Origin: a virus
Virus record (IMG/VR): IMGVR_UViG_3300046458_000091
Span: 18,802-82,801 of that record
Strand: one strand, 5' to 3'
Length of the DNA stretch: 64,000 nucleotides
Under the pieces are notes generated by a model. That model saw nothing but the letters and a program-made list of their open reading frames with translations, was not told the origin of the DNA and ran no database searches. The position numbers and the translations under genes were made by a program. Positions within the stretch are counted from its first letter, which is position 1; each line of letters opens with the position of its first letter. Shown here piece after piece: positions 1 through 64,000 of this stretch.

Positions 1-526
1 TTTCCTCAGTTGTCACTTTGCCACCATCAGAATCGCCCGCAACGGCTTGATTTACGGGCTTTTTCGCACGTAAAGCCGCGACCGCTTGCAGGTAAAGATT
101 CTTGGAAACCCCACGTTCACCCGACGGAGCGGCGGTGATCTGCGCAAGCTTGGTCTTGCTGCTCTTCACCCACGCCCGATCAAGCTCATACGTCTTGAAT
201 TTGCGCAGCAGACGTATGGCCCGAACCTTGGATGCGCGCAGCTCCCGTTCCGGCAAGGGGTGGTCAAAGAACCCGAACGGCAAGCGCATGTGCATCTCCA
301 GCTTGCGCGCCAGCTTCTCGGTGATCGCATACCGGTCGTTGCATGCCACGCTGATCTGATTCGAAAGCGACAGGGCTTCCTTGTCCGTCATGTCGTGGAA
401 CACATTGAGCCGGACGCCCTCCCCCTTCAGATCCACATACACGTTGAACCGTCGCTGTCGCTCCTGTTGGGCCGCTTTCACGGCGTCCTCATAGGTCTCA
501 GCGCCTTCAAACACTTCTAAATTCAT
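1..526 (-). CDS. Putative XRE-type repressor-like regulator (partial, cut by left edge)
   Basis: The ATG is at 524-526 on the minus strand and the frame is open to the first bases, so the C-terminal part is missing. About 175 residues are visible. Residues 56-90 carry a stretch (NQISVACNDRY, then ITEKLARKLE, then LPFGFFDHP) that resembles the end of the helix-turn-helix and the 'ARxIExxLxLPxGWLD' tail of phage XRE/C2 repressors. It is divergent from ssb, with a 152-bp region between them holding a TGTATAGGGAT element. A DNA-binding regulator of the ssb/rdgC side is the best guess. The N-terminal 50 residues are not recognised. Confidence 0.55.
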   Translation of the reverse strand, partial: MNLEVFEGAETYEDAVKAAQQERQRRFNVYVDLKGEGVRLNVFHDMTDKEALSLSNQISVACNDRYAITEKLARKLEMHMRLPFGFFDHPLPERELRASKVRAIRLLRKFKTYELDRAWVKSSKTKLAQITAAPSGERGVSKNLYLQAVAALRAKKPVNQAVAGDSDGGKVTTEE

Positions 527-647
527 CGTACCAACCGCAAAAACAATGATTACAGGCTGATACTACCCCATCCATACATCAAAGCGATGTTTTGCGCTCT
601 GGAATGCCTTATCGTATGTCCGGCCAGGGTTTCGTGCGGCATATTTT

Positions 648-658
648 TGTATAGGGAT
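648..658 (+). promoter_or_regulatory. Promoter or operator element upstream of ssb (TGTATAGGGAT)
   Basis: TGTATAGGGAT ends 20 bp before the ssb ATG and is followed by an AGGAGA ribosome site at about 664-669. The same 11-mer occurs ahead of the genes starting at 54305 and 63799. It contains a possible extended -10 (TGnTATAGG). No clear -35 is seen. Confidence 0.45.
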
Positions 659-678
659 ACTTTAGGAGACGGTCATTT

Positions 679-1197
679 ATGGCTCGCGGTGTTAACAAAG
701 TCATCCTGGTTGGAACGGTCGGCCAGGACCCGGAAACGCGGTATTTGCCCAATGGGAACGCGGTCACGAACCTCAGCCTGGCTACCAGCGAGCAGTGGAC
801 CGACAAGCAAACCGGCCAGAAGGTAGAGAAAACCGAATGGCACCGCGTTTCCCTCTTCGGCAAGGTTGCGGAAATCGCCGGGCAGTACTTGAACAAGGGT
901 TCGCAGGTCTACATCGAAGGCAAGCTTCAAACCCGCGAGTGGGAAAAAGACGGCATCAAGCGCTACACCACTGAAATCGTCGTAGACATGCAAGGCACCA
1001 TGCAGCTGCTCGGCGGCCGCCCCCAGGGCCAGGACCAGCAGACACGGCAGCAATCTCACCCGCAGGACCAGCAGGCGCGCCAGGCGCCACGCCAGCAGCA
1101 ACGACCGGCGCAACAGCACCAGCAGAGCCAGCAAGGCGCTCTGCCAGAAGATGACGACATACCTTTCGCGCCGCTGCACCACTTGCAGGGCGCGTAA
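679..1197 (+). CDS. ssb: Single-stranded DNA-binding protein
   Basis: SSB coats single-stranded DNA during replication and recombination. The 172-residue protein starts [12 protein letters not shown], has a complete N-terminal OB fold (residues 1-112, with the [19 protein letters not shown] and [12 protein letters not shown] blocks), then a Gln-rich linker of about 40 residues. The acidic tip EDDDIPF is present but is not terminal: nine further residues (APLHHLQGA) follow it, whereas cellular SSBs end at the Phe that binds partners. An AGGAGAC site precedes the ATG. It lies 25 bp ahead of rdgC, so the two are probably co-transcribed. Confidence 0.95.
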
Positions 1198-1222
1198 CCC
1201 CCAACCCCAGTAAGGGACGTTC

Positions 1223-2143
1223 ATGTTTTTCAAGAATCTACAGGTTTACCGCTTTACCCAGCAGCTGCCCCTGGACGCCGAAGCGTTGCAGGCGGCGCTG
1301 GCCACTAAACCAGCCCGGGAGCCTGCTACCCAGGAATTCAACACCTACGGCTTTGTCGCCCCCTTCGCCCAGGGCGAGGACGCGCCGCTGGTGCACTTCA
1401 GCCACGGCTACATGCTGATCGCCGCCAGCAAGGCCAGCCGCCAGCTGCCCGGATCGGTCGTCACCCAGCAGGTGAAAAAGAAGATCGATGTCATCGAAAG
1501 GGAGCAGATGCGCAAGGTCTACAAGAAGGAACGCGACCAGCTGAAGGATGAAGTCATTCAGGCGCTGTTGCCCCATGCCTTCGTACGCTACTCCCGCACG
1601 TTTGCCGCGCTCGACCTGGCGGCCGGTCTGATCCTGGTCAACACCGCCAGCGCCGCCGCTGCTGAGGATCTGCTCTCTACGCTGCGTGAAGTCATCGGCA
1701 CGCTGCCGGTACGCCCTGTCACGCTGAAAATATCCCCGGCAGCGTCCATGACTGCCTGGGTCAAGGACCAAAAGCCCCCGGCTGACTTCTTTGCACTCAA
1801 CGACGCCATTCTGCGGGACATCCACGAAGACGGCGGCTTTGTGAACTGCAAGGGCCAGGACCTGACCAGTGATGAAATCCAGCTGCATTTGAGCACCGGC
1901 AAGCAAGTCACTCAGCTGGCGCTGGCCTGGCAGGACAAACTGTCGTTCGTGCTCGATGACACGGGCGGGATCAAGCGCGTGCGCTTTGAGGACATTCTCA
2001 CCGATCAGGCCGAACAGGATGGCGGCGACGACGCGCTGGGCCAGCTGGACGCCAGCTTTGTGCTCATGATGCTCACGCTCAAGGCGTTCTTGGCATCGCT
2101 GTATGACGCCCTCGGCGGCGAGGATGTCCCCCAGGGCATTTGA
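1223..2143 (+). CDS. rdgC: Recombination-associated protein RdgC
   Basis: RdgC is a ring-shaped DNA-binding protein that limits RecA loading and affects recombination. The 306-residue product matches the usual length and shows the family N-terminus ([13 protein letters not shown]) and the internal block YGFVAPF...[13 protein letters not shown], followed by [10 protein letters not shown] and the C-terminal region rich in DE ([13 protein letters not shown]). It follows ssb closely and ends before a strong hairpin at 2165. Phage-borne RdgC with SSB suggests a recombination/replication module for the incoming or plasmid genome; that role is inferred. Confidence 0.93.
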
Positions 2144-2164
2144 TCAAACTCCAGACGAAAAAAA

Positions 2165-2192
2165 GCCGCGTAGCCCCCCAGGGCTTCGCGGC
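2165..2192. terminator. Hairpin terminator after rdgC
   Basis: GCCGCGTAGCCC / GGGCTTCGCGGC form a 12-bp stem with one mismatch and a short loop. An A-run precedes it on the plus strand, so it has a U-tract only for minus-strand transcripts. It may act in both directions. Confidence 0.6.
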
Positions 2193-2278
2193 CTCTTCCC
2201 ACTTAAATCGCCAGAGATAAGTGGCCGGGATGATACCCGAATCATCACGCAGGCCATAGTTTTGCAGGGATTAACCAG

Positions 2279-2536
2279 ATGAAAGCAGTCTTCAACGGCA
2301 GCAGTACCAGTACCTCCGGCAAACAGCCCAAGAAACCGACCACCTGGTGGGGAACAGTCACCGCCATTGGCAGCAATGGGGACGCCTCAGAGGTTAAATG
2401 GCGTTCCGACAGGCCGCTCTCTTACCGGGAGGCCATGGAATCGGTAGGACTGGCCATGGATGAGGCAGAAGGAAGTTATGCCGAAACCTACCAGCGGACA
2501 CCAGACCGCGTGACCTTCAGCATCGAATGCCGGTAG
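2279..2536 (+). CDS. Small hypothetical protein
   Basis: An 85-residue protein in the plus-strand early group. A weak AGGGA site lies upstream of the ATG. Residues 10-25 are Ser/Thr/Lys-rich, followed by WWGTVTAIGSNG and a helical stretch (YREAMESVGLAMDEAEGSY). The C-terminus RVTFSIECR suggests a small alpha/beta fold. No family is recognised. It is followed 8 bp later by a tiny ORF, then two more small genes, so it probably belongs to one operon leading toward the integrase. Confidence 0.55.
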   Translation: MKAVFNGSSTSTSGKQPKKPTTWWGTVTAIGSNGDASEVKWRSDRPLSYREAMESVGLAMDEAEGSYAETYQRTPDRVTFSIECR

Positions 2537-2544
2537 GGGGATCT

Positions 2545-2625
2545 ATGGCCAGACAAATGACAGAAGCCGATTTCCGCCTGCCTAACGTCGCAGGCTGGCG
2601 TCACGCAGCCGCCCTCAATGAGTGA
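2545..2625 (+). CDS. Tiny ORF coupled to the next gene
   Basis: ATG at 2545, 26 codons (MARQMTEADFRLPNVAGWRH... ending LNE), with a GGGGG site immediately upstream. Its last codons overlap the next start (ATGAGTGA), so it may be a leader that couples translation of the 2618 gene. The peptide itself is not recognised. Confidence 0.4.
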   Translation: MARQMTEADFRLPNVAGWRHAAALNE

Positions 2626-3124
2626 GGCAGCATATTACCGCCCAGTCAGCCTGGAGCCGCTGGATTTCGCGCTGAAGAAGATGATCTTCTCGCCGGACAT
2701 CTGCACGAAGGTGCAAGGCGGCGCCGCCTCCATGGTGATCGTCCCCTTTGACCCTCAGCCGATCCTGGATCATGTGGAGCTGGCCAGCGCCGGGCTACAC
2801 CTGGACGACTCCCCGGGCCTGATGCGTGTCGTGCGCCAGGCGTTCCGCACCGGCCTCATCAGCCGCACCATTGCCCCGATCCAGCTTGGCCACGCCTTTG
2901 AGCTGCTGGAAGAGCTGCCCGCCCAGAAGCTGGCCCGCTTCGGTACTGGACTTGTCCGGCGCCTTGAAATTGCCCGCTTTGATGACCTCAATGAAACCCA
3001 GTGGCAGGCCTGCGGCTACCGAACTAAAGCCGATTTCCACAAGTATTGGACCATATCACTGCCTGCAACTCCGGCTGAAATAAATCCGTGGTGCTGGTTA
3101 ATTCAATTTGATTACAAGGTGTAA
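2618..3124 (+). CDS. Hypothetical protein of 168 residues
   Basis: Starts inside the end of the preceding tiny ORF. The protein is globular with no membrane segment: an N-terminal block with LDFALKKMIFSPDICTKVQGG, a Pro/Asp-rich centre, and a Trp-rich C-terminus (KYWTISLPATP, NPWCWLIQFDYKV). The C-terminal 60 residues have lower GC than their neighbours, as does the following gene. No family is recognised with confidence. It sits between rdgC and int in the plus-strand accessory group. Confidence 0.6.
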   Translation: MSEAAYYRPVSLEPLDFALKKMIFSPDICTKVQGGAASMVIVPFDPQPILDHVELASAGLHLDDSPGLMRVVRQAFRTGLISRTIAPIQLGHAFELLEELPAQKLARFGTGLVRRLEIARFDDLNETQWQACGYRTKADFHKYWTISLPATPAEINPWCWLIQFDYKV

Positions 3125-3130
3125 ATAAAC

Positions 3131-3520
3131 ATGTACTCAATTTCATTAATTACGTTGGCCGTTGGCTTAACGTTCTTTTATCGGGCGATGCATCCGACTG
3201 TATTAATGGCCCGAATCGGGGTCAATTTCGCCAATCCCGGGGACGGCACCACAATCAGAAGCCTGGCCAGGCGCGCAAGACTGGCGCTCGGTCTCGCCAT
3301 TATGGTATTGGCGTGCACTGTCGGTAAGATACTGCCAAATGAGCTGGCTAATGGGCTGGATGTTACCGCGCTGAGACAAATTGACCTGCAAAAAATCAGA
3401 ACCGATAATCGTTTGACGTCAGAAAAACGACACGCGGCGGAAATGATCGAAATTTTCGGCAGCGCGGATGCGTACCTCGCTTACCTAAAAGCCCAATCCG
3501 CGACGAAAATCGGCTTATAA
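3131..3520 (+). CDS. Small membrane protein
   Basis: A 129-residue protein with two hydrophobic stretches, residues 1-18 (MYSISLITLAVGLTFFY) and about 50-66 (LALGLAIMVLACTVGKI), separated by a basic loop (RSLARRAR). The remainder is a soluble, charged tail. It is probably an inner-membrane protein. It begins 6 bp after the preceding gene and is likely co-expressed. The function is unknown; superinfection exclusion is a possible role for small phage membrane proteins near int, but nothing in the sequence proves it. Confidence 0.55.
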   Translation: MYSISLITLAVGLTFFYRAMHPTVLMARIGVNFANPGDGTTIRSLARRARLALGLAIMVLACTVGKILPNELANGLDVTALRQIDLQKIRTDNRLTSEKRHAAEMIEIFGSADAYLAYLKAQSATKIGL

Positions 3521-3573
3521 TCCTACCGCTCGTCCGAAACCGACGTATTTACAAGAACATTTCCGCCGCCCAG

Positions 3574-3599
3574 CAGACAAACCCTCTACGGTTTGTCTG
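3574..3599. terminator. Perfect hairpin upstream of int
   Basis: CAGACAAACC - CTCTAC - GGTTTGTCTG is a perfect 10-bp stem with a 6-nt loop in the 312-bp gap between 3521 and 3832. It may end transcription from the rdgC-side genes. No U-tract follows. Confidence 0.5.
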
Positions 3600-3675
3600 T
3601 GGGGCTGCGTGTGGGTTTGCGGGCCGTTGAAAGGGCTAAACCCCAGTGTCTACGGGGTCCAAACGGCGAGTGATC

Positions 3676-3692
3676 GGGGATACCATATCCCC
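3676..3692. promoter_or_regulatory. Palindrome upstream of int
   Basis: GGGGATA-CCA-TATCCCC is a perfect 7-bp-arm inverted repeat, typical of an operator. It lies 141 bp before the integrase ATG. The rest of the 3521-3832 gap contains two TGTCTAA direct repeats near 3752 and 3763. These could be integrase arm sites or part of attP, but no core site can be identified from this sequence alone. Confidence 0.4.
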
Positions 3693-3832
3693 AGCACTTT
3701 CAGGCACTATCCGCGTCCTTTTGGTGTTCTACACCCTGAAATTCAAAACTGTCTAATAGCTGTCTAAAGATTCTCCCCGCAATGGATGCCTTACCGCTGT
3801 ACCGCAGAAACTCGCACAAAAGGTAAAACCGC

Positions 3833-5053
3833 ATGCCTCTCACGCAGAAGTTTGTACAAACCCACACCGAACCTGGGCGTTATGCTGATAAAAACGGTTT
3901 GATGCTTTGCATCTCTCCACGCGGGTCCAAATCGTGGATCTGCCGCTATCAGCTCAACAAAGTTCGGCGCGATGCAGGCCTGGGTGTCTACCCAGCGGTC
4001 TCGCTCGCTAACGCGAGAGCCAAGTGTCTTGAGCTGAAATTGAAGCTCGCCAACGGCATTGACCCGCTGGAAGAGAAGCGCCGCAACGTCCGGGCGAACA
4101 TCACGTTCAAAGACGAAGCCATGGCGATGATCGAACGCTATCGCCTGGGCTGGTCCGAAAAGCACACCAGCCAGTGGGAAAACTCCCTGCGGGACCATGT
4201 TTATCCGTTTATTGGCTCGGTGCCGATCGCCGACGTAGACACGGATAAAATCGTTGAGCTGCTCGACCCGATCTGGCGTGAAATGCCGGAGTCAGCCCGC
4301 CGTATCCGCAATCGAATTGAACGTATATTGGACTTTTCGAAAACCTGCGGGCACCGCGAAGGGGAAAACCCGGCGCGCTGGGCTGGCCACCTGCAAAACA
4401 AGATGACCCGGGACAAGCCCGATTCCACGCCCCTGGAGTCGATGCCTTACTCGCGGCTGCCCAATTTCATGGAAAAGATCGAAGGCGAGATATCCCGGGC
4501 CGCGCGCTGCCTGCAATTCGTCATCCTGACAGCCTGCCGCAGTACTGAAGCCATGGGCGCTGAGTGGGATGAAATCGATTTCGAGACGCGCACCTGGGTG
4601 ATTCCGGCTGTCCGCATGAAGGGCCGCGTCGAGCACCACGTACCGCTCAGCGATGCCGCCATGCAGGTCCTCAAGGACGTGCACACCCGTGGCCGCAGCA
4701 AGCTGATTTTCCCAGGCCGTGACCTTGAGAAGATGATGCCCAACAACGCCATGCGCCGGGTACTGATCAAGCACGGGGAAAGCGCTACGCCCCACGGCTT
4801 CCGCTCGACGTTCCGCATGTGGGCTGCTGAGAAAACGAAATTCCCGAATGACCTGTGTGAGATTGCGATTGCTCACGTCGTGGGCACTGCCACATCACGG
4901 GCTTACAACAGGGGGAATATGCTGGAGTTAAGGCGCCCGCTCATGGAACGGTGGGCTAAATATGCCACGTCCCAGAGCATTGCGCCCCGGAGCCTGGACG
5001 ATAGAGTCAGGGCTTCCGCCCCCCGTGAACACGTTATGCACGGACATGCGTAA
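3833..5053 (+). CDS. int: Tyrosine recombinase / integrase (P4-type, DUF4102 N-terminus)
   Basis: Site-specific recombinase of 406 residues. The N-terminal DUF4102 arm-binding domain (about 1-85, with GRYADKNGLMLCISPRGSKSW) is followed by a core-binding helical domain (about 90-190) and the catalytic domain. The catalytic residues are visible: R236 (TACRSTEA), K263 (RMKGRVEHH), H321 and R324 (PHGFR), H348 (AHVVG) and the nucleophile Y358 (SRAYNR). Phages with this integrase class usually insert into tRNA or similar genes. Its presence beside RepA and ParA is unusual and suggests optional integration or multimer resolution. Confidence 0.93.
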   Translation: MPLTQKFVQTHTEPGRYADKNGLMLCISPRGSKSWICRYQLNKVRRDAGLGVYPAVSLANARAKCLELKLKLANGIDPLEEKRRNVRANITFKDEAMAMIERYRLGWSEKHTSQWENSLRDHVYPFIGSVPIADVDTDKIVELLDPIWREMPESARRIRNRIERILDFSKTCGHREGENPARWAGHLQNKMTRDKPDSTPLESMPYSRLPNFMEKIEGEISRAARCLQFVILTACRSTEAMGAEWDEIDFETRTWVIPAVRMKGRVEHHVPLSDAAMQVLKDVHTRGRSKLIFPGRDLEKMMPNNAMRRVLIKHGESATPHGFRSTFRMWAAEKTKFPNDLCEIAIAHVVGTATSRAYNRGNMLELRRPLMERWAKYATSQSIAPRSLDDRVRASAPREHVMHGHA

Positions 5054-5080
5054 CGAGCCCACAAGGATGAGGTAAGCACT

Positions 5081-5099
5081 GGCGACCATTGAGGTCGCC
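5081..5099. terminator. Hairpin between convergent int and nuclease genes
   Basis: GGCGACC-ATTGA-GGTCGCC, a perfect 7-bp stem between the plus-strand integrase and the minus-strand nuclease gene. It has no U-tract; a bidirectional terminator is possible. Confidence 0.35.
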
Positions 5100-5106
5100 G
5101 GGGCGC

Positions 5107-5577
5107 TTAACTCGTACACCACCCGGCTTTTTTCTCGCCGTGGTAGCTGACAGCGAGCCCTTTGCTGATCAGCACGTCAGAAACGTTCGTATCGCCGACC
5201 CACACCTGGGCCAGGATGCGGAAATACTTGTCGCGGCCCATGTCGCGCAGCTCGATGGGTTCGCCGCTGTCCAGCAAGGCGAGCAACGCAGTTCTGGCCT
5301 TATCGGACAAGGCCTCTTCCTTCTCTTTCGCCAGCGGATCGGCGCAGTGGCTATGCCGCTCCGGGGTATCCATGCCTTCAATGCGCACCCCGATATGCTT
5401 ACCGGCAAAGGCTGGCCACTGCGGGACGTCCAGAAAAACCGTGTCGCCGTCGTAAACCTCGGTGATTGTCGCCCGGTCCACGGGAAAATTCCCGTAGCTG
5501 GGGTCATCCGCCAGGGCGGTGTTTGCCTGCATGGTGGCCAGCAGCGCAAGCGCCAGGCCGATCAAGATTTTGTTCAC
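5107..5577 (-). CDS. Exported staphylococcal-nuclease-like protein
   Basis: A 156-residue thermonuclease (SNase) homolog with a cleavable signal peptide (residues 1-23, hydrophobic LIGLALALLATM... ALA). Family motifs follow: TEVYDGDTVFLD, GVRIEGMDTPE, then RDKYFRILAQVWVGDTNVSDVLISKGLA. Asp and Glu of DGDT and DTPE would bind Ca2+, and the Arg residues of GVRIEG and RDKY fit the catalytic arginines. The start is GTG with a CTGGAGACC site. The protein should act in the periplasm or outside the cell. It is at the end of the lysis operon, so it may degrade host DNA released at lysis or DNA of competitors. Confidence 0.88.
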   Translation of the reverse strand: MNKILIGLALALLATMQANTALADDPSYGNFPVDRATITEVYDGDTVFLDVPQWPAFAGKHIGVRIEGMDTPERHSHCADPLAKEKEEALSDKARTALLALLDSGEPIELRDMGRDKYFRILAQVWVGDTNVSDVLISKGLAVSYHGEKKAGWCTS

Positions 5578-5636
5578 TAAAGCGGTCTCCAGGTTGAACC
5601 CCTCATCGCAAGTAGATAAGGGGTGGTATTAGACCC

Positions 5637-6137
5637 TTAGCCAGCGGCCAGGGTGATGTGGGGGATGTCCGGGATCTTGAACCGTACGCGGTAGTCGGCA
5701 ATCTCCTGGTCAGAGAGCAGGGAGACGTCGAAGTCTGCCCAGGTCACGCCAGCGGCCTGGCATTCGTTCCAGCTGTGCCACCCGCCCAGGTCCAGCCCAG
5801 CGTGCAGGGCGGCCTGTTGTGCCTCATTGGCGCCCATGGTGCCGCACATCTCGGCGAAGAGCTGGTCCAGGGTGTGGCGCTGAACGCCGGTCACCTTGCT
5901 CAACAGGTACTGGGCGTCATGCATGGCCCCAGGGACGCGGTGGTCTACGTTGCCGAAGGCCCATTGCGCCAGGTCGGGGATGCTGGCCAGGTCGGTCAGC
6001 ATGCCCCGGGGGCCTTCCCATACCTTGCCCTTGCTGTCGGTGTAGCGGAACGTGTCCAGCACCGCATAGAGCTTGTTCGATGCCAGGGTGCGGTACGGCC
6101 GCAGCCGTGGGATGACGTCGAAACCGGGCTTAACCAT
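5637..6137 (-). CDS. DUF1353-family protein at the end of the lysis cassette
   Basis: I chose the ATG at 6135-6137, which overlaps the stop of the upstream lipoprotein gene by 8 bp. The 166-residue product has the DUF1353 pattern: a beta-rich start (PGFDVIPRLRPYRTLASNKLYAVLDTFRY), the block GPRGMLTDLASIPDLAQWAFG, then HRVPGAMHDAQYLL with conserved His and Asp residues, and a helical C-terminus. DUF1353 proteins are common near phage lysis or tail genes, but their biochemical role is not settled. It is likely co-transcribed with holin and endolysin. Confidence 0.75.
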   Translation of the reverse strand: MVKPGFDVIPRLRPYRTLASNKLYAVLDTFRYTDSKGKVWEGPRGMLTDLASIPDLAQWAFGNVDHRVPGAMHDAQYLLSKVTGVQRHTLDQLFAEMCGTMGANEAQQAALHAGLDLGGWHSWNECQAAGVTWADFDVSLLSDQEIADYRVRFKIPDIPHITLAAG

Positions 6138-6600
6138 AGGTCGGCGCCAGGCGCATTTCACGCAGCGCCGCCTTTACCGTGTCATCCGGTGGCGTCACCG
6201 GCAGCGGGCCTGGCGCGGTGGACGGCGCCGGGGGCAGCGCCTGGATGTCCTCGGCCTGCTGGGTGCTCAATTCGCCGTTGGCCACCGCCGACTTGATTGC
6301 CGCGTCGAGCACCTCGGGCGCCTTCTCCTGGGCAACGCTGGCCAGCACCACCGGCAGCGACTTGTCGGCGTTGACGATGTTGCACAGCCCGGAGTTGTAG
6401 ACCTTGCCCGCCACCACCAGCTGCACCACGGCGCGCTGTTCCGGCGTGAGGGCGCAATAGTTGCTTACCGCATCGCTGGCCACGTTGTAGACGGCGCCGC
6501 CGACCGTGGAGACTGCCGTTTTCACGCCGGAGCAGCCCGCCAGCACGACTACAGAGAGGCCTGCGAGGCACAGGCTGGAGACCATCAGGATACGTTTCAT
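6130..6600 (-). CDS. Lysis-cassette lipoprotein (possible outer-membrane spanin or anchor)
   Basis: Starts at the ATG at 6598-6600, overlapping the endolysin stop (ATGA). The N-terminus MKRILMVSSLCLAGLSVVVL ends in the lipobox LAGC, giving a lipoprotein acylated at Cys23. The mature part (about 133 residues) has a helical segment and a Pro-rich C-terminus (ALPPAPSTAPGPLPVTPPDD), which could span the periplasm. Its position directly after the endolysin is where o-spanins occur, but it is longer than most o-spanins. The call is therefore tentative. Confidence 0.65.
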   Translation of the reverse strand: MKRILMVSSLCLAGLSVVVLAGCSGVKTAVSTVGGAVYNVASDAVSNYCALTPEQRAVVQLVVAGKVYNSGLCNIVNADKSLPVVLASVAQEKAPEVLDAAIKSAVANGELSTQQAEDIQALPPAPSTAPGPLPVTPPDDTVKAALREMRLAPTYG

Positions 6601-7043
6601 GCCACACCTTTGAAGAAAATGTGATGCCCCAGGCGCAGGGTTTGAGTTGCACCGGCCACCCACGCGGGGGCCTTGGGCATCGTGGTTGCGTAGTAGTGAG
6701 TCGCCCCACTGGTTGGATCGGGGCCAACGTCATTGACGACGGCGGTGGCCACCTGCAAAGCCTTCTTGTACTCACCGGCCGGGATCGGCCGGGCGCCCTT
6801 GAGGTAGGGCGAGTTCGGGTCGTTGGCGTTCCAGCAGCTGAACTGGTACGGCTTCTGGCACACGCCTGCGTAACCCTCGCCCCACCATGAATTACTGCGG
6901 CCGTCGTTGACCCGGTTACGGATCGTCCAGGCCACCGCCTTCATCCCTTCCAGGCTTTCGCCACGGGCCTCGCCCCAGAGCGTGCGGGCCAGCACGTCGA
7001 TATCGGTGGCCGTCGCTTTAGCTTGCTGGGTCGGGGGTGTCAT
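6597..7043 (-). CDS. Endolysin, SleB-like cell-wall hydrolase (Hydrolase_2)
   Basis: A 148-residue peptidoglycan hydrolase. The motif LARTLWGEARGE (residues 18-29) contains the catalytic Glu of the SleB/Hydrolase_2 family; AVAWTIRNRV, GVCQKPYQFSCW and the C-terminal ATHYYATTMPKAPAW block follow as in the family. No signal peptide is present, so it needs the holin encoded immediately upstream. It overlaps the holin gene by 26 bp and the lipoprotein gene by 4 bp, forming a compact lysis operon. Confidence 0.88.
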   Translation of the reverse strand: MTPPTQQAKATATDIDVLARTLWGEARGESLEGMKAVAWTIRNRVNDGRSNSWWGEGYAGVCQKPYQFSCWNANDPNSPYLKGARPIPAGEYKKALQVATAVVNDVGPDPTSGATHYYATTMPKAPAWVAGATQTLRLGHHIFFKGVA

Positions 7044-7269
7044 CGCCGCTGATCTCCTTGAGAGTCTTGCTGATGTAATGAACTGCCAGGTTGGCGGCCT
7101 TGGCGACCGCTGAAATCATCCCGTACAGCACCGGGTCAAACGGTGGGGTGGCGGCGTAATACGCCATGATCCCCACCAGTGAATCCAGGAACAGACCAAT
7201 GCCAAAGACGATGACGTTGGCCTGTTTGAGCAGCGTCTTACGCCGCGCTTTGGTCTTACTTACGGGCAT
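7018..7269 (-). CDS. Holin
   Basis: I chose the ATG at 7267-7269 (MPVSKTKARRKTLLKQ), which gives 83 residues with a basic N-terminus. A hydrophobic segment (about residues 18-40, VIVFGIGLFLDSLVGIMAYY) and a second moderately hydrophobic helix (about 50-68) follow, with a charged tail (KTLKEISGDDTPDPAS). Size, topology and position directly before the endolysin are typical of a phage holin that permeabilises the inner membrane. The start overlaps the stop of the upstream gene. Confidence 0.75.
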   Translation of the reverse strand: MPVSKTKARRKTLLKQANVIVFGIGLFLDSLVGIMAYYAATPPFDPVLYGMISAVAKAANLAVHYISKTLKEISGDDTPDPAS

Positions 7270-7582
7270 AGGGGCTCCCTTTCTCGTACTGCTCAAGCTT
7301 GATTCGCAGCGTGAGCGTTTCCTGCTTGAGTGCATCCACTTCAGTGCGCAGCAGCGCCAGGGACTGGTCATGCACCCGCACATCGCGCTGAACCAGAGCC
7401 ATGTCGCGATTGAAGTTGTTGATGGAGGTAATGATGCTGTCCAGCTTGTTGATGGCGCTGGAGCCCACGGCCAGGATTGCAGCAACTGCAAGGCCCTGGA
7501 GCACGCTCATTACCCATTTAACAATCGGGGAGTCGGTGAAGCGTTGCGCCTTCTCGGCCATATCCGTGCCTAACTTGTTCAT
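7256..7582 (-). CDS. Membrane-anchored coiled-coil protein of the lysis cassette
   Basis: A 108-residue protein with one membrane segment (about 22-45, VKWVMSVLQGLAVAAILAVG) and a long heptad-rich tail (residues 46-100: SIITSINNFNRDM, LRTEVDALKQETLTLRIKLEQYE). Such a layout suits an inner-membrane spanin or a lysis accessory protein. It overlaps the holin start by 14 bp. If it is an i-spanin, its partner may be the lipoprotein at 6130-6600; direct evidence is lacking. Confidence 0.6.
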   Translation of the reverse strand: MNKLGTDMAEKAQRFTDSPIVKWVMSVLQGLAVAAILAVGSSAINKLDSIITSINNFNRDMALVQRDVRVHDQSLALLRTEVDALKQETLTLRIKLEQYEKGSPYARK

Positions 7583-7641
7583 GGTGGCTTTCCGATATTT
7601 TCAACGGTTTTGCGCTCCCCTCTCGGGCCAGGTTTGCGCGG

Positions 7642-7932
7642 TTATGTGCCCTTCTTGGCGATGATTTGCGCCACGATCCCGACAGACCGAATGATTGCGT
7701 CAAGGCGGTTCAGCTCGGCCTGGACGACCTTGTTTTCGTTCTCGCGATTTTTCTTCCAGTTCGCGAAGGGTTTGCTTTCGAATAACTTCCTGATCGTGCT
7801 TTCGGTCAGTTTTCCGCAGCGGGTCAGGTCCTGGCCGAAGTACAGCGCCAGCTCTGCCCGAACGTCGTTATACGAATCCCATAATTTGACGCGCCCGCTC
7901 GCTGATGCAGGAATGGGCAGGAAATCGGGCGG
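7642..7932 (-). CDS. Frame with no normal start after the tail-assembly gene: likely frameshift extension
   Basis: This minus-strand frame is open from 7932 to the stop at 7642-7644. It has no ATG, GTG or TTG before the coding-like part, whose visible sequence (KLWDSYNDVRAELALYFGQ, LTESTIRKLFESKPFANWKK, LNRLDAIIRSVGIVAQIIAK) looks like a real helical protein of about 80 residues. It overlaps the end of the 7868 gene by 65 bp and is in the +1 (equivalently -2) frame. The most economical reading is a programmed frameshift that adds about 80 residues to the 7868 product, as known for tail-assembly chaperones. A non-AUG start or a sequencing error is also possible. Confidence 0.6.
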   Translation of the reverse strand, partial: PPDFLPIPASASGRVKLWDSYNDVRAELALYFGQDLTRCGKLTESTIRKLFESKPFANWKKNRENENKVVQAELNRLDAIIRSVGIVAQIIAKKGT

Positions 7933-8650
7933 TTACGACCTCTGGCACCTCCTCGCCGGGCGTCTCAGACACCTTGGCGGCCACCAGCCCGTACTGGCTG
8001 GTGACGACGTGCATCAGGTGCGCGGCGGTCATGGTCGCGTCCATGTAGGCGTCAAAGAACGCGCAGAATTTGCGGTCCTTCATCCTGCGAATGGGGGTGA
8101 TGCGCTCCACCAGCGCGGCGGCATACGACGCATCGTCGATGTAAACCAGCGGCTCATCGTCAACGCCGCGCACGCACGCCGCCATGGACGCGCACCACCA
8201 GCTGTAATCGGTGGCCTGGTACACGCCATCGTCTATGAGCGTCTCGATGGCCTCAGCCTGGTAACCCAGCATCGGGCTGAAAATCAGCGATTCCCCCCCG
8301 AACTGGAACGGGATATCGGCGACGTAATCGGTCTGTTCCAGGATGTAATCGGCATAGAACGTCTGCCGGGTGTCGCCCTTTTCATGCAGCGGGAAGTTCG
8401 GACCATCGTCGCGGGTGCCGCTCATGTAGCTGGCCACCACATGCATGCGCTCATTGACCGACCAATGCCGGGGGTCGGCCACGGCGCCTGGCCGGTCAAT
8501 CGGCTTGCAGATGAAGCTCAGCAGCTTGGAGATGGTTCGCTGCTCATGTACCGCTGGGATTTCACACAGCGCCTGAATTTGATCCATCTCCAGCTCTTCC
8601 ATGTTCACGGAGATGCGACGGGTGTTAACCGGGTTGATGTACTTATTCAT
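7868..8650 (-). CDS. Putative tail/baseplate assembly chaperone
   Basis: A 260-residue soluble protein encoded directly after the tube/baseplate genes; its ATG overlaps their stop (8647-8650). It is mixed alpha/beta, with no membrane part. Blocks include MEELEMDQIQALCEIPAVHEQR near the start and a C-terminal helical region with FFDAYMDATMTAAHLMHVV. Length and position at the end of a tail cluster resemble T4 gp26-type baseplate-hub chaperones, but no diagnostic motif proves it. Its 3' end overlaps an open frame that lacks a start, which supports the assembly-chaperone idea because such genes often use frameshifting. Confidence 0.5.
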   Translation of the reverse strand: MNKYINPVNTRRISVNMEELEMDQIQALCEIPAVHEQRTISKLLSFICKPIDRPGAVADPRHWSVNERMHVVASYMSGTRDDGPNFPLHEKGDTRQTFYADYILEQTDYVADIPFQFGGESLIFSPMLGYQAEAIETLIDDGVYQATDYSWWCASMAACVRGVDDEPLVYIDDASYAAALVERITPIRRMKDRKFCAFFDAYMDATMTAAHLMHVVTSQYGLVAAKVSETPGEEVPEVVTARFPAHSCISERARQIMGFV

Positions 8651-9366
8651 AGGGCGCCAAATGAGTCGTGTTGCGTGAAAGTGAGGTTGAGCGCGGTGAA
8701 TTCGTCAGTGCTTCGCGAGAGGTTGACCTCACACGACACAGGGACCATGACCCAGCTCTTGGAGTAGCCCCGGCTTTCCTCAACGGCGCCGTGGGTGATC
8801 TTGATGGTGTTTACGTAATCGCTCGGGACAGCAAAGGAGCCGTCCTTTGGCGTGGCGACGGCTTGCAGCTCGTCAAACCAGCTCTTGATTTCGCCATCGG
8901 CGTCGTAACAGACGATGCGCAGCTCTACCGGGTCGTTACCGGTAGGCGCCAGCGTGAAACCCGACCCGATCTTGATCGGCTCCCACCCCAGCTGGACGCT
9001 GTTGTAGGTGACCTCGGTGGACAGCAAGTTGACTCGCGGCGCGCTGATCTTGCCCACCGGGTCGATACCGATGTGCCAGAGGTTCGTGCGCTCGCGATTG
9101 ACCGCTGCCGCCTCTTCGTACATCTGAAGAACCGTGCTCCAGGACTGGCCAGCCAAAACGATGTTGCCGCCGCTGCCGCCGTTGAAGGCATTCGTGCGGC
9201 CAAAGATGTTGTCCGCGATCTTGTTTGCAGCGCCGTTCAGGTTGCCGCCCAGCAGATCCCGGGCAGCACTGGTGTACTTGAGTACGCTGCTGTCGATTTT
9301 GCTGGTGATCTTGTTCGTGACCGCATCAGTTGCTTGATAGGCCAGGCGTTCGAAGATGTTGCCCAT
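8647..9366 (-). CDS. Tail tube-like or baseplate-tube junction protein
   Basis: A 239-residue virion protein. The N-terminal 70 residues are flexible and helical (DSSVLKYTSAARDLLGGNLNG). The rest is beta-rich (SVQLGWEPIKIGSGFTL, VELRIVCYDADGEIKSWFDEL, SDYVNTIKITHGAVEESRGY, LNLTFTQHDSFG), the pattern seen in the gp19/gp54 tube-fold proteins of contractile tails. It starts at 9366, overlapping the previous stop, and is part of the row 16.7-7.6 kb. It is more likely a tube-cap or junction protein than the main tube protein. Confidence 0.55.
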   Translation of the reverse strand: MGNIFERLAYQATDAVTNKITSKIDSSVLKYTSAARDLLGGNLNGAANKIADNIFGRTNAFNGGSGGNIVLAGQSWSTVLQMYEEAAAVNRERTNLWHIGIDPVGKISAPRVNLLSTEVTYNSVQLGWEPIKIGSGFTLAPTGNDPVELRIVCYDADGEIKSWFDELQAVATPKDGSFAVPSDYVNTIKITHGAVEESRGYSKSWVMVPVSCEVNLSRSTDEFTALNLTFTQHDSFGAL

Positions 9367-9770
9367 CAGATCGACCTCACCTCAAAGCTGAACGTCAGCG
9401 AGGGGAGGCGCAACTCATAGTCGGAGATGGCCACCGCCACCTCAGCGACAGCGCGGCCCCACGGATCTGCGCCTTGACTGCGCGAGACCTCGTAAGCGGT
9501 GCTGTTTTCCTTCTCCATGTACATCACCCACAGGGGCTCAATAATGGCCAGTTCGCTGGGGCTCAAGTCGAAGTCTTGCGCCCCCAAGGCGGTCGGAGTC
9601 GCGTCGATATCGGTATGCACGCCATCGGTTGACTGGGCGCTGGCCAGCTGGGCATACCCGCAGTACTTGCGCACTGCGGCCCGCAGGCTGCGGGTTATCT
9701 GCTCTTCTTCCAGCGCGCAGCCAATCGGCAGCACAGCGATGAACTGTTCTACTAATTGGCTGATTTTCAT
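9366..9770 (-). CDS. Tail or neck structural protein, unknown
   Basis: The ATG at 9768-9770 gives 134 residues (MKISQLVEQFIAVLPIGCALEE...); upstream in-frame residues look non-coding. The protein is mostly helical in the first half (ITRSLRAAVRKYCGYAQLA) and ends with a beta-rich part (ISDYELRLPSLTFSFEVRS). It lies between two tail genes and overlaps the next by 1 bp. A head-tail completion or tail-terminator role would suit its size and position; I do not recognise the family. Confidence 0.55.
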   Translation of the reverse strand: MKISQLVEQFIAVLPIGCALEEEQITRSLRAAVRKYCGYAQLASAQSTDGVHTDIDATPTALGAQDFDLSPSELAIIEPLWVMYMEKENSTAYEVSRSQGADPWGRAVAEVAVAISDYELRLPSLTFSFEVRSI

Positions 9771-9772
9771 GG

Positions 9773-10246
9773 TTACTGATTCGCAAACCAGTGGTAGTGC
9801 AGCGTGCCGGCCAGAAGGAGAACCTGGCTGTCGTTTTCCCAGTCGCGGTCGGGCTGATCCATGACCAGAAAGGCGTCGATGATGCTTTCTTTCTGGGTGT
9901 AATCGTCCGGGCGACCGGCGTAGATGGTCGCGTTGAACGTGCCACCGTTCGCCAAGATTGCCTTGAGCATTTCGTGGGCATGACTGCGGACGGTCTCGTA
10001 GATACCGCACGGGCCTTCTTGCTTGGTCTTGACCTGCTTGGGCTGGCCCATTTCCTGACCCAGAGGGCCGAAATACGGGATGTTGTCGCCCACGGTCGGA
10101 ATCGGCCACGGGAACTGTTTGATCAGCAGCGTCATGTCTTCGAATCCTTCGATGACAATCTGCGCGTCAGCCTGGACGGCCTTACGGCCCATGTCCTGCG
10201 TGTTTTGGTACGTGCGACTCAAAATCGCCATTTTGGAAACGGTCAT
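9773..10246 (-). CDS. Probable tail tube protein or tube-fold baseplate protein
   Basis: 157 residues, close to the usual tail-tube length. The sequence alternates beta strands and loops (ADAQIVIEGFEDMTLLIKQF, YIFGPLGQ-like loop YFGPLGQEMGQPKQ, GTFNATIYAGRPDDY, DSQVLLLAGTLHYHWFANQ). It is encoded between a baseplate-like protein and a small tail protein, with a GGTGAT site before the ATG at 10246. The tube assignment rests on length, predicted fold and position rather than on a motif. Confidence 0.45.
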   Translation of the reverse strand: MTVSKMAILSRTYQNTQDMGRKAVQADAQIVIEGFEDMTLLIKQFPWPIPTVGDNIPYFGPLGQEMGQPKQVKTKQEGPCGIYETVRSHAHEMLKAILANGGTFNATIYAGRPDDYTQKESIIDAFLVMDQPDRDWENDSQVLLLAGTLHYHWFANQ

Positions 10247-10292
10247 ACATCACCCTTTGGGAATCTCAACAAACAGGGCAATCGTCACACGT

Positions 10293-10317
10293 AAAAAAAC
10301 CCGCTTTTGGGCGGGCT
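10293..10317 (-). terminator. Rho-independent terminator with 5' CCCTGCAAA box
   Basis: On the minus strand, GCCCGCCCAAAAGCGGG is followed by a T-run. Directly 5' of the stem is AACCCTGCAAA, a box shared with other terminators of this element. It ends transcription from the 10338 gene. Confidence 0.8.
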
Positions 10318-10337
10318 TTGCAGGGTTTTTAGGCGCG

Positions 10338-11531
10338 TTACCGGGCGAAAAATCGCTTGATATCGGGCCGATCCAGAGCCGTGAGCGTGGCCATGGAAAT
10401 CTGCACCGGCAAGTCGATGTAATAACCCTTGTTGTCCTTGGGCGCGTCGAGCGGGAAGCTGACGTTTTCAATCACCATCGGCGCCCAGGTGCGGCCCGCG
10501 TAGGTGAAGCCCAACAGGCGCGGCGCCTTGGACGGAAACAGGGCCTTGATAAAGCTGTCGATGTCCTTGGTGGTTTGCAGCACCTCAGACAAGATGCCGT
10601 CCTCTGCCAGCTCCTGGGGGAATACCCACTCCAGCAGGCGCGTCAGCGGCTGTTCCACTTCCTTGAGCGCATCGTGCCAAGCCTTGAAATGCAGGGTGAA
10701 GTTCAGCTTTAACGGCGGCATGCCCGAAAACACCTGGCGCGAATTGAGCTTGGTGATACCGGTGCGGCCTTCAAGGTCGCGCATAACGCTCTTGAGCTTG
10801 TCAGAGCCCGCATTGAGCGTATCGGCTATCGCGCCATCCTTGAACGGGGAAATCGCCTGTAGCGCGTTCAGGACCGGCACCAGCGAGCCCGATTGCAACA
10901 TCCCCGCCAGCGCGGGGGCCTTGGTCTCAGGCCCGGTGTTCTCGAAAGGCGACTGCCAGTTCTGCTGGATTTCCAGCGAACCCTCTTTGAGGGCGCCATA
11001 GACCCCCTCAAACTCTTGAATATCGGCCACGCCCTTCGCGTCACACACGAAAATGCGCGCCAGGAACAGCGGCGACAGCGACCCCCAGTCGCCGCCCAGG
11101 TCAGAACTGAGCGACTTGGCGCCGGGAATGTACTCGCCGACCAGACCGGCGCCACCGTCGAAAATGTTCGATACGACCTGTTCCGGGTCGGCGTTCTTCA
11201 CGTCATCGACCAAACCGCTAACCTTGTCCGCTACGCCATCGTAGACGTCACTGATCGTGGTCTTGCCGTTCCACAGGTCGGATACCGTATCGCTGACGGT
11301 GCCTAACGCCCCTTCAATGGCCTTGCGGTTGGCGGTGCCGCCTACAAGACTGTCCAGGCGGCCTACACCGGCCTTGATGATGCCGGAGGCGGCGCCAGCG
11401 GCACCGTCCCCTATGAACTTGGTGGCTGACCCCAGCAGTTTGTTAGACGTCGCCCCGGCAGCGGTTCCGGTCACGTCTTTTACGGTGCCGGAGACCGATT
11501 GCCCGAGGCTGTCTAAACTGAAGTCAGCCAT
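10338..11531 (-). CDS. Baseplate / tail-tube junction protein (gp48/gp54-like)
   Basis: 397 residues. Residues 1-130 are low-complexity Gly/Ala/Asp-rich and helical (GTVKDVTGTAAGATSNKLLG, DGVADKVSGLVDDVKNADPE). The C-terminal half is globular and beta-rich with LKLNFTLHFKAWHDALKEVE, LLGFTYAGRTWAPMVIENVS and YYIDLPVQISMATLTALD, resembling tube-cap proteins on contractile baseplates. It is followed by a strong terminator and preceded by the 11535 gene. The role as platform for tube growth is inferred from position and fold. Confidence 0.55.
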   Translation of the reverse strand: MADFSLDSLGQSVSGTVKDVTGTAAGATSNKLLGSATKFIGDGAAGAASGIIKAGVGRLDSLVGGTANRKAIEGALGTVSDTVSDLWNGKTTISDVYDGVADKVSGLVDDVKNADPEQVVSNIFDGGAGLVGEYIPGAKSLSSDLGGDWGSLSPLFLARIFVCDAKGVADIQEFEGVYGALKEGSLEIQQNWQSPFENTGPETKAPALAGMLQSGSLVPVLNALQAISPFKDGAIADTLNAGSDKLKSVMRDLEGRTGITKLNSRQVFSGMPPLKLNFTLHFKAWHDALKEVEQPLTRLLEWVFPQELAEDGILSEVLQTTKDIDSFIKALFPSKAPRLLGFTYAGRTWAPMVIENVSFPLDAPKDNKGYYIDLPVQISMATLTALDRPDIKRFFAR

Positions 11532-11534
11532 TTC

Positions 11535-12278
11535 TTACTTGCCCAGCATGCGGCGGCGTAGACGCATCGACTTCGCGCGCCGCATCTTCGCTGCACCGGA
11601 GAAGGCCTTTTTCTGCATTTTACGCACGGCGCTTTTCTGGGCAGCGGTCAGGCGAACGTGGCCGCTGACTCGCTTTTTGATGCGCACTTTCTTGCCCTGG
11701 CGCACGGCCATGACCTTCTTGTAGACCGCATCCATCATGTTGTCATCGTCGCCACTGACGAACTTGTCCGCGTCGTCGAGCATGGCATCGTCGCCCTGCG
11801 GCAGCTTATCCAGAAGTGCGTCATGCACGCGGGCAGCTACTTCGTTGTCGAAGCTCATTTCTTCGCCCAGCAAGGCGTCAATGTCTTCAGGGGCAATACC
11901 TTTATCTTCCATGTAGTCGCCGATCAGATCGGACAGATTCGCGGCATAGTCGGATTCGGCGTCGGTGATTTCTTCGTCGCCATCCGTGGCCACGCCGACA
12001 ATCAGCGCATACAGGCGGTCGCCGTAGCCTTCGCCCTTTTCAAGCTCCGACTCAGACCACTCCTGGACGATCATCACCGCGTCTTGGCGCATTTCGGCGG
12101 TGATGAGGGTGTCAGGCGCGTTTTCCTCGGTGATGTCGTCGAGCATGGCGCCCGGCTGATTCAGCGGCTTTTCTTGTTGCTGCTGTTGTTGCTGTTGCTG
12201 TTGTTGGTCAACAGCCGGTGCGGCGTAGGCCTGGGTGATGGCCGCGCCAGCGGCCAGTACGGTTTTCAGGTAGTTCAT
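11535..12278 (-). CDS. Head/tail-region protein with polyglutamine tract and basic C-terminus
   Basis: 247 residues with three parts: an N-terminal hydrophobic stretch (LKTVLAAGAAITQAYAAPAV), a run of 11 Gln (residues 25-35), and an acidic middle with two AMLDD motifs (44-48 and 165-169). The last 50 residues are strongly basic (KKVRIKKRVSGHVRL, KMRRAKSMRLRRRMLGK), fit for nucleic acid or capsid-interior binding. It is encoded between sheath and tube-cap genes. Function unknown; a scaffold, internal or processed head protein is plausible because it shares the MLD motif with the capsid protein and the predicted protease. Confidence 0.6.
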   Translation of the reverse strand: MNYLKTVLAAGAAITQAYAAPAVDQQQQQQQQQQQEKPLNQPGAMLDDITEENAPDTLITAEMRQDAVMIVQEWSESELEKGEGYGDRLYALIVGVATDGDEEITDAESDYAANLSDLIGDYMEDKGIAPEDIDALLGEEMSFDNEVAARVHDALLDKLPQGDDAMLDDADKFVSGDDDNMMDAVYKKVMAVRQGKKVRIKKRVSGHVRLTAAQKSAVRKMQKKAFSGAAKMRRAKSMRLRRRMLGK

Positions 12279-12290
12279 GGGGTCACCTCC

Positions 12291-13937
12291 TTACGGGCGC
12301 ACGATGTTTTGCTGGTTGCTGATAACCCGGGCGGTGCCGACGTAAGACATGAATGTCTCGATGGCCATCCGTTCCATGGGTTGGTTTTCGCTCGGCTGGA
12401 TAGTGGCGTTGTAGGCGCCGCCGTCGAGTTCAGCGCTCGGTTGAAGCCAGCCCGCCGACTTCAGCGCTGGGAAAAACTTCGCTACAAAGTCTTCGGTTGT
12501 CTTGACTGCCTGATCCATTGGCTTTTGCAGGGCTTGCTGAGCCACGGCTGCAATCGTGTCGTCCACGTAAGTCGCCATTTCCACAACGGCGATGAGCTTG
12601 GTGGCGCCCTCGGTTTTCGCGCCGGTCAGGGAGTCCCACCAGACGAAATTGCCGCCGCTCACGTAGTCCACATAGAACACAGGGTTGATACGGCTGGCCG
12701 CCAGGGTTTCCAGGTCGTCCGATTCCAGCTCTACGGTCTGGATCATGCCGGTACGGGTAACCGCGAAATCACTGCCCGCGATCACGACATTGCGTTTTGC
12801 GATGCCCTTGGCGTTGACCACTGCGTTACGCGCGCAGCGCAGGCCGATGTTCAAGCCGGACGTGCCGATGAAAGCCTGGCCACCCGCTGCCGGATTGGTA
12901 GCCGTGAACGGGGCCCAATAGCACTGGCTGTAGATGATGTCGGTATCGCCGCCTACGGAGTCGTAGAAGTTAACGGCAGCCTCAACGCTGAAGCGGCCCG
13001 GGATGTCCCACGGCACCTGGCGGTTGATGTCCTTGCCCAGCTGGAGCAGGCGAGAAAGCAGCGCAACGCTTTCGGTGCCGCCAGAGCCAATGTAGGTGAA
13101 CGAAGGCTTGGCACGGCGCAGGCGCGCTACAGCAGCGTCCAGGTCGGCATTGGTGTACAGCGTCGGGCCTTCAGTGAAGTACTGGAGCGGCGAGCCAGAG
13201 AAAATATCCTTGTTGCCGGTCTTGCCGTAGAACACGCAGGTCGGCGGGATAACCGCGTCCAGCGCCACATCAGTCACCAGCAGCAGGTCGGTGTACTGGG
13301 TCACGATGTCGGTAATGAAGTAGCTCTTACCGAATTCGTCCAGAGCAGCCGGATCAAGCGAGCCAGTGTAAGGACCCAGCACGATTTCGTTGGTATTCAC
13401 GTCACGCAGTTGCAGGGTGACGATTTTGGAGGCCTGGGCCACGCCCGCGTCATTTTCAACCGCGACAGCATGGATTTCGGGCTGCACGCCCTCGCTGAAG
13501 CATTCCAGGTGCTTGATGGCCAGCAGATCACCTGCCGACAAGCCCACCTCTTCATCGACCAGTTTCCATACCGGCGTTGCAGTAGCGCCCTGGGCCGGGG
13601 GCAAGGAAGCGGTGGCCACCATCAGCTGGTTCTTAGCGCTGGCACTAACCAGACGCGAGACAACGGCCTGTACGGTGCCCGCCTTGAGGGCTTCATAGAT
13701 ATGAACGTAGGGCTGCGCCAGGGCGCTGGCCGACATCGACTGAGCAGCGCCCAGCCAGCGGGTTTGCTTGCCCTTGGAAACCGCAAAGGCCTTGTCAATG
13801 CGCCCACGGCTAAAGCGGCCAGTGATGGCCATGTTGTGCGCCACAGTGTTGGTGCTGGGCTGTTCGGACATGTCGTTGATCGGGTACAGCAGTACGCCGG
13901 AACGCTTGTCGATGGTGCGCGAGAAAGGAATGGTCAT
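12291..13937 (-). CDS. Contractile tail sheath protein
   Basis: 548 residues. The sheath subunit wraps the tube and contracts on infection. The C-terminal part carries the typical sheath features: IPGRFSVEAAVNFYDSVGG, the CYWAPFTATNP...AFIGTSGLNIG block, NAKGIAKRNVVIAGSDF, a long helical segment and a terminal MAIETFMSYVGTARVI. The length is within the myophage range. The start is 13937, overlapping the upstream stop by 4 bp. It shows that the phage is myovirus-type. Confidence 0.85.
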   Translation of the reverse strand: MTIPFSRTIDKRSGVLLYPINDMSEQPSTNTVAHNMAITGRFSRGRIDKAFAVSKGKQTRWLGAAQSMSASALAQPYVHIYEALKAGTVQAVVSRLVSASAKNQLMVATASLPPAQGATATPVWKLVDEEVGLSAGDLLAIKHLECFSEGVQPEIHAVAVENDAGVAQASKIVTLQLRDVNTNEIVLGPYTGSLDPAALDEFGKSYFITDIVTQYTDLLLVTDVALDAVIPPTCVFYGKTGNKDIFSGSPLQYFTEGPTLYTNADLDAAVARLRRAKPSFTYIGSGGTESVALLSRLLQLGKDINRQVPWDIPGRFSVEAAVNFYDSVGGDTDIIYSQCYWAPFTATNPAAGGQAFIGTSGLNIGLRCARNAVVNAKGIAKRNVVIAGSDFAVTRTGMIQTVELESDDLETLAASRINPVFYVDYVSGGNFVWWDSLTGAKTEGATKLIAVVEMATYVDDTIAAVAQQALQKPMDQAVKTTEDFVAKFFPALKSAGWLQPSAELDGGAYNATIQPSENQPMERMAIETFMSYVGTARVISNQQNIVRP

Positions 13938-14368
13938 TGCTGAGCCTCCACAGGGGCAGCGGCTGGAGCTGCGGCCTCAGTTTTGCCAGGCTTGGTGACC
14001 TTGGCGGTGCTCTTGCCCGCTGTCGAATCGGCAGGCGTATCACCTACCGGGTCAAGAGGCGCCTCAGGGACCGGCGCCACCACTTGGGGAGCGGTCAGCT
14101 CTGCGAAGTCCTCAGCATCACTGCCAGCACGGCTGGCCAGCTGGGACAGATCGGTAACCAGCAGCCAGGCCTGGTCAATGCTGCGTACGCGCACCTTCAC
14201 GGCCTCGCCCGGGGCGATAGGGGTGTTGATGCCCGAGGACGGGACTACCAACGCCTTGATGTGCTTGTGCTTCAGCTCCAGCACGAAGGGGAAGGTCTGA
14301 CCATCCACCAGTTTCTCAACGAGAGCCTGCGGGGCGTCACCTGCCTTGCTATCAATCTTTACTGTCAT
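13934..14368 (-). CDS. Small structural protein between capsid and sheath
   Basis: 144 residues. The first 85 are a compact beta-rich domain (FPFVLELKHKHIKALVVPSSG, EAVKVRVRSIDQAWLLVTDL); the last 55 are Ala/Pro/Lys-rich and unstructured (KSTAKVTKPGKTEAAAPAAA). It overlaps the 14352 gene by 17 bp and the sheath start by 4 bp. It may be a capsid decoration or head-tail connector protein. It shares the beta-strand plus 'GT/GEAVKV' arrangement with the C-terminal part of the next gene (VPAYGTVAVEV-like), so the two may be distant paralogs. Confidence 0.55.
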   Translation of the reverse strand: MTVKIDSKAGDAPQALVEKLVDGQTFPFVLELKHKHIKALVVPSSGINTPIAPGEAVKVRVRSIDQAWLLVTDLSQLASRAGSDAEDFAELTAPQVVAPVPEAPLDPVGDTPADSTAGKSTAKVTKPGKTEAAAPAAAPVEAQQ

Positions 14369-15035
14369 ACATCACCTGCAAACCCAAAAGGTTGTTCCAC
14401 TTGTGCGCCCGTGCACTGCTGGTCAGCGCCTTGCTGAGCTTCGCCCACTGCACCTGGTCAACCTCGACCGCGACAGTCCCGTAGGCGGGAATGGCAACGT
14501 TCGGCCCGGCCACTGCAAAGCGGTCTCGGGTGTTGTTGGTAAGGGTCACAGTGGCGGGGAAGTCAGCGATTTCAGGCAGCACCCACCCTGTAAAAGGTAC
14601 GGCACCGGAATCGGTGTTTTTGGCAGGGGTTTGCGCCCGTTGCGCGTCTTCAGCAATGGCCAGATCCCAGGCTTTCGCGTCGTTGCGCTCGCCGTCTTCA
14701 TGGATGGCGTCATCCCAAGCGGCCAGGCCTTCCGTGCGCAGGGCGTCATAAGCACGGGCCTCATCCTCTGCAAGAGCCATCGCAGCGGCGTCAGCGGCTG
14801 CCGCGTCGGTCAGGCGTTTCAGTTCGGCAGCCGGATCGGCATCACCACCACCCGAGCCATCGCCACCCTCGGGCCCGGACCCACCTGGTGGAGCGCCCGC
14901 ACCTGGAGCAGGTGCGGCAGCGCCAGGCGTTGCGCCTGGCTCTTTAACTTCATCCTTCGCGCCAGCGGCGCCCGCCTTGGGCGCCTTGGCGGCAACGGCC
15001 TTATCCGTTGCCTTTTTAGTCGTAGTGCCAGCCAT
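14352..15035 (-). CDS. Structural protein with disordered Ala/Gly/Pro N-terminus
   Basis: 227 residues directly after the major capsid gene. Residues 1-70 are low complexity (Ala, Lys, Pro, Gly); 70-130 is an acidic helix rich in Ala and Asp (AAAADAAAMALAEDEARAYDA); 150-227 is a beta-rich domain (FPATVTLTNNTRDRFAVAG, YGTVAVEVDQVQWAKLSKAL). This domain resembles the N-terminal domain of the next gene product. Likely a capsid-associated or connector protein; no family motif was recognised. Confidence 0.55.
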   Translation of the reverse strand: MAGTTTKKATDKAVAAKAPKAGAAGAKDEVKEPGATPGAAAPAPGAGAPPGGSGPEGGDGSGGGDADPAAELKRLTDAAAADAAAMALAEDEARAYDALRTEGLAAWDDAIHEDGERNDAKAWDLAIAEDAQRAQTPAKNTDSGAVPFTGWVLPEIADFPATVTLTNNTRDRFAVAGPNVAIPAYGTVAVEVDQVQWAKLSKALTSSARAHKWNNLLGLQVMYDSKD

Positions 15036-15048
15036 GACGGCCCCCTGA

Positions 15049-16731
15049 TCAGGTCAGTGCAAACACGTTCTTGATGGTGATCAGCGCGCAACCCAGGGCC
15101 GAAGCCTTGTGCGGGTTGGCTTCAGTCAGTTGACGACTGAACAGCGCAGCACCGGTTTTCAGGTCGGAATTGACCGCCAGCGGGATCAGGGTCGGCGAGA
15201 CCGCATCAGAGAAGACAATCGGGTTACGCGCCACTTGCGGGGAGCGGCCGATGCACAGCATCTCGATGTCGGTCTCGGTTTCTTCGACGACATACGGGTC
15301 ATAGATGACGTCGTATTTGCCCTTGTAGCGGCCCACGCGCCAGAAGCCAGGCTTCGCGTCAACGCCGGACGATACGAAGTCGTTGCTGTCCATCGACAGG
15401 AACTGAGCCATACCGATAGCGCCCACGTAGATGAACGCCAGGCCGTATTCCATGGTGGTGTTGGCCACCGCCTGGTCAACAGCCGCGACGAACGAACCGA
15501 AGTCGCGCCAGCCCTGCGCACGGGTCTTCTGGAGCAGCATTTCAGCCGCGTTGAAGTCGTAAGTGCGGTGGGTGTTCTTCGCCAGCTTTTTGACCTTGCG
15601 CAGAGCCGCGATATAGCGCTCGTTGGCCAGCTGAGTACGCGCTGCCTGGACCGCGATGGTCAGGCGGTCGGCGCCCAGTTCCGACTGGGACTGGCTACGC
15701 GAATCAGGGGTGGCCTGCATGATCACGCGCGAGGGCGCGCAGTACAGGGAGAAGCTGGTAGCGATGGTGCCAATGTTCGGCGCCAGGGCTGGGTTTTGCT
15801 CGAAATCGATAAACGCCTGTGCGTCTACATCGACGTCCGCAGGCAGCGCCGTAGCGAACGCCAGAGAGCCCACGCCGGTTTTTACGTTGATTACACCGGT
15901 AATGGAGTAATCGGTGCCGCCCGCCGAAAAGGAGCCGACCAGATTGGAGTTGTCAGTGCCGGAGTTGTTGGACTGCTCGAAAGCAACCGAAAAACCGTTA
16001 ACTGCGATGGTGGTGCGGTTACGCAGCACAGGTACGGTGCCGCCAGCGCCACCGCTTTGGGTGGTAATGGCAAAGGTGCCGCTCTTGCGGTCGCCCGCGA
16101 TGGTCACCGGCACAACACGTTCAGAACGGGTGTACTCCTGGCCACCGGCCACGCCGTCGATGATGTCACCCGCTTTGTAGGCGCCGAAGGTGGAGCCTGC
16201 AATGGAGGTAATGATTGCCAACTTCGACTCGTTAGAGCTGAGGTCGGACGGCAGGTAAGCGCCGAACGGAATCGCCTCGCTCAGACCGCCAGTGATGGCC
16301 ACCGCGATGCGGTTCGGCTGGTGCGACAGGGACGCCGACGTGTTGTTGGTACTGATGCTGTCGAGGGTGACGCCATCGGGCAGGACGTTGGTGGCCTTGC
16401 CGTCAGAGATGTTTTCGGCCTGGGACAGAACGGCGTCCAGCAGGTCGGCGGACGGGGTGAAACCGTGTTGGCGTTCGAAGGCGTTGATGCCGTCGAGCAT
16501 GGAGGTTACGGCCAGGGCCTTGTTCTGGTCGCCGTCGATACGGTCCAGCAGGCGGCGCATGCGTTCAGGGGCCAGGCGTGCAGCGTCGGAGACAACGTTT
16601 TTCACAACGTCTTGGGATGCCGGGCTCAGGCTGTCGAGCATTGCGCCGTTATTACGGGCTGCCGCGACCATCGAACCAACTCGTTCCTCGACTTCGTACA
16701 AGCCGGAGTCGGGCGCGTAAAGATTGGGCAT
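15049..16731 (-). CDS. Major capsid protein (HK97-fold, with an inserted beta domain)
   Basis: 560 residues. The N-terminal ~110 residues are helical and delta-like, containing AMLDS at 30-34. A beta-rich stretch (about 110-300, VTIAGDRKSGTFAITTQ...) looks like an inserted or Ig-like domain. The C-terminal half has capsid features: ERYIAALRKVKKLAKNTHRTYD, EYGLAFIYVGAIGMAQFLS, FWRVGRYKGKYDVIYDPY, then IEMLCIGRSPQVARNP and KASALGCALITIKNVFAL. A T4 gp23-like maturation cut after the delta region is plausible, with the predicted protease at 48568 as the enzyme. It is separated from portal and protease by about 32 kb. Confidence 0.78.
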   Translation of the reverse strand: MPNLYAPDSGLYEVEERVGSMVAAARNNGAMLDSLSPASQDVVKNVVSDAARLAPERMRRLLDRIDGDQNKALAVTSMLDGINAFERQHGFTPSADLLDAVLSQAENISDGKATNVLPDGVTLDSISTNNTSASLSHQPNRIAVAITGGLSEAIPFGAYLPSDLSSNESKLAIITSIAGSTFGAYKAGDIIDGVAGGQEYTRSERVVPVTIAGDRKSGTFAITTQSGGAGGTVPVLRNRTTIAVNGFSVAFEQSNNSGTDNSNLVGSFSAGGTDYSITGVINVKTGVGSLAFATALPADVDVDAQAFIDFEQNPALAPNIGTIATSFSLYCAPSRVIMQATPDSRSQSQSELGADRLTIAVQAARTQLANERYIAALRKVKKLAKNTHRTYDFNAAEMLLQKTRAQGWRDFGSFVAAVDQAVANTTMEYGLAFIYVGAIGMAQFLSMDSNDFVSSGVDAKPGFWRVGRYKGKYDVIYDPYVVEETETDIEMLCIGRSPQVARNPIVFSDAVSPTLIPLAVNSDLKTGAALFSRQLTEANPHKASALGCALITIKNVFALT

Positions 16732-16797
16732 TACGTGTTACCTCATTACTGATGATGGGCTGCGCCCGATACGTTTCAGAAATGATGGTAAGGGTCC

Positions 16798-16823
16798 AAA
16801 ACCCCCGTTTTTGGCGGGGGTTT
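16798..16823 (-). terminator. Rho-independent terminator with 5' CCGTGCAAA box
   Basis: AAACCCCCG / CGGGGGTTT stem; minus-strand T-run after it and ACCGTGCAAA before it. It separates the polyvalent methyltransferase gene from the capsid gene. Confidence 0.78.
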
Positions 16824-16847
16824 GCACGGTTTTCACGCGGCGCGCTG

Positions 16848-19800
16848 CTACTTTTCGAGCACGATCAAACGCCCCCCGGCGTCGGTTTGCGCCAGCAGGT
16901 TTTTATCCTTGAAGGTGCCGCCTTCCAGGGGTTCGACCGTGGCGTCATGGGACTCAAGCCAGGCCCTGAAGGACGTCGCCGCCGCATCTCGACCGAAGAA
17001 AACCCCTTCCCCTGCGATGGCTACCAGCGTTCCGCCAGGCGCCAACATGCCGAAGGCGCGCATGATGTGAGCGGCGTCCCGGCGATTGCTAAAGGGTGGG
17101 TTCATGATGATGGCCGGGTACGGCTGTTCCGGCGTGAAGGTGTCGAAGTCGTTGCCAACCACGTTGTAGCCCTTGGCCGTGAGGATCTCGCGCAGCTGGT
17201 CGGACAGCTCGATGACATCCACTTCCCCGCCAGCAGCCTTTGCAGCGTCCGCCAGGTTGCCATTGCCCGCGCTGGGCTCCAGTACCCGCATGCCTTTCTT
17301 GATACCCGCCAGGGTGGCCATACGCTGCGCCAGGTGCGCAGGGGTAGGGAAGAAATCCAGGCCCACTTTCTGGCCGATGATGGCCCGTTCAGCTTTCTTG
17401 ATGGGGTCCTCTTCGACCTTTGCAACCATCATCGGAATCAGCTCGCGCACGGCGGCCTGCATGGTGGCCACGTCGGTGATGCCCATGCGCGCCAGCCGAT
17501 CTGTCTTGGCGATGGCCTCCATGGGGGCCTCCAGAATCCATGAGCCGGTGCCGGTGCCTTTTAGCGCGTCGTTGGCCTTACGGGTAATGGCCATGTCCTC
17601 GCTGTTCATGGTGAAGCGCTCAGACCGCTGGCCCATCTTGGCCAGGGCTGCAATCAGTCGGCTGTTACCTTTGGGGTTCTGCTTGGCGATGGCTTCCGAC
17701 GCCTTACGGAAACGTTCAGACCATGTGATCAGGCTCGGCATAGTGACGTGCTTGAGGTCGTTATCATCGACCGGGCGGCCTTTGCGGCTCAGCTGCTCGC
17801 TGTAGCTCAGATGCTTATCAGCTTCGTATTGCGCAAGGTGCAGCGCCTTTTGCAGCTCTTCCAACTGGGCCCGGCTCGACAGCTTGGCCAGCAAACCGGC
17901 TGTACCGTTTTCGATGGCGTCGGCGATGTTGTTCAACGTCTGGCCAGCGGCTTTGTCGTAGGAAGCGCGAGCGACGGAACTGGCGGCCATACCAGCACGC
18001 CGGGCGGTGTTGGTGTTGCGCTCCTGGTTCATGCCCGCGTGACCGGTCTCTACGGCTTTATTCGCCACAGCACGCAGCTTTTCCACCTGGTTGGACAGCG
18101 CCTTTTGCGCGCGCTCTGCGGCCTGGCGTTCTGCGGTGGCGAGCTGCTCGGCCTGCTGTTCTGGAGACAGCACGACCGGCGCCTGGGCGGCCGGGATGTG
18201 GGCGGTCTCGCCGGACAAGTACTTCTCGCGGATGAAGTACCCGCCGTTCATGCGCCAGGTGTACGGGTCGATTTCCTTGGCTTGCGCCTGGGTCAGGTCG
18301 GTGCGGATGATGCCGCGCAGCACCTTGTCGCGCTTGGTGGTGTATTCAATGATCTGGTGGGCCACGTCGGACGCTGGCGGCGGCTCAGGCGCCTCAGCTG
18401 GCTCCGGCTCCGACAGTTCGCCCTCAATGAACATATTCAGGACCAGCCCGCCCATATCATCCAGCATGACATCGGCGTTTTCGTGTTCTACACTTGCCCC
18501 TGACGGATGCCCTGAATAGTTATCAGGGGAACATCTGCCCCCTAAAGCGGTGCTTGTTGAATCAAGCATCGCTTTTTCTTTGGGCGGGTCAATCATCAGG
18601 TCGTAATACAGATGACCCATGTTGTCTTTCTCGACGACCACCCGTACCGCTATCGACTCTCCCGCCAACGCCACGACGCTGCTCAGGTTGTAATAGCCCA
18701 CGACCTGGGGCTTTTTGTCGAGCTTGAAATTCTGCACAAACTCGGCCGCCGTGGCGCTCGCCAGGATCTGCGGCACCGCATGCAGCAATTTGATTTTCTT
18801 GGGGTTGCCGCTGAACGCCAACGTCTCCTTGATGCCGCGCTGTCGAATTTCGACCTGGGCCCCAAGCACCGGGCAATTCACCATCTGCCCGCGCATAGCC
18901 TTCAAATACGCTTCAGCAGCGCCCCGCAAGGCCTTCTTGCCCTCAGGGGTGTCCGGGAACTCTCCGAACTCAGTGCCGGTTAACTCAATCGGCGGCTTCG
19001 GTACGTCCGGCTCTTCAGCTGTCTGGTCTTGCTGGGCGGCCTGCTCAAGCGGTATGACAATTCCGCCTTTCTCCACAAAGCTCGCCAGCGTTACGCCGGG
19101 AGCCAGGGAAAATGGCTTAGATTGGGCACGTAGGTTATTGAGCACTACGCCATCTTGCCGCAACTGAGCCAATGCGCTGGGACCTTCGGCGTTCGCCCCC
19201 TGGAGTTGCAGGCTGCCCAGCGTATTGCGGTCGGAGCGGCCGGTTTTCTCAAGGCACTCAACGATTTTGTATTTAGCCCGTGCGACCTGGAATTCACGAA
19301 GAGGCAACTTATCGATACGGCTGGCCGCGTACAGGCTGAATGTATCGAAGCCCACCGCCTTCGCTGCATACTGGTCGGCCGCGTCTGAATCGTCGCCTTT
19401 GGCCTCTTGCTCGGACGGCGCCGCAGGCTGCTCGATTTCCGGCATGACGGCCAGCTTGCGGGCCGCCTCCACCAGCGCGTCAAAGTCCTTGCCGACGATA
19501 CGAATACCGTTACCGCCACCCGGGAGGCGGTAGCTCAACGTCAAGCCAAGTTCCTGCTTTTCCACGCGCGCCCAGGAGCCGACCGGCGTGCTACTGATCT
19601 TGCGGCTCACTACGCCCTGGTTATGGCGCTGATCGTACGGCAGGGTGTCGAGCCAGGAGACGAACGCGGTGGCCAGCACCTTCTGCTGGGCAATCATGCT
19701 GTCATAGCCAGCCTCAGCCGGTGGCATATCCGGCCGGGCGAATACGGGGTTTGCGCCGCCTTCAAAGCCTGCCCGGGTCAGGAACATGTTATTGGCGTTT

Positions 19801-20456
19801 TCCAGCACCCATACGGTGCCCAGCTTGCCCGCCCGGTAGTTGCGCAGGACGTAGCCGTTGGCCTTGGCCGCCTTGATGCCCTCCAGCGTGGCCCTGGCCG
19901 CTTCTGCGCCTCGATCTGCCTCACCATTGATGGTGACTGTCGCCGTGAACGAAAGGTGCTGTACGTTGCCCTGGTAGAACCAGACAGACGTATCTGCCCG
20001 GCTGTTGATGGCGTCGGCCTTCAGAGAGCCCGCAGGCGTGAGCACGTCGGCGGCCTTGACCATGTGCGGCTTGTTGTTAGCCGTAGCGATGTCGCGGGCT
20101 TTCCCGGCCTCCCAGGCGGCGGCCTCATCCCGGTCAGAGATGGCCTTTATGGCAGCGCTAAGGCGGTCAATTGCCGCGCCAGCGGCCGGGCTGACGTGCC
20201 CTGTGTTCAGCAGCTTTTCGTACTGGTCCAGGTCAGCCCGGGCCGCTTCACGTTCCGCAATGAGCGGGTCAGTCTCCGGCGCTGGCCGGGCGGCGCCCAG
20301 GATGGCGCGCAGCTCCAGGCCCCGGGCACTGGCCCGCACCTTCTCGATGGCGCTCAGCGTCCCGGCCTCCAGGCTGTCGCGGATCTGCAACAACTCAGCG
20401 CTGAAACGCATTAACTCTAAAGAGTTATAACTCTTTAACTCTATTGTCTCAGTCAT
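16848..20456 (-). CDS. Giant polyvalent protein: LPD3-like domain plus N6-adenine methyltransferase (Dar-like)
   Basis: 1202 residues. Residues 11-54 resemble the N-terminus of the 20449 product. About 505-625 match the polyvalent LPD3 pattern (AEAYLKAMRGQMVNCPVL, then GHLYYDLMID). AMLDS is at 629-633 and VMLDD at 663-667. The C-terminus is a Rossmann methyltransferase: DFFPTPAHLAQRM, motif I LEPSAGNGN (about 1058), motif IV NPPF (about 1119), so it should methylate adenine. Polyvalent proteins of this kind protect incoming phage DNA, as DarB of P1 does; packaging in the virion is inferred. The start overlaps the upstream stop (ATGACTGA); a second in-frame ATG is 45 bp downstream, after an octamer array. 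Confidence 0.85.
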   Translation of the reverse strand: MTETIELKSYNSLELMRFSAELLQIRDSLEAGTLSAIEKVRASARGLELRAILGAARPAPETDPLIAEREAARADLDQYEKLLNTGHVSPAAGAAIDRLSAAIKAISDRDEAAAWEAGKARDIATANNKPHMVKAADVLTPAGSLKADAINSRADTSVWFYQGNVQHLSFTATVTINGEADRGAEAARATLEGIKAAKANGYVLRNYRAGKLGTVWVLENANNMFLTRAGFEGGANPVFARPDMPPAEAGYDSMIAQQKVLATAFVSWLDTLPYDQRHNQGVVSRKISSTPVGSWARVEKQELGLTLSYRLPGGGNGIRIVGKDFDALVEAARKLAVMPEIEQPAAPSEQEAKGDDSDAADQYAAKAVGFDTFSLYAASRIDKLPLREFQVARAKYKIVECLEKTGRSDRNTLGSLQLQGANAEGPSALAQLRQDGVVLNNLRAQSKPFSLAPGVTLASFVEKGGIVIPLEQAAQQDQTAEEPDVPKPPIELTGTEFGEFPDTPEGKKALRGAAEAYLKAMRGQMVNCPVLGAQVEIRQRGIKETLAFSGNPKKIKLLHAVPQILASATAAEFVQNFKLDKKPQVVGYYNLSSVVALAGESIAVRVVVEKDNMGHLYYDLMIDPPKEKAMLDSTSTALGGRCSPDNYSGHPSGASVEHENADVMLDDMGGLVLNMFIEGELSEPEPAEAPEPPPASDVAHQIIEYTTKRDKVLRGIIRTDLTQAQAKEIDPYTWRMNGGYFIREKYLSGETAHIPAAQAPVVLSPEQQAEQLATAERQAAERAQKALSNQVEKLRAVANKAVETGHAGMNQERNTNTARRAGMAASSVARASYDKAAGQTLNNIADAIENGTAGLLAKLSSRAQLEELQKALHLAQYEADKHLSYSEQLSRKGRPVDDNDLKHVTMPSLITWSERFRKASEAIAKQNPKGNSRLIAALAKMGQRSERFTMNSEDMAITRKANDALKGTGTGSWILEAPMEAIAKTDRLARMGITDVATMQAAVRELIPMMVAKVEEDPIKKAERAIIGQKVGLDFFPTPAHLAQRMATLAGIKKGMRVLEPSAGNGNLADAAKAAGGEVDVIELSDQLREILTAKGYNVVGNDFDTFTPEQPYPAIIMNPPFSNRRDAAHIMRAFGMLAPGGTLVAIAGEGVFFGRDAAATSFRAWLESHDATVEPLEGGTFKDKNLLAQTDAGGRLIVLEK
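20413..20444. repeat. AACTCTWW octamer array (4 units) inside the 5' end of the polyvalent gene
   Basis: Units of exactly 8 bp start at 20413, 20421 (inverted), 20429 and 20437. They encode residues ELKSYNSLEL of the polyvalent protein or, if the second ATG is used, form its leader. Probable binding site for the RHH protein at 32135. Confidence 0.7.
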
Positions 20457-22764
20457 GCATTACCCCAAAAATCGAATCCAGCAGCGCTGTCTGTGTCATT
20501 GCTTTTTCAAAGGCCTTTTCATCGCGCAGGGCGGCGAACACCTGGTCAAACGCGGCATTGATGCGCGCGCGCTCTTCCCCTTCCGGGTATGGCTTGAAGG
20601 GCATCCCCAGGGCGGGCAGGTAGTGGTACTTGTTGTCAGCCAGGCAGCTGAGGTAATCGTTTTTGCGGTCCATGGCGGTCAACTTGTCTTCCAGGTAGGC
20701 CTGGAACGCGCGGGCGGCCATTTCGTGGGTCTCAGACCACTTACGTCCGGCTACACCGTCGTCGAGCGCTTGAGCCTCGACGTAGAAGCGCGACACGCTG
20801 GCGCCGGTCTTGGCGGTTGCCTCGGTGGCACCGACCGGCGAGTAGTACGCGGCGGCCAGCTGGCGCCACAGCTTTTTCTGCTTGAGCATGCCCGGGCTGG
20901 TTTCGCCCTCATATCGCTTATCTACCGCCAGCACCGCAGGCTCCAGGGCGCCCGCCTGCTTGATGGCCAGCGCCACATAGCCTGAACTGTTCTCGATATT
21001 GACGATGGCTGTGGCCCGGCTCTTGGGCGTCAGCTTGATGGTCTCCACCAGTCGCTCAGAGCCGCTGGTTAGGGCGGCCTTGAGCTGGACGAAGGCGGCG
21101 CGGATCGGCCCGGCAGGCATCAGCTCAGGGCGTTCCGTCGCAAACTCTTCCTTGGCGCCCTCTTCTCCGCGCAGCAGGGACGGCATGATGTTGTCCAGGG
21201 CCTTGAACGCTTCGTGTCCCTGGCTACCGGCGCCGTTGAGCTTGGTAATGTTGATGACGCGCTCTACCGGTTCGTAGTGGGCCTTCGCCGCGCCCTTCCC
21301 GCCCGCACCACGCGCCCCGAACGCCATGCCCAGGCGCCCGCCGAACCCAAGCTTGTCCTCTTCGATCTGGAGGACGTCGCTCATGTCCATCCAGGCCCCG
21401 GCGCTCTGCTCTACGTGCCACTTGGCGGCGGCGAAGTCCTCTTGTACCCAGGTGCCGGACTGCACCGCCCGAAAGCCGCACAGCTTTTCAAGGTCGGCCG
21501 TGGACGTCACTGTCACCGGCCGCCCGCCGCTGCGTTCGAACTTCTCGACCACCTTCAGGGTGAAGGTGATGCGCTTTTTAGGCGCCTGGCGCTCTGGATC
21601 TGGCTTTTCCTTTTCGGCCCAGTCCCAGTTATCGGGCTCCCCTTCCTCAGCCTTGGCCACCTGCCCGGCAAAGGTGCCGGTGCGCAGGCGCTGGAACATG
21701 ACCGCGTTGATAAAGCGGCTGCCCATGGACGTCCAGGCCTGGGCCTCTGGTGTGCGCAGGTGGCGGGCCTTGGCGGCGTCCTCCAGGGCGGTTTTCTGCG
21801 CCTCGACATCGGCAATCTGTGCCCGCAGCGCTGCAAACTCTTCCTTAGTGGCCGCCACCTCGCTGCCGTACGCGGCGATATCGGCAGCAGCTGCGGCCGT
21901 GGTCGTTTCTACCGCCTCTTCGTGCATGGGCGCGACCTTCCAGCCGCGTTTGACTCGGTTTTCAAGCTCGGCCTTGGCCTGGTCCCGCGCCGCCGTGGTC
22001 CGGCTCATCGCGTTGTACAGGGTGTTACGGCCGACCATGATTGCTTTCTGCCGGTCGCCCAGTTCTGCCCGCTGCTGAGTCAGCGCGTTGAACTGCTCCA
22101 CCTCATCACTGTTGAGGCTCGCGCCGGTCAGCTCTTCCCCGATCTCAGCCGCAGCCGCCACCACTTCCTCAGTGGTCGTGAGCCGCTCCATCCGCGTGCG
22201 CAGCGTCTCAATGCCGATGGCATAGGATCTGCGCGACTTGGGGCTGTCCTCGGCTGGCATGGGGGCAATGGCGGCGTACAGGCGATTGACCAGATAGCCC
22301 GCCTGGGGCGTCATGCCGCTTTCACGCTGGGCCGCCCAGTCAACACTACCGAACAGGTTGGCCTTTTTGATCAGTTCGCGCGCCTGGCGCGGATTCTCTT
22401 CAATGGCCTTGAAGTCGATGTCAGAGACCCGGAGCATCTGCCCGGCTTCACGCGCCAGCTTGATCGACTGGGCGGCCAGCTCTTTACGGCTGCCGGAGAT
22501 GTACCCGGTGTCCTTGTAGCGGTAGTTTTCGGCGTTCGGGTCATCGCTCAAGCCGTCGTCGGCGGCGAACTCTGCGGCCTGCTCAGCATCGACCGGCACG
22601 GGACCGGTGGCAGTCTCGCCGCCCAGGGCGGCATAGAGCGCCAGCGCCTCGGTGGTGGCGCGGATCTGCTCCATGGCGTTCAAGCTGCCGGACTGAAGTT
22701 GCTCACGCAGTTGCAGCAGCCTGGCGGCGCTGCGGGCCTGCTCGATGGAAGAAAGGGAATTCAT
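20449..22764 (-). CDS. Polyvalent protein with degenerate zincin (LPD1-like) domain
   Basis: 771 residues. Residues 2-48 (IEQARSAARLLQLREQLQSG...) resemble the start of the next gene. The middle (about 220-340) is helical. Residues about 465-750 match the LPD1/zincin domain of polyvalent proteins: FGGRLGMAFGARG, AHYEPVERVINITKLNGAGS, then HEAFKALD and later EMAARAFQAYLEDKL and NDYLSC. The expected HExxH reads HEAFK, so the second metal His is lost and protease activity is doubtful. ALLDS occurs at 760-764, just before the C-terminus. It is translationally coupled to the methyltransferase protein. Confidence 0.82.
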   Translation of the reverse strand: MNSLSSIEQARSAARLLQLREQLQSGSLNAMEQIRATTEALALYAALGGETATGPVPVDAEQAAEFAADDGLSDDPNAENYRYKDTGYISGSRKELAAQSIKLAREAGQMLRVSDIDFKAIEENPRQARELIKKANLFGSVDWAAQRESGMTPQAGYLVNRLYAAIAPMPAEDSPKSRRSYAIGIETLRTRMERLTTTEEVVAAAAEIGEELTGASLNSDEVEQFNALTQQRAELGDRQKAIMVGRNTLYNAMSRTTAARDQAKAELENRVKRGWKVAPMHEEAVETTTAAAAADIAAYGSEVAATKEEFAALRAQIADVEAQKTALEDAAKARHLRTPEAQAWTSMGSRFINAVMFQRLRTGTFAGQVAKAEEGEPDNWDWAEKEKPDPERQAPKKRITFTLKVVEKFERSGGRPVTVTSTADLEKLCGFRAVQSGTWVQEDFAAAKWHVEQSAGAWMDMSDVLQIEEDKLGFGGRLGMAFGARGAGGKGAAKAHYEPVERVINITKLNGAGSQGHEAFKALDNIMPSLLRGEEGAKEEFATERPELMPAGPIRAAFVQLKAALTSGSERLVETIKLTPKSRATAIVNIENSSGYVALAIKQAGALEPAVLAVDKRYEGETSPGMLKQKKLWRQLAAAYYSPVGATEATAKTGASVSRFYVEAQALDDGVAGRKWSETHEMAARAFQAYLEDKLTAMDRKNDYLSCLADNKYHYLPALGMPFKPYPEGEERARINAAFDQVFAALRDEKAFEKAMTQTALLDSIFGVMHD

Positions 22765-22767
22765 GAA

Positions 22768-22794
22768 ACGGGCTCACATGATATGCAAGCCCGT
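22768..22794 (-). terminator. Hairpin before the LPD1 polyvalent gene
   Basis: ACGGGCT / AGCCCGT stem with a 13-nt loop, lying between the 22811 stop and the 22764 ATG. The weak ribosome site of the polyvalent gene (GTGAG) is within it, so it could act as terminator or translational control. Confidence 0.5.
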
Positions 22795-22810
22795 ATTTTG
22801 AAGCCTTGAA

Positions 22811-23524
22811 TCAGGCCGCTACGGCGGGGGTTTGCTCGACAACTGGGCGTTCCACGAACACGAAACGCTCCATGAAATGCTCAAGCGTGTGCAGCTCGGT
22901 GGCCGTCGTGTTGGGGCTGCGGATTTCCACGTCCATACCTTTCAGATTCGCCAGGTCGGAGATGTCCAGGGAATCCAATATCCAGCGGCGCTGCTTATGC
23001 GGCAAGGTGAAGCGCGGGTGCTCGGTGAAGATGTCGCCGATCTTCCAGTTAACCGGCTTGCGCATGTCCGGCTGACGCGGCTTTTCGGCCTGCTCCTGGA
23101 CTGGCACAGGCTCGGCCGCAGCTGCTGGACCCGGGGGCGGTGGAGGCGGCAACAGTTCCGGCTCCACGTCGCACGGCAGATAGACGCCGAACGGAATCGC
23201 CAGGCTCTGCCCACCTGGTGGCGCATGCACCTTCAGCGTGGGCGTCACGTCCGGCACCAGTTCCGGCAGCGCGGGCGGCTCTTCCAACGCCAGCACAGGG
23301 CACGCCAGCAGATCAGCGAACGTCTTGTACAGGCCCGTTGCGGGCTCGATGGGCACGCATACATGGCCTAGGCCTGCGAGGGTCACATTCAGTTCCGCCA
23401 GCAGCCTGGGAAACGATCCAGCGCCGACAATCAGGACCTGCCGGGCCTTCTCTACGTCCTCCTTGGTCTGCACCAGCTCGCGCAACACCTGGTCACAGCC
23501 CCGCGATACCTTCTCTTCGCTCAT
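22811..23524 (-). CDS. Hypothetical early protein upstream of the polyvalent genes
   Basis: I chose the ATG at 23522-23524 (MSEEKVSRGCDQVL...), which has AAGGTGAAGG upstream. The 237-residue protein has an N-terminal alpha/beta part (KARQVLIVGAGSFPRLLAEL, a nucleotide-binding-like turn but without a proven motif), a Pro-rich linker (LLPPPPPPGPAAAAEPVPV) and a C-terminal domain (WKIGDIFTEHPRFTLPHKQRRWILDSL). An octamer array lies 45 bp upstream of the start, so the gene may be controlled by the RHH partition protein. Family unknown. Confidence 0.6.
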   Translation of the reverse strand: MSEEKVSRGCDQVLRELVQTKEDVEKARQVLIVGAGSFPRLLAELNVTLAGLGHVCVPIEPATGLYKTFADLLACPVLALEEPPALPELVPDVTPTLKVHAPPGGQSLAIPFGVYLPCDVEPELLPPPPPPGPAAAAEPVPVQEQAEKPRQPDMRKPVNWKIGDIFTEHPRFTLPHKQRRWILDSLDISDLANLKGMDVEIRSPNTTATELHTLEHFMERFVFVERPVVEQTPAVAA

Positions 23525-23568
23525 ACCCTTCACCTTATGTCTGCATTGGCCACCGTGGCCGGTGTGCA

Positions 23569-23634
23569 AACTCTAAACCTCTAAAACTCTTTAACTCTTT
23601 GGCATGTTTGCAGCCAAAAACTCTAAAACTCCGG
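23569..23634. repeat. AACTCTWW octamer array upstream of the 22811 gene
   Basis: Four units in 8-bp phase at 23569, 23577, 23585 and 23593, then a 18-bp break and two more at 23619 and 23627. Same repeat as at parA. Likely operator. Confidence 0.7.
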
Positions 23635-23643
23635 GCAATAAAA

Positions 23644-23662
23644 AGCCCGCACGCGGCGGGCT
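23644..23662 (-). terminator. Rho-independent terminator
   Basis: AGCCCGC / GCGGGCT stem followed on the minus strand by TTTTTATT. It ends the 24856-23682 unit just before the octamer array. Confidence 0.8.
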
Positions 23663-23681
23663 TGGGGGTCTGCTGGTCAAA

Positions 23682-24128
23682 TCACTTACCGGCCGCCTCG
23701 ACGGCAGCGGCTCTGAATTCTCTTTGAGTCTCGACAGTGCGCCGCAACGCCTCAAGCATCAGCAGGCATTCATAGGCTGGCCGATTGGTTTCAGGGTTAC
23801 TGTAGGCATCCATGAAGCTATTGATCAGGCTGCGCAGCAACCCGCCTGTGTCGTCGTTCTGCGTGATCGACATCACCACGAATTGTTCCAGACGGATAGG
23901 CTCCGACTTCTTGAAGAAATCAAGGCCGACGCGGGTGGCCACCTCAGTCAGGCACCGGCCCACCATCTCGCGCGATTCAGCGGGCGTTAGCCGCGTCCGT
24001 GTCCCGGCTTTTATCATGCCGCCCATTTCAAGGCGGCGGCCAGTGGTAGGGCCGTACGGGACCTTTTCAATCTCGCGCAGCTTGGCCTCCACGGCCTCAG
24101 CAACCTCTACAGTCTTATCCATGCTCAT
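23682..24128 (-). CDS. Hypothetical helical protein
   Basis: 148 residues, predicted mostly helical, no membrane part. Blocks: VAEAVEAKLREIEKVPYGPT, SREMVGRCLTEVATRVGLDFF, LLRSLINSFMDAYSNPE. The start overlaps the stop of the upstream zinc-finger gene by 4 bp (two ATGs, 24128 or 24122). No family recognised. It is the last gene before a terminator in a small early operon. Confidence 0.6.
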   Translation of the reverse strand: MSMDKTVEVAEAVEAKLREIEKVPYGPTTGRRLEMGGMIKAGTRTRLTPAESREMVGRCLTEVATRVGLDFFKKSEPIRLEQFVVMSITQNDDTGGLLRSLINSFMDAYSNPETNRPAYECLLMLEALRRTVETQREFRAAAVEAAGK

Positions 24129-24595
24129 GCCGCCTTTGTCGTTGGTTTGAGGCGCTTGGCAGCCACTACGCCGGTTTTGGTCAGTCCGGCCTGGTAGGCC
24201 TCGACGTCGGCGCGGATCACTTCCAGCTCTTGTACGGTGTACACCATCTGGATCGGCTTACCGACCGCATGATAGACGGCGATATCGTCACCGGTTTTCT
24301 TGCGCACGCCGTGAACACGCACGCGGGAGCCGCTGAGCAGCTCGACGCGATTAACGGCGCTGGTGATCTTCAGGTTGCCAATGATGAATTCGATCACGTC
24401 GCCCACCTGGACGTCTTGAATCGGCTTTACCAGCAGCCTGCGCATGTACTCACGCGCCGCACGGCCGCGCCTGGTCAACACGGCGCCGCTGCCCTCACAG
24501 GGAACGCAGGCAAAGCCTTTTCGTTGCCCTGCGCCATTACAGCGCGTGCACGGGTTACTTTCAAACTTGGGTCCTGCAAGTGTTTGGGTCTTCAT
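24125..24595 (-). CDS. DnaJ-type zinc-finger protein
   Basis: 156 residues. The N-terminus has two CxxCxGxG repeats (CTRCNGAG at about 16-23 and CVPCEGSG at about 30-37), as in the zinc-binding part of DnaJ, but no J domain. The rest (residues 55-150) is a beta-rich domain (IQDVQVGDVIEFIIGNLKIT, VELLSGSRVRVHGV). It may bind nucleic acid or protein; the role is not known. Two AACGTT sites in inverted arrangement (about 24594-24636) flank its start and could be an operator. Confidence 0.65.
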   Translation of the reverse strand: MKTQTLAGPKFESNPCTRCNGAGQRKGFACVPCEGSGAVLTRRGRAAREYMRRLLVKPIQDVQVGDVIEFIIGNLKITSAVNRVELLSGSRVRVHGVRKKTGDDIAVYHAVGKPIQMVYTVQELEVIRADVEAYQAGLTKTGVVAAKRLKPTTKAA

Positions 24596-24625
24596 AACGT
24601 TTATCTCTGGCGGTTTTTTAAAACG

Positions 24626-24856
24626 TTACCGGTCGGCCAGCCTTTCCAGGGCGTACTGAACCGGGTATGGGGCTGTTGAGGTTTTCGGGTCACTACTGAG
24701 GTACAAACGCAATACACGCGGGTCAATGCCGATAGTCTGCGCCGCAGCGACTTGGGTAAGGCCGCTGGCGGCGATCAGCTCGCGCAGGTACAACGGGTCA
24801 GGATTATGCAGCCTGGCGTCGGGCTTGACTGTGGCGCCTGCTTTTTTAACCGGCAC
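24626..24856 (-). CDS. Small HTH protein (GTG start)
   Basis: The start GTG at 24854-24856 lies inside the end of the upstream gene (11-bp overlap), giving 76 residues. After a Lys-rich N-terminus the segment LYLRELIAASGLTQVAAAQTIG / IDPRVLRLYLSS forms a recognisable XRE-type helix-turn-helix (about residues 24-55). It resembles 'antitoxin-like' or regulator HTH proteins of phages. Probably a DNA-binding regulator of neighbouring genes; target unknown. Confidence 0.65.
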   Translation of the reverse strand: MPVKKAGATVKPDARLHNPDPLYLRELIAASGLTQVAAAQTIGIDPRVLRLYLSSDPKTSTAPYPVQYALERLADR

Positions 24857-25346
24857 TGCTGGGCTCCAGATCGGCTGTAGGCTGGATGATGGTATTGAAG
24901 AGGTCCGCGATTGCTTCAGCACGGACCACCGCCAGCGTTTCAGAACATTCGTCGCAGCCCAGCACGAAAAGACAAGTAACTTCGTTGGTGCGCAAGCGCC
25001 CCTCAGGAACGCCGGAGCCATTCTTGTAATGCGTATCCCAGGTCAAGGCCGTGCTGTGGCATTCGCGGCATTCGCGGATTTTGCCGGTGATTGCATCCAG
25101 CAAACCGCCCCGCGCCTTGAGCACGTCACGTTCTTTGCCAAGTTCAGCATTCTCATGACGCTGCGCGGACATTTGAAGGCGGTGATCAGCAAGCAAAATC
25201 AGTGGATCTGCCACGGCATAGTGTTCTGGCTTGCTGGTTAGGAGTACTTCAATATCTGGCGCCATCTCACCGGTCACGCGATAACCGATTATCTCTGGCT
25301 CTTCCTCGGCGCCCGACTGCTTAAACTTCTGCTCTGGCGTGTTCAT
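24846..25346 (-). CDS. Zinc-ribbon-like hypothetical protein
   Basis: 166 residues. Central heptad-like segment (RLQMSAQRHENAELGKERDVL) followed by two CxxC pairs (CRECHS at about 92 and CDECSE at about 134) that could bind one zinc, a pattern common in small phage proteins. Acidic N-terminus. It precedes the HTH gene with overlapping stop and start. Function unknown. Confidence 0.6.
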   Translation of the reverse strand: MNTPEQKFKQSGAEEEPEIIGYRVTGEMAPDIEVLLTSKPEHYAVADPLILLADHRLQMSAQRHENAELGKERDVLKARGGLLDAITGKIRECRECHSTALTWDTHYKNGSGVPEGRLRTNEVTCLFVLGCDECSETLAVVRAEAIADLFNTIIQPTADLEPSSAG

Positions 25347-25379
25347 GGTTCCCTCTCTTGGCGCATGTCTAGTACTGAC

Positions 25380-25401
25380 AAACCCCCAATAAAGGGGGTT
25401 T
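25380..25401 (-). terminator. Rho-independent terminator
   Basis: AAACCCCC / GGGGGTTT stem with a 6-nt loop. It lies 3' of the 25418 gene on the minus strand. Confidence 0.7.
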
Positions 25402-25417
25402 AGGGCGGCAGGCCTGC

Positions 25418-25606
25418 TTAGGCGTAGATTTCGCAGCAGTCGCTGTCATAGCCGTGAGTCATGCGCTCCATCTTGACCTCTTCACACTTGCCGCCTGCCG
25501 CAATGTACTTCTCAGTGGCGCTGGCTTCGCTCTGTGCGGTGATGAACGCTACTACAGCGTTGTCTGCGTTGCGGGCTTTGTACAGGTTGCGGAATGCGTT
25601 CATCAT
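25418..25606 (-). CDS. Small protein under a twin promoter-operator
   Basis: 62 residues (MMNAFRNLYKARNADNAVVAFI...), with a C-terminal Cys pair (SDCCEIYA). The middle (ITAQSEASATEKYIAAGGKCEEVK) resembles small phage proteins that modify signals, but no family is certain. It is a single-gene unit, with a sigma70-type promoter holding a palindrome at 25640-25668 and a terminator at 25380. Its promoter is nearly identical to that of the 29432 gene. Confidence 0.6.
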   Translation of the reverse strand: MMNAFRNLYKARNADNAVVAFITAQSEASATEKYIAAGGKCEEVKMERMTHGYDSDCCEIYA

Positions 25607-25639
25607 TTTTGCTGCTCCTGGGTGCGTTTCGGTGAAGCC

Positions 25640-25668
25640 AATATAGGTAATATTTACCTAATGTACAA
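25640..25668 (-). promoter_or_regulatory. Promoter-operator, copy 1
   Basis: Minus-strand TTGTAC (25663-25668), 17-bp spacer, TATATT (25640-25645). The spacer holds a perfect palindrome TAGGTAA-TAT-TTACCTA (25644-25660), a likely repressor site. About 45 bp are nearly identical to 29886-29930. Confidence 0.75.
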
Positions 25669-25690
25669 GCTTTTATTCAGGATAAAGAAA

Positions 25691-25709
25691 AGCCCGGAAT
25701 AACCGGGCT
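25691..25709 (-). terminator. Rho-independent terminator
   Basis: AGCCCGG / CCGGGCT stem followed by TTTTCTTT on the minus strand. It ends the 25742 gene. Confidence 0.78.
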
Positions 25710-25741
25710 CCTGGTGCAACACTTTCGCGAGCTGGCAGCGC

Positions 25742-26014
25742 CTACTCTTCCCCGCCCTGTGGCCGACTGGCCGCTCTCGCCTCCCACTCAGCTTTCACAG
25801 CGTCCAGGGGTTTAACCCGGCCCGCTTCGACATCGGCGAGACCTTCTTGCACGGCCTGTACGTGCCACAGGTTGGCTTTAACGTATTCATTGATGGCGCG
25901 CTCAACGTGATAACTGCGTTCACGCTCTGTTGCCTTGCACAGCGCGTCAAGCTGACCGGCCAGTTCTGCCGATATACGTGCAGAGACAACCGCCGTCTGT
26001 TTCTTGGTGGACAT
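25742..26014 (-). CDS. ParD/CopG-like ribbon-helix-helix protein without a partner toxin
   Basis: 90 residues. The N-terminal RHH (TAVVSARISAELAGQLDALCKATERERSYHVERAINEYV, residues about 8-47) and the tail VQEGLADVEAGRVKPLDAVKAEW match antitoxins that pair with RelE/ParE toxins, which bind the tail. No toxin gene lies beside it: the gene is alone between a terminator and the 26099 gene. It may be an orphan antitoxin that neutralises a host toxin or a pure regulator. Confidence 0.8.
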   Translation of the reverse strand: MSTKKQTAVVSARISAELAGQLDALCKATERERSYHVERAINEYVKANLWHVQAVQEGLADVEAGRVKPLDAVKAEWEARAASRPQGGEE

Positions 26015-26063
26015 CGAAAAGCCTCATCGTTTCACGAACTTGAAAATAGCACTCTTGCAGCGG

Positions 26064-26095
26064 CTTGCCCGCCCAGGTACTGCCGGGCGGGCAAG
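26064..26095 (-). terminator. Strong hairpin after the 26099 gene
   Basis: CTTGCCCGCCC / GGGCGGGCAAG, 11-bp perfect stem with a 10-nt loop directly after the stop. There is no U-tract. Confidence 0.5.
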
Positions 26096-26098
26096 TGC

Positions 26099-26488
26099 TT
26101 AGTTTCTCTGTTCCTCGGTACTGGTCGCCCGCAGCTTCGCTATGACTTCCTGGAAGCTTGAGTGCAGCACCGGCCACCCCTTCCCCGGCGCCAGGGCCGA
26201 CGCATCCAGGCGGCGTATAGAGACGGCAAGGCGTACCCGAGGGTGCACATGTCCGACCGTCGCCAGCCAGCCCGCGCAAGCGACCTCGCCGCCTTCTTTG
26301 GACTGGTGACAGGCGAACAGGCTGTCAGTGTAGGACGGCCCGAACCCTTCGGCGCAGGGGCTGGTTTTAGCCAGGCCCTCAGCCTTGGCCAGGGAGAACG
26401 CCGGGATATCGGTGGCGTCCTTGTCTGTCCGCCACGGGCAGCCTAGGCACGGTTTGGCGATCCTAGGAAACTCGGCTTGATCAAACAT
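26099..26488 (-). CDS. DUF6283-type cysteine-rich protein
   Basis: The ATG at 26486-26488 overlaps the upstream stop by 8 bp. The 129-residue protein has CLGCPWRTDKDATDIPAF near residue 14, a Cys at SPCAEG, then LFACHQSKEGGEVACAGWLA, the pattern of the DUF6283 family found in phages and actinobacteria, which likely binds a metal through the Cys and His residues. Biochemical function is not known. Confidence 0.7.
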   Translation of the reverse strand: MFDQAEFPRIAKPCLGCPWRTDKDATDIPAFSLAKAEGLAKTSPCAEGFGPSYTDSLFACHQSKEGGEVACAGWLATVGHVHPRVRLAVSIRRLDASALAPGKGWPVLHSSFQEVIAKLRATSTEEQRN

Positions 26489-26741
26489 ACGCTTCAACTA
26501 GGCATTCGCCGCGATGCTTGTATTCCGCGATCCCAGAGCCTACGCGCACGCCGACAGCGGGCTGCATGTACCCATTCGACTGGTCCCAGTCCTCAATGGC
26601 CTGATCAATCTGGGCATTGGTGACGTTGAACCGCTTTGCCGCCTCGCGAAACGTCGGGTAGCTCGCCCCCTTGCCGTCCGCCTCAGCTTTGGCGGCGTAC
26701 TCGCAGGCGTAGTCAAAAAGGGCTTTCGGTGTGATGGCCAT
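26481..26741 (-). CDS. Small HTH-like protein
   Basis: 86 residues. The centre (YPTFREAAKRFNVTNAQIDQAIEDW, residues about 28-52) looks like a helix-turn-helix of the MerR/resolvase sort. The C-terminus (GVRVGSGIAEYKHRGECLVEAYV) is short. It begins the two-gene unit with 26099 and lies 12 bp after the terminase-nuclease paralog, so it may belong to that transcription unit. Possibly a regulator. Confidence 0.55.
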   Translation of the reverse strand: MAITPKALFDYACEYAAKAEADGKGASYPTFREAAKRFNVTNAQIDQAIEDWDQSNGYMQPAVGVRVGSGIAEYKHRGECLVEAYV

Positions 26742-26753
26742 GATCTTCCCCTA

Positions 26754-28028
26754 TTACTCTTCAGGCAGGCCCAGGCTGGCAGCCGTGACGCCCAGCAGTC
26801 CCGCCCATTTTTGCCCCATCGTCACGACATACGCAGACTCAGACGGCGAAAGGGTCTCAACGGCTTTTATCGCATAGTCGAGCACGCGATGTCCGGCGTT
26901 GGGGGCAATGATACTCATCTTGCTGCCCGGCTCCAGCAGCTGGCCCTCGACGATCTGCGTGCCGACCCATGTGCGCCCCTGGAACGGCTGGCAGTCAATG
27001 ACGATGCCGTCACGGACATACCACTCTGTGAAGTCCTGGCCACGGTCCTCCAGGGAAATGTGCTGCACCAGCACAGGCGCTGCCGGTGTCATGTCGGCGC
27101 TCGCTGCCACATAGGCCGCGTGCTCAAGGAAAACCATGGCCAGCGGGTCCCACTGATCCAACAGCACAAGGTCTTCCTCAGCCATTTCAGCGCGCGGCGT
27201 CAACAAATACCGGCCCAATTCGTCAAAGTGACACGGCAACGGCGTCTTAGTGGCGAACCGATCATAGGAGGCTGGATTCAGGGTTACCCGCCGATCCTTC
27301 ACCGCCTCGACCGCGTGAACGTTGCACTGCGCGCGTAGGTTCAGGAACCGCTTACGGTAGTCGCTTGAATTAGGGCGCTCGCCCAAACGGCTGCGTACCA
27401 GAAGCTTGAGGCCCAGCCGTTCAAGAATCTTGATGAACTGAGCGCCAAGGCCGGACACATCGACCAGCACAGTGCAGTTTTTGTACTCGTTTGCTGTCGC
27501 GGCTACTACGGCGGCCATCTGCAACAGATCATCAGAAAACGAATCCAAAACGCCCGCTACTTCCTCGACACAGCGGGGCTCTTTGGCCATCCGGTCGCCA
27601 TTGCCAAAGACGCGAAACAATGTCGCCACCGTCCGTTCACGCATCACGCCTGCGCCCACAACAACCGAAATCAGGTAGCCGGATGACTCGCCAGGCCTGA
27701 TAACGCTGCCGGGCTCATGTGACAGGCAAGGCTGCAACTCTTCAGGCCTCAACAGGCTGTTGGCGGCTACTGGCTCCTTGGCCTCCACTGCGGCCTCATC
27801 ATCCGCGACCGGCGTGCAGTGATCCAGGCTGACGCAACCGGATTTGCCCTCTAACCAAATCACAGCGGTGCGGCCGCTCAGTACCTGGGCTTCGCTCTTG
27901 GTCCGGCCGCGAAAGGTTTCGCCCTCGCCCACAATTTCCTCATAGGAAACCATGGCGCCCTCTTTGTATTTCGCGTTCCAGGCATCGCAAATGGCTTGCA
28001 GCTCTGGGTTTGCTTTCACTGTTGCCAT
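26754..28028 (-). CDS. Terminase-nuclease paralog without ATPase domain
   Basis: 424 residues. The first ~75 form a small domain (WNAKYKEGAMVSYEEIVGEG, GRTAVIWLEGKSGCVSLDH). Residues about 110-325 align with the nuclease domain of the TerL at 57375: GNGDRM, DYRKRFLNLRAQCNVHAVEAVKD, FDELGRYLL and LAMVFLE are shared. TerL's first catalytic Asp (IIVDVAAG) is Val here (ISVVVGAG); the second (VLVDVSGLG) and third (LLDQWDPLAM) are kept. The C-terminal ~95 residues form another small domain. No Walker motifs. It may bind DNA or the packaging machine, or act as an altered nuclease. Location among early genes, not packaging genes, argues against a simple terminase role. Confidence 0.8.
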   Translation of the reverse strand: MATVKANPELQAICDAWNAKYKEGAMVSYEEIVGEGETFRGRTKSEAQVLSGRTAVIWLEGKSGCVSLDHCTPVADDEAAVEAKEPVAANSLLRPEELQPCLSHEPGSVIRPGESSGYLISVVVGAGVMRERTVATLFRVFGNGDRMAKEPRCVEEVAGVLDSFSDDLLQMAAVVAATANEYKNCTVLVDVSGLGAQFIKILERLGLKLLVRSRLGERPNSSDYRKRFLNLRAQCNVHAVEAVKDRRVTLNPASYDRFATKTPLPCHFDELGRYLLTPRAEMAEEDLVLLDQWDPLAMVFLEHAAYVAASADMTPAAPVLVQHISLEDRGQDFTEWYVRDGIVIDCQPFQGRTWVGTQIVEGQLLEPGSKMSIIAPNAGHRVLDYAIKAVETLSPSESAYVVTMGQKWAGLLGVTAASLGLPEE

Positions 28029-28086
28029 GGGGCTTTTCCTTTCAATCTCTGGGGTGATTGAACGCCGTTGACCGGCGCCTGGGGCA

Positions 28087-28851
28087 TTACTTTTTCGCCG
28101 GAGCGGCCAGCAAAGGCAGAGCCCCGTTTGTAATGGCGAGCTGAAGCTTGGCAGGATCAGAAAAGAACGAATCCATGGTCCGGGCCATCGTACAAATTGC
28201 CGTCAACGATTCAGCAAAGAACCGAGCCGCTTCCTCGGTGTATGGCATCGAATCCAGGGAGGCGTAGTTTTTCTTCGTCGTGCACTTGATGAAGTGATTG
28301 AGACGAAACGCCCACTCCATTCCCTTGAGCGGGCCATGGTTTCCGGTATCTGCGTATTCAAACTCTGTTTTAGTACTGTTGGCGCGCTTATGAGTCACAC
28401 GATCAACGACTTCAGCGAATAGACCAATCCCAAACGGGCCGTGAGTATCTTGACTGAATGACAGGCGATTACCGACCTTCGACCACTGACCATCCTTTGC
28501 ATTGCTGCCGTTTGGATGGATGGACCCGTCTAAGCACTCCCAGTACGAAACCCGCAGATCGATGTCATAAACAATGACCCGCTCCCGCGTTGTTTCAACG
28601 CTAAGGTGTTCCTGCATCAGTTTTTGAACGTGACGCTTTGCTGTATCCAGGTCGCGGTGCTCGACGCGCCAGTTCTTCCGTGGCTTGGTGATGGCGATGT
28701 TCGCCGTTCGGGTGAGTACCACATCTGCCAGTTCGTCCGGGATGACGATGGCAAACACTCCTTGTCCATCTACTGAACATTCGGCCACGAACTCCATGAC
28801 CTCCCCTGTTGCATTCTCATGCCTGAAGGGGATTTTCGGCATACTCGCCAT
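28087..28851 (-). CDS. Hypothetical early protein
   Basis: 254 residues, no membrane part. The N-terminal half is a beta/alpha domain (MEFVAECSVDGQGVFAIVIPDELADVVL), the centre contains IVYDIDLRVSYWECLDGSIHP and the C-terminus is helical (FAESLTAICTMARTMDSFF). It is probably a separate unit between the terminase-nuclease paralog and a terminator. GC is lower than that of neighbours. Family not recognised. Confidence 0.6.
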   Translation of the reverse strand: MASMPKIPFRHENATGEVMEFVAECSVDGQGVFAIVIPDELADVVLTRTANIAITKPRKNWRVEHRDLDTAKRHVQKLMQEHLSVETTRERVIVYDIDLRVSYWECLDGSIHPNGSNAKDGQWSKVGNRLSFSQDTHGPFGIGLFAEVVDRVTHKRANSTKTEFEYADTGNHGPLKGMEWAFRLNHFIKCTTKKNYASLDSMPYTEEAARFFAESLTAICTMARTMDSFFSDPAKLQLAITNGALPLLAAPAKK

Positions 28852-28883
28852 AATTGGTACTCTCGCAGGTAGTTGTTACTGGA

Positions 28884-28905
28884 AAAGCCCCAATTAAGGG
28901 GCTTT
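28884..28905 (-). terminator. Rho-independent terminator with variant box
   Basis: AAAGCCCC / GGGGCTTT stem; the 5' flank on the minus strand is ACCCTGTAAA, a variant of the box at other terminators. It ends the 28927 gene. Confidence 0.72.
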
Positions 28906-28926
28906 ACAGGGTATATCGGCTGGCGC

Positions 28927-29340
28927 TCAGCGCTTGAAGGCCTCAGCGGCGTGCAGCTCGGCCAGATCCTTGCGTACGGCAGCGATATAGCGAGGATTGT
29001 CAGGATGGGTTGCAATCAGCCGTTCATATTCGGCGCGTTCGTGAGCCATGTGGGCCTTGGCGAATTCCAGCGCCATCGCGTGGGCCTCTTCGTCGGCCAG
29101 ATCGGGCAAGGTGATGGCGGTGCGCTGGCGCGTAATTTCTGCTCCAGCCCAAACTTGTGTCCAAGTGACGTCAGCACCTGGATGGAAGTGGCGACCCATC
29201 ATCACGCCGGTATCTGCATTCACCAGCGTCATCTGCTTAACGCCACACGACATAACCACTGCGCGGGTATAGCTCCAGGTGCCTTTGCTGTCCCAGTCGC
29301 TGAAGTGGATAACAATCTGTCCTTTCTTGAACGCTTTCAT
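28927..29340 (-). CDS. Hypothetical early protein of 137 residues
   Basis: ATG at 29338-29340 (MKAFKKGQIVIHFSDWDSKG...). An N-terminal beta-barrel-like domain (KGTWSYTRAVVMSCGVKQMTL, residues 15-45) precedes a helical C-terminus with LADEEAHAMALEFAKAHMAH and PDNPRYIAAVRKDLAELHAA. It is a single-gene unit with a terminator downstream. Small phage proteins with this layout are common in Pseudomonas phages, but no function is known. Confidence 0.6.
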   Translation of the reverse strand: MKAFKKGQIVIHFSDWDSKGTWSYTRAVVMSCGVKQMTLVNADTGVMMGRHFHPGADVTWTQVWAGAEITRQRTAITLPDLADEEAHAMALEFAKAHMAHERAEYERLIATHPDNPRYIAAVRKDLAELHAAEAFKR

Positions 29341-29394
29341 GCTTGCTTCCCCGCTGATGGTGTCCGGCAGCCCTGCTGAGCCCTGTACTGGCAA

Positions 29395-29412
29395 AGCCCC
29401 AGTTAAGGGGCT
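29395..29412 (-). terminator. Rho-independent terminator
   Basis: AGCCCC / GGGGCT stem with a 6-nt loop (AGTTAA), followed by TTTGCC on the minus strand. It ends the 29432 gene. Confidence 0.6.
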
Positions 29413-29431
29413 GACGCATCTGACCTGTCGG

Positions 29432-29848
29432 TTACCGAAGGCCAACCAGCTTTGCCAGGCTGACCTGCTGTTCTTTGATCCATTCGTCACGCTTGCCGCC
29501 GTTGACTTCCTCCACCACCACCTGCCAATCGGTTGATGCTCTCCACTTGCGGGCCACGGCATCAGCGCCAACCGCACTGCTCGACCAGCCGACATAACCC
29601 CATTCCGACTCAGTAGGCTTTTTGAACAGGACGATATGGGTGTAAGCGTTTTTGCTGTTACGGGTTACGAGCTGGCCGCCTGGCAGCATGTGGGTGAACA
29701 AGGTGGGCTTGACCTTTGGGGCTTCTACCTTTGTGTAATGAACGTCGTAGTAGCCAGTGCCTGCGTACTCAATGCGGGTTTCGCCAACGCACTTATCAGC
29801 GAATTTCTTGGCAGACTTCTGATTTGCGCAGCGTTTGGTGGCGTTCAT
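29432..29848 (-). CDS. Small protein under the second twin promoter-operator
   Basis: I chose the ATG at 29846-29848 (MNATKRCANQKSAKKFADKC...), 138 residues. Basic Cys-containing N-terminus, central beta strands (TRIEYAGTGYYDVHYTKVEA, HIVLFKKPTESEWGYVGWSS) and a Trp-rich C-terminus. It shares its promoter-operator with the unrelated 25418 gene, which points to common control by one repressor. Function unknown. Confidence 0.58.
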   Translation of the reverse strand: MNATKRCANQKSAKKFADKCVGETRIEYAGTGYYDVHYTKVEAPKVKPTLFTHMLPGGQLVTRNSKNAYTHIVLFKKPTESEWGYVGWSSSAVGADAVARKWRASTDWQVVVEEVNGGKRDEWIKEQQVSLAKLVGLR

Positions 29849-29885
29849 TTCAGCTTGCTCCGGCGTTGTCCGTTTCGATGGGCTC

Positions 29886-29914
29886 AATATAGGTAATATT
29901 TACCTAAAGTACAA
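29886..29914 (-). promoter_or_regulatory. Promoter-operator, copy 2
   Basis: Minus-strand TTGTAC (29909-29914), 17-bp spacer, TATATT (29886-29891); palindrome TAGGTAA-TAT-TTACCTA at 29890-29906. Nearly identical to 25640-25685. Confidence 0.75.
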
Positions 29915-29935
29915 GCTTTTATTCAGGTCAACAAA

Positions 29936-29956
29936 AAGCCCGCACGCGGCGGGCTT
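29936..29956 (-). terminator. Rho-independent terminator
   Basis: AAGCCCGC / GCGGGCTT stem followed by TTTGTTG on the minus strand; ends the 29978 gene. Very similar to the hairpin at 23644. Confidence 0.78.
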
Positions 29957-29977
29957 CGTCATCATCTTGCCGAACAG

Positions 29978-32005
29978 TCAGAAAGTGCCAGCCGTGGCCT
30001 TGAGCGCATAGGTGGCATAGGCGTCTGAGGCCTCGATAAACAGCTCTCGCAGCTCGCCCTCCCCGTAGGCTGCATAGATGCGTTCCATCTCCTTGAGCAC
30101 GTCCGCAGGCGCGCCCAGATCGGTGGAACCTTCAATGATGCTGTCCAGGTACTCTTTTGCCTTCTGCACTTGCTCATCCTCGGTTGGGTCTGGTGGTGGT
30201 TGTACCGCTTCAGGTTGCGGCGGTGGTTGATCGGTCTCCGGCTCCGACGTTGCCGCCTGGCGCACGGCTTCGGCCGCCTCCTGGGGCGTCTTGCCATCGG
30301 CGAACAGCTGGCCGGTCAATGCTTCTTGAGTCATGGCCACGGCCTGGGCGTCACCATCGGACGCCTCCAGCAGTTCGGCCAGGGTCTGGATAAAGGCCTC
30401 ATCCCACGCCGGGCGCAGCAACACAGGCGCGGGCTCTGGCACTTCAGGTGCAGTCTGTTGCTGATCGGCCAGGGCTTTGGCGTCCGCTTCTGCCTTCGCA
30501 TCCACAGCGGCCAGCCCAGCGCCATCCGTACCGGCCTTGGCCGCCCGCACCAGCGCCCCGCCCACGTCGGCCATGATTTCGGCCTTGGTGACGGCTGCCG
30601 CGTCCAGCTTGAACCCGGCCTTGGTCAGCAGCTCGCGCAGGTCATCCTGGCTGTCGATGCCCTCAATCACCTTGAGCGCGGCGTCGATATCGCCAGCCTT
30701 CAGGCCGTCCGTGAATTTGGCCAGGTCGTCGCGGGTATCTTCCGGTGGCGGTGGCTCGGGGAATAAGCCCGGCTCACCACCTGGCGGCGTGGCCTTTTTC
30801 TTCTCCAGCTGGGCGGTCAGGTCAACAATCTGAGCGTCCAGGTCGGCCAACTGGGCGGTTTTGCTGTCTACGGCCGCCTTCGCCTCAGCCAGCGCCGCGT
30901 CGTCAGCGGCCTTGTTCTCGTTGGCCTTACCGAACTTCGCGCTGTTCTTCTGCACCAGCGCCATGATGCGCCGGGCAACGATACGCGGGTTCAGATCCTG
31001 GCCGCGCTCGGGCGCCACGGTGGCGGTAATGTCCCGCTTGTTCAGTACCCATTTCCAGCTGATCAGTTCATCACTGGCCATGAGCTTGTTCGGCGTGCTG
31101 TCCGGGTTGTGGAAGAACACCGACACGCTCTGGCCGTCATCCATGGAGAACAGCATGCCCACCTGGGTGGTGCCACGGCTCTTGAATGGCTTGCTGACAT
31201 CGACGCTTTCCGCCTTCACGTCGCCGCCCACGTTCTGCATCACGCGCAGCAGCTGGGAGGCCTTGCGGTCGAACTGCTTGTACTCGATCACCATGGCATC
31301 CAGCATGCCGTCGTCGCTCAACTCCTGGGCGATGTCATCCATGGTGGCGCTGTCCATCATCAGGCTGTCGGCGTCATTGCGGCGCAGCTCGTACAGCAGG
31401 TCCGCTACGGTGGTGTCTACCGGCAGGTTGTCGGCGCCCCAGCGCGCGAATACGTCAGTCATGCTCAAGGTCTCATCTTTGGGGATATTGGGGAGGTCGG
31501 CGCTCAGTGGCTGGCTGAGGTCGCCATGCTTGAGCCAGTACTTGAACTGGGTGACGGTGCAGGCAGTCATGCTGCCCAGGCCTTGCCACCCGCGTTCATA
31601 GGAATTCATGTAGGCGTTGCGGGCCTGTTCCTCATCCATGAACCCAAGCATTACCTTGTGCTCATCAAACGAGCCGTCAGCGGCATTCTGGTTGACCACG
31701 TACACGGCCTGGCTCTCTGGCGCCGGGCCAACGTAGATGTCCACCGCGTCACCGTCCGCGCCCTTGGTGCCGTTCACATACCCGTAATGCGCCATACAGG
31801 TGATTGACCACGCCTTACCGTCGCTCTTGCCACGGCGCGGCTGGTGCATCGGTGTCTCGATGGTGATGCGCATCCCGTGGAGCTGCGTGGAGCCCTTGGC
31901 ATAGTTACCGGCCCGGATCTGCTCCGGCGTCGGTTCAGCGGTTGACCCCAAGCCGAACGCGCCCGCGTGTGCGGCACTTTGAAGATTGCTAAAAATGTCG
32001 GTCAT
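29978..32005 (-). CDS. Polyvalent protein with inorganic-pyrophosphatase-like (InPase) domain
   Basis: 675 residues. Residues 33-165 match the InPase domain of phage polyvalent proteins: NYAKGSTQLHGMRITIE, AHYGYVNGTKGADGDAVDIY, VGP, NAADGSFDEHKVMLGF and YERGWQGLGSMTACTV. LMMDS is at 215-219 and GMLDA at 233-237. Residues about 245-400 form a beta-strand plus coiled-coil region similar to the N-terminal half of the 34127 product. The C-terminal 250 residues are helical and acidic. The group is thought to counter host defences on DNA entry. It lies upstream of a terminator and downstream of the RHH gene. Confidence 0.78.
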   Translation of the reverse strand: MTDIFSNLQSAAHAGAFGLGSTAEPTPEQIRAGNYAKGSTQLHGMRITIETPMHQPRRGKSDGKAWSITCMAHYGYVNGTKGADGDAVDIYVGPAPESQAVYVVNQNAADGSFDEHKVMLGFMDEEQARNAYMNSYERGWQGLGSMTACTVTQFKYWLKHGDLSQPLSADLPNIPKDETLSMTDVFARWGADNLPVDTTVADLLYELRRNDADSLMMDSATMDDIAQELSDDGMLDAMVIEYKQFDRKASQLLRVMQNVGGDVKAESVDVSKPFKSRGTTQVGMLFSMDDGQSVSVFFHNPDSTPNKLMASDELISWKWVLNKRDITATVAPERGQDLNPRIVARRIMALVQKNSAKFGKANENKAADDAALAEAKAAVDSKTAQLADLDAQIVDLTAQLEKKKATPPGGEPGLFPEPPPPEDTRDDLAKFTDGLKAGDIDAALKVIEGIDSQDDLRELLTKAGFKLDAAAVTKAEIMADVGGALVRAAKAGTDGAGLAAVDAKAEADAKALADQQQTAPEVPEPAPVLLRPAWDEAFIQTLAELLEASDGDAQAVAMTQEALTGQLFADGKTPQEAAEAVRQAATSEPETDQPPPQPEAVQPPPDPTEDEQVQKAKEYLDSIIEGSTDLGAPADVLKEMERIYAAYGEGELRELFIEASDAYATYALKATAGTF

Positions 32006-32093
32006 CGGACCCGCTCCATCCTAAAGCCGCAACGATACCGCTGCATTCCCTGCCCTACCCCCGAGGGTTTGCGCCGAATCACAGGCACAAAAA

Positions 32094-32113
32094 AGGGCGC
32101 CACGCAGCGCCCT
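32094..32113 (-). terminator. Rho-independent terminator after the RHH gene
   Basis: AGGGCGC / GCGCCCT stem followed by TTTTTTGTGCC on the minus strand. Confidence 0.8.
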
Positions 32114-32134
32114 GGGGTGCTTCGTCAGCTTGGA

Positions 32135-32431
32135 TCAGATCGACAACGGTGCTTCGTCGATCAGAGCGCCAATGATTTCCGACATCGTGCGGCCACGGTC
32201 AGCCGCCAGGAAGCGCAGTTTCTTTTTCTGCGCCGCACTGATGTACGTCTGGATACGCTCTTTGGCCCCCAGCTCCTTGACGCCTTGGTCTTTAACTTCC
32301 TTCACAGCCGACAAGGCCTTGGTGGCCACGGCGCCCAGAGCAGGCGCGGCGGGCTTTTTCTCGGGCGCGATTGCTGGCGTAGCGGGGGCGGGGGTCGGCT
32401 TGGAACGGTCTCGCAGTTTGATTCCGGTCAT
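32135..32431 (-). CDS. RHH partition protein / regulator (ParG/omega-like)
   Basis: 98 residues. Residues 1-52 are a mobile Lys/Pro/Ala-rich arm (LRDRSKPTPAPATPAIAPEKK), as in ParG, where the arm stimulates the ParA ATPase. Residues 56-98 (KERIQTYISAAQKKKLRFLA, ADRGRTMSEIIGALIDEA) form a ribbon-helix-helix. It lies directly after parA. Octamer arrays flank its start (32447-32498) and lie upstream of parA, so it should bind AACTCTWW repeats both as centromere protein and repressor. This specific binding is inferred, not shown. Confidence 0.82.
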   Translation of the reverse strand: MTGIKLRDRSKPTPAPATPAIAPEKKPAAPALGAVATKALSAVKEVKDQGVKELGAKERIQTYISAAQKKKLRFLAADRGRTMSEIIGALIDEAPLSI

Positions 32432-32446
32432 GACTCACCTGATAAA

Positions 32447-32498
32447 TTAGAGTTAAGAAGTTAAACACACTTTAACTCATTAACTCTTTTAACTCCAA
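32447..32498. repeat. Octamer array between parA and the RHH gene
   Basis: Units TTAGAGTT (inverted, 32447), AACTCATT (32474), AACTCTTT (32482) and AACTCCAA (32491), plus two degenerate units between. It covers the leader of the RHH gene and the parA stop; likely an autoregulatory site. Confidence 0.65.
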
Positions 32499-32499
32499 A

Positions 32500-33138
32500 T
32501 CACCGACCCAGCAGGGCCAGCACCTCAGCTTTCAGCTGACGCAGCTCGGATGCCGCAGCACAACGCGGGCGAGTATCCAGGGGCGTGCGGCCAATGGCTT
32601 GGGCCTTGGGGTGTTCCTGGCGAAAAGTGAGTGCGGTCTTCAGAACTGGGAGGTTGTAGCCCGCCAACGTTTCGGCAACCGTGTTGCTTAGGGTGGCGCC
32701 CTTAACTGAGCGCGTAATCAGGAAAACCGCCTGTAGCGTCTTGCCTGTGCCTTCCAGTTCCGCCTGCCGGGCTTCGATCATGTCCACCAGATCAGCGCAC
32801 GCCCACACGTCAAAGGGCGCAGGGGACACGGGGATAATCACCAGATCAGCAACCGCCAGCGTCAATTGAGTGAGTTTTGCCGCCTTGGCCAGGCCGTCAA
32901 CAATCACCAGATCGTTGTGCAGCTTGGGGATTTCAGCGACCAGCTGGGACTGCTTGATAGAGAACACGGTCATTGGCTGCTCTTCGTGCGCCTCGCTCCA
33001 CTCACGCAGGCTGCCCTGTACGTCCGAATCGACCAGAACCACGTCCAGGCCATCCAGCGCCATGGCGCGGCCCAGGCCCGTGACTGTGGTGGTTTTGCCT
33101 GCGCCGCCCTTGGGGTTCAACACCGCCATTACCGTCAT
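32500..33138 (-). CDS. parA: ParA partition ATPase (type Ib)
   Basis: Deviant Walker A NPKGGAGKTTT near the N-terminus, Walker A' LVDSDVQGS, and LVIVDG for Walker B identify a ParA/MinD-type ATPase. With about 213 residues and no N-terminal HTH it is the short type Ib, which pairs with an RHH protein encoded downstream, as here. I prefer the ATG at 33136-33138 because AAGG is well spaced from it; an in-frame ATG is at 33147. It moves plasmid copies to daughter cells. The upstream array at 33177 is the likely centromere and operator. Confidence 0.93.
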   Translation of the reverse strand: MTVMAVLNPKGGAGKTTTVTGLGRAMALDGLDVVLVDSDVQGSLREWSEAHEEQPMTVFSIKQSQLVAEIPKLHNDLVIVDGLAKAAKLTQLTLAVADLVIIPVSPAPFDVWACADLVDMIEARQAELEGTGKTLQAVFLITRSVKGATLSNTVAETLAGYNLPVLKTALTFRQEHPKAQAIGRTPLDTRPRCAAASELRQLKAEVLALLGR

Positions 33139-33176
33139 CTGAAACATCCTTTTGATATATGGGTTCGGCGCAGTGT

Positions 33177-33248
33177 AACTCTAAAACTCTAAAACTCAAT
33201 ACCTCTAAAACTCCTTAACTCATAAACTCTAAAACTCTTTAACTCCAG
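33177..33248. repeat. Nine tandem 8-bp repeats: candidate parS centromere and parA operator
   Basis: Nine contiguous units in perfect 8-bp phase: AACTCTAA, AACTCTAA, AACTCAAT, ACCTCTAA, AACTCCTT, AACTCATA, AACTCTAA, AACTCTTT, AACTCCAG. A minus-strand promoter (TTGAGT, 16 bp, TACACT) falls inside, so binding would repress parA. Confidence 0.85.
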
Positions 33249-33260
33249 ACAGGCACAAAA

Positions 33261-33281
33261 AAGCCCCGGAATACGGGGCTT
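33261..33281 (-). terminator. Rho-independent terminator
   Basis: AAGCCCCG / CGGGGCTT stem followed by TTTTTTGTGCC on the minus strand; ends the 33299 gene and insulates parA. Confidence 0.8.
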
Positions 33282-33298
33282 CGGGGCACAGCGGATGC

Positions 33299-33535
33299 TT
33301 ACCGACTGACGATTCGTCTGTCCAAATCCGGCGCGACTTTCTTCGGGCATGGCTTGGATGGGTCTTTGGGCCAGGACCCATCGGCGACCATCTCACAATA
33401 AAACTTCTGATCAGAGACCGCCTGATCGTAGTCGCTGCCGCCGACCCAGCCACAGAGGGCCAGGTACAAACCAGCGACCACAAGGGCAGAGATCCCCACA
33501 ACCTTACGATTAATCCTCAGTTCTTCCGTCGTCAT
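33299..33535 (-). CDS. Small inner-membrane protein
   Basis: The ATG at 33533-33535 has AAGGTGTGAAG upstream; 78 residues. A membrane segment (VVGISALVVAGLYLALCGWV, residues about 12-32) is followed by a periplasmic-size tail with three Cys-free helices and a CPKK loop (YDQAVSDQKFYCEMVADGSW). Small proteins of this layout are frequent in Pseudomonas phages; role unknown. It is divergent from the 33648 gene. Confidence 0.6.
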   Translation of the reverse strand: MTTEELRINRKVVGISALVVAGLYLALCGWVGGSDYDQAVSDQKFYCEMVADGSWPKDPSKPCPKKVAPDLDRRIVSR

Positions 33536-33647
33536 GTCTTCACACCTTTGAGTGGTTGTCATAAGCTGACGGAGCGAACATTATCATTTTGTTTATTTTA
33601 CGCAACTACAAAACATCATTTTGATGTATTTAATCGGAGACAGCACG

Positions 33648-34130
33648 ATGTCAGATACCCCGGCAGGGATGAAAATAATGGTCACGGTAGGCGGTTACGG
33701 TGGCGCAGGTGCTGAGCCGATCACCCTCACAGCCTTTAAAAACAATGCATTAGGGACGACGGTCATCCTGGGCAAGGTTGGGTATAGGGATATACCAGAC
33801 GAAGGCTTTGCCTTTGTCACGAATCTGCGCCTGGCGAACTACGACAGTCTGTTCCGGGACGAAGACATGGGCGCCGCCATCGTGGCGTTCAAAGAGGGCG
33901 AAGGGATGGGCACGATCCTGTTCGACGACGAAGCGATGAAGTACCGCCCCCGGATCGAAATCGACGGCGTGGACACGAAGGGTCAGAAATACCGGCTGGG
34001 CGGGGATATGACGAACGGGGAGATTGCTGTGCTGGCGCTGGCGCATTTCCTCTCGCGCCAGCGCTCCATGAGTGCCGTCTTCAACATGAGCGACGAACTC
34101 ATGCGGGTGTATCAGATCAGGTCGATTTAG
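33648..34130 (+). CDS. Hypothetical protein, the only plus-strand gene in the middle region
   Basis: ATG at 33648 with a CGGAGA site 7-12 bp upstream; 160 residues (MSDTPAGMKIMVTVGGYGGAG...). Blocks: FAFVTNLRLANYDSLFRDED, IVAFKEGEGMGTILFDDEAMK, then a C-terminal helical part. Convergent with the 34127 gene; the two stop codons overlap (34127-34130). Its control must be separate from the minus-strand neighbours. Family not recognised. Confidence 0.6.
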   Translation: MSDTPAGMKIMVTVGGYGGAGAEPITLTAFKNNALGTTVILGKVGYRDIPDEGFAFVTNLRLANYDSLFRDEDMGAAIVAFKEGEGMGTILFDDEAMKYRPRIEIDGVDTKGQKYRLGGDMTNGEIAVLALAHFLSRQRSMSAVFNMSDELMRVYQIRSI

Positions 34131-35338
34131 TCCTGGGCAGCGAAAGGGACCCCATACGGGTCGTACCCGGCATCCTCAAGCGCTGACCGGCCAGCATTCG
34201 TGAGCATATACAGACCCTCGGTGGTCTCCACCAGACCCAGCGCCAGCAGCTGAGCCAGCGCAGCCTGATCCTTGATTTCTTCAGCGTCGGCGGCCGAAAT
34301 CACAGCGATGCTGACCAGCTCAGCCAGACCGGCGTCACTCAGACCCGTGTCGGCGCTGTCCAGCATCGCAATGGCGGTCTTGAACGACAGCGCAAGGTTG
34401 CGCTCCAGGGCGGCCTGATCAAGGTTGCCCTCAGATTCGTTGATTGGGGCGTTGTTCTCCACCACGGCCAGGGCCTGGCGCAGCTGCTCGACAGCGCCAG
34501 CGGTGGCCAGGCTATCCAGCATCACCGGATCTGCCGTGACGATATCCCGCGCCGCGACGTAGGCCGCAGCCACCACCAGTTCAGCCGGTTGCTCTGGTAC
34601 GTCCGCGACCTGGCCCCCGTCGATGCTATCCAGGAGCGCCGCCGCAGCCTTACCGGCAGCATTGAGCACGTTCGCCCCTTCGTCGGTGTAGCGGTCAACC
34701 CAGCCCAACTCAATCAGGTCATCACGCCCCGCCTTGCTGGGAATGTCCCCGTCATCCAACGGCCCCATCTCTGCCAAGGCGCGCAACACGTCCTTGGCCG
34801 CATCGTTCAGTTCTGCCGGTGCCTTCGCCTGCGGCTCCATACTGTCGGTCATGGCGCCCAGCTGCTGCTGGAGATCGGCCACGGTCGCTGCACGGTCGGC
34901 AATCTGGGTGTCCAGCTGCGCCAGGCGCTCCGCGTAGACCTGGGACTGTTTGGGCTTCGTCGTGCGCATGCCCCGGGGCAGCTCAATCTGTTTGCGCGCC
35001 TGGGCCTTCTGGAATGCAGCTTGGTTTCGCTCAGCCAGGGCCGCGATTTCAGCCACGGCCGCCGCGCTGTCGGTCTGGTTCTTCAGTGGCACCGCGTTGC
35101 CGTTCAGCGTGACCTGGAAGATATCGCCGGTAGCATTCACACGCAGCACCACCACCTGGCCGCTCGCCAGCGTCAAGGTGGCCTCGCGGTAGGTCACGCC
35201 CGATACGCGGCGCTTCTTGTCGTTGAACTCATACCCGGCCACGGCCTGGCCTGCTCTGATCATCAGTTGGCTGACTTTCTTGAGGGCCTTGTCTGCGGCC
35301 TGTGCGCTGGAGAAATCAAGCGTATTCGTTGCTGGCAT
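34127..35338 (-). CDS. Polyvalent-like protein with three MLDS motifs
   Basis: 403 residues. Residues 10-110 are a beta-rich domain (SQLMIRAGQAVAGYEF, EATLTLASGQVVVLRV) followed by a coiled coil (QVYAERLAQLDTQIADRAATVA), similar to residues 245-400 of the InPase polyvalent protein. The rest consists of Ala/Leu-rich helices with ALLDS (234-238), VMLDS (272-276) and AMLDS (324-328), and two winged-helix-like repeats (LRALAEMGPLDDGDI; LGLVETTEGLYMLTNAGR). Likely an accessory of the polyvalent group; biochemical function unknown. Confidence 0.62.
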   Translation of the reverse strand: MPATNTLDFSSAQAADKALKKVSQLMIRAGQAVAGYEFNDKKRRVSGVTYREATLTLASGQVVVLRVNATGDIFQVTLNGNAVPLKNQTDSAAAVAEIAALAERNQAAFQKAQARKQIELPRGMRTTKPKQSQVYAERLAQLDTQIADRAATVADLQQQLGAMTDSMEPQAKAPAELNDAAKDVLRALAEMGPLDDGDIPSKAGRDDLIELGWVDRYTDEGANVLNAAGKAAAALLDSIDGGQVADVPEQPAELVVAAAYVAARDIVTADPVMLDSLATAGAVEQLRQALAVVENNAPINESEGNLDQAALERNLALSFKTAIAMLDSADTGLSDAGLAELVSIAVISAADAEEIKDQAALAQLLALGLVETTEGLYMLTNAGRSALEDAGYDPYGVPFAAQD

Positions 35339-35359
35339 GGCTGCCCCCGATTATTGAAA

Positions 35360-35376
35360 ACAATGGCGTTCATTGT
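35360..35376. promoter_or_regulatory. Inverted repeat upstream of the 34127 gene
   Basis: ACAATG-GCGTT-CATTGT lies 22 bp upstream of the ATG of the 34127 gene and could be an operator. The remainder of the 35339-35468 gap shows no ORF. Confidence 0.4.
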
Positions 35377-35468
35377 GACCCATCGGTAGGCACTCCCTGT
35401 TTTTGGCTTTGCGTCGTCCTGCACGCCGCACAATCACCACCGGCAAGGTGCCACGGGCTACCGGCACG

Positions 35469-36323
35469 CTAAACAGGCTTCAGAACGGCCCCCAGACGTG
35501 TCAGCGCCGCACTGGTTGTCTCTCCCGGCCTGGCCAACCGGCTCAGTTCGTATGCAGACAGCTGGACAGGCTTCTTGGGCTTCTCAGACCGCTTAGGCTT
35601 GGCGTTAGGCTGTTCAAGCACGAAATCTTTCGGCAGACGCTTGGTGTCAATGCTGAATTTCAGATGCGAGATTTTGCGCCCTGTGCGCATGACTTCGTAA
35701 TCAACCTGCAACGGGCTGTGCTCATTCACCTGATTGATGGCGGGCTCAATGACGTAACGACGCAGGTCAGCCATAAGAGTGTATTTGTCGTGCAGCTGAA
35801 GCCACTTGCGCAGATCCTCCAAGGCAATTTCCCTGGCTCCTACCGACGTGTACTGAATCAGCATTTCAAACAACCGAATGCCGTAGATGCTGGTCATCCG
35901 CGCCACATCTGATAAATGGTATCGCGTGAACTGAGCTTTCAACTCGGTGAGATATGGCAGCATGTCTTTGTTAAAGCGCAGGTTAATCGTGCCTTCCTGC
36001 TCGTTGTACACGATTGTCTGCACCCAACTGGCCTCAAGCGTCTTGGACTTAGGCCCGCCGCCATTGGGCTCTAGGTCTATGCTGACGTCACGTCGGCGCA
36101 GCTTACGGGATGCTTCAAACAGCTCCTTGTACATCGACTTGCTGTCCGAACCGGTCGCCAAGGCAATGTCCGAAACCGGTACGCTGTACATCACTTCGTC
36201 GGTGATCGGCGAACCGCGATCAACCTGCGCAATGCAAGCTAAGATAATGCGCTGCTCTGCTACGGACAGCGTGTATGACGCCTCAATCAGGGCGTTGGAT
36301 TTATAGATATTGTGGTCTGCCAT
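35469..36323 (-). CDS. repA: Rep_3-family plasmid replication initiator
   Basis: I use the ATG at 36321-36323, giving 284 residues; the frame upstream runs through the iterons and is not expected to be translated. The N-terminal winged helix starts with YKSNALIEASYTLSVAEQRIILACIAQ, characteristic of RepE/pi/TrfA-like initiators; the second contains MTSIYGIRLFEMLIQYTSV and LRKWLQLHDKYTLMADLRRYVIEPA. The last 40 residues are basic and Pro-rich. It binds the iterons upstream and starts plasmid replication. Overlap of iterons with its promoter suggests autoregulation. Confidence 0.92.
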   Translation of the reverse strand: MADHNIYKSNALIEASYTLSVAEQRIILACIAQVDRGSPITDEVMYSVPVSDIALATGSDSKSMYKELFEASRKLRRRDVSIDLEPNGGGPKSKTLEASWVQTIVYNEQEGTINLRFNKDMLPYLTELKAQFTRYHLSDVARMTSIYGIRLFEMLIQYTSVGAREIALEDLRKWLQLHDKYTLMADLRRYVIEPAINQVNEHSPLQVDYEVMRTGRKISHLKFSIDTKRLPKDFVLEQPNAKPKRSEKPKKPVQLSAYELSRLARPGETTSAALTRLGAVLKPV

Positions 36324-36840
36324 GGTCTTAATGTGGAAATCCTTTAGCGATCTTCCATGCTGACCCTGAATCACTCCACATTGCAACCCTGAATCACTCC
36401 ACATCCCACCCTGAATCACTCCACAATTGACCCTGAATCCCTCATAGTTAACCCTGAATAGCACCACATTTAAACGCTACAGGCCCCGTAATACGCGGCC
36501 TGTAGCGGTGCGAAAAGAAGAAAAGATTTAAAAGAAAAAGAAATAAAAAGCGAATTTAAGTTTTTGGGGGCGTAGGAGCGAGATTTGTGGCTAACCAGCA
36601 AAACGAGGGCTTTTGACCCTGAATCACTCCACATTTAGAGCGGGGCCTCTCGGCGCAGGCTTATCAGGGCGATAACTAAATGCCTGGAAAGCCTGTAAAC
36701 AAGGCGTCTGCGGGGTTACAGAAGGACGCGAAACAGGGCTGTGAGCCTTTAAGACAGCAGTACAGGGATTAAATCCACGATCAGCGGGTTTATTCCGCCA
36801 CTACACATCAAATGACCCTGAATCCCTCCACATTGAGCTA
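36324..36840. other. Replication origin region
   Basis: The gene-free stretch holds the five iterons, an A-rich block (36520-36560, GAAAAGAAGAAAAG...) suited to strand opening, and two further single iterons in the same orientation at 36616-36637 and 36814-36835. No perfect DnaA box (TTATNCACA) was noticed. An iteron origin is nearly certain in type; the exact start site is not visible. Confidence 0.8.
36361..36472. repeat. Five tandem iterons upstream of repA
   Basis: Copies of ACCCTGAATCACTCCACA begin (CCCT) at 36364, 36387, 36409, 36431 and 36452, spaced 21-23 bp, about two helical turns. The last two are degenerate. They are the expected Rep_3 binding sites. Confidence 0.9.
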
Positions 36841-36862
36841 GTCGCCTGATACCGCCAAACCC

Positions 36863-37126
36863 CTAACCAGCCAGCACATTGGCAGATCCCGACGCAGTGT
36901 CACCGCAGTTCGCCGCATCCCCCGCCCGGCACACGCCAATCCCCTCAGCAAACACCGTCCCGCTGGCCCCGACCATAACCGGCCCGGCATGCAGCCCTGA
37001 CCCGTGTCCGGTGACGTCGGCGCCCTTGACGGCCACAGGGGCGCCGTTGACCAGCACAGAGGGTGCAAGTACTCCCTTGATGATTCCGCCCGCTGCATCG
37101 ACTCCCACGCGCGCTACGCCCGGCAT
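36863..37126 (-). CDS. PAAR-motif spike-tip protein
   Basis: 87 residues (MPGVARVGVDAAGGIIKG...). The VLVNGAPVAVKGADVTGHG, AGPVMVGASGTVFAEGIGVC and AGDAANCGDTASGSANV repeats match PAAR proteins, which form the sharp cone at the tip of contractile-tail spikes and bind metal through His and Cys. It is encoded next to the spike and hub genes, as in T4 gp5.4 and type VI loci. It is the last gene of the baseplate operon and borders the origin. Confidence 0.88.
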   Translation of the reverse strand: MPGVARVGVDAAGGIIKGVLAPSVLVNGAPVAVKGADVTGHGSGLHAGPVMVGASGTVFAEGIGVCRAGDAANCGDTASGSANVLAG

Positions 37127-37137
37127 AAAGCCCCCTA

Positions 37138-37581
37138 TCAGTTGAGTTTGATCTTGCTGGCCACCGCAACGATATCGGCGCTGGTCAGCGTGATGCTTGT
37201 GCCCCCCACCACCAGGGTGATTTTCGATCCCGCCTTTAACGTGATGGTCTGGGCGTTCACCGTGTAGTCCACGTCGGCGTTGATTTCGAAATTGTCATGG
37301 TTCCAGCGCCGTGTGCCGACCTCATTGCCGGTGTTCGGGTTGCGAGAGCCGGTGATGATCGGGCGGCGGTGATCACCGGCAATGAACTGCACCCATACCG
37401 GTTTCCCGACCACCATGCGGATTTCGGTATCTGTCGAGTCATCCCCAATTGGGTATTCGATTTCTGCCAGGGGGAATACCCCGGCCCCATCAGTGAATGG
37501 TGGGATAGAGACACGAACCTCACGGGCCTCACGCCCCACCGTCACCTCTTCAATGACTGCGGGCCACTTGTTACCGGGCAT
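37138..37581 (-). CDS. Baseplate spike protein (gpV/gp5-like OB fold)
   Basis: The ATG at 37579-37581 overlaps the hub gene by 11 bp and gives 147 residues. An N-terminal OB-fold (WPAVIEEVTVGREAREVRV, YPIGDDSTDTEIRM, VWVQFIAGDHRRPIITGSRN) is followed by a short beta-helix (FEINADVDYTVNAQTITLKA, SKITLVVGGTSITLTS). This is the usual spike of contractile tails; it pierces the outer membrane. It lacks a lysozyme domain, which in this phage appears to be in the tape measure protein. Confidence 0.85.
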   Translation of the reverse strand: MPGNKWPAVIEEVTVGREAREVRVSIPPFTDGAGVFPLAEIEYPIGDDSTDTEIRMVVGKPVWVQFIAGDHRRPIITGSRNPNTGNEVGTRRWNHDNFEINADVDYTVNAQTITLKAGSKITLVVGGTSITLTSADIVAVASKIKLN

Positions 37582-38470
37582 TGACCAGACTCCCAAGCCA
37601 TAGGCAGCTGCGGCTCTCTTGAGTGCCTTCCAGCGACTCAAAGGCGTGTGCTGCGGTAATTACTGGATAATTCACCCCGGCGACCCGTAGGACGTCACCG
37701 CCGTTGATCTGCTGGCAGATCGTGCTGTTCACCGTGTGGTTGCGTACCAGCACACAGCTGAGGTTGCGTAGCTGGCGGTCATCTGCAAGCGCGGTGAAGG
37801 AAATGCGCCGGGAGTCGCCCATTTGCCCGGTCACAATCGAAGCGTCTCGGCCCACGGTGTAGTACGACGGCACGTCCATCATCTGGAGGAAGTCGCTGTC
37901 CACCTTGGCGCTGCTGTCGATCTGGCTGATATCGGCGACGGGTGACTGCTTGGCCATGTCTGTGATGCGCATGGCGCTGATCTTGCCATCACGCAGCACC
38001 AGGACTGCCCCTTCCTCTTGCAGCACCTGGGCGATGGCATAGCTCGGTTCCTTGCCCTTGAAGCAAGTGAACCGGGGGACGGCAAAGTCATTGCCTATCG
38101 ATACCTGGGCGCCGCACGCGCGGTAGATGGCGCCCAGGGTCGTGTTCTCCAGGATCACCGCCCCGGGCAGGGGCTCAGCGATAGCGGCGCAGGACTTCAG
38201 CAGCGCGGTAACCTGCATGGCCTGCTGTTGCTCCTTGCCCTGGACCTGGCCAACCGGCTGAGCCTTGTCGGTCTTCACGATCTTGTACGCTAGGTTTTCC
38301 CGGCCCGCCCAGACCGTTACGCCCTTCTTGAGCTTGTCCTGCATGCCGCTGATCAACTTCACGTTGAATTCCAGCGTGCGCGGCACGGGCGCCAGGTCAG
38401 AACGGCCGGTCCACTTAATCAGGACGTCCGTGGGGATCTGGTCGCCCTTCTCGCTCAGGTAGACATTCAC
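37571..38470 (-). CDS. Baseplate hub protein (gpD/gp27-like)
   Basis: 299 residues with the hub pattern: an N-terminal beta domain (LIKWTGRSDLAPVPRTLEF, VTVWAGRENLAYKIVKTD), a middle with VPRFTCFKGKEPSYAIAQVLQEEGAVLVL, and a C-terminal domain (VVNSTICQQINGGDVLRVAG-like). Overlapping reading frames link it with the spike (37581) and with the 38467 gene. It should sit at the centre of the baseplate and hold the spike. Confidence 0.78.
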   Translation of the reverse strand: MNVYLSEKGDQIPTDVLIKWTGRSDLAPVPRTLEFNVKLISGMQDKLKKGVTVWAGRENLAYKIVKTDKAQPVGQVQGKEQQQAMQVTALLKSCAAIAEPLPGAVILENTTLGAIYRACGAQVSIGNDFAVPRFTCFKGKEPSYAIAQVLQEEGAVLVLRDGKISAMRITDMAKQSPVADISQIDSSAKVDSDFLQMMDVPSYYTVGRDASIVTGQMGDSRRISFTALADDRQLRNLSCVLVRNHTVNSTICQQINGGDVLRVAGVNYPVITAAHAFESLEGTQESRSCLWLGSLVNAR

Positions 38471-39249
38471 TCAGGCGTACCCCAGGTGATACCGGAATTT
38501 GTAGTCGTTGAACCCGTTCCAGATGAGTTGTCCAGGTGCGACACAGATTGCGTGGCCGGGAAGCCTGGCGGGTTGCGCCCGCTGCCGTCGTTCTCTTCCC
38601 CTGGGCGCGGGGCGTCAAACCACGGGATCGTGCACTTGAGCGTCATATCAGCAAACAGCACCTTGATGTTCTTGCCCTCCACCTTGAACTCCATGAAGTC
38701 CAGGCGGTTGCTCTCCAGCTCGACCGGCGACGGTACGATGTACTCGCCGAACGTGTAATGGGCGTCAAAGCACCGATTCTTGGGCTCAAACACGAATCCG
38801 GCCAGCTGGGCCGCCAGGCTCTGTGCAGAACCGCCCTCGCTGGCCACAATGACCACCTGGGCCCGGCGCTCCACCATGCTGTGCCGGTAGCCGTACCAGG
38901 ACCCGCCCTCTTCGATCTGCAACAGCCGCCGCCCGATCTGCTGGCCACCCCAGTCCACGCCCACTTGGGGCAGGTTGTCGTCGATGGCCAGCAGCACCAC
39001 CGGAAACAGCGTCGTGTTGCCCTGGGGGCCGTTCTGGTTCTTCCGGTAGGCGGCGATCATGTCCACCACTTCATCGATCATGCGGCTTGGCACCCACTGC
39101 ACAGCCTCAGCGAAGGGCTTGTCCAGGAAGGCCTGCACCGCCTTGGTGTCGATGTAGTCGGCATAGATCCCATCGCGCCAGCGGGCGAGGTACTGCGCAA
39201 GCCCGATCTTGATCTGATCGAAACTGCCATTGAGGGTACGCGGGGGCAT
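38467..39249 (-). CDS. Tail/baseplate protein, unknown family
   Basis: The ATG at 39247-39249 gives 260 residues. Blocks: FDQIKIGLAQYLARWRDGIY, VDMIAAYRKNQNGPQGNTTL, VVIVASEGGSAQSLAAQLAG, then FGEYIVPSPVELESNRLDFM and a C-terminal Ser/Thr/Gly-rich tail (SVSHLDNSSGTGSTTTNSGI). It overlaps the hub start by 4 bp, so it belongs to the hub-spike group. It may be a hub accessory or tail-terminator; I do not recognise it. Confidence 0.55.
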   Translation of the reverse strand: MPPRTLNGSFDQIKIGLAQYLARWRDGIYADYIDTKAVQAFLDKPFAEAVQWVPSRMIDEVVDMIAAYRKNQNGPQGNTTLFPVVLLAIDDNLPQVGVDWGGQQIGRRLLQIEEGGSWYGYRHSMVERRAQVVIVASEGGSAQSLAAQLAGFVFEPKNRCFDAHYTFGEYIVPSPVELESNRLDFMEFKVEGKNIKVLFADMTLKCTIPWFDAPRPGEENDGSGRNPPGFPATQSVSHLDNSSGTGSTTTNSGITWGTPE

Positions 39250-39293
39250 AGGGCACTCAGCTGCTTGAGGAATCGCAGAATGATGCCCATAAA

Positions 39294-39318
39294 AAACCGC
39301 CACATTGCGCGGCGGTTT
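39294..39318 (-). terminator. Rho-independent terminator with 5' CCCTGCAAA box
   Basis: AAACCGCC / GGCGGTTT stem followed by TTTATG on the minus strand, and GACCCTGCAAA directly before it. It ends the fibre operon at the 39343 gene. Confidence 0.8.
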
Positions 39319-39342
39319 GCAGGGTCTGGCGAGGCGTAGGCG

Positions 39343-39729
39343 TTAGATCGGCTTGCCGGTCAGAATCGCCGCCATGCGGTCCTCTGTCAGCACTTCCAGC
39401 TCCACCAGGTTAGCCAGCGCCCCCTGAACAGACGGCAAGCTCAGGTCAACTGTTCTCAGGCTTGAACTATCGAACAGGCGGGACCACCAGACGGCAAGGT
39501 CAGTATCTGGGTTGTCGGTGGCGAGCTTCTTGGCCGCGCGCTCTTCGGCAGGCGTGAACAGGTTGCGGAACTCATCAGGTGTACGGGTCAGTGGCGAGCC
39601 GTCGTCAACGGTGAAGTCCGCCAGCTTGGCGATAATGAACGTGCTCCCGTCCAGGCAGATGGAGTCATCGTGCGCCACCAGGGTCGTGTATTCAGTGCGG
39701 TTGCCCGCGCTATCAGTGATAGATGGCAT
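39343..39729 (-). CDS. Small protein after the tail fibre (possible fibre assembly protein)
   Basis: 128 residues, soluble. MPSITDSAGNRTEYTTLVAH, FIIAKLADFTVDDG, EFRNLFTPAEERAAKKLATD. Placed 1 bp after the large fibre gene, where fibre-assembly chaperones often lie. The predicted fold (beta strands then helices) is compatible, but no chaperone motif is recognised. Confidence 0.5.
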   Translation of the reverse strand: MPSITDSAGNRTEYTTLVAHDDSICLDGSTFIIAKLADFTVDDGSPLTRTPDEFRNLFTPAEERAAKKLATDNPDTDLAVWWSRLFDSSSLRTVDLSLPSVQGALANLVELEVLTEDRMAAILTGKPI

Positions 39730-39730
39730 G

Positions 39731-41776
39731 TCAGCTAAACCCCTTCAAGTTGATAAATCCACTGCTCATGAAGCCCGAGTTACCAGCCGGGACGTTGGCG
39801 CTTGCGTCAAATGTCTGGAATACCGCTTTCCAGGGCGAAGAAACAGGGAAAACGCCCTTGGTATTTACGACTAGTGCACCACCCTCAGCCGCCGCATTCG
39901 CTGCGACCCCAAGCAAGATAGTTGTTTTTGGCTTGAGGTATACCGCCAGTGTACCCAGCGATGAGGCATCGTTATAACCACTCGCCCCGCTCAGCAACAA
40001 ACCTTGCGCAAATACGCGAATGTTTGACGAGTTGTAAAACGCCTGCGTTACCGTGTTGAAATTCGTATAAGACAGGAAATTAAGATTCAAGTCATAGGTG
40101 ATAACAACCAAATATGAGGAACTAACCGTCGTACAAACAAAATACAGGTATTTTCCTGTTTCATCGACAAACGAGCGAATCGGATAGCTTACGTCGATTG
40201 TCCCACGGCCCGTAATAGCGTTCATAGCGTCACCGCTAAGAACTGTCACCCCGGTATTGGAAATAGTGAATGTTAGCAAGTCAACCGGACTCGACGTGAG
40301 CCCAACGCTAGCAGCACCGTACACCATGTCGTTGAAAACGGTAACGCTGAACCCTAGCCCTGTGCCGCCGCCAGAATATCCAAAGTTCAACAGAAGCTCT
40401 AGTTTAACAACCACCCCGGCATTATTTACAAATGCATAGTAAGCCCACGACGTATTGGTCGAGCATGGCAAAAGATAAACCGTACCAGTCGTAAGCTTTG
40501 CCACTACAGGGGCGTTATATGGCCCGACGTTACTGCCAAGACTCACAAGCGGTGATGCTGCGGAAACATCGACACCAGCAGGCGTCATATATCGCAAGTA
40601 CCATTTGTAGTCCGACAGATTGCAGCTAACAATCAGAAAGTTACCGCCAGCATCGGACGATAGGCGAATGCCAATCGTAGTGTTGGCGTTTGTCAGCGCG
40701 CTAGACGCCTTAACCACAACTCCGGCATCACTCACCACACCATAATAACCACTAATGTAGTTTGACCACATGATGTTATTGGTTGTTGGGGAGACGGCAA
40801 TGCACAATTGTTGATAAACAGCTGCAATCAGCGTTACAACAGCGCCGCGCAGGCTTCCATCAGCCTCGATTACTGCATAGTAACAACCGCCACTTCCCGA
40901 CGAGGATGTGAACACATAGCCAAAAGCACCAGCAGTACCGCTTTTAACTGGCACAGGCTTTGCGTAGGTGTCATATGGGGCATTCGCATCTTTAAGATGG
41001 TTATGCCACGCAAGCGCCGAAAGCAGGCTTGTGACGGGCCTGCTCGTAACGCCGGTTGCAGAAACATAGTCAATACCGTTACCGGTAAACAGAATCGCGC
41101 CGCCGTTGCTGGTTGGCTGGATATGAAAAACGCCAATACCTACACCAACGCCAGACGCGCCCGCAATTGTGCCGCTATAGATTGCACGCAAAGACGGATT
41201 GAGAATGGAAAACGAAATTGTCGATACGTTCTGGCCGGTCAGCCAGGTGACCAGAATATTGCCGTTGCTCAGCAGCGAGAACGAACAGCTGTTGACCAGA
41301 ATCGCAACGCTGTTGTCGTTGGAAACGTTAAACACCTGTCCTTTAGCCTGCACCACCCCCCTGGAGTTGTATTTGTACAGGGTGATCGACCGGCGATATG
41401 GCCCGGAGCCGCTGTAGCCGCTCGCCAGCAGGTACATCGAACCGTCCGGGCCGATTTGTGTAAGCGACCCTACAGAGTTCGCGGTAGCGCCTGGGAAGTC
41501 GTCATAGAAGAATGCCTGCAAGGTTGGTCCGGTAGCCAGCGCTGCCTTGGGCGGCATGTTGGACTGATTAACAATCGCGCCTGTCTTCCAGTCAACGAAC
41601 ACCAAGTCGTTGAGTTCGAACGGTGCGTTCGCCGTCACCGCCAGCTGCGTCTGAGCGCCGCCTACGCTGGTAATGCTTACGTTGCTGCTGGAACCCGACG
41701 TCGTGCCGGTACTGCTGCCTGCTGTGACGCCTAAGGCCGAACGAGACGGAAAGCCTTTGCTTGCGGTGTTGGCCAT
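39731..41776 (-). CDS. Large tail fibre / receptor-binding protein
   Basis: 681 residues, almost fully beta, rich in Ser, Thr, Gly, Asn and Tyr, with repeating strands of the form 'GYYGVVSDAGVVVKASS' and 'AYYAFVNNAGVVVKLEL' at about 350 and 455, suggesting a propeller or stacked repeats. N-terminus (about 1-45) is a short linker for attachment to the collar fibre. The last strand ends FMSSGFINLKGFS. AT content is clearly higher than in neighbours, and the codon mix differs, typical for exchanged host-range modules. Confidence 0.65.
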   Translation of the reverse strand: MANTASKGFPSRSALGVTAGSSTGTTSGSSSNVSITSVGGAQTQLAVTANAPFELNDLVFVDWKTGAIVNQSNMPPKAALATGPTLQAFFYDDFPGATANSVGSLTQIGPDGSMYLLASGYSGSGPYRRSITLYKYNSRGVVQAKGQVFNVSNDNSVAILVNSCSFSLLSNGNILVTWLTGQNVSTISFSILNPSLRAIYSGTIAGASGVGVGIGVFHIQPTSNGGAILFTGNGIDYVSATGVTSRPVTSLLSALAWHNHLKDANAPYDTYAKPVPVKSGTAGAFGYVFTSSSGSGGCYYAVIEADGSLRGAVVTLIAAVYQQLCIAVSPTTNNIMWSNYISGYYGVVSDAGVVVKASSALTNANTTIGIRLSSDAGGNFLIVSCNLSDYKWYLRYMTPAGVDVSAASPLVSLGSNVGPYNAPVVAKLTTGTVYLLPCSTNTSWAYYAFVNNAGVVVKLELLLNFGYSGGGTGLGFSVTVFNDMVYGAASVGLTSSPVDLLTFTISNTGVTVLSGDAMNAITGRGTIDVSYPIRSFVDETGKYLYFVCTTVSSSYLVVITYDLNLNFLSYTNFNTVTQAFYNSSNIRVFAQGLLLSGASGYNDASSLGTLAVYLKPKTTILLGVAANAAAEGGALVVNTKGVFPVSSPWKAVFQTFDASANVPAGNSGFMSSGFINLKGFS

Positions 41777-42162
41777 TAGAAGTCACCCCCGTACAGAGTC
41801 ACGTTGATGGCTTCGCCCTTTTCGGTCGAGGCCTTGAACGAAAAGCCTTTTGGCACAATCAGGCCGTCAGGAAACGACACGATGGTCTCAAACGATTTAT
41901 TCGTGGGAGTGGGAGTCACCGCGTCAACGATGATTTCAGTCTGGAGCACGACCTTGGCGCCATTCACCAGGAACAGGCGAACCATGCCCGCCGTCGTAGC
42001 GCCTGCGGCCTTGATGATGGCCTGATCGACTCGCGACCCATTGTCAGCGGCATCAAACGAGACGTCACCGAATACGCCAGTACCGTCCCGGTTTGGGTTG
42101 GCCGTGGTCAGCTTCATGGCCACGACATGCGGCACAGACGTAAATTGTGGAAAGTTGGACAT
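41776..42162 (-). CDS. Small fibre-associated structural protein
   Basis: The ATG at 42160-42162 gives 128 residues (MSNFPQFTSVPHVVAMKLTT...). Beta-rich (GVFGDVSFDAADNGSRVDQAII, GMVRLFLVNGAKVVLQTEII, KGFSFKASTEKGEAINVTLYG). The stop overlaps the large fibre ATG by 1 bp. Likely a fibre link or cap protein. Confidence 0.55.
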   Translation of the reverse strand: MSNFPQFTSVPHVVAMKLTTANPNRDGTGVFGDVSFDAADNGSRVDQAIIKAAGATTAGMVRLFLVNGAKVVLQTEIIVDAVTPTPTNKSFETIVSFPDGLIVPKGFSFKASTEKGEAINVTLYGGDF

Positions 42163-42163
42163 C

Positions 42164-43198
42164 TCAGATATACCCCTGATTGAAGAGTGCGAGGGCCATA
42201 TACCTGGATTGGTCCCCCATGCTGTTCGTGGCCGCCGAAAGGGCCTGTTTGGTTGCGTACTGCGTGTGCGGGTCCGGGTCATCCAGGTGGTCAGCCATAG
42301 CGTCGGAGAGGTCGGTTTTCTTGGCGTAGGTTTCGTCTACGTATTCCTTGTAATCCGTAAGCGCCCCGCTCAGCTCGCTGGTACTCATAGAGCCCATCAG
42401 CTGGAAGCCGTTACCCTGATACACCAGGTCGTACACGCCACCCACGCGGATGTCGCTCGGGTCCAGCGGGTCGCCACCGGTCTTGAAGATAGGGACGGCT
42501 GGCTGGCCGTTGACCGAAACCGTCACGACGCCCGTGTTCGCACTGACGGCCTTGAAACGGACGTTCTGCCAGTTCTGGTAACCATCGGCAAGATCAATGC
42601 CGGTGCCCAGCGTCAGCTGGATGGCGTTGGCGGTGCCCGCGACTGTCTTGGCTGCCAAGTACGACATAGCGTCCGGGAAGCGCGACCACAGCACGTACTG
42701 TGGGTGGGCGTCGGCACTACCTTCGTGCGCGGCCAGGGCGGCCAGCGCTGGCGCTGTGGATGTGTCCACGATGATGTTGACTACGCCGGTCGGCAGACCA
42801 ACCAGCGACAGGTCAGAGTGCATCACGAACGGCACGCCATCGGTCTTGTAGACGACTGCCTTACCGTCTGCGGTGGAGTAGACGAACACCAGGACGTCAC
42901 CGGCCCACCAACCAACCTCGGTGACCTTCGTGCCGCCCGTGTCTTCACTCCACACGGAAATCATGCGGATCTGGCCCACCGTGGGCCTGCTGGCGCCCAC
43001 CAGAGGCACATGACCGCTAACCTCGGACGTGAGCGCAACCTCAGCCCCTGTCGGGGCGTAGGTGCCGATACCGTAGGTCATGTGGGTCAGATCAAGGCTG
43101 AGCCCGGTGTTTTTTGCGTTGAATGCCGCGTCCCGACCCGCATTAGTGAGGGTCGGCTGGATTAGCAGCGTGTTGGATGTACTGAGCGAGTCGGCCAT
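42164..43198 (-). CDS. Tail-collar fibre protein (DUF3751-like)
   Basis: 344 residues. The N-terminal ~150 residues match the phage tail-collar fibre domain: LTNAGRDAAFNAKNTGLSLDL, THMTYGIGTYAPTGAE, ALTSEV, then VTEVGWWAGDVLVFVYST. A DADAHPQY-type motif (SADAHPQYVLW) and PDPHTQYATK occur at about 165 and 315, as in collar fibres that trimerise. It joins the baseplate and carries the receptor-binding proteins encoded downstream. Confidence 0.8.
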   Translation of the reverse strand: MADSLSTSNTLLIQPTLTNAGRDAAFNAKNTGLSLDLTHMTYGIGTYAPTGAEVALTSEVSGHVPLVGASRPTVGQIRMISVWSEDTGGTKVTEVGWWAGDVLVFVYSTADGKAVVYKTDGVPFVMHSDLSLVGLPTGVVNIIVDTSTAPALAALAAHEGSADAHPQYVLWSRFPDAMSYLAAKTVAGTANAIQLTLGTGIDLADGYQNWQNVRFKAVSANTGVVTVSVNGQPAVPIFKTGGDPLDPSDIRVGGVYDLVYQGNGFQLMGSMSTSELSGALTDYKEYVDETYAKKTDLSDAMADHLDDPDPHTQYATKQALSAATNSMGDQSRYMALALFNQGYI

Positions 43199-43246
43199 AG
43201 AGCCCCCTGTGTTCCGATGCCGATAAGCTACAGGGGGAAAAAAGGC

Positions 43247-43963
43247 CTACTGGAGGTGACTTTGCATGTTTCGCCGGGGTGGCTGGCTGTAGAACACGGT
43301 CGCACCACCAGACGCGGCCGGTAGTGCTTGCTCAGTGGAGCTGGCCACCGGCAGGTCAGTTGTGATGATCGTGCCCTTGATGCGCACGACTTGGGCGCCA
43401 CCGGCCACCATGGCCATGCCCATCTGCCAGGTGGTGCGGCGCAATACACGGATCAGCAGCACGAAACGCGCAGCCACGGCGCTACGGGCCGCCGCCAGCA
43501 CCTGCTGAGGGATCAGATCGGTGTCAACGTCCACGCGAAAGCGGCTTGTCAGGAAGTAGTCTTCCAGATCCCCGCCCGCGCGTAGGAGTTCATCCTTGCT
43601 CAGCATGTCGGCCGGGTAGTTGCCGTCTACCGGGCAATACATCTGGTCAATGACGTTGACGCCGCCGAACAGGGACCGCAGGTAGGTATCCAGAAACATG
43701 GTGCCGCGCTGGGGGTTGTTGTAGCGCCAGGCGTGCAGCAGGTAGCGGATGGATTCATTGGTGCCACCCCGGACCAGGGCCAGGCCGTCGCGCCCCAACA
43801 GCATGCTGATGAACTCATCAGACGCCAGGTGCGGCGTCGGGTAGAGCGCTATTTCATGCACCTTGTCGGCTAGAAACTTCTTGTACAAGCTCAGGAACAG
43901 AGCCTTGAACTCAGATTCAATGGCGTCGTACTCGGCACTACGCTGGAGCGGGATCAGATCCAT
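43247..43963 (-). CDS. Baseplate protein, gpI-like
   Basis: 238 residues, directly after the gpJ-like gene as in P2-type baseplate operons. ALFLSLYKKFLADKVHEIAL and ESIRYLLHAWRYNNPQRG suggest helical packing; MFLDTYLRSLFGGVNVIDQM and FLTSRFRVDVDTDLIPQQVL follow. It should sit at the outer edge of the wedge where fibres attach. Assignment is by synteny and length. Confidence 0.6.
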   Translation of the reverse strand: MDLIPLQRSAEYDAIESEFKALFLSLYKKFLADKVHEIALYPTPHLASDEFISMLLGRDGLALVRGGTNESIRYLLHAWRYNNPQRGTMFLDTYLRSLFGGVNVIDQMYCPVDGNYPADMLSKDELLRAGGDLEDYFLTSRFRVDVDTDLIPQQVLAAARSAVAARFVLLIRVLRRTTWQMGMAMVAGGAQVVRIKGTIITTDLPVASSTEQALPAASGGATVFYSQPPRRNMQSHLQ

Positions 43964-45349
43964 TTAGAAATTCTCGCTCGTTGGCACAACCTGGAGGCTC
44001 GCCTCGGTGACATAGCGAAAATGCTCCGGGAGTACTTCAACCGCTTCGCCGGTATCGACGGTCATGTCTGCCAGGCGCTGAGTGAGCGCCGGGATGTTGT
44101 CTTTGATCAGCGCGTACAGATCCTTTCTGAGAATCTTCGCCTCGCCACGGCGCGCCCAGGCCGAATTTCGGCCGTATTCCGACAGGATCAGCGCCCGCAC
44201 CGATTGCAGCACCGCCGCGCTGTCGAACGTGGACGGGATTGTCAGGCCCAGGATCAGCGGCAGTTCAATGGCTACGGGGTCCACGAAGCCGAACCGGTAG
44301 CTATCGTCGGCGGCCAGGACCACGGCTTTGACTTCCTCTTGCAGGGTGGTGGGCTCTGTACCGTCGCGCAGGACCGAAAAGAACAGTTTGTTGATGTTCT
44401 TTACGTTGTAGCCCCGAATCTGCTCTTCGCGGGTTTCGTTCCACACTGACAGGAACGTGAGCGACTGGACGTTTTCACGTACCAGAAAGTCGAAGTTTGC
44501 GAGCATCACCGCGTTACGGCTGAAGATCCCCGGGAAGCTGCACACCTCGCGCAGGGTCTCAAGGCTCATAGGGGCGGCCCCAGCCTGTTTGACCTCGGCC
44601 AGCTTCATCGTGGCGAACTGATCACCCGCGTTGATGTACTCAAACGCGAAGGTTCCGCCCACGGACTGGGCGATATCGCCCTCTGTGTCATAGATCGTGA
44701 TCGTGAGTACTTCACCGGTCGCGGGCTGCTTACCGGCCAGGCCGTCGATGCCAAACATCACACTCATAATCTGATTTTCGTCAGATTTGATGTGGTACAC
44801 CGGGTCACCGGACTGCACGTTGCAGAACTCGGCGGTATAGGTGTACCCGTCCACCGCGACCTCAGCGATATAGCCCACGTCGGGTTGGGCCAGCTCCACG
44901 GTATAGAACGGGGTGTTCTTGGTGACGGTGTGGGTGATGGTGCGCATGGTGACCTGCCGGGCCACCACGGTCGCCGGGGCGTCCGGTGTCGCGGTGCCGC
45001 CCGTAGTGACGCGCCAGGACCGTCCGGCCTGATCGATCAGGGACCGACCGGCAAGCACCTGGATGGCGCCGAACGTGCTCACCAGGCTCACGCTGTCGAT
45101 GGTGGGCGTGGCGAAGGGCAGCACACCCTTTACCGCCGCGTCAGCCAGGATCGTTGAGTCACGGGACGGCCCGTAGACCTCCCCCGCCGTTACCTCAATC
45201 TGATTGCTGACGTCCGCCAGCATGGCCGCCATCGACTGGAGGTACTGCTTAATCAGCGGGTCGCCGATCTGGTAGCGCAGGGAGATGTTCGGATAGGCCG
45301 ACATCTCGTTAAACGCGGCCTGTAGTAATTCGTCTTTAGAAACCGCCAC
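43964..45349 (-). CDS. Baseplate wedge protein, gpJ/gp6-like
   Basis: 461 residues of baseplate J type. Family pattern: AAFNEMSAYPNISLRYQIGD, LADVSNQIEVTAGEVYGPSRD, then LPFATPTIDSVSLVS, AGRSWRVTTGGTATPDAPATV, and the C-terminal part with GYNVKNINKLFFSVLRDGTEP and LPLILGLTIPSTFDSAAVLQSVRALI. J/gp6 proteins form the iris ring of contractile baseplates. It overlaps the 45336 gene by 14 bp. Confidence 0.85.
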   Translation of the reverse strand: MAVSKDELLQAAFNEMSAYPNISLRYQIGDPLIKQYLQSMAAMLADVSNQIEVTAGEVYGPSRDSTILADAAVKGVLPFATPTIDSVSLVSTFGAIQVLAGRSLIDQAGRSWRVTTGGTATPDAPATVVARQVTMRTITHTVTKNTPFYTVELAQPDVGYIAEVAVDGYTYTAEFCNVQSGDPVYHIKSDENQIMSVMFGIDGLAGKQPATGEVLTITIYDTEGDIAQSVGGTFAFEYINAGDQFATMKLAEVKQAGAAPMSLETLREVCSFPGIFSRNAVMLANFDFLVRENVQSLTFLSVWNETREEQIRGYNVKNINKLFFSVLRDGTEPTTLQEEVKAVVLAADDSYRFGFVDPVAIELPLILGLTIPSTFDSAAVLQSVRALILSEYGRNSAWARRGEAKILRKDLYALIKDNIPALTQRLADMTVDTGEAVEVLPEHFRYVTEASLQVVPTSENF

Positions 45350-45656
45350 GGTTCACGACCCCCAGGTCTGCAAGGCTCACAGTCGAGCCGTTGATTTCAA
45401 TAATGATGTCCTTGCGCTCCATGCCGTTGTTCTGCGCATACAGGTTGATCGTCCCTGACGGCAGCATGCCGATGACGGGGATGTCCTCGCGCATCTTGGC
45501 CAGGTAGGAGTCAGCAATAGGCGAGCTGAGCGGCTTTTGAAGCATCTCTTCTGTGGGAGCGCCGTACGTGGAGCCGTAGTAGGAGTAGGGCCGCGTGGCC
45601 GCCCAGTGGGCGATCATCTGAAACAGCAGATCAACGTTAAGTGTGTCGTCGGCCAT
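45336..45656 (-). CDS. Small baseplate protein (possible gp25/wedge component)
   Basis: ATG at 45654-45656, 106 residues. NVDLLFQMIAHWAATRPYSYYG, KPLSSPIADSYLAKMREDIP and a C-terminal beta part (VIGMLPSGTINLYAQNNGME, DIIIEINGSTVSLADLG). Position immediately before the gpJ-like gene fits a gp25/gpW-type component, but the typical gp25 ExxR block is not obvious. Confidence 0.5.
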   Translation of the reverse strand: MADDTLNVDLLFQMIAHWAATRPYSYYGSTYGAPTEEMLQKPLSSPIADSYLAKMREDIPVIGMLPSGTINLYAQNNGMERKDIIIEINGSTVSLADLGVVNRGGF

Positions 45657-45700
45657 ACAGGCACCACATAGAGATTTGTGGCGGCAATGGTCGCAAACAA

Positions 45701-45725
45701 AAACCGCCACATTGCGTGGCGGTTT
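45701..45725 (-). terminator. Rho-independent terminator with 5' CCCTGCAAA box
   Basis: AAACCGCCAC / GTGGCGGTTT stem with a 5-nt loop (ATTGC) followed by TTTTTG on the minus strand; AACCCTGCAAA precedes it. The core is almost identical to the terminator at 39294. Confidence 0.82.
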
Positions 45726-45742
45726 GCAGGGTTTGCAGGCCG

Positions 45743-48565
45743 TTACATGCTGATGCCGCCCCCGGCGACGTGGGCAATCTTGCGGTCATCGACGGTCTGC
45801 GTCAGCGGCGCATTCATCTGAATAGTCGGGTTGGCCGCTGGCTTGCTCGGCGCCATCATCGGCTTTTCAACGGCCGGAGTCGGCGCCAGCTTCATGAGGC
45901 CAGCGTCTGGCGCTGGCGCGGTGTACGACGGCGCCGCCAGGGATGCCACGCTGACCGGCGCGCCCAGGTTAAGCCCGGCCGGTGCTGGCGCTGTGGTCGG
46001 CGCTGCCATGATGCCCACTGTTCCCGCACCCATACCCGTCGCCGCAGGCCCCGCGATGCCGCTTGCTGGCGCTGCTGGCGTCACACCCATAGCAGCGGTG
46101 CCCTTGACCTTCGCCATTGTGTCAGCAATCGCTGAGGACGCTGCTGGCGGGGCTTGCACGCGCACATCAGTGCCGATGCGTGCTGGCGTCAGGTCACCGG
46201 CCTTGGCTTGCTCCAGGTACTTGCCGTATTTGCCCTGGACGTCATCCAGACCATTGAGCCCGCCGTTTGTCTTCCTGCGCGCGCCCACCAGGTCACCCGC
46301 CTGCGCGGCCTTGTCGGCGCCGGACGTCTTCCAGTGCTGTACAGCGATCTGCGCGGAATACTTGGGGTCCATGGCCAGGTCAGGGTTGTTCACCAGGTCA
46401 ACGCCCAGTTTCTTGCCCATCTCTTCGTATTGGGCCTTGCCGGTCAGCTGGATGGCGCCACGGCCACGGTACTTGTACCCGTCACCGGCCTCAGTGTTGC
46501 CCATCCGGCCGCCGTAGACCTTGTTTGCAATGGCTTCCTTGTTCCCCGCGTCGGCCTGGGCCTCTTCGTCGGTCTTGTAGTACTTGGGGAATACCTCGCG
46601 CAGGCGCTTGGCGCTGTAGTTGAGGTTTTCCTCATTCTTGGTGAAGCCACCCGATTCGTGGTCAACGTTGGCCATGAGCGCGGCCTTTGACTGCGGGTCA
46701 GTGATGCCCCCGGCGTCCATGGCCTTAATCATCTGGTCTTTGGCAGCGTTCGAACCGCCTGTGTAGGCGCCACCTGTAGCCGTATTGAGCAGGTTCTTAC
46801 CGGAGTCCACGACCGATGTGGCTTTCTCGCCCACATAGTCCTTGGCGTCTTGGTACTTCTCGGCAATGGTGTCACCGACCGCTGATACGGCGTCGGTGGC
46901 CTTGTTCCAGGTGTCTTTGGCCCAATCCGCCATGCCGCTGAAGGTGTCGCCCAGGCTGGAAAACACCTTCGTGCCGATGTCCAGAAGGCCTGACCAGCCC
47001 TTCTTAATCGAATCGAAGGCGCCCGTGGCCATCTCCACGGCGCCCTCTTTGAAGCTGGTGAAGGCTTTCCCCACAATGTCCGGGATGCCCTTCAGGTCTA
47101 CCCCGGCCAGCCAGGTGCCGACCATCTCCCCCAGCTTGTCGCCGATCATGGCGCCAGCAATGGCACCGGCAGGCCCGCCCAGCATGCCTACAACACCGCC
47201 GACCATGCCGCCTACGCCGCTGCCGACGTTGGCGTATTTGTTCTTCTTGTTTTCCTCGGGGCTCAGGTCCGGGTCATCGTCGGCCATGGCGTCACTGGCG
47301 ATCATTGCGCCGCCCAGCAAGGCACCGATCAGGGGCAGCTTTTTGAGCAAGCCCTTGGCGCCAGACATAAGGCCGCCGCCCACCCGGCCCGCAGCTCCAC
47401 GCACCCCACCAGCTGCCCCACCAGGCGCGCCCGGCGCAGCTCTTGTGCCACGACGTCCACCGCCAGCCCCTGCGGCCGCTTCAGCATCAGCAGCGGCAGC
47501 ACCAGGCCCGGCACCGGCACGGCGTGCAGCCCTGGCCTCAGCGGAACTACGGCGGCCCGGCCCGGCGCCCTCACCTACTGGCGAACCGGCACCCGCAGCG
47601 CCGCGACCAGCTCGACCGGCACGGCCACCACCAGCGGCTCCAGCGCCTGCCCCGCCCCTACGACCGCCGCCAAGGCCAGCAAGGCGTGCTGCGCCCTTGG
47701 CCAGACCTGCCAGGCCCGCCAAAGCGCGCATACCGCCCAGCAGCCTGCCAAGAGCCTTGATCGGCGCCAGAATCATGCCAAGCAAGCCCATGAGCGCGGT
47801 CATCATCAAACCGTTACCGCCGCCACCCTTCTTGTCGCCCTTTACGGCGTTCCAGATGCGGCGATACCACGACACGCTTTCAGCCTGGCGCTTGTCTTCA
47901 CCGCCCCGGCCCATGCCGAACAGGCGGCCCAGTGGCTTAATGGCCCCGGCAATAGGCGAAACGATGCCGCCCAGCTCCTTGGCAGCCTGAACTGAGGGGT
48001 CGATACCATCGGCGCCGTGGGCGATGCCCGACGCGGCATTGCGCGCCGACTCGCCTACCGCGCTCAGACGTTGGTGGCCACCACTGCCGCTATGGGCGTC
48101 TGGCGGACTGCCCGGGCCGTCCGCGCGGCTGCTCTCGCCCCGCAGGAATCGGCCTTTGTTGTCACGTTGGGCGCTGGATGTGTCACGGCTAGCCCGTGCC
48201 GGGGCCGCGCCTGGCTCAGCAGGTTTACGCGGCGCCCGGGCTGGGCGGCGTGCGTCATTGGCTGCATCGGCAGCGTTGATTCTGCCCGGCTGGCCAGCGC
48301 CTGGCCCGGACGGCTGGCGCATGCCTGGGCCCAGGGGGATCACCACCGGGCTCGGGCGACGGTTCGCTACACTGCGGCTTGGCTCAGGCGGCAGCCGGGA
48401 GGCGGATTGCCCTAGGTTGCGCGCGATGGCGCCCAGGGTGGCCACGGTCTTCTGGGTGTCCTGGCGGATTGCACGCAGTATTGCGATGTCGTGCGTGATC
48501 TTGTCCAGGTCGTCAGCAGCCTTGGGGCCGACCAGAAAGCCGTTCTCATCATGATTGGTCGCCAT
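45743..48565 (-). CDS. Tape measure protein with embedded GH19 lysozyme domain
   Basis: 940 residues. N-terminal helical start, then low complexity (Pro, Arg, Gly, Ala; residues 70-380), hydrophobic segments at about 255-285 and 405-500 (LMMTALMGLLGMILAPIKAL; VGSGVGGMVGGVVGMLGG), as expected for a tape measure protein that enters the membrane. Residues about 625-785 are a GH19 domain: MANVDHESGGFTKNEENL (catalytic Glu in HESGG), YKYRGRGAIQLTGKAQYEEM, GKYGKYLEQAK. The C-terminal 150 residues are Ala/Pro-rich. The lysozyme would open the peptidoglycan during DNA entry. Confidence 0.85.
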   Translation of the reverse strand: MATNHDENGFLVGPKAADDLDKITHDIAILRAIRQDTQKTVATLGAIARNLGQSASRLPPEPSRSVANRRPSPVVIPLGPGMRQPSGPGAGQPGRINAADAANDARRPARAPRKPAEPGAAPARASRDTSSAQRDNKGRFLRGESSRADGPGSPPDAHSGSGGHQRLSAVGESARNAASGIAHGADGIDPSVQAAKELGGIVSPIAGAIKPLGRLFGMGRGGEDKRQAESVSWYRRIWNAVKGDKKGGGGNGLMMTALMGLLGMILAPIKALGRLLGGMRALAGLAGLAKGAARLAGLGGGRRGGAGAGAAGGGRAGRAGRGAAGAGSPVGEGAGPGRRSSAEARAARRAGAGPGAAAADAEAAAGAGGGRRGTRAAPGAPGGAAGGVRGAAGRVGGGLMSGAKGLLKKLPLIGALLGGAMIASDAMADDDPDLSPEENKKNKYANVGSGVGGMVGGVVGMLGGPAGAIAGAMIGDKLGEMVGTWLAGVDLKGIPDIVGKAFTSFKEGAVEMATGAFDSIKKGWSGLLDIGTKVFSSLGDTFSGMADWAKDTWNKATDAVSAVGDTIAEKYQDAKDYVGEKATSVVDSGKNLLNTATGGAYTGGSNAAKDQMIKAMDAGGITDPQSKAALMANVDHESGGFTKNEENLNYSAKRLREVFPKYYKTDEEAQADAGNKEAIANKVYGGRMGNTEAGDGYKYRGRGAIQLTGKAQYEEMGKKLGVDLVNNPDLAMDPKYSAQIAVQHWKTSGADKAAQAGDLVGARRKTNGGLNGLDDVQGKYGKYLEQAKAGDLTPARIGTDVRVQAPPAASSAIADTMAKVKGTAAMGVTPAAPASGIAGPAATGMGAGTVGIMAAPTTAPAPAGLNLGAPVSVASLAAPSYTAPAPDAGLMKLAPTPAVEKPMMAPSKPAANPTIQMNAPLTQTVDDRKIAHVAGGGISM

Positions 48566-48567
48566 GG

Positions 48568-49488
48568 TCAGACCGTCCTGATGACGCTACGGACGACATC
48601 CATGCCTTTCGACAGAATCCCCGCCGTCTTCTTGGTTTCCGGCTTTTCCTCAGCTGCGGCGGTGTCGTCCGGCAGTACTGCTCTGTCGAAGCGAACGGCG
48701 CTATCCAGCATCATCGCCGCACGGTCAGGCGTGAACATGCTCCCGCGCTGGAGCTGGGTCGGGTCCACGCTGTCGAGCATCGCCCCGGGGTGGCCAGCGG
48801 CCTTGTAGGTGTCGAGTTTCTTCATCAGCCGGGCGTTGAGGTCCACCAGGTCGTCATTCATCTGGCACTGGTGCAGGTAGTTGGCGCTCATCTCGGCGGC
48901 CACCTTCTCGTGCCCGGAAATGACCTGTTCGACGCTATCCATCATCGCCGCGTATTCAGCCGCGAAGCCTTCAGACTCCAGCTCAAGGCCGCTGGCGTCG
49001 GCGCTGTCCAGCATCGCGTCATAGCCACGGTTCGTGTCGTAGTTCGGGGTTTGAACGAAGTCCATGCCGTGGAAGGTCTTCGGCGTGCGCTTGCCGTTTT
49101 CCTCTGGGGCGTGGAACACAGAGCTGAAGCCATAGGCTTTGCTGTCGAACAGACGGGCGGCGATACGGCCCGGGGAGTTGTCCAGGAATTCCTGATTGTG
49201 CTGCAACGTGCCGTCCGGCATGCACTTGATGAACACCGTACGTACGCACGGCTCCAGGACCACGACCTTACCGCCCTCAATGGCAGTCTCTGGGACCTTC
49301 AGGCCGTACTTGACCCGAAACCCGTGGCCGAAGTAGCCATAGATATCGCCCTTGCGCACCAGCTCTTGGATGGCAGGCCCGTTGAGTACCGCCATGGCGG
49401 CACCGATATCAATATCACGATCCTGGCCGCCGTAGCTGCGCCCGCGATCATTCAAGTTGTAGGTGATGACACCCGTACGCTTACCCAT
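48568..49488 (-). CDS. Predicted prohead maturation protease with four MLDS-like motifs
   Basis: 306 residues, directly after the portal gene, the usual place for the prohead protease. The N-terminal 150 residues form a beta-rich domain with DIYGYFGHGFRVKYGLKVPE, VVLEPCVRTVFIKCMPDGTL, SKAYGFSSVFHAPEENGKR and FHGMDFVQTPNYD, resembling phage head proteases, though I cannot name the catalytic triad with certainty. The remainder is helical and carries AMLDS at 158-162 and 236-240, AMMDS at 181-185 and MMLDS at 259-263. A fused scaffold part or self-cleavage sites are plausible. Confidence 0.6.
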   Translation of the reverse strand: MGKRTGVITYNLNDRGRSYGGQDRDIDIGAAMAVLNGPAIQELVRKGDIYGYFGHGFRVKYGLKVPETAIEGGKVVVLEPCVRTVFIKCMPDGTLQHNQEFLDNSPGRIAARLFDSKAYGFSSVFHAPEENGKRTPKTFHGMDFVQTPNYDTNRGYDAMLDSADASGLELESEGFAAEYAAMMDSVEQVISGHEKVAAEMSANYLHQCQMNDDLVDLNARLMKKLDTYKAAGHPGAMLDSVDPTQLQRGSMFTPDRAAMMLDSAVRFDRAVLPDDTAAAEEKPETKKTAGILSKGMDVVRSVIRTV

Positions 49489-51056
49489 TATTCCTGCCCC
49501 TCATCGCCGCCCGGTAGCGGGCTATCGCCAAACCCGCCGCCACCGTCAGGGGCTGGCGGCTTGGCGTCTTTAATGCCTTTGGCGAAAACCTTCGCCTTGT
49601 CGCTGTCTACTTCCATCATTCCGGCCATGAACTGCTCGCACACGTCCTCAGGCAGGCCCATGGTGCGCATCAGGTCCATGCCCTGGAGCAACATCACGCC
49701 GCCGCTGATAGCGCGCTCACGGCTGGCCTGTTTCTCTGCCTCAAGGGCCGCGATAGAGCCAAAGAAATTGACGTCATACGGGCGCTCATCGTCCGCCCAG
49801 CACTTGCCGTCCTTGGCCAGCATGTGGCGGTCGATGATGTCGTTAACCATGGCCATGAAGGCCGTGCGGATGATCCTGGAGCGCTCGGCGGCCTGGCTGC
49901 TGGTGCGGTTAAACCCGCCCTCGCCCAGCCCCCCGGTCAGCTGATCGGCGAAGCCAACCATGGACAGATCGATACCCATGGTCCCCGCGAGCTTGCGCGC
50001 GCAGTACATGAGGTCTTCGATGTTGGCGCCCGCGCCGGAGTTAGAACCGCCCTGAAACGAGCTGATTTGCGTGAGCTGCTTTTCGCGAAACGTCGGCATG
50101 ATGTGGAAGTTGCGCGACGTGGCGTAGGTGCCGGTCCTAACCGCTTCCTCAGCCCGGTCTTTCATCGTCTGAAGCATCTTCTCCAGCGAGTCCATGAACG
50201 TTTTCTGTTGCTGGGCGGTCATGTCGGAGAGGTCGGCGCCAATCATCGTTTCGTCAATGGAACCGGCGATGCGCTGGCCAACCATGCCCCGGGAGACGGA
50301 CAACAGGTTGTCGTAGTCCGTTTCTGCGGCCTCCAGGAACGAGCCGCCCACCATGTCGGCCAACGGCATCATCTCTGCCGGGTCGTCGGTCTCCAGGTTG
50401 ACACGCTGGGCATTCTCGATAGCCCGCATCTGCGGCAGGTACACCATGCGCGGCATGCGCATGCGGACCATATCCAGGTGGTTGAACCGGCACTGCATCT
50501 TGGGCCCCAGGCTCACGACGTAGCCCACGGTCTGGCCCAGCTCCATATAGGGCTGCACCAGCGGCGAATACGGGGTTTCGGAGTCCAGGGCGATCAGGCC
50601 CACGCCTTTCTCTGTGTAGAGGCGGGCGAAGGCGTCACCGAAGGCGGTGGCCTTGAAGCAGATCCCGTGCGCGTGCTTGTTCAGGATCTTGGCGATGAAC
50701 TGGAGTTCGTCTACCAGCTTCTTGTCGGCGGCCGAAGCGTTGGGCTTGGCCTCGATAAAGATGGTCTCACCGGTCGTTTCATGGCCGCCCAGGGCCATCT
50801 GCACATGCAGGCGCAGGATCGTGCTGATAAGCCCGTCCCCCACCATGTACTGCCACTTCGTGTAAATGGCCGAACGCGAGCGAGCCGGGTGCTGGTTCGA
50901 TCCCAGCAGCATTTCCACGCCCACATAGTCGGCGTCGAACGTCGCGACCCCTTGCAGCTTCAAATCAGGGGACGTGTTCACGTCGCCCATCAGCTGCTTT
51001 GAGAGGCTCGCGAGTGACCCCAGCAAGCTTTTTTTCGCTTTCTTAACGTCAGCCAT
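49488..51056 (-). CDS. Portal protein
   Basis: 522 residues. Portal dodecamers form the DNA channel at the head vertex. Features: FDADYVGVEMLLGSNQHPAR, WQYMVGDGLISTILRLHVQM, FKATAFGDAFARLYTEKGVG, a central helical stem (LADMVGGSFLEAAETDYDNL, QQKTFMDSLEKMLQTM), and GFADQLTGGLGEGGFNRTSSQ, which resembles the T4 gp20-type clip/stem region. The C-terminus is Gly/Asp-rich. The stop overlaps the protease start by 1 bp. It is the first of the 51-37 kb morphogenesis operon. Confidence 0.8.
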   Translation of the reverse strand: MADVKKAKKSLLGSLASLSKQLMGDVNTSPDLKLQGVATFDADYVGVEMLLGSNQHPARSRSAIYTKWQYMVGDGLISTILRLHVQMALGGHETTGETIFIEAKPNASAADKKLVDELQFIAKILNKHAHGICFKATAFGDAFARLYTEKGVGLIALDSETPYSPLVQPYMELGQTVGYVVSLGPKMQCRFNHLDMVRMRMPRMVYLPQMRAIENAQRVNLETDDPAEMMPLADMVGGSFLEAAETDYDNLLSVSRGMVGQRIAGSIDETMIGADLSDMTAQQQKTFMDSLEKMLQTMKDRAEEAVRTGTYATSRNFHIMPTFREKQLTQISSFQGGSNSGAGANIEDLMYCARKLAGTMGIDLSMVGFADQLTGGLGEGGFNRTSSQAAERSRIIRTAFMAMVNDIIDRHMLAKDGKCWADDERPYDVNFFGSIAALEAEKQASRERAISGGVMLLQGMDLMRTMGLPEDVCEQFMAGMMEVDSDKAKVFAKGIKDAKPPAPDGGGGFGDSPLPGGDEGQE

Positions 51057-51102
51057 TGTGTGTACGCATAAGTCCCATTTGGGAAACAGCGTACAGGCGC
51101 AA

Positions 51103-51125
51103 AAAGCCCTGATTTGACGGGGCTT
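51103..51125 (-). terminator. Rho-independent terminator with 5' CCGTGCAAA box
   Basis: AAAGCCC / GGGCTTT stem followed by TTTTTGCG on the minus strand; AACCGTGCAAA is directly 5'. It follows the 51135 gene and separates it from the portal operon. Confidence 0.75.
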
Positions 51126-51134
51126 TGCACGGTT

Positions 51135-51647
51135 TTACGGGGGTGTCAGACCGCTGGTTTCGGGCTCATCTGGGCGCGGGCTGAGCAGGTACAGGCGGGT
51201 GTATGGCGGGATGTTCAGATTGCCGGTCACATCGACGATTTCATAGTTCAGCAACAGGTTGCCGCCCATGAACAAGGTGACCAACATTCGCTTGGCGGGC
51301 TGCACATAACCTTCCGCGCCCGGGTTGGGGATTTGCTCGATAGACGCCTGGATATCGCCCGTTGGGTAGTTCAGGCGCGTTCCGTCGTCCGATGTGTTGC
51401 CAAGGTCAGGCGCGAACGGCTCAGCGAACACTACCCGGCCTTCGCAGGCGTACACCCACGAATAGTTGACCTCATCTTCGTCACTGATCATGCCCGCCCC
51501 GCCCAGCGTCGGGCTGCCATCAAAGGCGCTGCTGTCTGACTCGCGGTCAACCTGCTTTGTGTATAGCGCGCAGTCGATGGCGTTGGCGTCCCGCAGCGTG
51601 CGCTGGCGGTTTGCGCGGTTGACCTGGATAGCCACGTTGTTAAGCAC
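51135..51647 (-). CDS. Structural (neck/head) protein under octamer control
   Basis: 170 residues; GTG start at 51645-51647. Its ribosome site AAGGAG is part of the octamer array (AACTCCTT on the opposite strand), so repressor binding and translation signals coincide. The protein has blocks DCALYTKQVDRESDSSAFDG, VNYSWVYACEGRVVFAEPFA, LNYPTGDIQASIEQIPNPGA and MLVTLFMGGNLLLNYEIVDV, beta-rich. Position between SWIM gene and portal suggests a neck or head-completion protein. Confidence 0.58.
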   Translation of the reverse strand: MLNNVAIQVNRANRQRTLRDANAIDCALYTKQVDRESDSSAFDGSPTLGGAGMISDEDEVNYSWVYACEGRVVFAEPFAPDLGNTSDDGTRLNYPTGDIQASIEQIPNPGAEGYVQPAKRMLVTLFMGGNLLLNYEIVDVTGNLNIPPYTRLYLLSPRPDEPETSGLTPP

Positions 51648-51650
51648 TTT

Positions 51651-51698
51651 AACTCCTTAACTCTTTAGAGTTTTAACTCTTAAACTCTTTAACTCTGC
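51651..51698. repeat. AACTCTWW octamer array (6 units) at the 51135 gene
   Basis: Units in perfect 8-bp phase at 51651, 51659, 51667 (inverted), 51675, 51683 and 51691. It covers the end of the 51689 gene and the leader of the 51135 gene. Confidence 0.75.
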
Positions 51699-52756
51699 GC
51701 ATTGTCGGCGGCAGCGATGGCGACACGCGCGGCCTGCTCGGTATAGCCCAGGCGCATCATGGCTTTAATCTTCTTGTCCATCGGCACCGGCTTATTGACC
51801 TTGGCCGCGTGGGTCTTGCGTAGCGATTCGTTGGCGGCCTTCACCCTGGCCGCCGACCGCACCGCCTCAGCCGGTTGCGCGCCCCTGGCCACCCGCTTCT
51901 CTTCCGTGGTGCGCACCTGCTTGGCCCGACTGCGCACCGCCGCCGCGTCCTTCAGGAACTGCTGCTGTTCCTTCACCGTCATGATCTGCTGCTTGCCGCC
52001 CAGGGTCTTGCGCCCGTGCTCGATCATGCGTTGGGCAAACCGATTGAACAGCGGCCCGTGGGACAGCGTGGCCATGACCCTCAGAACGTGCTTGCAGGCC
52101 ACCCCGTACAGCTTGGGGTTGCGCACGCGGGGGAAGCCGTCTTCAGATCGGCCATAGTTGAAGTTACCGATGCTGGCGATGTAGCGATACCAGAAGGTAT
52201 GGCGCCGACAGTCGCAGTCAAACTTGATCTTGCCCTTGGCCAGCTGCTTGGCAGCCTCTGCGGCCGGTAGCCCACCGGACAGCGCCGCGTCGTAGGCCAG
52301 GAACTGTACCCACACGTAGTGGCGCGATACGTCGCTGTTGGGGCCTGCATTGGTCTGGAACTGGACGGCGCCCGCGCGGTTGGCCACCGGCACGGCCATG
52401 TGAATCTCTTTGTTCGCCCGGTCGCGGTCGCCGGACGCCGACAGGTCAATGACCTTTTTAGCCAGGATGCCGCCCGATGAGCTGGCGCCGTTCTGGCCAT
52501 GGATGCGCTGCACATCCCGTACGGCGGCCTTGAATGCCTTGATGTCGTCGAAGGTAAGCATGCGGGGCTTACCGTCGATAGTGGTAAACAGCCCCCGCTT
52601 AGGCTCGTACAGGCCGCCCAGGTCGTCGGCGGACAGAATCTTGTCCTGATCCCCCAACCGGCGCTTGAGGTCGTGCTCAAACGATAGCCTGGCTTCTTTG
52701 CCCGCCTTCGACGCCGCCTGTATCAGCGCGTCCCGGTCCAGATCCTTGCCCGCCAT
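51689..52756 (-). CDS. SWIM-type zinc-finger protein of the morphogenesis region
   Basis: 355 residues. The centre has CDCRRHTFWYRYIA and, about 40 residues on, YGVACKHVLRVMATL: the CxC...CxH pattern of a SWIM zinc finger (residues about 180-230). The C-terminal 120 residues are basic and helical (RSRAKQVRTTEEKRVARGAQ). SWIM fingers bind DNA or protein. The stop contains the last octamer of the array. It may take part in head assembly or DNA packaging; no precise role is evident. Confidence 0.65.
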   Translation of the reverse strand: MAGKDLDRDALIQAASKAGKEARLSFEHDLKRRLGDQDKILSADDLGGLYEPKRGLFTTIDGKPRMLTFDDIKAFKAAVRDVQRIHGQNGASSSGGILAKKVIDLSASGDRDRANKEIHMAVPVANRAGAVQFQTNAGPNSDVSRHYVWVQFLAYDAALSGGLPAAEAAKQLAKGKIKFDCDCRRHTFWYRYIASIGNFNYGRSEDGFPRVRNPKLYGVACKHVLRVMATLSHGPLFNRFAQRMIEHGRKTLGGKQQIMTVKEQQQFLKDAAAVRSRAKQVRTTEEKRVARGAQPAEAVRSAARVKAANESLRKTHAAKVNKPVPMDKKIKAMMRLGYTEQAARVAIAAADNAQS

Positions 52757-53052
52757 CAGCGCACAGACTGCGTAGTCGTTGTGATACCGCAGCGCTCTTT
52801 GAGGTAGCGCAGGTATTCAACGGTTGGCAAGGTAAGGTCTTGTTCCTTCAGGGGCGAGTCAACAGTCGATAGGCCCGCCGCCGCCAGGATCACCCGCGTC
52901 TCTGTCGGGTCTTTGAACGCACGCAGCGCCACCGCCGACAGGTTGTATCTGTCGGTGGGCACGGTGCGGATAACTTGGCAATTGCTGGAGTACGGCGGTT
53001 CTGTATTCGCGAACCGGCGCAGCTCTCGGTAAAAACGCGCTTCTTCGATCAT
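52756..53052 (-). CDS. Small head/tail protein, LysM or gp53-like pattern
   Basis: The ATG at 53050-53052 gives 98 residues. RYNLSAVALRAFKDPTETRVILAAAG and TLPTVEYLRYLKERCG show the 'L..A...Y.D....VI...N/G' arrangement seen in tail protein X and gp53-type wedge proteins. It overlaps the SWIM gene by 1 bp. The family link is weak. Confidence 0.5.
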   Translation of the reverse strand: MIEEARFYRELRRFANTEPPYSSNCQVIRTVPTDRYNLSAVALRAFKDPTETRVILAAAGLSTVDSPLKEQDLTLPTVEYLRYLKERCGITTTTQSVR

Positions 53053-53138
53053 GGCCAAACCCAAAATAACGTCGGGCAATGGTCACATGGGATATAGAGG
53101 GCGGCAGGCAGTGGGTTTGCATGCCGTGGAGGCGGGAG

Positions 53139-53363
53139 TTATTCGCGGGCCAGCTGCTCGCGCAGATCCTTGGCAGCCTGGGCCAGGTCTTTGGAGCGCT
53201 TCGCCGCCAAGGCGCTTTGACGCTCCAGGGCGATGATGACCATGGCCATCTGGCGGGGCGGCACCGTCTTACCCCAGCCGTATACGGTCTGGAAGCTCAG
53301 ATTAAGCGCTGCCGCAATTTCCTTCTTGTTACCGATCAGCTCAACGAGCCTTTGCACTTCCAT
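53139..53363 (-). CDS. Cro-like HTH regulator
   Basis: ATG at 53361-53363, 74 residues. The HTH (GNKKEIAAALNLSFQTVYGWG, residues about 11-32) followed by VPPRQMAMVIIALERQ is typical of Cro/YdaS-type regulators (binding a promoter region and switching to lytic growth). C-terminal helix with KRSKDLAQAAKDLREQLA. It follows a terminator of the 53462 gene and precedes the late head genes, so it may control the late promoter region. Confidence 0.78.
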   Translation of the reverse strand: MEVQRLVELIGNKKEIAAALNLSFQTVYGWGKTVPPRQMAMVIIALERQSALAAKRSKDLAQAAKDLREQLARE

Positions 53364-53423
53364 ACCAACCCCGAACAAAACAACAGCAACTCAAACAGAT
53401 TATTCAGTCTACCAGAAAAGCAA

Positions 53424-53445
53424 AACCCGCCGTGTGAGGCGGGTT
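53424..53445 (-). terminator. Rho-independent terminator
   Basis: AACCCGCC / GGCGGGTT stem followed by TTTGCTTTT on the minus strand; ends the LytTR operon. Confidence 0.8.
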
Positions 53446-53461
53446 CTAGAGCTGCTGGCGG

Positions 53462-53926
53462 TCAGTCGCAGCTGATCGATACCGGGAACTTGCCGTACAT
53501 GTCCTTTACGACGTGCAGGGCCGCCCGCACGCCCTTGGCGAAGTCCTCAGTCATGACGTACGGCGTTCTGTCCTGGCCGATCTGCAACGTTGTGCCGGTG
53601 CGCGCGCCCTGCATCAGTTCGTTCACCTGGGCCAGGCGGGTAGCGTTCCACTGTTCCAGGTGGCGCACACCCTCGACCGACTCCGGCAGGTGGACTACTT
53701 GAGCCACCAGCGCCTTGAACTCTTCCACTGCCAGTTCGTAGTCGTCGAGCTGGTCCTCTCTGGCCAGGGGATGGTCAACACGACTGAACTGCTGGGCGAG
53801 CGCCTGGCTGGCGCCCACAACGGTCGCGATGACCCTGCGGCGAACCTGCGCCTGGGTCTCTGGATCTGCCGACTTGATCAGCAGGGAGACATCAGGGCTC
53901 TGCGGGTCCGGGGACTGCTCATTCAT
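53462..53926 (-). CDS. Hypothetical helical protein in the LytTR operon
   Basis: 154 residues, helical (AQVRRRVIATVVGASQALAQQ, YELAVEEFKALVAQVVHLPE, TRLAQVNELMQGARTG). The start overlaps the LytTR gene stop by 8 bp. No motif known; a partner of the regulator is possible by position only. Confidence 0.55.
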   Translation of the reverse strand: MNEQSPDPQSPDVSLLIKSADPETQAQVRRRVIATVVGASQALAQQFSRVDHPLAREDQLDDYELAVEEFKALVAQVVHLPESVEGVRHLEQWNATRLAQVNELMQGARTGTTLQIGQDRTPYVMTEDFAKGVRAALHVVKDMYGKFPVSISCD

Positions 53927-54305
53927 TGGGGTTTTCCTCGGAAATTGGCGTTAAGTGTGGGGCTGCTTTGTTTCGTTCAACGAGCGCAGCAATGGGCTCG
54001 ATGCGAGCGCGGCGCGCCAGCGGATACGGCCCCACTGTCGTCACCACGGTACGGCCCACATCCAGCCCGTTGTTGTTCCGGTGCCAGCCGATAACGCTTG
54101 ATTCGCGCACCAGAACGCCCCGGCTGAGGCGGATAAGCCCGGAAACATTGGTCTCAACGTGTTTTAGGGTGATGTAGTTGGACAGCAGGTATTCCAGGCC
54201 GTCGCCTGTGACGCCGATCACATATTTATCGGACGCCTTAAAAATGGCGATGTCACTGGCTTTCAGGTGATGAGTTTGCCGGTCTCTGTAGGCTGAAATA
54301 ATCAA
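53919..54305 (-). CDS. LytTR-type DNA-binding regulator
   Basis: 128 residues. Residues about 12-105 resemble the LytTR beta-domain: LKASDIAIFKASDKYVIGV, DGLEYLLSNYITLKHVETNV, LIRLSRGVLVRESSVIGWHR, then the closing YPLARRARIEPI (the SRR-like end). Classical LytTR proteins bind two direct repeats at promoters. No receiver domain is fused, as in LytTR phage or competence regulators. It has its own promoter element (54349-54359), so it may be an immediate-early activator. Confidence 0.68.
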   Translation of the reverse strand: MIISAYRDRQTHHLKASDIAIFKASDKYVIGVTGDGLEYLLSNYITLKHVETNVSGLIRLSRGVLVRESSVIGWHRNNNGLDVGRTVVTTVGPYPLARRARIEPIAALVERNKAAPHLTPISEENPNE

Positions 54306-54348
54306 GGGCTCAAAACTCCTGGACTGGGCAAAAGGCCACTAAAAAACT

Positions 54349-54359
54349 ATCCCTATACA
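54349..54359 (-). promoter_or_regulatory. Promoter or operator element (TGTATAGGGAT) upstream of the LytTR gene
   Basis: On the minus strand TGTATAGGGAT lies 44 bp before the ATG at 54305, followed by GGAG closer to it. Same element as at 648 and 63847. The rest of the 54306-54471 gap has no ORF. Confidence 0.5.
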
Positions 54360-54471
54360 TTGTTGAGCCCAAAAAAACGCATTTCGAGGCCCAAAAACGC
54401 GATTGGCCCGAATTTACCACCCTTTACCATGCTCCAGACAAGCTGACGGGTGCCTGAACGGTTAGAAAGCT

Positions 54472-55227
54472 TCATTTCGGCGAATCCTCTGTGTTTGGCG
54501 CCCACAAAGCGCCATTCAGGTCACTGCGACCGAAACCCTGACACACCAGCTCTTGAGCCAGGTGACTGGCCATCTCGATTGTGACGCTGTTATCCGCTGT
54601 GTAGAGGGCCTCTTTCAGCGCGCTCACAAGCTCGGGATTCCTGGCTGCGGCGGTATAGTCGTATTCAGTCGCCGGAACTGTGGCAGCAGGGGCGCAGCAG
54701 CTGTCATAGAGCGCCTCGCAGATGCGGCGTGTAGGCGTAGAAGTGGTATTGCTTGTCCGCCCGGTTGCCTCCAGGGCAATGCGATACATGCGCTCAATGG
54801 CTTGCTCGCGGGCGGTCAGCTGTACAGCTGGTGGCTTTGGCTGGCGGGGCCGAAACTTGCTGTCGATACTGCAATACCGCTCTTGTTCAGCCGTGGCCAC
54901 CCAAATCAAGATGTGCTGACGCCCTACAGCGGTGATTTCCACCTCACCCCATACGCCTACGCCATTCAGCAGTTCGCACAGCGTGCCAGGTGGCGGTACA
55001 CCGGAGCCATCCCACTCGGGAGCGCGCGGCACCATCTCACCAGGAAAGGCGCCACGGAACTTGAACACGTCCCCTGACCACTCCCAGCCTGAAGCCTCGG
55101 TAGCAGTATTGAAGATGTCGCCGTGTACGCGGTAGAACGCCTCGGGAAGGACTCTTCCAAAGTACAGACCGGCAGGCGCCCAGTGGGTGGCGTTGTCCGG
55201 GCCGATATTCCAATCAGGCTTATTCAT
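54472..55227 (-). CDS. Hypothetical protein with 'WDGxGxPPxG' domain
   Basis: ATG at 55225-55227, overlapping the upstream stop by 8 bp; 251 residues. Residues about 65-140 (WDGSGVPPPGTLCELLNGVG, WGEVEITAVGRQHILIWVAT, then SKFRPRQP) form a small domain that recurs in the next gene (WDGVGFPPQGSTCGYNV). The C-terminal 100 residues are helical. These domains are common in phage early proteins; function unknown. Confidence 0.6.
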   Translation of the reverse strand: MNKPDWNIGPDNATHWAPAGLYFGRVLPEAFYRVHGDIFNTATEASGWEWSGDVFKFRGAFPGEMVPRAPEWDGSGVPPPGTLCELLNGVGVWGEVEITAVGRQHILIWVATAEQERYCSIDSKFRPRQPKPPAVQLTAREQAIERMYRIALEATGRTSNTTSTPTRRICEALYDSCCAPAATVPATEYDYTAAARNPELVSALKEALYTADNSVTIEMASHLAQELVCQGFGRSDLNGALWAPNTEDSPK

Positions 55228-55726
55228 GGTGAGCAACCTTTGCGGCGGTGAGAGCCTTGAGCACGCCTGTGGAAAGGTCCGGCGAGAGTGCCGCCTTACT
55301 GCACAGCAACGCGAAGTCCAACAGCTCCGCATATCCAGGCGCCTGGCGGTAGCCCGCCTCAAACAGCTTGAGAGCGGTGTACCCTTGGTTTTCCCGCCAG
55401 TTCGCACTCATGACGTCGATCATTCCGGCAATCTGATGATTCTTTGCCTCTTCCTGCTCCAGATCGGCGGCTTGGATGACACTGAAACGTGACAAGGTGA
55501 TCTTGTCAGCAGGCGCCATAAGCTCTACACCCGCCTTCATGTCTGCCTGTACCGACGAGCCAAACGGCACGCGAACGACCTCGATCACCACCCAATGGCT
55601 GGACAGGTATTTGACGCGAGCATGTACCCAGGCCTTGAACCCTCCCGCGTAGCTGGAATGCACGTTGTACCCGCAGGTGGAACCCTGTGGCGGGAACCCT
55701 ACGCCGTCCCACAGCACTGTATCCAT
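55220..55726 (-). CDS. Hypothetical protein with 'WDGxGxPPxG' domain, paralog of 54472
   Basis: 168 residues. The domain is N-terminal (residues 1-75, WDGVGFPPQGSTCGYNVHSS ... WVVIEVVRVPFGSSVQ), followed by a helical part (AGMIDVMSANWRENQGYTAL). ATG at 55726 overlaps the stop of 55726-56418 (1 bp). Function not known. Confidence 0.58.
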   Translation of the reverse strand: MDTVLWDGVGFPPQGSTCGYNVHSSYAGGFKAWVHARVKYLSSHWVVIEVVRVPFGSSVQADMKAGVELMAPADKITLSRFSVIQAADLEQEEAKNHQIAGMIDVMSANWRENQGYTALKLFEAGYRQAPGYAELLDFALLCSKAALSPDLSTGVLKALTAAKVAHHE

Positions 55727-56418
55727 TACGCCAGATCCTCAGCAGTGACTGTGTAGGGGGTGGAATCCTTCACCATGAAGAACGTCGGCTGACAGTGCTC
55801 GCGCACCCATGCCTCCAGGAGCGTCTCAAACTCCTGTCCGGCTTCGTCTGGCACCTCGGGGTAGCCAGAGCACCACTCGCTATTGCCGTTAGCGCTGGCG
55901 TTGTCCTGCATCTGCTCGCGCAGGTCGTCAATGAGCATGTCCGCGCTGACGAAGTTGGCCGGGTCTTCGTAGTGCTTGGTGCCGCGATAGACGACATGGC
56001 CAGGCTCCACGGTCGGGCAGTTGTCGAGCAGCTCGGCCAGGGAGTCAAAACCGTAAGTTTCGTTGTTGAGCGACCACGTTTCCTCTACCGGCGCGGGCAT
56101 GCGCGGCCCTGAGTAAGTGATTGTCATAGCAGGCTGATCAGGCGTGCCATCGCCGAACGATATGCTGGCCAGTCGCGAGCCAAGCGGACACATAGAGGTA
56201 GCCGCGATGTGCAAGGCCTTTTCAATATGGTCAAAAAACTCCTTTTCGGCACTCGCAGACTCTCCTAGCGCGTGGCCATGAGCACGCTGGAATAAGCCTT
56301 CAAAGTCGGGTGGCGGGATATTGATTGTCTGGGCGTTGGCGACCCGCTGGCGCTGCAACTCAGCTTTTAGCGCGTCACGATGCTCTGTAAGGGCCTTAAT
56401 CTTCTTTCTGGCGCTCAT
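55726..56418 (-). CDS. Hypothetical protein with N-terminal coiled coil
   Basis: 230 residues; heptad-rich start (KKIKALTEHRDALKAELQRQ), then an alpha/beta domain with MTITYSGPRMPAPVEETWSL and GFDSLAELLDNCPTVEPGHV. It overlaps 56396 by 23 bp, within a run of co-translated small genes below TerL. Unknown role. Confidence 0.55.
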   Translation of the reverse strand: MSARKKIKALTEHRDALKAELQRQRVANAQTINIPPPDFEGLFQRAHGHALGESASAEKEFFDHIEKALHIAATSMCPLGSRLASISFGDGTPDQPAMTITYSGPRMPAPVEETWSLNNETYGFDSLAELLDNCPTVEPGHVVYRGTKHYEDPANFVSADMLIDDLREQMQDNASANGNSEWCSGYPEVPDEAGQEFETLLEAWVREHCQPTFFMVKDSTPYTVTAEDLA

Positions 56419-56794
56419 GCACTACTACCTCTTGCGTAATTGATATGGGGTGGCTTTCTTCTCGAAAGTGAATCTCTGTACTGCTCATCCCCGCGAACTG
56501 GGCGCCAGGCCCTGACAGGTCGCCCAGCGCCGCCATGTACTCGGCAACCCGGGACAGAGACATGCCGGTGAACGTGCCGCCCTCCAGGACGAAGCTGTAG
56601 GGGGGTGGTGGCGCGGCCTTGGCGACATTCGCCGCCGCCTGCAACGTCCGGCACTGCCCTTTGGTCCGCTTCAAGGCACGGCTCAGGCCATCGTTGCGGG
56701 CGGTCAACCGGCTGCTGAGCCCCTGTAGGCTCAGATTGTCAGCCCGCAGGCGCTCGATTTCGGCCTGGAGAATGCCCACGGCTGTTTCACTCAT
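56396..56794 (-). CDS. Hypothetical coiled-coil protein
   Basis: ATG at 56792-56794, 132 residues; residues 5-45 (LQAEIERLRADNLSLQGLSS, LSRALKRTKGQCRTLQAAAN) form a coiled coil, and a C-terminal domain (YSFVLEGGTFTGMSLSRVAE) follows. Its start overlaps the stop of the small membrane gene (ATGA). Confidence 0.55.
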   Translation of the reverse strand: MSETAVGILQAEIERLRADNLSLQGLSSRLTARNDGLSRALKRTKGQCRTLQAAANVAKAAPPPPYSFVLEGGTFTGMSLSRVAEYMAALGDLSGPGAQFAGMSSTEIHFREESHPISITQEVVVHERQKED

Positions 56795-56955
56795 TGCCGG
56801 GCGCCCTTGGCCATGCGCGCCAGCCGGTCGATTTGGGTCTTTGCCTTGAGCAGCTGCACGGCGTGAGCCCGTACAGCGCGGATCTGACCCAGGCGGTACG
56901 CGCCAACCAGGCTGAAGACAAAGAACACAGCGGCGCCCACGCCCCACCAGATCAT
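56791..56955 (-). CDS. Small single-pass membrane protein
   Basis: 54 residues (MIWWGVGAAVFFVFSLVGAY, then a basic helical tail RLGQIRAVRAHAVQLLKAKT). It has one membrane segment at residues 2-19. Start and stop overlap both neighbours (56952-56955 and 56791-56794) in the ATGA style, which strongly supports translation. Confidence 0.68.
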   Translation of the reverse strand: MIWWGVGAAVFFVFSLVGAYRLGQIRAVRAHAVQLLKAKTQIDRLARMAKGARQ

Positions 56956-57302
56956 TGCTTAGTACCTGCGGGAAGGCGCGCAAGGCTCGCCTCAACCTCC
57001 TGGCGAAACTCTTCGGGGGTCAGCATGGTGGTGTCCACCAGCCGTTCGGCCAGATTCTCAGAAAGCTTGGCGTTGGCCGCCCGCAGCTCTTCAATGGTGG
57101 CCAACTGGTCGTCCAGGATGTTAGCCATCGCGTCGAGCCAACGCCGGTCAACCTTGGCGGGATCACGCTGTAGCACGCCCAGGGCATCAGCCATCAGCGT
57201 CGTGTCGCCGGAGCTGGCGCCTATGCCGCGCAAGGCATCCTGCTTGATTCTGGACAGCCAGCCGACTGTTATCGGCCCCTGATGAACGAGCGTGCTACTC
57301 AT
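56952..57302 (-). CDS. Hypothetical helical protein
   Basis: 116 residues. WLSRIKQDALRGIGASSGDT, WLDAMANILDDQLATIEELR, then AKLSENLAERLVDTTMLTPE. First gene of the operon 57302 down to 54472; a possible promoter is at 57335-57362. Function unknown. Confidence 0.58.
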   Translation of the reverse strand: MSSTLVHQGPITVGWLSRIKQDALRGIGASSGDTTLMADALGVLQRDPAKVDRRWLDAMANILDDQLATIEELRAANAKLSENLAERLVDTTMLTPEEFRQEVEASLARLPAGTKQ

Positions 57303-57334
57303 ATGTAATATTCCAGTTATGTGGGTCTATGTTC

Positions 57335-57362
57335 AGGATATCAGCGGGTAACGCATTATCAA
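57335..57362 (-). promoter_or_regulatory. Possible sigma70 promoter of the 57302 operon
   Basis: Minus-strand TTGATA (57357-57362), 16-bp spacer, TATCCT (57335-57340), 33 bp before the ATG. Confidence 0.35.
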
Positions 57363-57374
57363 AACAATGTATAT

Positions 57375-58940
57375 CTATGTGAGCCCAGCCATAACCGCCC
57401 GCGCCGCCTCCAAGGCCAACTTGCGCCGGTCGCTGGCGTTGTCGAACGACTCGCCCTGTGCAGGCACGTAATCGACGCCTTCCAGGAAGGCCATGGCCAG
57501 CGTGTCCAGGAGGTCGGGAGATGGCAGGCCCTCGGCGGCCATGTCCTGCTTGCGGGCGATGTGGTAGCGCCCCAGCTCATCCAACACGTAGGGGATACGG
57601 CTGGCTTGGTCGATCAGGTCCTTTTTGTACTTGCTGCTCAGGCGCACCACGCCATCCTTGACGGCCTCGACGAAGTGCACCGTTGATTGCGCGCGCTGGT
57701 TGAGGAAGCGCTTGCGGTACTCGTTGCTGAACGGCAGTTCGCCCCAGCGCACGCCCTTGACGTGGATACCGCCGCCAGACAGCTCCACCAGCCGCTTGAG
57801 GAACTGGTTACCCATACCGTTGGTATCGACAATGATGGTCACGTTGCTGAACGCTGCGGCGTAGTCCAGGACCTTGCGCGCCACGGGCGTCCAATCCTCG
57901 GTGTTCGTGTACACCGGCACGTCTACAACCTCGATACGGCGCCGGTCGGCGGTCATCCGGTCGCCGTTGCCTATCATCTTCAGGTGAGTCGCCACCGTCT
58001 TGTCTCGGCCTACGCCCGCCGCGACGTCCACGATGATGACGTGGCCAAAGGCTTCGCCCGGCAAGATGACGTGCGGGCCTTCAATGACGTGCTCCAGGGC
58101 GGCCTGGCTGAGCAGGTACTTGCTGGAGTTGGTCGGGAACATGCCCCGGACCTTAATTTGATACTCGACCTCATCCCGGCCGCCGTACTGCTGAAGCTTC
58201 TCTTTGATGAACGCCACACCGACAAGCGTGCTTTCCTCAGAACTGAACGTGAGGTTTGTCCAGGGGCCGCCCTGGCGCACGCTGTTGTTGTGGTGGGAGT
58301 CACGGAAAAACCCGCTGTTGCGCGTCGGCTGGGACGCCATGACGAAGCGGTTGCGGGGGTCTGTGAGTGCGCCCCCGATCACGCCAAAGTTTTCATCAGC
58401 GATGCCAGATGCTTCGTCCGCCAGCCACATCAAGTAATCGGCGTGCGTACCTGCCAGGTTCTCCGGCGAGCCACGCGGCGCTGTACGGGTGGTGACGTAC
58501 CAAATGGCGCTTTTTAGGTTCACGTAGACCTTTTCGGCCTGGATCGTGAAGTAGTCGGCAATCCAGGCATGCGGGCCTTTCTCAATCATCGCCTTGAGGG
58601 TGGTGATTTCTTTCCACACGCCCTCTCGCACCGTCTTGAGCTTCGGCGCGGTGATGTAGGTGTTGGAGTTGCGGTAGCAGAGCAGGTGCCATAGGGCGAT
58701 GACGCCAAAGCTGCGCGTCTTGCCGGTGCCGTGCCCAGACGCCACCGACACCCGACACCCGTACTTGGATGCGGCGTCGAACAGCTCTTGCTGCTGGTGG
58801 GTGACCGGCTTACCTGTGATACCCATCCCGCACACCTCTACGGCGAAGCGGTACAGGTCGAAGGCGTAGCGTTCAACGAATGCAGGCCAGCGCGGGTCAG
58901 CATCCAGCGCCAATTTTCTTTGTTTTTTCGCCTTGGCCAT
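57375..58940 (-). CDS. terL: Terminase large subunit
   Basis: 521 residues. The packaging motor: ATPase with Walker A SGHGTGKT (68-75) and Walker B YLMWLADEASG (catalytic Glu), followed by the coupling block MASQPTRNSGFF. The nuclease domain has all three Asp: IIVDVAAG, IIVDTNGMG and LLDTLAMAF. It resembles terminases that pair with a TerS of the Terminase_2 type, here at 61323. Several small genes lie between the two subunits. The C-terminal nuclease is duplicated at 26754. Confidence 0.93.
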   Translation of the reverse strand: MAKAKKQRKLALDADPRWPAFVERYAFDLYRFAVEVCGMGITGKPVTHQQQELFDAASKYGCRVSVASGHGTGKTRSFGVIALWHLLCYRNSNTYITAPKLKTVREGVWKEITTLKAMIEKGPHAWIADYFTIQAEKVYVNLKSAIWYVTTRTAPRGSPENLAGTHADYLMWLADEASGIADENFGVIGGALTDPRNRFVMASQPTRNSGFFRDSHHNNSVRQGGPWTNLTFSSEESTLVGVAFIKEKLQQYGGRDEVEYQIKVRGMFPTNSSKYLLSQAALEHVIEGPHVILPGEAFGHVIIVDVAAGVGRDKTVATHLKMIGNGDRMTADRRRIEVVDVPVYTNTEDWTPVARKVLDYAAAFSNVTIIVDTNGMGNQFLKRLVELSGGGIHVKGVRWGELPFSNEYRKRFLNQRAQSTVHFVEAVKDGVVRLSSKYKKDLIDQASRIPYVLDELGRYHIARKQDMAAEGLPSPDLLDTLAMAFLEGVDYVPAQGESFDNASDRRKLALEAARAVMAGLT

Positions 58941-59006
58941 GCCATCCCTTAACGCAGAAGAGCCGTATTACCGGCCCCTCTAACTTACTGCGCGATTTGC
59001 TGGTGC

Positions 59007-59603
59007 TTACTGGGCGGTTTGCGCGGCGCGTTGCGCGCCAGCTCGCTCCATGTCCGCCAGCATCATCGCCACGGACTTGATGGCCGACTCTGGCGCCGGG
59101 CATGTCTTGATCTTCGACTTGAAGGGCCAGAAGCCCGCGTAGCGCATGGGGTACACGCCAGCAGCTTGCAGCGCGTAGCAGGCCGCCCCGCGCATCAGCT
59201 GGCCGCTTTCGTACTCTTGATCCTTCTCGACCGTATAGCCCTCTTCCTGGCGCTGGCGCTGTAGCTCCAGGAGCACGTCCATCACCACCGGGCTGACACT
59301 GGGTACGCCCAGGAACACCGGCCGGGCGGGCTCCCACCCCTGGGTGCGCATACGTGGCCAGTCCGGGGACTCTGGGCCGGTGGGGCGCGTCGAGACGATG
59401 CCTTGCACCTTGCCGCCCCGGATAGCCGCCCACCCTAGCGGCGTCGAGCTGTGCCCGGCCATCGGCACCGCGACACTGCTCCAGACCTTATAAGTTGCCT
59501 GGGTGGCCGGGTTGGCGTAGCCGTCGCCGTCGCGCTCCAGATCGGTGATACCGGCCTCACGACATGCATGTTCGAAATGAGCGTTGTTCAGGAATAAGGA
59601 CAT
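59007..59603 (-). CDS. Phage early protein with 'RQRQEEG...D' domain
   Basis: 198 residues. Residues about 110-155 (LLELQRQRQEEGYTVEKDQE, SGQLMRGAACYALQAAG) match a domain common in Pseudomonas phage early proteins ('ERRRQ-xxEGW-x-xHDD'), with conserved charged residues possibly for metal or nucleotide binding; activity is unknown. The N-terminal part (VWSSVAVPMAGHSSTPLGWA) is unrelated. It overlaps the next gene's stop by 16 bp. Confidence 0.65.
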   Translation of the reverse strand: MSLFLNNAHFEHACREAGITDLERDGDGYANPATQATYKVWSSVAVPMAGHSSTPLGWAAIRGGKVQGIVSTRPTGPESPDWPRMRTQGWEPARPVFLGVPSVSPVVMDVLLELQRQRQEEGYTVEKDQEYESGQLMRGAACYALQAAGVYPMRYAGFWPFKSKIKTCPAPESAIKSVAMMLADMERAGAQRAAQTAQ

Positions 59604-59776
59604 TCGTTACCTTCCCAGTCAGCTGTGATCAGCATCCAGAGTTCTGGCGCCAGCTCATGTCGGCCAGCCACCTCTATTTGCCCGTGCCTGTTGCGTATCC
59701 ACAGCGTCGGGCCTATCTCCAGCTCCACCCGTATCTCTTCGCCTGTGCGGCGATGGATTGCGCGTAGAACCCTCAA
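59588..59776 (-). CDS. Small hypothetical protein (TTG start)
   Basis: 62 residues starting with TTG at 59774-59776, which overlaps the upstream stop (TTGA). Beta-rich (EEIRVELEIGPTLWIRNRHG). The 16-bp overlap with the 59603 start supports coupling. Unknown role. Confidence 0.5.
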   Translation of the reverse strand: MRVLRAIHRRTGEEIRVELEIGPTLWIRNRHGQIEVAGRHELAPELWMLITADWEGNECPYS

Positions 59777-60243
59777 GAGCGCTGCCCGGGCAGGTCTTCA
59801 ACGAATATCGGGATGAACCGTAGGCGCGCCGCGACGTGATCCAGATCGGCCTGGGTGTAGCCTCGGGCCAGGTGTCCGTTTACGCGCGGCACCAACAGCG
59901 TGCGGTGGATCTTCACGCCACCGGTCACGTAGTCCCGCAGGCCACGCAGCAAAACCGCCTCAGTGGGCCTGTGCGGGAAGAATGGCCACGTACCGCCCGC
60001 GCCGACGCCGGAACCTTGCAGGTCGATAGCCGGAACCTTGGGGTCGGCGTCCCGGTAGAACACACGGCCGTCCACAGTGATCTGTAGGCGCGCAACCGCT
60101 CCGTCCTCGCCGGACCACATCTTGCTGCCCACCTGGGCGATTTCACTCAACACCGCGTTGGCGTGAGCCAGGCGGCGCAGGCGACGGGTGCGGGCTGCGT
60201 CGTCGGGCTGCCGTGAGGGTGTTGCTATCTCTGGCTGATTCAT
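59773..60243 (-). CDS. Hypothetical protein of the TerS-TerL interval
   Basis: 156 residues: helical N-terminus (RRLRRLAHANAVLSEIAQVG), beta strand core (VARLQITVDGRVFYRDADPK) and C-terminus with YTQADLDHVAARLRFIPIFV. Family unknown. Confidence 0.55.
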   Translation of the reverse strand: MNQPEIATPSRQPDDAARTRRLRRLAHANAVLSEIAQVGSKMWSGEDGAVARLQITVDGRVFYRDADPKVPAIDLQGSGVGAGGTWPFFPHRPTEAVLLRGLRDYVTGGVKIHRTLLVPRVNGHLARGYTQADLDHVAARLRFIPIFVEDLPGQRS

Positions 60244-60250
60244 CTGGGTC

Positions 60251-60424
60251 TCACAGCATTTTCAATTCAAGTTGCGCACGGGTGCATTCATTGGCCCCGT
60301 GCGGCAGGGCTCCGGTGCCCCGCTCACAGTTACGACGCTTGCAGTCCAGGCACCGGGTAAAGCGTCCACCCCTCGCGGCCGAACGCCAGACAATCCGGTC
60401 ACCGCCGCAGTACCGGCAGGACAT
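60251..60424 (-). CDS. Small zinc-ribbon protein
   Basis: 57 residues (MSCRYCGGDRIVWRSAARGG...CLDCKRRNC). Two CxxC pairs (CRYC, CLDC) fit a zinc ribbon with Arg-rich surface, likely nucleic-acid binding. It lies 7 bp upstream of the 60243 start in the same direction. Confidence 0.6.
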   Translation of the reverse strand: MSCRYCGGDRIVWRSAARGGRFTRCLDCKRRNCERGTGALPHGANECTRAQLELKML

Positions 60425-60444
60425 CACAGAATGTCTAATCCCTT

Positions 60445-61047
60445 TTAATCCCCGACCTTTGCGGCCCGCGCTTGCATCATCAAATCCGCGTACTGCCAGC
60501 GCAGTTGAACAAGGCGTTCGAGGTCGCCAGGCTCGTTAGGAAAGCCGCCATGCGAGAAGGGCGCATGTACGGCGAAGTCATCGCGCAAATCGCTCAGGTA
60601 CTGCTTGTCGGCCTGATATTGGCGCTCAAGGGCTTGTTGTTCCCGTGCCCGCTTCTTGTCAGTCGCCAGAGCCACGCTCTCCGACATGATTTGATCGGCA
60701 GAGCGCGGCGTACGGCGGTCGATCACCGGCCGGGCCGGGGAGGGGGCTGTGCTGCCCTTGAGCGTGGTCACGTCAGCACCAGCCACCAACAGCGTGCTGG
60801 GCGAAGTAGCCGTGATGTACGCATCTATCAGCGGACGCATGGCTACCGGCGTGACCGCAACACCGGCCTTGCCGCGCTCGACGGGGAGCCAGCGCTTGCC
60901 ATCGATACGCACATGGAAGTGCTGACCGGCACCACCATCACGCACCGCGACACCGTAGTTTTCCAGCCAGGTACGGAACCCCGGCATCTGTTCAGGCTGC
61001 AACAGCCCTGCATCGTTGGTTTTGATATCGCCAGCAACTGCGTTCAT
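60445..61047 (-). CDS. Hypothetical early protein
   Basis: 200 residues. The N-terminal ~60 residues (FRTWLENYGVAVRDGGAGQH, VRIDGKRWLPVERGKAGVAV) look like a small alpha/beta domain, the middle is Pro-rich, and the C-terminus is a basic helical part (DKKRAREQQALERQYQADKQ). Upstream is the HTH gene 61051 (3 bp). Unknown role. Confidence 0.55.
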   Translation of the reverse strand: MNAVAGDIKTNDAGLLQPEQMPGFRTWLENYGVAVRDGGAGQHFHVRIDGKRWLPVERGKAGVAVTPVAMRPLIDAYITATSPSTLLVAGADVTTLKGSTAPSPARPVIDRRTPRSADQIMSESVALATDKKRAREQQALERQYQADKQYLSDLRDDFAVHAPFSHGGFPNEPGDLERLVQLRWQYADLMMQARAAKVGD

Positions 61048-61050
61048 GGG

Positions 61051-61326
61051 TTACTCCTGTGCCGCATAGGGCTTTAGGTTTTGAGGCCGTCCGGGGTGCT
61101 TGGAGCTGCCCCGCTGGGGGGTGACGGCGGTTTGGCGCATAGAGAACTGTCCGGTCTTGAACTGGAACAGCTCCCACAGGCCGACTTTCATTGCTACGGT
61201 TCCGTCCTCATACGTCTGCCAGGCCCTGCGGCTGACATAGATAAGATCGGCGCACGCACGCTGACTCAGGCGAGCGTGGGCTCGGGAGTCTTTGACCTGC
61301 TGCATCGTTGGGCTTGGGACCTTCAA
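61051..61326 (-). CDS. XRE-type HTH protein after terS
   Basis: 91 residues from TTG at 61326 (overlapping the terS stop) or 84 from ATG at 61305. HTH at about 13-45: AHARLSQRACADLIYVSRRA, WQTYEDGT. The C-terminus is short and basic. It may regulate packaging genes or be a DNA-binding partner of TerS. Confidence 0.7.
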   Translation of the reverse strand: MKVPSPTMQQVKDSRAHARLSQRACADLIYVSRRAWQTYEDGTVAMKVGLWELFQFKTGQFSMRQTAVTPQRGSSKHPGRPQNLKPYAAQE

Positions 61327-62408
61327 TTGACGATCCCGATCTGGGCCAGCTCTTGGGCGCGCTCAAGCATGGCGGCCTTGTTGGCCTCGGTGTTCTTCTC
61401 GGCGCGCGACATGATTTCGTCGAGCTGCTCGTCGGTGACCACGTTCACGGCCGCGACAGTAGGCTCTACGCTCATGTTGAACAGCTTGGCCAACAGCTCG
61501 CGGTAGCCCTTCTGGCTTGCCACTTTGATTTCTGTGCCGTCCTTGCCTTCCTTAACGCCCTCATAGATCGCCAAGGCCGCTGGGCTCAGGTCTGAAGTGT
61601 CTTTGAACAGGACGTGGCCATAGCCTTCGCCGTCGCACTCAGGGCAAGCGGGGTTCGGCTTGCGGGTAGCGTTGTAGCCAACACCGCCCATCTCGTCGAA
61701 CGGCCCTATTACCTTGTCTTGCTCGGCCGCTTCTGCCTTGGCGATTTCGTATTGCTCACGGCGAGCCAGCATTTCACTGGGGCGCAGCTGGTGCTTGTGA
61801 TCTTTGCCGTAGCAGCACCGGCAGCACCGACGCACGTACTCAACCAGCTCACGCGGATCAGCGAAGGACGCGGCATGGACCACGCCCAGGATCTGGTTTT
61901 GTACGTCGGCGGTGCGCGCGAACAGCTCGACCTGGCGAGCCTGCGTATAAGGGTGATGCTTAACCTTTCTTAGCAGCTTGCTGGCGCCCACAGCCGCAAC
62001 GTTGTCGTTCTTGCACTTGTAGCCCGCCTCACGGTACGCCTGCGCCGCGCTGTAGCTCACCAGCCACAGATCCACGAAACGCGCCTGCCGGGCGTCAAGG
62101 CCGTGCAGATTCGCGGTTTCCAAGGCCTCCAGCTCTTTTGGCGTGAGCGTGATCGGGTTCTTGATGGTGGCCGTGCCAGGCTTCCTGGATGGCGTAGGAG
62201 CGGGAATATCAGCTGCTGGAGACGTCTTTACCGGGGGCTTTCTGGTAGCCGCGGTGCGTGCCTTGGCGGGCTTTTTGGCCTGTTCGGGCTTGCTAACCTT
62301 AGCCGCACGGGGCTTTTTGGGTGTGCTAAGTGGGGCAGAGGCTGCGGGCGGCGCTTCATTGCCCCCCGTCGTGCCGGTCGTTCCTGCCTTTGTCCTGCGA
62401 GCAGCCAT
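61323..62408 (-). CDS. terS: Terminase small subunit with long basic N-terminus and zinc-ribbon
   Basis: 361 residues. Residues 1-90 are Lys/Ala/Pro-rich and disordered. Residues 93-165 have the Terminase_2 pattern (LDARQARFVDLWLVSYSAAQ, AYREAGYKCKN, GASKLLRKVKHH). Then CRCCYG and CPECDGEGYG suggest a zinc-ribbon. The C-terminus is the oligomerisation part. It recognises the packaging site, which should lie nearby; 62409-63049 is a candidate. Confidence 0.85.
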   Translation of the reverse strand: MAARRTKAGTTGTTGGNEAPPAASAPLSTPKKPRAAKVSKPEQAKKPAKARTAATRKPPVKTSPAADIPAPTPSRKPGTATIKNPITLTPKELEALETANLHGLDARQARFVDLWLVSYSAAQAYREAGYKCKNDNVAAVGASKLLRKVKHHPYTQARQVELFARTADVQNQILGVVHAASFADPRELVEYVRRCCRCCYGKDHKHQLRPSEMLARREQYEIAKAEAAEQDKVIGPFDEMGGVGYNATRKPNPACPECDGEGYGHVLFKDTSDLSPAALAIYEGVKEGKDGTEIKVASQKGYRELLAKLFNMSVEPTVAAVNVVTDEQLDEIMSRAEKNTEANKAAMLERAQELAQIGIVN

Positions 62409-62480
62409 CGCTCCCCCTTAGTGCGTAATTCGTTCGCTACTGTCTGTCGTAGCGGGGCCAACTTCTTGCGCTTTGTCAGT

Positions 62481-62507
62481 AAAAAAAAGAGCACGCAGCG
62501 CGTGCTC
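62481..62507 (-). terminator. Rho-independent terminator upstream of terS
   Basis: GAGCACGC-AGC-GCGTGCTC, perfect 8-bp stem, followed on the minus strand by eight T. No gene lies between this and 62922, so it must end a non-coding or regulator transcript. Confidence 0.82.
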
Positions 62508-62734
62508 TCTCTGGGCGTAAGTCCTGGTACTGACTCCCACCACTATCGGCCAACGGAACGCTGCCGACCGGCGTCGCAAGGGTGGTATCCCTTTTCCTAA
62601 CGGTTATCCATGCCGTGGTGTTTTCCATGCTTGTCTAAAGCACATCTGCCAACTGCAAACCGCACAGAAGGCCACCAACAACGAGCGACCGCTAACATGC
62701 CCTTAAAGGAGGCCAGGCTCTTACCGTGAAACGA

Positions 62735-62843
62735 GTATGCGGCGGGCCGGTGCCGCGCTTAGGCGCTGGGTCAACCCGCGTCACTGGTGCCACTTGGGGT
62801 CCGAGGCTCCCCGCCCCGCTTACCATTACAGTCCGCCGCATAC
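62735..62843. ncRNA. Candidate structured RNA or packaging site
   Basis: GTATGCGGCGG (62735-62745) and CCGCCGCATAC (62833-62843) are perfect 11-bp arms that enclose 87 bp with further hairpins: GCGC-TTAG-GCGC, GGGT-CA-ACCC and GGGG-TCCGAGGCT-CCCC. The gap 62409-63049 (641 bp) has no credible ORF. It lies between an octamer array and a terminator, so it could be a minus-strand ncRNA of ~350 nt; or, because it adjoins terS, a cos/pac element. Neither is proven. Confidence 0.5.
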
Positions 62844-62852
62844 AACAGAGCT

Positions 62853-62892
62853 TTAGAGTTAAAGAGTTTTAGAGTTAAAACTCTTTAGAGTT
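62853..62892. repeat. AACTCTWW octamer array (5 units) upstream of terS
   Basis: Units in 8-bp phase: TTAGAGTT (62853), AAAGAGTT (62861), TTAGAGTT (62869), AAAACTCT (62877), TTAGAGTT (62885). Mixed orientation, as at 51651. Confidence 0.72.
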
Positions 62893-62922
62893 AAAGCGCT
62901 CTTGCTATGAGTCGGTGAAAAG

Positions 62923-62955
62923 CCCCGCAGGCCCCAAGCATGAAAGCCTGCGGGG
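62923..62955 (-). terminator. Terminator after the repressor gene
   Basis: CCCCGCAGGC / GCCTGCGGGG, 10-bp perfect stem, followed on the minus strand by TTTT. It ends the 63050 gene. Confidence 0.75.
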
Positions 62956-63049
62956 GTGTTACTACCGGCGTTCCTTACTGGTTCACGCCAGAGAGCACCA
63001 CTGACCGGCTATACGCGCTCTCCCCTCCAGCCCTTCTGTCTACTCGCCA

Positions 63050-63799
63050 TCAAAACAACAACTGCTGCACCTGCTGCACAATCATCTCCGGTGCGGGCTG
63101 GTAGGCCTCGCACTCAAGCAAGGATTCCTCCCGCTTGCGGCGCTGGATCTGCTTACCCATGCTCACATGGAGTTCGCTAATCAAACGGACCAACTTTGCA
63201 CCACCCCGGATGCCGTCGAAGTCTTCAGCGTGAGCCTTGACGACGCCCAGGGCGGCGGCCAGTTCGGTCGCAATCACCGCAACCTCAGCCAACAGCACAC
63301 GGTCAAGGCTCAAGGCCTCGATCATGATGGAGTTGCGGTTTGCGATGGTTTCGACGAACTGGGTGAAATTCTGAGAGAGCGAGGCGGTGACGATGCCCCG
63401 CAAAACAGCCTGATTACCCTCTTCCGGCTCGGCCAGAATGTCGTCGTGCATGTCGAGCAGGTAATCGGTGGTGACGCCGTACAGCTGCGCCAGGGCGCGT
63501 ACGTGGGCGGTCGGCGGCATGCGGTGGCCGTTCTCATAAAGACTGACGTTTGTCACCCCTTTGAGAGCCAGCGCGATACCGGCAGCGCTCAACGTCAAAC
63601 CGGCGTTCTGGCGAGCCCGGCGCAGCTTGCGCCCGCAGATCACAGCAAGTCGGTCCTCTTCGGCCTTGGTGCGCTCGTTCAGGCCTTCGCCTTCCCCGAG
63701 GTACTCCGACCCAAACAAAGATTGCGCGTGTTGGGAAGTCTCGCCAGGCGTCTGGCCTGATTGCTCGTTAGCAGTTGCGATTGACTTATCCCCAGACAT
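63050..63799 (-). CDS. XRE-family phage repressor-like regulator
   Basis: 249 residues. Disordered N-terminus (~45 residues), then an XRE helix-turn-helix at about 55-115: CGRKLRRARQNAGLTLSAAG, LALKGVTNVSLYENGHRMPP, VRALAQLYGVTTDYLLDM. The long C-terminal half is helical (ALSLDRVLLAEVAVIATELA), with no S24 peptidase, so RecA-cleavage is not expected. A TGTATAGGGAT element lies 47 bp upstream. It may maintain lysogeny or set the level of the terS side. Confidence 0.75.
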   Translation of the reverse strand: MSGDKSIATANEQSGQTPGETSQHAQSLFGSEYLGEGEGLNERTKAEEDRLAVICGRKLRRARQNAGLTLSAAGIALALKGVTNVSLYENGHRMPPTAHVRALAQLYGVTTDYLLDMHDDILAEPEEGNQAVLRGIVTASLSQNFTQFVETIANRNSIMIEALSLDRVLLAEVAVIATELAAALGVVKAHAEDFDGIRGGAKLVRLISELHVSMGKQIQRRKREESLLECEAYQPAPEMIVQQVQQLLF

Positions 63800-63846
63800 C
63801 TACAGCGCCCTCTTTTTGCACACACCAGCGGCCGCGATTAAAAATC

Positions 63847-63857
63847 ATCCCTATACA
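63847..63857 (-). promoter_or_regulatory. Promoter or operator element (TGTATAGGGAT) upstream of the XRE gene
   Basis: Third copy of the 11-mer, on the minus strand, 47 bp before the ATG at 63799. Between 63800 and 63912 no gene is seen. Confidence 0.5.
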
Positions 63858-63912
63858 TTAAGCAAGCGGAAAAGCGCAGAAAATTAGCTATTGGCGCTGC
63901 TTTTTTGACAAC

Positions 63913-64000
63913 TTACGGTAGTTCTTGGTCCCGCTCTGCGAACAGATTTATCACACGGGCCTTTAATTTATCGGCCATACAGGGATTCAGCGCGTTTTCG
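63913..64000 (-). CDS. Possible C-terminal end of a gene running off the right edge
   Basis: On the minus strand a frame enters from the edge and ends with TAA at 63913-63915; visible residues include LKARVINLFAERDQELP. This looks coding but is short (29 codons). An in-frame ATG at 63976-63978 would give only 21 residues. Confidence 0.35.
   Translation of the reverse strand, partial: ENALNPCMADKLKARVINLFAERDQELP

Follow-up and report, generated by a model that had tools for sequence, protein, structure and literature searches.

The AMLDS motif in a distant relative of phage P1 as a probable cleavage site of the prohead protease

The pentapeptide AMLDS and its variants, which recur in unrelated proteins of a distant relative of phage P1, are very probably the cleavage sites of the phage's own prohead protease, Pro, which would cut after Asp. 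The predicted recognition pattern is Met, Leu or Thr, then Leu, Met or Phe, then Asp, with the cut before Ser, Asp, Ala or Gly. This assignment is made because a site in the major capsid protein (MCP) aligns with the P1 site mapped by Edman sequencing, and homologous sites are located directly behind the catalytic domain of Pro, where the density of P1 DarA starts, and ahead of the basic tail of a gp21-like protein. The sequences provide homology, positional conservation, enrichment and co-variation; from these we infer cleavage in a phage known from an IMG/VR contig alone, as well as the specificity for Asp, the order of the cuts and their function. The stretch of DNA analysed, here called the window, comprises 64,000 nucleotides; all features given below lie on its minus strand, and a slash marks a mapped or predicted cut.

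In P1 the cutting of the MCP and the processing of DarA have already been established by others, the capsid site being the only cleavage site mapped. No published motif for P1 Pro was found in a literature search that covered few subscription papers. The proposal of the initial annotation that AMLDS might be a cleavage site agrees with the Edman-mapped capsid site AMLE/S of P1, and in the comparison with related phages it was strongly supported by sites at homologous positions in more than 100 phages and by co-variation of the residue before the cut between protease and substrates.

Occurrence of the motif

The initial annotation had reported AMLDS or close variants in several unrelated proteins, and each copy that it listed was verified, with positions correct to within one residue. 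The exact pentapeptide occurs five times, at residues 158 and 236 of Pro, 30 of the MCP, 629 of a methyltransferase (MTase) polyvalent protein and 324 of an Hdf-like protein. Variants are AMMDS 181 and MMLDS 259 in Pro, AMLDD 44 and 165 in the gp21-like protein, VMLDD 663 in the MTase protein, ALLDS 760 in an LPD1 polyvalent protein, ALLDS 234 and VMLDS 272 in the Hdf-like protein, and LMMDS 215 and GMLDA 233 in the DarA-like protein. Sites absent from that first list are NMMDA 180 of the gp21-like protein and SMLDG 77 and VTLDS 121 of the MCP, the last of which turned out to be the most important.

Ala, Met, Leu, Asp and Ser are frequent in the helices of these proteins, and the recurrence might be attributed to chance or composition, which we regard as scarcely credible. 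The looser pattern [ML][LMF]D[SADG] does stay at background outside the head proteins (5 observed, 4.2 expected), and lone loose matches therefore carry no weight. Against chance, six head-associated proteins of the window together carry 15 copies of the strict pattern M-[LM]-D-[SADG], the expectation for the set of seven head proteins being 0.35 (300 shuffles, maximum 3); the remaining 58 proteins have none (0.81 expected). Control motifs with D changed to E, K or N, and reversed motifs, occur in the window proteins only at background frequency. Moreover an unbiased ranking of the tetrapeptides in the proteome by over-representation places MLDS first, poly-Q aside (7 copies, 0.15 expected, p ~ 3e-10), and the site positions are conserved over more than 100 phages. 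Chance is thus refuted for Pro, the MCP and the gp21-like, DarA-like and Hdf-like proteins, the MTase and LPD1 copies excepted.

The suggestion that the motif marks cargo proteins stood for the DarA-like and Hdf-like proteins, whose sites are conserved in relatives, and was weakened for the two polyvalent proteins. In the MTase protein AMLDS 629-633 (18558..18572), located after the LPD3 domain, and VMLDD 663-667 (18456..18470) are weak sites which are not conserved in three close relatives (G001-G003). In the LPD1 protein the weak site ALLDS 760-764 (20473..20487), about 8 residues before the C-terminus, is conserved in G001 only among these three. The sites in both proteins may be accidental or recent. 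The N-terminal 48-aa domain common to both was considered as a general targeting sequence and rejected, as the search against P1 and D6 gave only P1 DdrA, at a non-significant E of 3.8. GLFES 439 of P1 DdrB was also rejected as the source of the reported 76-kDa form, since a cut there should give pieces about 441 and 554 residues long, which are at odds with that form.

Predicted cleavage sites in Pro and in its substrates

The gene for Pro (306 aa; 48568..49488) follows the portal gene, and its product shares 36% identity with P1 Pro over 188 aa (E 1e-21). Residues H55, S122 and D143 are invariant across 32 homologues and are likely to be the catalytic residues. In a Foldseek search the top PDB match was T4 gp21 (5jbl; prob 0.96, E 0.012, TM 0.42 to target), making a T4 gp21-like fold of Pro probable; it was followed in the list by herpesvirus proteases, for which the similarity was not significant. 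All four motif copies are C-terminal to the catalytic domain, two of them in disordered linkers. Site 1, AMLD161/S162 (49003..49017), lies directly after that domain, in a flexible linker (157-172) of low confidence in the AF2 model; it is conserved in homologues, the residue being D in 120 and E in 36 of those aligned. Site 2, AMMD184/S185 (48934..48948), and site 3, AMLD239/S240 (48769..48783), are kept in close relatives, site 3 falling within another low-confidence linker (236-246). Site 4, MMLD262/S263 (48700..48714), is aligned with TLFE/S of P1 and AMLE/S of D6. Autocleavage sites C-terminal to the catalytic domain, here predicted sites only, are a trait of the T4 gp21-like prohead proteases. 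Inside the prohead, Pro would most likely cut itself after D161 and further along its tail, releasing an 18-kDa catalytic domain.

The MCP (560 aa; 15049..16731) was recognised as the homologue of P1 gp23 by tblastn and by phrog_1014. As sole query it gave no match in viral contigs, and its relatives were gathered by genome search and with a closer relative as query. In P1 the MCP cut was mapped by Edman sequencing to E120/S121, within A-M-L-E120/S121. In the alignment the window site VTLD124/S125 (16357..16371) falls exactly on this column (KAMLE120/SVAAEM in P1), which in 59/59 MCPs holds D, E or A with S, A, D or G as the next residue, in a neighbourhood that is variable. Two more sites are located in the propeptide. 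M31, L32, D33 and S34 of AMLD33/S34 (16630..16644) are invariant in 14 MCPs, as are L79, D80 and G81 of SMLD80/G81 (16489..16503), a site conserved in G001-G003. The AF2 model of the MCP (pLDDT 47) is too poor for placing the sites. Pro would remove the scaffold-like propeptide of 124 residues and chop it at 33, 80 and 124.

The gp21-like protein (247 aa; 11535..12278) is a homologue of P1 gp21 by blastp and belongs to phrog_1053. Its N part is acidic (net -35) and its C-terminal 62 aa are basic (net +24). Site AMLD47/D48 (12135..12149) appears as AMLDA or SMLDA in relatives, AMLD168/D169 (11772..11786) is kept in G001-G003, and NMMD183/A184 (11727..11741) is placed at the acidic/basic junction. 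The equivalents of this junction site are EMLDA in G001-G003, SAMLEA in D6 and EMLTEA in P1. Cleavage by Pro would split the protein into an acidic propeptide and a protamine-like basic peptide of 64 residues and charge +24. P1 gp21 is essential, was not detected in the virion and is annotated as a tail or baseplate protein; the motif points to it as a head-core protein that gets proteolysed.

The DarA orthologue (675 aa; 29978..32005; blastp to P1 DarA) contains the Pfam domains InPase (28-159) and DarA_N (234-355). Its site LMMD218/S219 (31349..31363) is aligned with LMTE/S of P1 and LIFE/A of D6, and GMLD236/A237 (31295..31309) with DLLE68/A69 of P1 and AMFE/S of D6. The N-terminus of P1 DarA is cleaved and its density was modelled from residue 70, so that GMLD236/A237 aligns with the start of the ordered P1 protein. 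A cut after D236 would remove the N-terminal part bearing the InPase domain; in this internal protein of the DarA type, the enzymatic domain is thus predicted to be cut away from the packaged part. Such a domain in the propeptide distinguishes this protein from P1 DarA.

The Hdf-like protein (403 aa; 34127..35338; Pfam DarA_N, phrog_1620) differs from P1 Hdf by a C-terminal extension that bears the motif, and P1 Hdf, which is motif-free, was reported to be unprocessed. The sites are ALLD237/S238 (34625..34639; ALLD[SG] or LLLDG in G001-G003), VMLD275/S276 (34511..34525; MMDS in the same relatives) and AMLD327/S328 (34355..34369; kept in all three). Here Pro would trim the extension.

Exchange of Asp, Glu and Ala before the predicted cut

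Asp precedes the cut in the window lineage, Glu in P1, D6 and the phages of Desulfovibrionaceae, and Ala in a single Vibrio prophage. Glu sites are confined to one side of the Pro family tree; they are not a trait of the whole family, and the window Pro, whose sites are all Asp, lacks this feature of P1. Between the Pro tail and the MCP the residue agrees in 56/56 phages (39 D, 16 E, 1 A), a co-variation that comprises only two changes on the tree. In Vibrio sonorensis Pro has Ala sites, and the MCP, looked up afterwards, also has Ala; at the basic junction of gp21 the Vibrio prophage shows LILS/A instead of Ala. D6 mirrors the window with Glu, having 10 copies of M[LMF]E[SAG] in pro, darA, 21 and 23 and none elsewhere. 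Aligned Asp sites of the window are Glu in D6 in six of six cases, against a background of 12% (p 3.5e-6).

Taken as one joint reading, it seems reasonably likely that a single prohead-protease family has exchanged Asp, Glu and Ala at the position preceding the cut, that each switch came with the rewriting of nearly all sites in three to four unrelated substrates (the Pro tail, the MCP, the gp21-like core protein and DarA), and that the missing scaffold or pro-protamine of P1-like phages, one that is proteolysed, is P1 gp21 with its homologues. The residue following the catalytic Ser is Trp with Glu and Ala sites and Ser or Thr with Asp sites, and is a candidate determinant of the specificity.

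Alternative roles and comparison with known systems

The initial annotation had also proposed that the motif is a targeting signal. If the motif were a signal for capsid targeting or packaging, marking prohead cargo with no need of cutting, its restriction to head-associated proteins would be explained, and the targeting propeptides of T4 include the cleavage site, so that the two roles can overlap. Nevertheless targeting is very unlikely as the main role, because Hdf and DarB of P1 are packaged without the motif (as are Ulx and DdrA, with no copy either) and the proven targeting sequence of DarB, its N-terminal 30 residues, is different and motif-free. Moreover the motif coincides with a mapped cleavage site, and its copies, several per protein, also occur in the protease tail and the MCP; they are spread over residues 30-764, for the most part internally or towards the C-terminus, and not at the N-terminus as expected of a capsid-targeting sequence. 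It is somewhat less improbable, and still unlikely, that the motif is a docking site for Pro or the MCP inner surface and that only the copies in the MCP, DarA and Pro site 1 are cut. Pro site 2 and MCP 77 are in or at predicted helices (the MCP model being of low confidence), and multiple copies could provide avidity. Against docking, redundant propeptide sites are normal in phiKZ and SPN3US, and the residue before the cut switches among D, E and A together at nearly all copies, as expected for the specificity of an S1 pocket.

The protease, MCP and DarA of the window are homologous to P1 Pro, gp23 and DarA, the residue before the cut being Glu in P1 and Asp in the window phage. T4 gp21, probably the closest solved fold to Pro, also has a short motif, and its targets are of the kinds predicted for Pro, namely the protease itself, capsid proteins and internal proteins. 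Its cuts follow Glu, and IPIII is not processed when Asp stands at this position; the window motif departs from this trait of T4 gp21-like prohead proteases. At P3 the consensus of the T4 prohead protease has Leu or Ile. The targeting propeptides of T4 internal proteins are short and N-terminal, whereas the sites of the window phage are internal and multiple. As is predicted for the window phage, the phiKZ gp175 and SPN3US gp245 systems have redundant propeptide sites, C-terminal autocleavage and a preference for Ser at P1'. However, their motifs (S/A-X-E and A-X-E) have a small P3 and an obligatory Glu, unlike the mostly hydrophobic P3 and P2 and the Asp at P1 position of the window motif. 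The prohead proteases with mapped sites that were found (T4, phiKZ, 201phi2-1 and SPN3US) all cut after Glu, and Asp before the cut would therefore be a new variant. Herpesvirus assemblin has a distant, non-significant fold likeness to Pro (Foldseek) and a different scaffold organisation. Assemblin cuts Ala/Ser, and the Ala-type sites seen in the Vibrio prophage are similar to this.

With cleavage by Pro as the preferred reading, a cleavage motif becomes available for P1-like phages, and with it a list of substrates that can be tested; for P1, a new search of the virion mass-spectrometry data that already exist could check the predictions. A protease and scattered substrates that change their recognition together would represent a natural experiment in the evolution of specificity.

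The A-M-L-D-S motif and the capsid maturation site

The recurrence of A-M-L-D-S (AMLDS) and its variants in unrelated candidate head proteins had been noticed in the initial annotation, and the positions it gave are right to within one residue; exact AMLDS occurs five times in the window, the remaining listed copies being variants. The class M[LM]D[SADG] has 15 copies in the head set, where 0.35 are expected, spread over six of its seven proteins, and none in the other 58 proteins (0.81 expected). Control motifs (E, K or N versions; reversed) were at background level in the window's set of 65 genes, obtained by codon-score prediction plus two hand-added ORFs. The class was picked after the data had been seen, which is countered by an unbiased ranking of all tetrapeptides, made without a prior motif, where MLDS came top after poly-Q. 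Strict motifs are repeated too in the predicted prohead protease (Pro), major capsid protein (MCP), gp21-like, DarA-like and Hdf-like proteins of three close relatives (G001-G003).

The window, from an IMG/VR virus record of 82.8 kb overall, belongs to a phage distantly related to P1: Pro is 36% identical to P1 Pro (188 aa), P1 gp23 is a homologue of the MCP, and the tail sheath, PmgG-like protein and portal are P1-type. Also encoded are an InPase + DarA_N protein, a DarA_N/Hdf-like protein and the polyvalent proteins LPD3-methyltransferase (MTase) and LPD1. A ParA/CbiA-type ATPase (32500-33147) is consistent with a plasmid-like P1 lifestyle. Nearly related P1-like Pro also occurs in one genome of Vibrio diabolicus and in a metagenome bin (loci L283, L287); the bin is labelled Phycisphaeraceae, perhaps wrongly.

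The motif had been read as either a targeting signal or a cleavage site, and the second reading agrees with the site mapped in P1. Edman sequencing showed that P1 gp23 is cut at E120↓S121 on maturation and then begins with SVAAEM (PMC9024508); the surrounding sequence is KAMLE↓SVAAEM, and the window MCP aligns there as GVTLD↓SISTN. This column holds D in 42, E in 16 and A in one of 59 MCPs; the next residue is S, A, D or G, and the preceding ones are freely variable. Given this alignment and conservation, A-M-L-D-S is almost certainly the Asp form of the mapped P1 site.

The protease and the residue before the cut

A fold search with Pro returned T4 gp21, the T4 prohead protease, as top match (prob 0.96, E 0.012), with herpesvirus proteases next; H55, S122 and D143 are invariant. 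The AMLDS copies at 158 and 236 lie within low-confidence linkers (157-172 and 236-246) of the AlphaFold2 model, and a candidate site directly C-terminal to the catalytic domain is kept across the family. When 168 Pro sequences were compared, a Trp directly following the catalytic Ser paired with Glu sites (37/37 decided) and a Ser/Thr there with Asp sites (121/121 decided); residues 121-123 of the window Pro, where Glu-type phages carry this Trp and Asp-type phages Ser/Thr, correspond to 49120-49128.

The P1-like phage D6 shows the reverse picture: its ten M[LMF]E[SAG] all lie in pro, darA, 21 or 23, and its head set lacks M[LMF]D[SAG]. Aligned window Asp sites are Glu in D6 in 6/6 cases, against 12% of other aligned Asp (p 3.5e-6), and in P1 in 5/6, the sixth being displaced by one residue. 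A P1-like Vibrio sonorensis prophage (L302, L314, L317-L319) carries Ala before the cut at most Pro, MCP and gp21 sites: its Pro tail has LLA↓S, LLA↓S and IFA↓S, its MCP, looked up after Pro, MLA↓A at the key column, and its gp21 homologue MMA↓A and LLA↓S. The Pro-tail state equals the MCP state in 56/56 phages. Since each trait needs two changes on the catalytic-domain tree, independent switch events were few, and the strength of the co-variation lies in the joint change of several unrelated proteins.

Candidate core and internal proteins

The gp21 family (window 11535-12278; about 8743 in locus L319 and 6987 in L322) combines an acidic N-terminal part with a C-terminal 62 residues of charge +18 to +25 in 8/8 phages. 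The junction bears a recognisable site in most of the eight, the exceptions being LILS↓A (Vibrio) and QID↓A (Desulfovibrionaceae). P1 gp21 carries a tail or baseplate annotation; it is missing from the P1 virion mass spectrometry table, and no P1 scaffold has been identified (PMC9024508). Gene 21 was scored essential by CRISPRi, with polar effects possible (PMC10695390). The family is a candidate scaffold or pro-protamine. A poly-Q run at residues 25-35 of the window protein is absent from aligned relatives.

In the DarA-like protein (29978-32005), GMLD↓AMV aligns with P1 DLLE68↓AIS and D6 AMFE↓SIT, and a second, upstream site aligns as well. P1 DarA is known to lose an N-terminal piece of ~9 kDa, and its cryo-EM model begins at residue 70 (PMC12810830). 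The InPase domain belongs to the segment that cleavage is predicted to remove. In G001-G003 the orthologues measure 1220-1440 aa against 675 in the window and carry long insertions in the stretch from about residue 405 to the C-terminus that all of them share. The Hdf-like protein has three candidate sites in a C-terminal extension, kept in relatives; P1 Hdf, which has neither extension nor motif and is reported as unprocessed (PMC12810830), serves as a useful negative control.

Targeting and head maturation

Sites in the MTase and LPD1 polyvalent proteins make a weak case, being unconserved or kept in one relative only. The targeting reading of AMLDS is not supported, and a better candidate for the targeting element in this lineage is a 48-aa N-terminal domain common to both proteins (20292-20435 and 22618-22761), whose two copies stand in tandem within one protein in the fused relatives G002 and G003; it was searched for in P1 and D6 and not found. 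For P1 DarB, the first 30 residues are enough for packaging, and a consensus among Dar N-termini was looked for without any being found. T4 IPIII with Asp before the cut is blocked in processing and still targeted (PMC9026906).

The best model for head maturation is a cascade by analogy with T4. Pro would lie within the prohead and free itself by self-cleavage, remove the scaffold-like MCP N-terminus piecewise, break down the gp21-like core protein in its acidic part to leave a basic peptide, and trim internal proteins. The presence of several candidate sites per propeptide agrees with phiKZ and SPN3US. In P1 others have shown the MCP cut (PMC9024508) and DarA processing (PMC12810830); in the window phage cleavage is in every respect predicted from sequence. 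No paper naming a P1 Pro motif was found in a literature search that covered only a minority of subscription papers. The proteases of T4, phiKZ, 201phi2-1 and SPN3US cut after Glu, whereas the window sites carry Asp; what is new is this Asp-type branch and the coordinated switching between Asp, Glu and Ala.

Follow-up and report, generated by a model that had tools for sequence, protein, structure and literature searches.

Few phage proteins are as conserved as the large terminase subunit, TerL. The host receptors Avs1-4 recognise TerL, the portal or another phage protein (PMC12931631), and in the terminase of phage G20c the three metal-binding aspartates of the nuclease are indispensable (PMC5389553). 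The closest precedent for the protein described here is the vestigial nuclease at the C-terminus of phi29 gp16, an RNase H-like terminase nuclease without catalysis that is itself part of the motor (PMC7672431). Other proteins are comparable in role. Tab blockers, encoded by Pseudomonas prophages close to terminase genes, disturb the assembly of other phages (PMC10884400), and the packaging hijack and interference proteins of PICIs are mobile-element proteins that act on phage packaging (PMC6739421).

We analyzed a stretch of 64,000 nucleotides (the window) taken from an IMG/VR virus record of 82.8 kb. The source is a temperate P1-like phage-plasmid that also encodes a Rep3 initiator, ParA, and DarA-, DarB- and Hdf-like proteins. 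Its TerL has P1-group PacB among its closest phage relatives (36-37% identity) and is intact, with a complete Asp triad and Walker A. The terminase genes and those adjoining them are:

61323..62408, minus strand: terminase small subunit
60445..61047, minus strand: gene between terS and terL, the insert-free form of type B (see below); its relatives in five phages carry a dead nuclease
57375..58940, minus strand: intact TerL (PacB-like), the paralogue with full triad and Walker A
56952..57302, minus strand: RGIGASSGDT gene after terL (sequence comparison)

Layout of gene 26754-28028 and its nuclease domain

About 30 kb from terS and terL is a gene with the following features:

26754..28028, minus strand: gene of the probably inactive ("dead") nuclease, 424 aa, with N domain, TerL nuclease domain and C domain
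28037..28042, minus strand: Shine-Dalgarno-like AAAGGA 5' of the ATG, spaced from it by about 8 nt (sequence reading)
27774..28028, minus strand: N domain, residues ~1-85, phrog_9165; six relatives have it at this locus as a gene on its own
27081..27734, minus strand: TerL nuclease (RNase H-fold) domain, residues 99-316 (homology and model)
27660..27662, minus strand: codon 123, GTT (Val), at the position of catalytic Asp1, TerL D305 (alignment)
26757..27077, minus strand: C domain, residues ~318-424, phrog_27241 (PHROG match)

Using BLASTP, we found 43% identity between residues 99-312 and the phage's own TerL (219 columns, E=6e-43), and the motifs GNGDRM, YRKRFLN-RAQ, DELGRY and LAM-FLE are common to both. 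The initial annotation had placed this homology to the nuclease half of TerL at residues ~110-325 and had described a further C-terminal domain and a missing ATPase; all three agree with our results. The match begins at about TerL residue 274, and ATPase homology is absent from the protein. The PHROG matches, phrog_9165 over residues 1-80 and phrog_27241 over 318-421, are to small phage proteins annotated without a function, and the N domain also weakly matches a "transcriptional regulator" PHROG. No promoter of the gene's own was evident, and the upstream gap of 58 bp suggests that the gene is in an operon.

Because a sequence search of the PDB with the protein gave nothing useful, assignment of the fold rests on models. 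The AlphaFold2 model had a mean pLDDT of 78.9, rising to about 90 in most of the nuclease domain. Its Foldseek matches in the PDB were terminase nuclease domains (6m5t, E=4e-3; 3c6a, probability 1.00; 4iox, probability 0.98), those of herpes and RB49 included. Among predicted viral structures there were 45 matches at E<=1e-3, and the named ones were mostly large terminases. Structure prediction, proposed initially as a check on the RNase H fold, thus favours it. As first read from the sequence, Asp1 of the catalytic triad (TerL D305) is replaced by Val123 and the other two (D190 and D291) are kept; the counterpart of TerL D313 is Glu. Because Asp1 is lost and the triad is indispensable in G20c, the protein is very probably not a nuclease. 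A sequencing error of one base (GAT to GTT) is disfavoured, since Asp1 is absent from 12 of 12 paralogues from separate records.

The gene is located between a DarA-like gene and LPD1/DarB-like genes, a position that lends no support to its original assignment to an early region:

29978..32005, minus strand: DarA_N and InPase protein (DarA-like), upstream neighbour (domain matches)
20449..22764, minus strand: LPD1 protein, downstream neighbour (domain matches)
16848..20456, minus strand: LPD3 and methyltransferase protein (DarB-like), downstream neighbour (domain matches)

In six relatives (G402, G404, G405, G411, G413 and G426), a gene for the N domain alone is found between the corresponding neighbours; in G405 the LPD1/DarB side is beyond the contig end and the locus is marked by a shared small gene. 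These genes are 46-70% identical to the N part of 26754-28028, and three of the six, read directly, are about 90 aa in length. A short linker is all that separates N from C in the P. juntendi plasmid NZ_CP091089 and in an IMG/VR contig of identical sequence. Because both N-only genes and a direct N-C fusion exist, the nuclease domain looks inserted between N and C, having joined an existing small gene; it had been supposed that a small N-terminal domain replaced the ATPase. The same architecture was to be sought in other phages; our searches of IMG/VR, PLSDB, INPHARED and 400 Pseudomonas genomes yielded no further case of the order N-nuclease-C. The N domain is also free-standing in F116-like phages. 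By sequence reading, gp24 of phage F116 (L006:4248-4619) has a CsrA-like N-terminal half and a copy of the N-domain family.

A motif, AMLDS ([AVML][ML][LM]D[SD]), occurs 14 times in seven window proteins, compared with 0.6 occurrences expected by shuffling. Its carriers are chiefly Dar/Hdf-like proteins and a gene adjoining the portal, and the motif looks like a head-protease cleavage site:

11535-12278, 15049-16731, 16848-20456, 20449-22764, 29978-32005, 34127-35338 and 48568-49488: AMLDS proteins

The motif of its neighbours is absent from the 26754-28028 protein, which argues against its being a head-internal protein that is processed as the Dar proteins are.

TerL-half paralogues in related phages

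We surveyed paralogues by a TerL-based scan of IMG/VR (54 loci), followed by whole-record searches and local analysis. Nuclease-half paralogues were present in 12 related P1-like Pseudomonas phages, the window included, in at least five gene contexts. The initial annotation missed this recurrence of dead TerL halves, along with the apparent location of the nuclease inside an older gene. Type A (26754-28028) is a singleton, found in one genome. In L130, L131 and L132 the paralogue is directly after TerL, and in the latter two it is joined to an RGIGASSGDT segment resembling window gene 56952-57302. Type B (five genomes) is a dead nuclease inside relatives of window gene 60445-61047; for one type B protein, the AlphaFold2 model matched the TerL nuclease of Pseudomonas phage E217 (E=2e-8). 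Type C (two genomes) has a Ser-rich tail, and L133 has a divergent paralogue fused behind another protein.

Asp1 is absent from all 12 nuclease-half paralogues and present in 23 of 23 TerLs, while Asp2 and Asp3 are each kept in nine of the 12. Homologues with a complete triad had been named as grounds for rejecting the first reading; those in the relatives lack Asp1 as well. Because the 12 genomes are related, these losses do not amount to twelve independent events, and the recurrent loss could be convergent or partly inherited. Presence of the paralogues is patchy among close relatives, and records of distant P1-like phages gave a single nuclease match each. A more degraded copy of the TerL nuclease, type D, is found close behind terL in six genomes. 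It matches the TerL nuclease in a two-sequence HMM search (E=2.5e-13), and the catalytic Asp is apparently lost.

L134:12326-13120: type D protein, with orthologues in L010, L135, L136, L142 and L145

The other half of TerL has been recruited also. ATPase-half paralogues were detected in 14 of the 31 records searched, and none was found in the window. They are directly upstream of terL in 13 of 13 loci read, and the Walker A GTGKT is missing from all 12 that cover that region. Full-length pseudo-ATPases are present in E. coli P1/D6-like phage-plasmids, with 163 matching plasmid records at a coverage of at least 80%; none was found in the annotated post-doc region of P1 itself, where pdcB is annotated as an HNH endonuclease. 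The E. coli protein, a 364-aa TerL ATPase-like protein that has lost the Walker A Lys, is annotated as hypothetical or "terminase large subunit".

L010:28273-28992, L009:6283-7068, L140:6786-7472: ATPase-half paralogues without Walker A (examples)
L237:8203-9294 (NZ_CP122510.1), L240:1495-2589, L241:1495-2589: E. coli 364-aa pseudo-ATPase

Some TerL genes have a Hint/intein-like insertion near Walker A (L011:37278-39554, NZ_CP070504; also L143, L147 and L148).

The paralogue families are under purifying selection and evolve faster than TerL. The dN/dS of paralogue gene pairs was 0.09-0.49 (type D pairs, 0.09-0.21), compared with 0.04-0.10 for TerL pairs; the measure covers families with orthologue pairs, and type A, a singleton, falls outside it. 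For the nuclease part of 26754-28028 compared with its own TerL, pN was 0.42 and pS 0.66. In a phylogenetic tree the paralogues fall in several groups. A single clade for all 12 was rejected by the AU test (p=0.008, with long branches), and one clade was not rejected for type A, the after-TerL type and type B together (p=0.16) or for the set without type A and L133 (p=0.08). More than one origin is thus likely, but the unrejected subsets and the long branches leave this short of proof.

Possible roles of the TerL-like domain

Because the dead domain is kept under selection, a role in binding is suggested. Our preferred reading, tentative and held at slightly less than even confidence, is that a dead TerL nuclease is retained as a binding module, predicted to act as a TerL mimic that occupies partners of TerL without cutting. 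A catalytically dead TerL nuclease domain would have been duplicated and set inside a conserved small phage gene. The product would occupy proteins that normally meet the TerL nuclease, leaving DNA uncut, with its N and C domains serving to position it or make it stable. The partner could be the packaging motor, DNA, another phage's terminase or a host sensor of TerL. The functions put forward in the initial annotation (a decoy that blocks packaging, a nuclease inhibitor, a binder of DNA structures, a superinfection factor) all stay candidates. The likeliest use would be as a decoy shielding TerL from TerL-recognising host sensors of the Avs type, and the next likeliest would be to compete with related phages' packaging motors.

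The homology to the phage's own TerL, the fold, the fact that both halves of TerL have been taken up by a range of genes, and the location among Dar-like (anti-restriction) genes are consistent with mimicry. So is the active-site pattern, with Asp1 gone from 12 of 12 paralogues and kept in 23 of 23 TerLs, and with Asp2 and Asp3 each surviving in nine of the 12. A role in conflict is favoured because the paralogues evolve fast and are patchily present, and because the two halves are interchangeable and sit with varied partner genes. A decoy should resemble the TerL domain that is recognised, and the domain does so (43% identity to its own TerL nuclease), a likeness that does not imply function. 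The broader proposal, in which P1-like phage-plasmids repeatedly build a dead nuclease or ATPase half of TerL into other genes to serve as immune-sensor decoys, seems to us rather unlikely, and a TerL mimic might trigger a sensor instead of blinding it.

The dead halves beside terL in many relatives also suit a role in the motor. In this rival explanation the phage's own packaging motor has an accessory or regulatory subunit: associating with the TerL ring or with its DNA, the dead halves would govern initiation, the headful cut or the change-over between translocation and cleavage. Pseudo-ATPase genes are directly upstream of terL, type B lies in the terS-terL interval, and just downstream are type D and the after-TerL type. 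The vestigial nuclease of phi29 gp16 retains DNA binding (PMC7672431), and herpes terminase has non-catalytic regulator subunits (PMC7196598). However, a core part of the motor is expected to be more conserved than these genes, which some close relatives have and others lack, and the copy in the window lies 30 kb away from terL. Overall we consider this explanation unlikely.

Less probable again is an adaptor for DNA or DNA structures, in which the RNase H fold would have kept a DNA groove and would bring the two flanking domains to DNA during, for instance, transcription or replication. In its favour, the RF-N-RAQ region has largely survived, as have Asp2 and Asp3; the C-terminal domain of phi29 gp16 binds DNA despite lost catalysis (PMC7672431); and the N domain, besides its weak regulator match, is joined to a CsrA-like domain in F116 gp24. 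This alone would not explain recruitment of ATPase halves. We regard as very improbable a superinfection factor, expressed from the prophage, that poisons packaging of related incoming phages. Pseudomonas prophage genes that block assembly of other phages do exist, and tab homologues are always between terminase genes (PMC10884400), but the gene has no evident promoter of its own, the 58-bp gap points to an operon, and the phage's own TerL would have to be spared. Functionless recombination debris, to which the singleton architecture of type A and the inteins in some relatives' TerL (e.g. NZ_CP070504), which could promote breaks and rearrangement, might point, is scarcely credible given 424 open codons, pN below pS relative to TerL, a nuclease model mostly at pLDDT about 90, and the dN/dS of the paralogue families, which marks them as maintained proteins.

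Recurrent dead TerL halves, selected and housed in unrelated genes, would amount to a TerL-mimic class of counter-defence or else to a layer of packaging control not seen before. The decoy reading, if true, would be counter-defence by mimicry of the phage's own conserved motor. The pseudo-ATPases of E. coli P1/D6-like phage-plasmids mean that a tractable model host exists.

Comparison with known systems

In the literature searched, which left most subscription papers outside its coverage, nothing described additional dead halves of TerL within other genes, and no TerL decoy was found. The Avs receptors are the proposed target of a decoy and are themselves defence proteins (PMC12931631). Tab, at 83 residues, acts on tail assembly and has no similarity to TerL, unlike the 26754-28028 protein (PMC10884400). 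PICI proteins are encoded by satellites, whereas this one is encoded by a phage, and they are likened to it by role and not by TerL homology (PMC6739421).

The TerL/PacB proteins of P1-like phages share with it a homologous nuclease domain of the same fold, with 43% identity in the case of its own TerL. It differs from them in having no ATPase domain, in the loss of Asp1 and in being encoded by another gene 30 kb away. Of the characters of a TerL it has the RNase H fold, and it lacks the Walker A/B ATPase, the full triad and adjacency to terS. With the vestigial nuclease of phi29 gp16 it shares both the fold and the loss of catalytic residues, although only one of the three catalytic Asp is lost here. 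In phi29 the nuclease lies within the packaging ATPase polypeptide (PMC7672431), whereas in this phage it is an extra copy in another gene, alongside an intact TerL.

Follow-up and report, generated by a model that had tools for sequence, protein, structure and literature searches.

Dispersed 8-bp arrays accompany a ParF/ParG-like module in a probable phage-plasmid: candidate sites of a ParG-type partition protein

Upstream of a parA gene in a viral genome (IMG/VR record IMGVR_UViG_3300046458_000091; "the window" is the 64,000-bp stretch analysed here, positions 18,802 to 82,801 of that record) lies an array of 8-bp repeats, which raises the question whether this array is the centromere of a type Ib partition system and whether its repeats spell a new DNA code, as an earlier note on this DNA had proposed. 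We consider it probable (roughly 80%), on the comparisons set out below, that the array is the par-proximal site of a type Ib ParF/ParG-type partition system in a tailed phage persisting as a plasmid, and that about ten further arrays are sites of the same RHH protein. The 8-bp code itself is already known from ParG; the unusual feature is its dispersal over the whole genome.

The main array comprises nine lattice positions at an exact 8-bp pitch, with the unit WAACTCYW (W-AACTC-Y-W). AACTC starts at 33177, 33185, 33193, 33209, 33217, 33225, 33233 and 33241, that is, with spacings of 8, 8, 16, 8, 8, 8 and 8 bp, and the remaining position, 33201, reads ACCTC. The period of exactly 8 claimed for 33177-33248 was thus recovered at these coordinates, while the "nine perfect tandem repeats" of the earlier note are exact in their spacing but not in their units, eight of which carry AACTC and one ACCTC (TRF: period 8, 7.8 copies, 75% matches). 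The array is placed between parA and a terminator-like hairpin, which the terminator scan did not list and whose GGGGCTTTTTT is kept upstream of the par array in six phages. A promoter-like element, TTGAGT-16-TACACT, lies inside the array and aligns with TTGCGT-16-TAGAAT in all five sister phages described below. The proposed overlap of the array with the parA promoter is therefore plausible, but the element matches the promoter consensus at only 8 of 12 positions, and the consensus sigma-70 promoter scan returned nothing above its threshold at the main array. The imperfect unit at 33201 abuts the -35-like hexamer TTGAGT and may owe its ACCTC to this adjacency.

The ParFGH-like layout that had been read from a ParA gene followed by an RHH gene holds up, with both genes on the same strand (Table 1). 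ParA, whose start is possibly the ATG at 33138, belongs to the short ParF group without an N-terminal HTH, and its best PDB matches are ParF (4dzz) and TP228 ParA (5u1g), with E of about 8e-29 over residues 4-210. For the small RHH-protein gene just downstream, the Pfam match (RHH_5, E 5e-4) is weak and below cut-off, and its profile matches that of ParG-type RHH proteins (hhalign, probability 94.3, E 1e-7). A sequence search of PDB chains with the RHH protein gave no match, and a single-sequence AlphaFold model was poor (mean pLDDT 64) and showed no strand. The IKxRxR motif of its N-terminal tail is common to the RHH proteins of all six phages and may correspond in function to the arginine-finger tail of ParG. 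These comparisons support a ParF/ParG-like type Ib module, with the main array sitting where a parH/OF-type centromere-operator would be expected. The 82,801-bp record also encodes a tail sheath, the terminase small subunit and DarA-like proteins, and we regard it as a phage-plasmid, probably of Pseudomonas, because complete Pseudomonas plasmids of 81-95 kb with phage genes are among its relatives. About five 22-bp tandem repeats at 36363-36473, likely replication iterons, overlap the start of its Rep3 initiator ORF.

Table 1. Features of the locus and of related sequences. Coordinates given with L004 follow the numbering of the full 82,801-bp record and the others, unless another sequence is named, that of the window; gene calls and g-numbers are home-made in this analysis.
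Feature	Coordinates	Strand	Basis or remark
Main array, candidate centromere/operator	33177..33248 (33174-33248 in cluster scan)	-	five sister phages have a homologous array here
Terminator-like hairpin and T run, between upstream gene and main array	33257..33279	-	sequence
Promoter-like element inside main array	33172..33199	-	TTGAGT (33194-33199), 16 bp, TACACT (33172-33177)
parA, ParF-like Walker ATPase, 215 aa	32500..33147	-	Pfam CbiA/AAA_31, PHROG ParA-like, PDB ParF 4dzz
Second par-proximal array, parA-RHH gap	32450..32498	.	3 exact units plus inverted/degenerate units
RHH protein, ParG-like, 98 aa, long N-terminal tail with IKxRxR	32135..32431	-	profile match, sister alignment
Rep3-type replication initiator, plasmid replication module	35469..36467	-	Pfam; own 22-bp repeats
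Dispersed array (><>>), extreme 5' coding part of 1202-aa gene 16848-20456 (g59)	20410..20444	.	position in 6/6 phages
Dispersed array upstream of gene 22811-23524	23566..23635	.	position in 6/6 phages; 3 exact units and one degenerate, then a 2-unit block
Dispersed array (>><>>>) between two tail-region genes (g96/g95)	51647..51698	.	lattice scan
Dispersed array (<<<><) between transcription-regulator gene and terminase small subunit gene	62847..62896	.	lattice scan, TRF
Five arrays in the record part before the window	L004 6991-7038, 10613-10663, 12111-12146, 12215-12249, 15235-15277		lattice scan
ACATCNTTTTGATRTAT motif sites	33144-33160, 33613-33629, 574-590; L004 6931-6947, 12088-12104
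GATATC/GGTATC/GATACC repeats of relatives	L005 6240-6560 (CP048608); G013:C1 4130-4400

The pitch of ParG boxes was measured on the sequence of a TP228-type plasmid, an IncX1 plasmid whose ParG we take to be that of TP228: it is 100% identical to the 76-aa TP228 sequence, and the records are annotated "plasmid partition protein ParG". Upstream of parF this plasmid carries 16 ACTC/GAGT boxes in both orientations, spaced by 8, 16 or 24 bp and centred, like those of the phage array, on AC|TC; eight box pairs stand 8 bp apart, against a shuffle mean of 0.04. The "tetramer boxes with AT-rich spacers" of ParG are thus evidently an 8-bp ACTC lattice, and the phage likewise has such boxes, ACTC-type and separated by AT-rich spacers, ahead of parA. 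Since this lattice is the ParG code, the suggestion that an 8-bp module would be a different repeat code finds no support. The ParA relatives of Competibacteraceae and Chromatiaceae also have GAGT boxes at an 8-bp pitch just before parA, the ACTC lattice of the Competibacteraceae being short.

The whole record was scanned on both strands for places where three or more AACTC units stand on an 8-bp lattice. This gave 11 clusters, where 0.02 are expected by chance (mean over 100 dinucleotide-preserving shuffles), and in an unbiased k-mer search AACTC stood out among the clustered words of this genome. The idea of a unique array with a new 8-bp code was rejected on these 11 arrays together with the ACTC lattice of the ParG plasmid. 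There is a lattice array on either side of parA. The units point both ways, and with the centre placed at AAC|TC the distance between the centres of inverted neighbours is again 8 bp, a register that one dimer per 8 bp, bound in either direction, would be expected to produce. In some arrays, that at 51647-51698 among them, the unit closest to a start codon is GGAGTT when read on the strand of the gene, and might also serve as a Shine-Dalgarno sequence. The near-palindrome ACATCNTTTTGATRTAT is found next to several arrays and also in the gap of a divergent promoter, and may be an operator for a different phage regulator. AACTC triplets also occur in other IMG/VR contigs (L006-L014), none of which encodes a ParA relative.

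Five sister phages from IMG/VR (G012 and G015-G018; 78-86 kb, metagenomic and possibly incomplete records) encode a ParA 53-57% identical to that of this phage (G000), with an RHH gene adjacent. Single-sequence searches of viral contigs with the RHH or the Rep protein gave no matches, but an alignment of two sequences did. The regions upstream of parA align almost gap-free, unit by unit, across the six phages, always in the order terminator, array, parA. The boxes of the sisters are mainly RCGY (GCGC, ACGC, GCGT) on the same 8-bp lattice, not ACTC. With an iterated lattice profile, the sisters' arrays scored above every shuffle, and each of the six phages has 9-12 dispersed 8-bp arrays; the degenerate arrays in G012 and the four other sisters overturned the view, drawn from exact k-mer searches, that dispersal is unique to this phage. 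Positions common to all six lie upstream of parA, g61, g29 and g23, at the g60/g59 junction and after g24; for G000 and G012 alone, the chance of sharing six sites by random choice among 100 or 60 gaps is about 3e-5 to 6e-4. A weak lattice match inside g108 of the sisters is coding, probably reflects plain sequence conservation and was left out of this count. Beyond the shared set, this phage has further arrays, such as that between g96 and g95, which has no match in G012, where the g96/g95 gap measures only 9 bp.

Four relatives of the same phage type, encoding another ParA (about 25% identical), gave no array when scanned with the G000 box; the G012 box gave two isolated, marginal matches. 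Because arrays accompany the ParA/RHH module in six of six phages and are essentially absent from these four relatives, the arrays evidently go with this module, and their dispersal is a trait of this phage lineage. A closed g60/g59 gap as a mark of relatives lacking the module was considered and dropped, because here, too, the two genes overlap, with the array in the 5' coding part.

The box and the putative DNA-binding strand of the RHH protein differ together. The strand reads KERIQTY in this phage, KERLN[SP]Y in the five sisters and KRVNVN in ParG, and by the standard RHH pattern the differing residue (Q for N) would face the DNA. The box is ACGC/GCGT in the sisters versus ACTC/GAGT here, a single-base difference at a fixed place in the unit, and some sister units are already GAGT/ACTC. 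This co-difference is an association only, stemming from a single evolutionary change. It is tempting to speculate, with the odds somewhat against it, that some ten arrays across the genome and a ParG-type RHH protein form a distributed centromere/operator network whose box switched in concert at all sites (ACGC/GCGT to or from ACTC) with one DNA-facing strand residue (N/Q).

Under the reading as a partition system, each 8-bp unit would hold one RHH dimer, centred on AC|TC whichever way the unit points, and dimers would coat each array cooperatively. On the main array, this coat would repress the embedded parA-RHH promoter, providing autoregulation, and the par-proximal complex would stimulate nucleoid-bound ParA through the RHH N-terminal tail. 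The roughly ten distant arrays, bound by the same RHH protein, would join a multi-site partition complex and probably double as operators of phage genes close by. Against this stands that a role of distant arrays in partition is not seen in two ParG-type plasmids: in the TP228-type plasmid (L085) lattice boxes lie only beside parF, and L086 has no lattice run of at least three boxes. A variant that keeps RHH binding at all arrays, with the par-proximal ones as centromeres and the distant ones serving transcription control only, as in a KorB-like prophage regulon, comes close to an even chance. Most arrays indeed occupy short gaps that immediately precede a gene start on the transcribed strand, and one separates a regulator gene from the terminase gene; however, since the genome is 91% coding with almost all genes on one strand, nearly every gap is upstream of a gene, and location cannot separate partition from gene control. 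The conserved array inside the 5' coding part of g59 speaks against transcription control alone, yet does not say which function it has.

It is improbable that the arrays serve a different DNA-binding protein of the phage, such as a repressor, as operators unrelated to partition. Phages commonly have several repressor operators, and ACATCNTTTTGATRTAT stands beside some arrays as a second motif; nevertheless, the code equals that of ParG plasmids, the arrays lie on both sides of parA, and they occur with the ParF/RHH module in six of six phages but essentially not in the relatives with another ParA. Still less credible are iterons of the plasmid replication initiator, for although iterons are short direct repeats and the Rep3-type protein is encoded 2.3 kb away, that initiator has its own 22-bp repeats, and mixed-orientation arrays at 11 loci are unlike an origin. 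Slippage can create tandem short units, but an origin as neutral microsatellite-like repeats is already contradicted by inverted units that hold the 8-bp register, by 11 loci where 0.02 are expected and by positions conserved in six phages though the box sequence changed.

Compared with known systems, the locus most resembles ParFGH of TP228 (type Ib, with ParG, the parH centromere and the OF operator), with which it shares a ParF-like ATPase, a downstream RHH gene and, upstream of parA, ACTC boxes that lie 8 bp apart with spacers of 4 bp, face either way and have an identical centre. It differs from TP228 in having about 11 arrays around an 83-kb genome rather than a lattice confined to the vicinity of parF, in the RCGY box of the five sisters and in the longer N-terminal tail of its RHH protein. 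In the delta-omega system of pSM19035, six parS sites of 7-10 repeats each overlap the copS, delta and omega promoters (PMC9499535). Here, too, an RHH protein would bind tandem direct and inverted repeats at several promoters, but the unit is WAACTCYW at pitch 8 instead of the 7-bp WATCACW heptad, and the arrays lie also among structural and unknown genes, whereas the pSM19035 sites lie at plasmid maintenance promoters. The SopB sites of the N15 prophage-plasmid are dispersed over its genome. Thus, both are prophage-plasmids with several sites, here candidate ones, for a partition protein; unlike SopB, an HTH ParB that spreads from palindromic inverted repeats, the protein here is RHH-like, with arrays of non-palindromic ACTC units. 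The natural SopB sites of the SopABC system number four (IR1-4; PMC7205306).

Many conserved sites of a ParG-type partition protein around one phage genome appear to be new, provisionally so, as our literature searches, with most subscription papers outside their scope, found no paper describing such dispersed arrays. About ten sites at conserved places in a phage-plasmid family make it testable whether a ParG-type protein uses many centromeres on one replicon or serves there as a global prophage regulator. Moreover, across the six phages an RHH protein and its short DNA code diverge around unchanged site positions, a natural series for studying the RHH recognition code as well as incompatibility among plasmids and phages.

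In relatives whose ParA differs, the region upstream of parA holds other repeats, built from GATATC/GGTATC/GATACC words, which show no sign of dispersal in a k-mer search and are probably another partition-site code. Between the protelomerase and parA genes of Vibrio phage vB_VpaM_MAR (L023 3260-3500), many TGTACA/GTACAT words form a candidate partition-site array of yet a different code.
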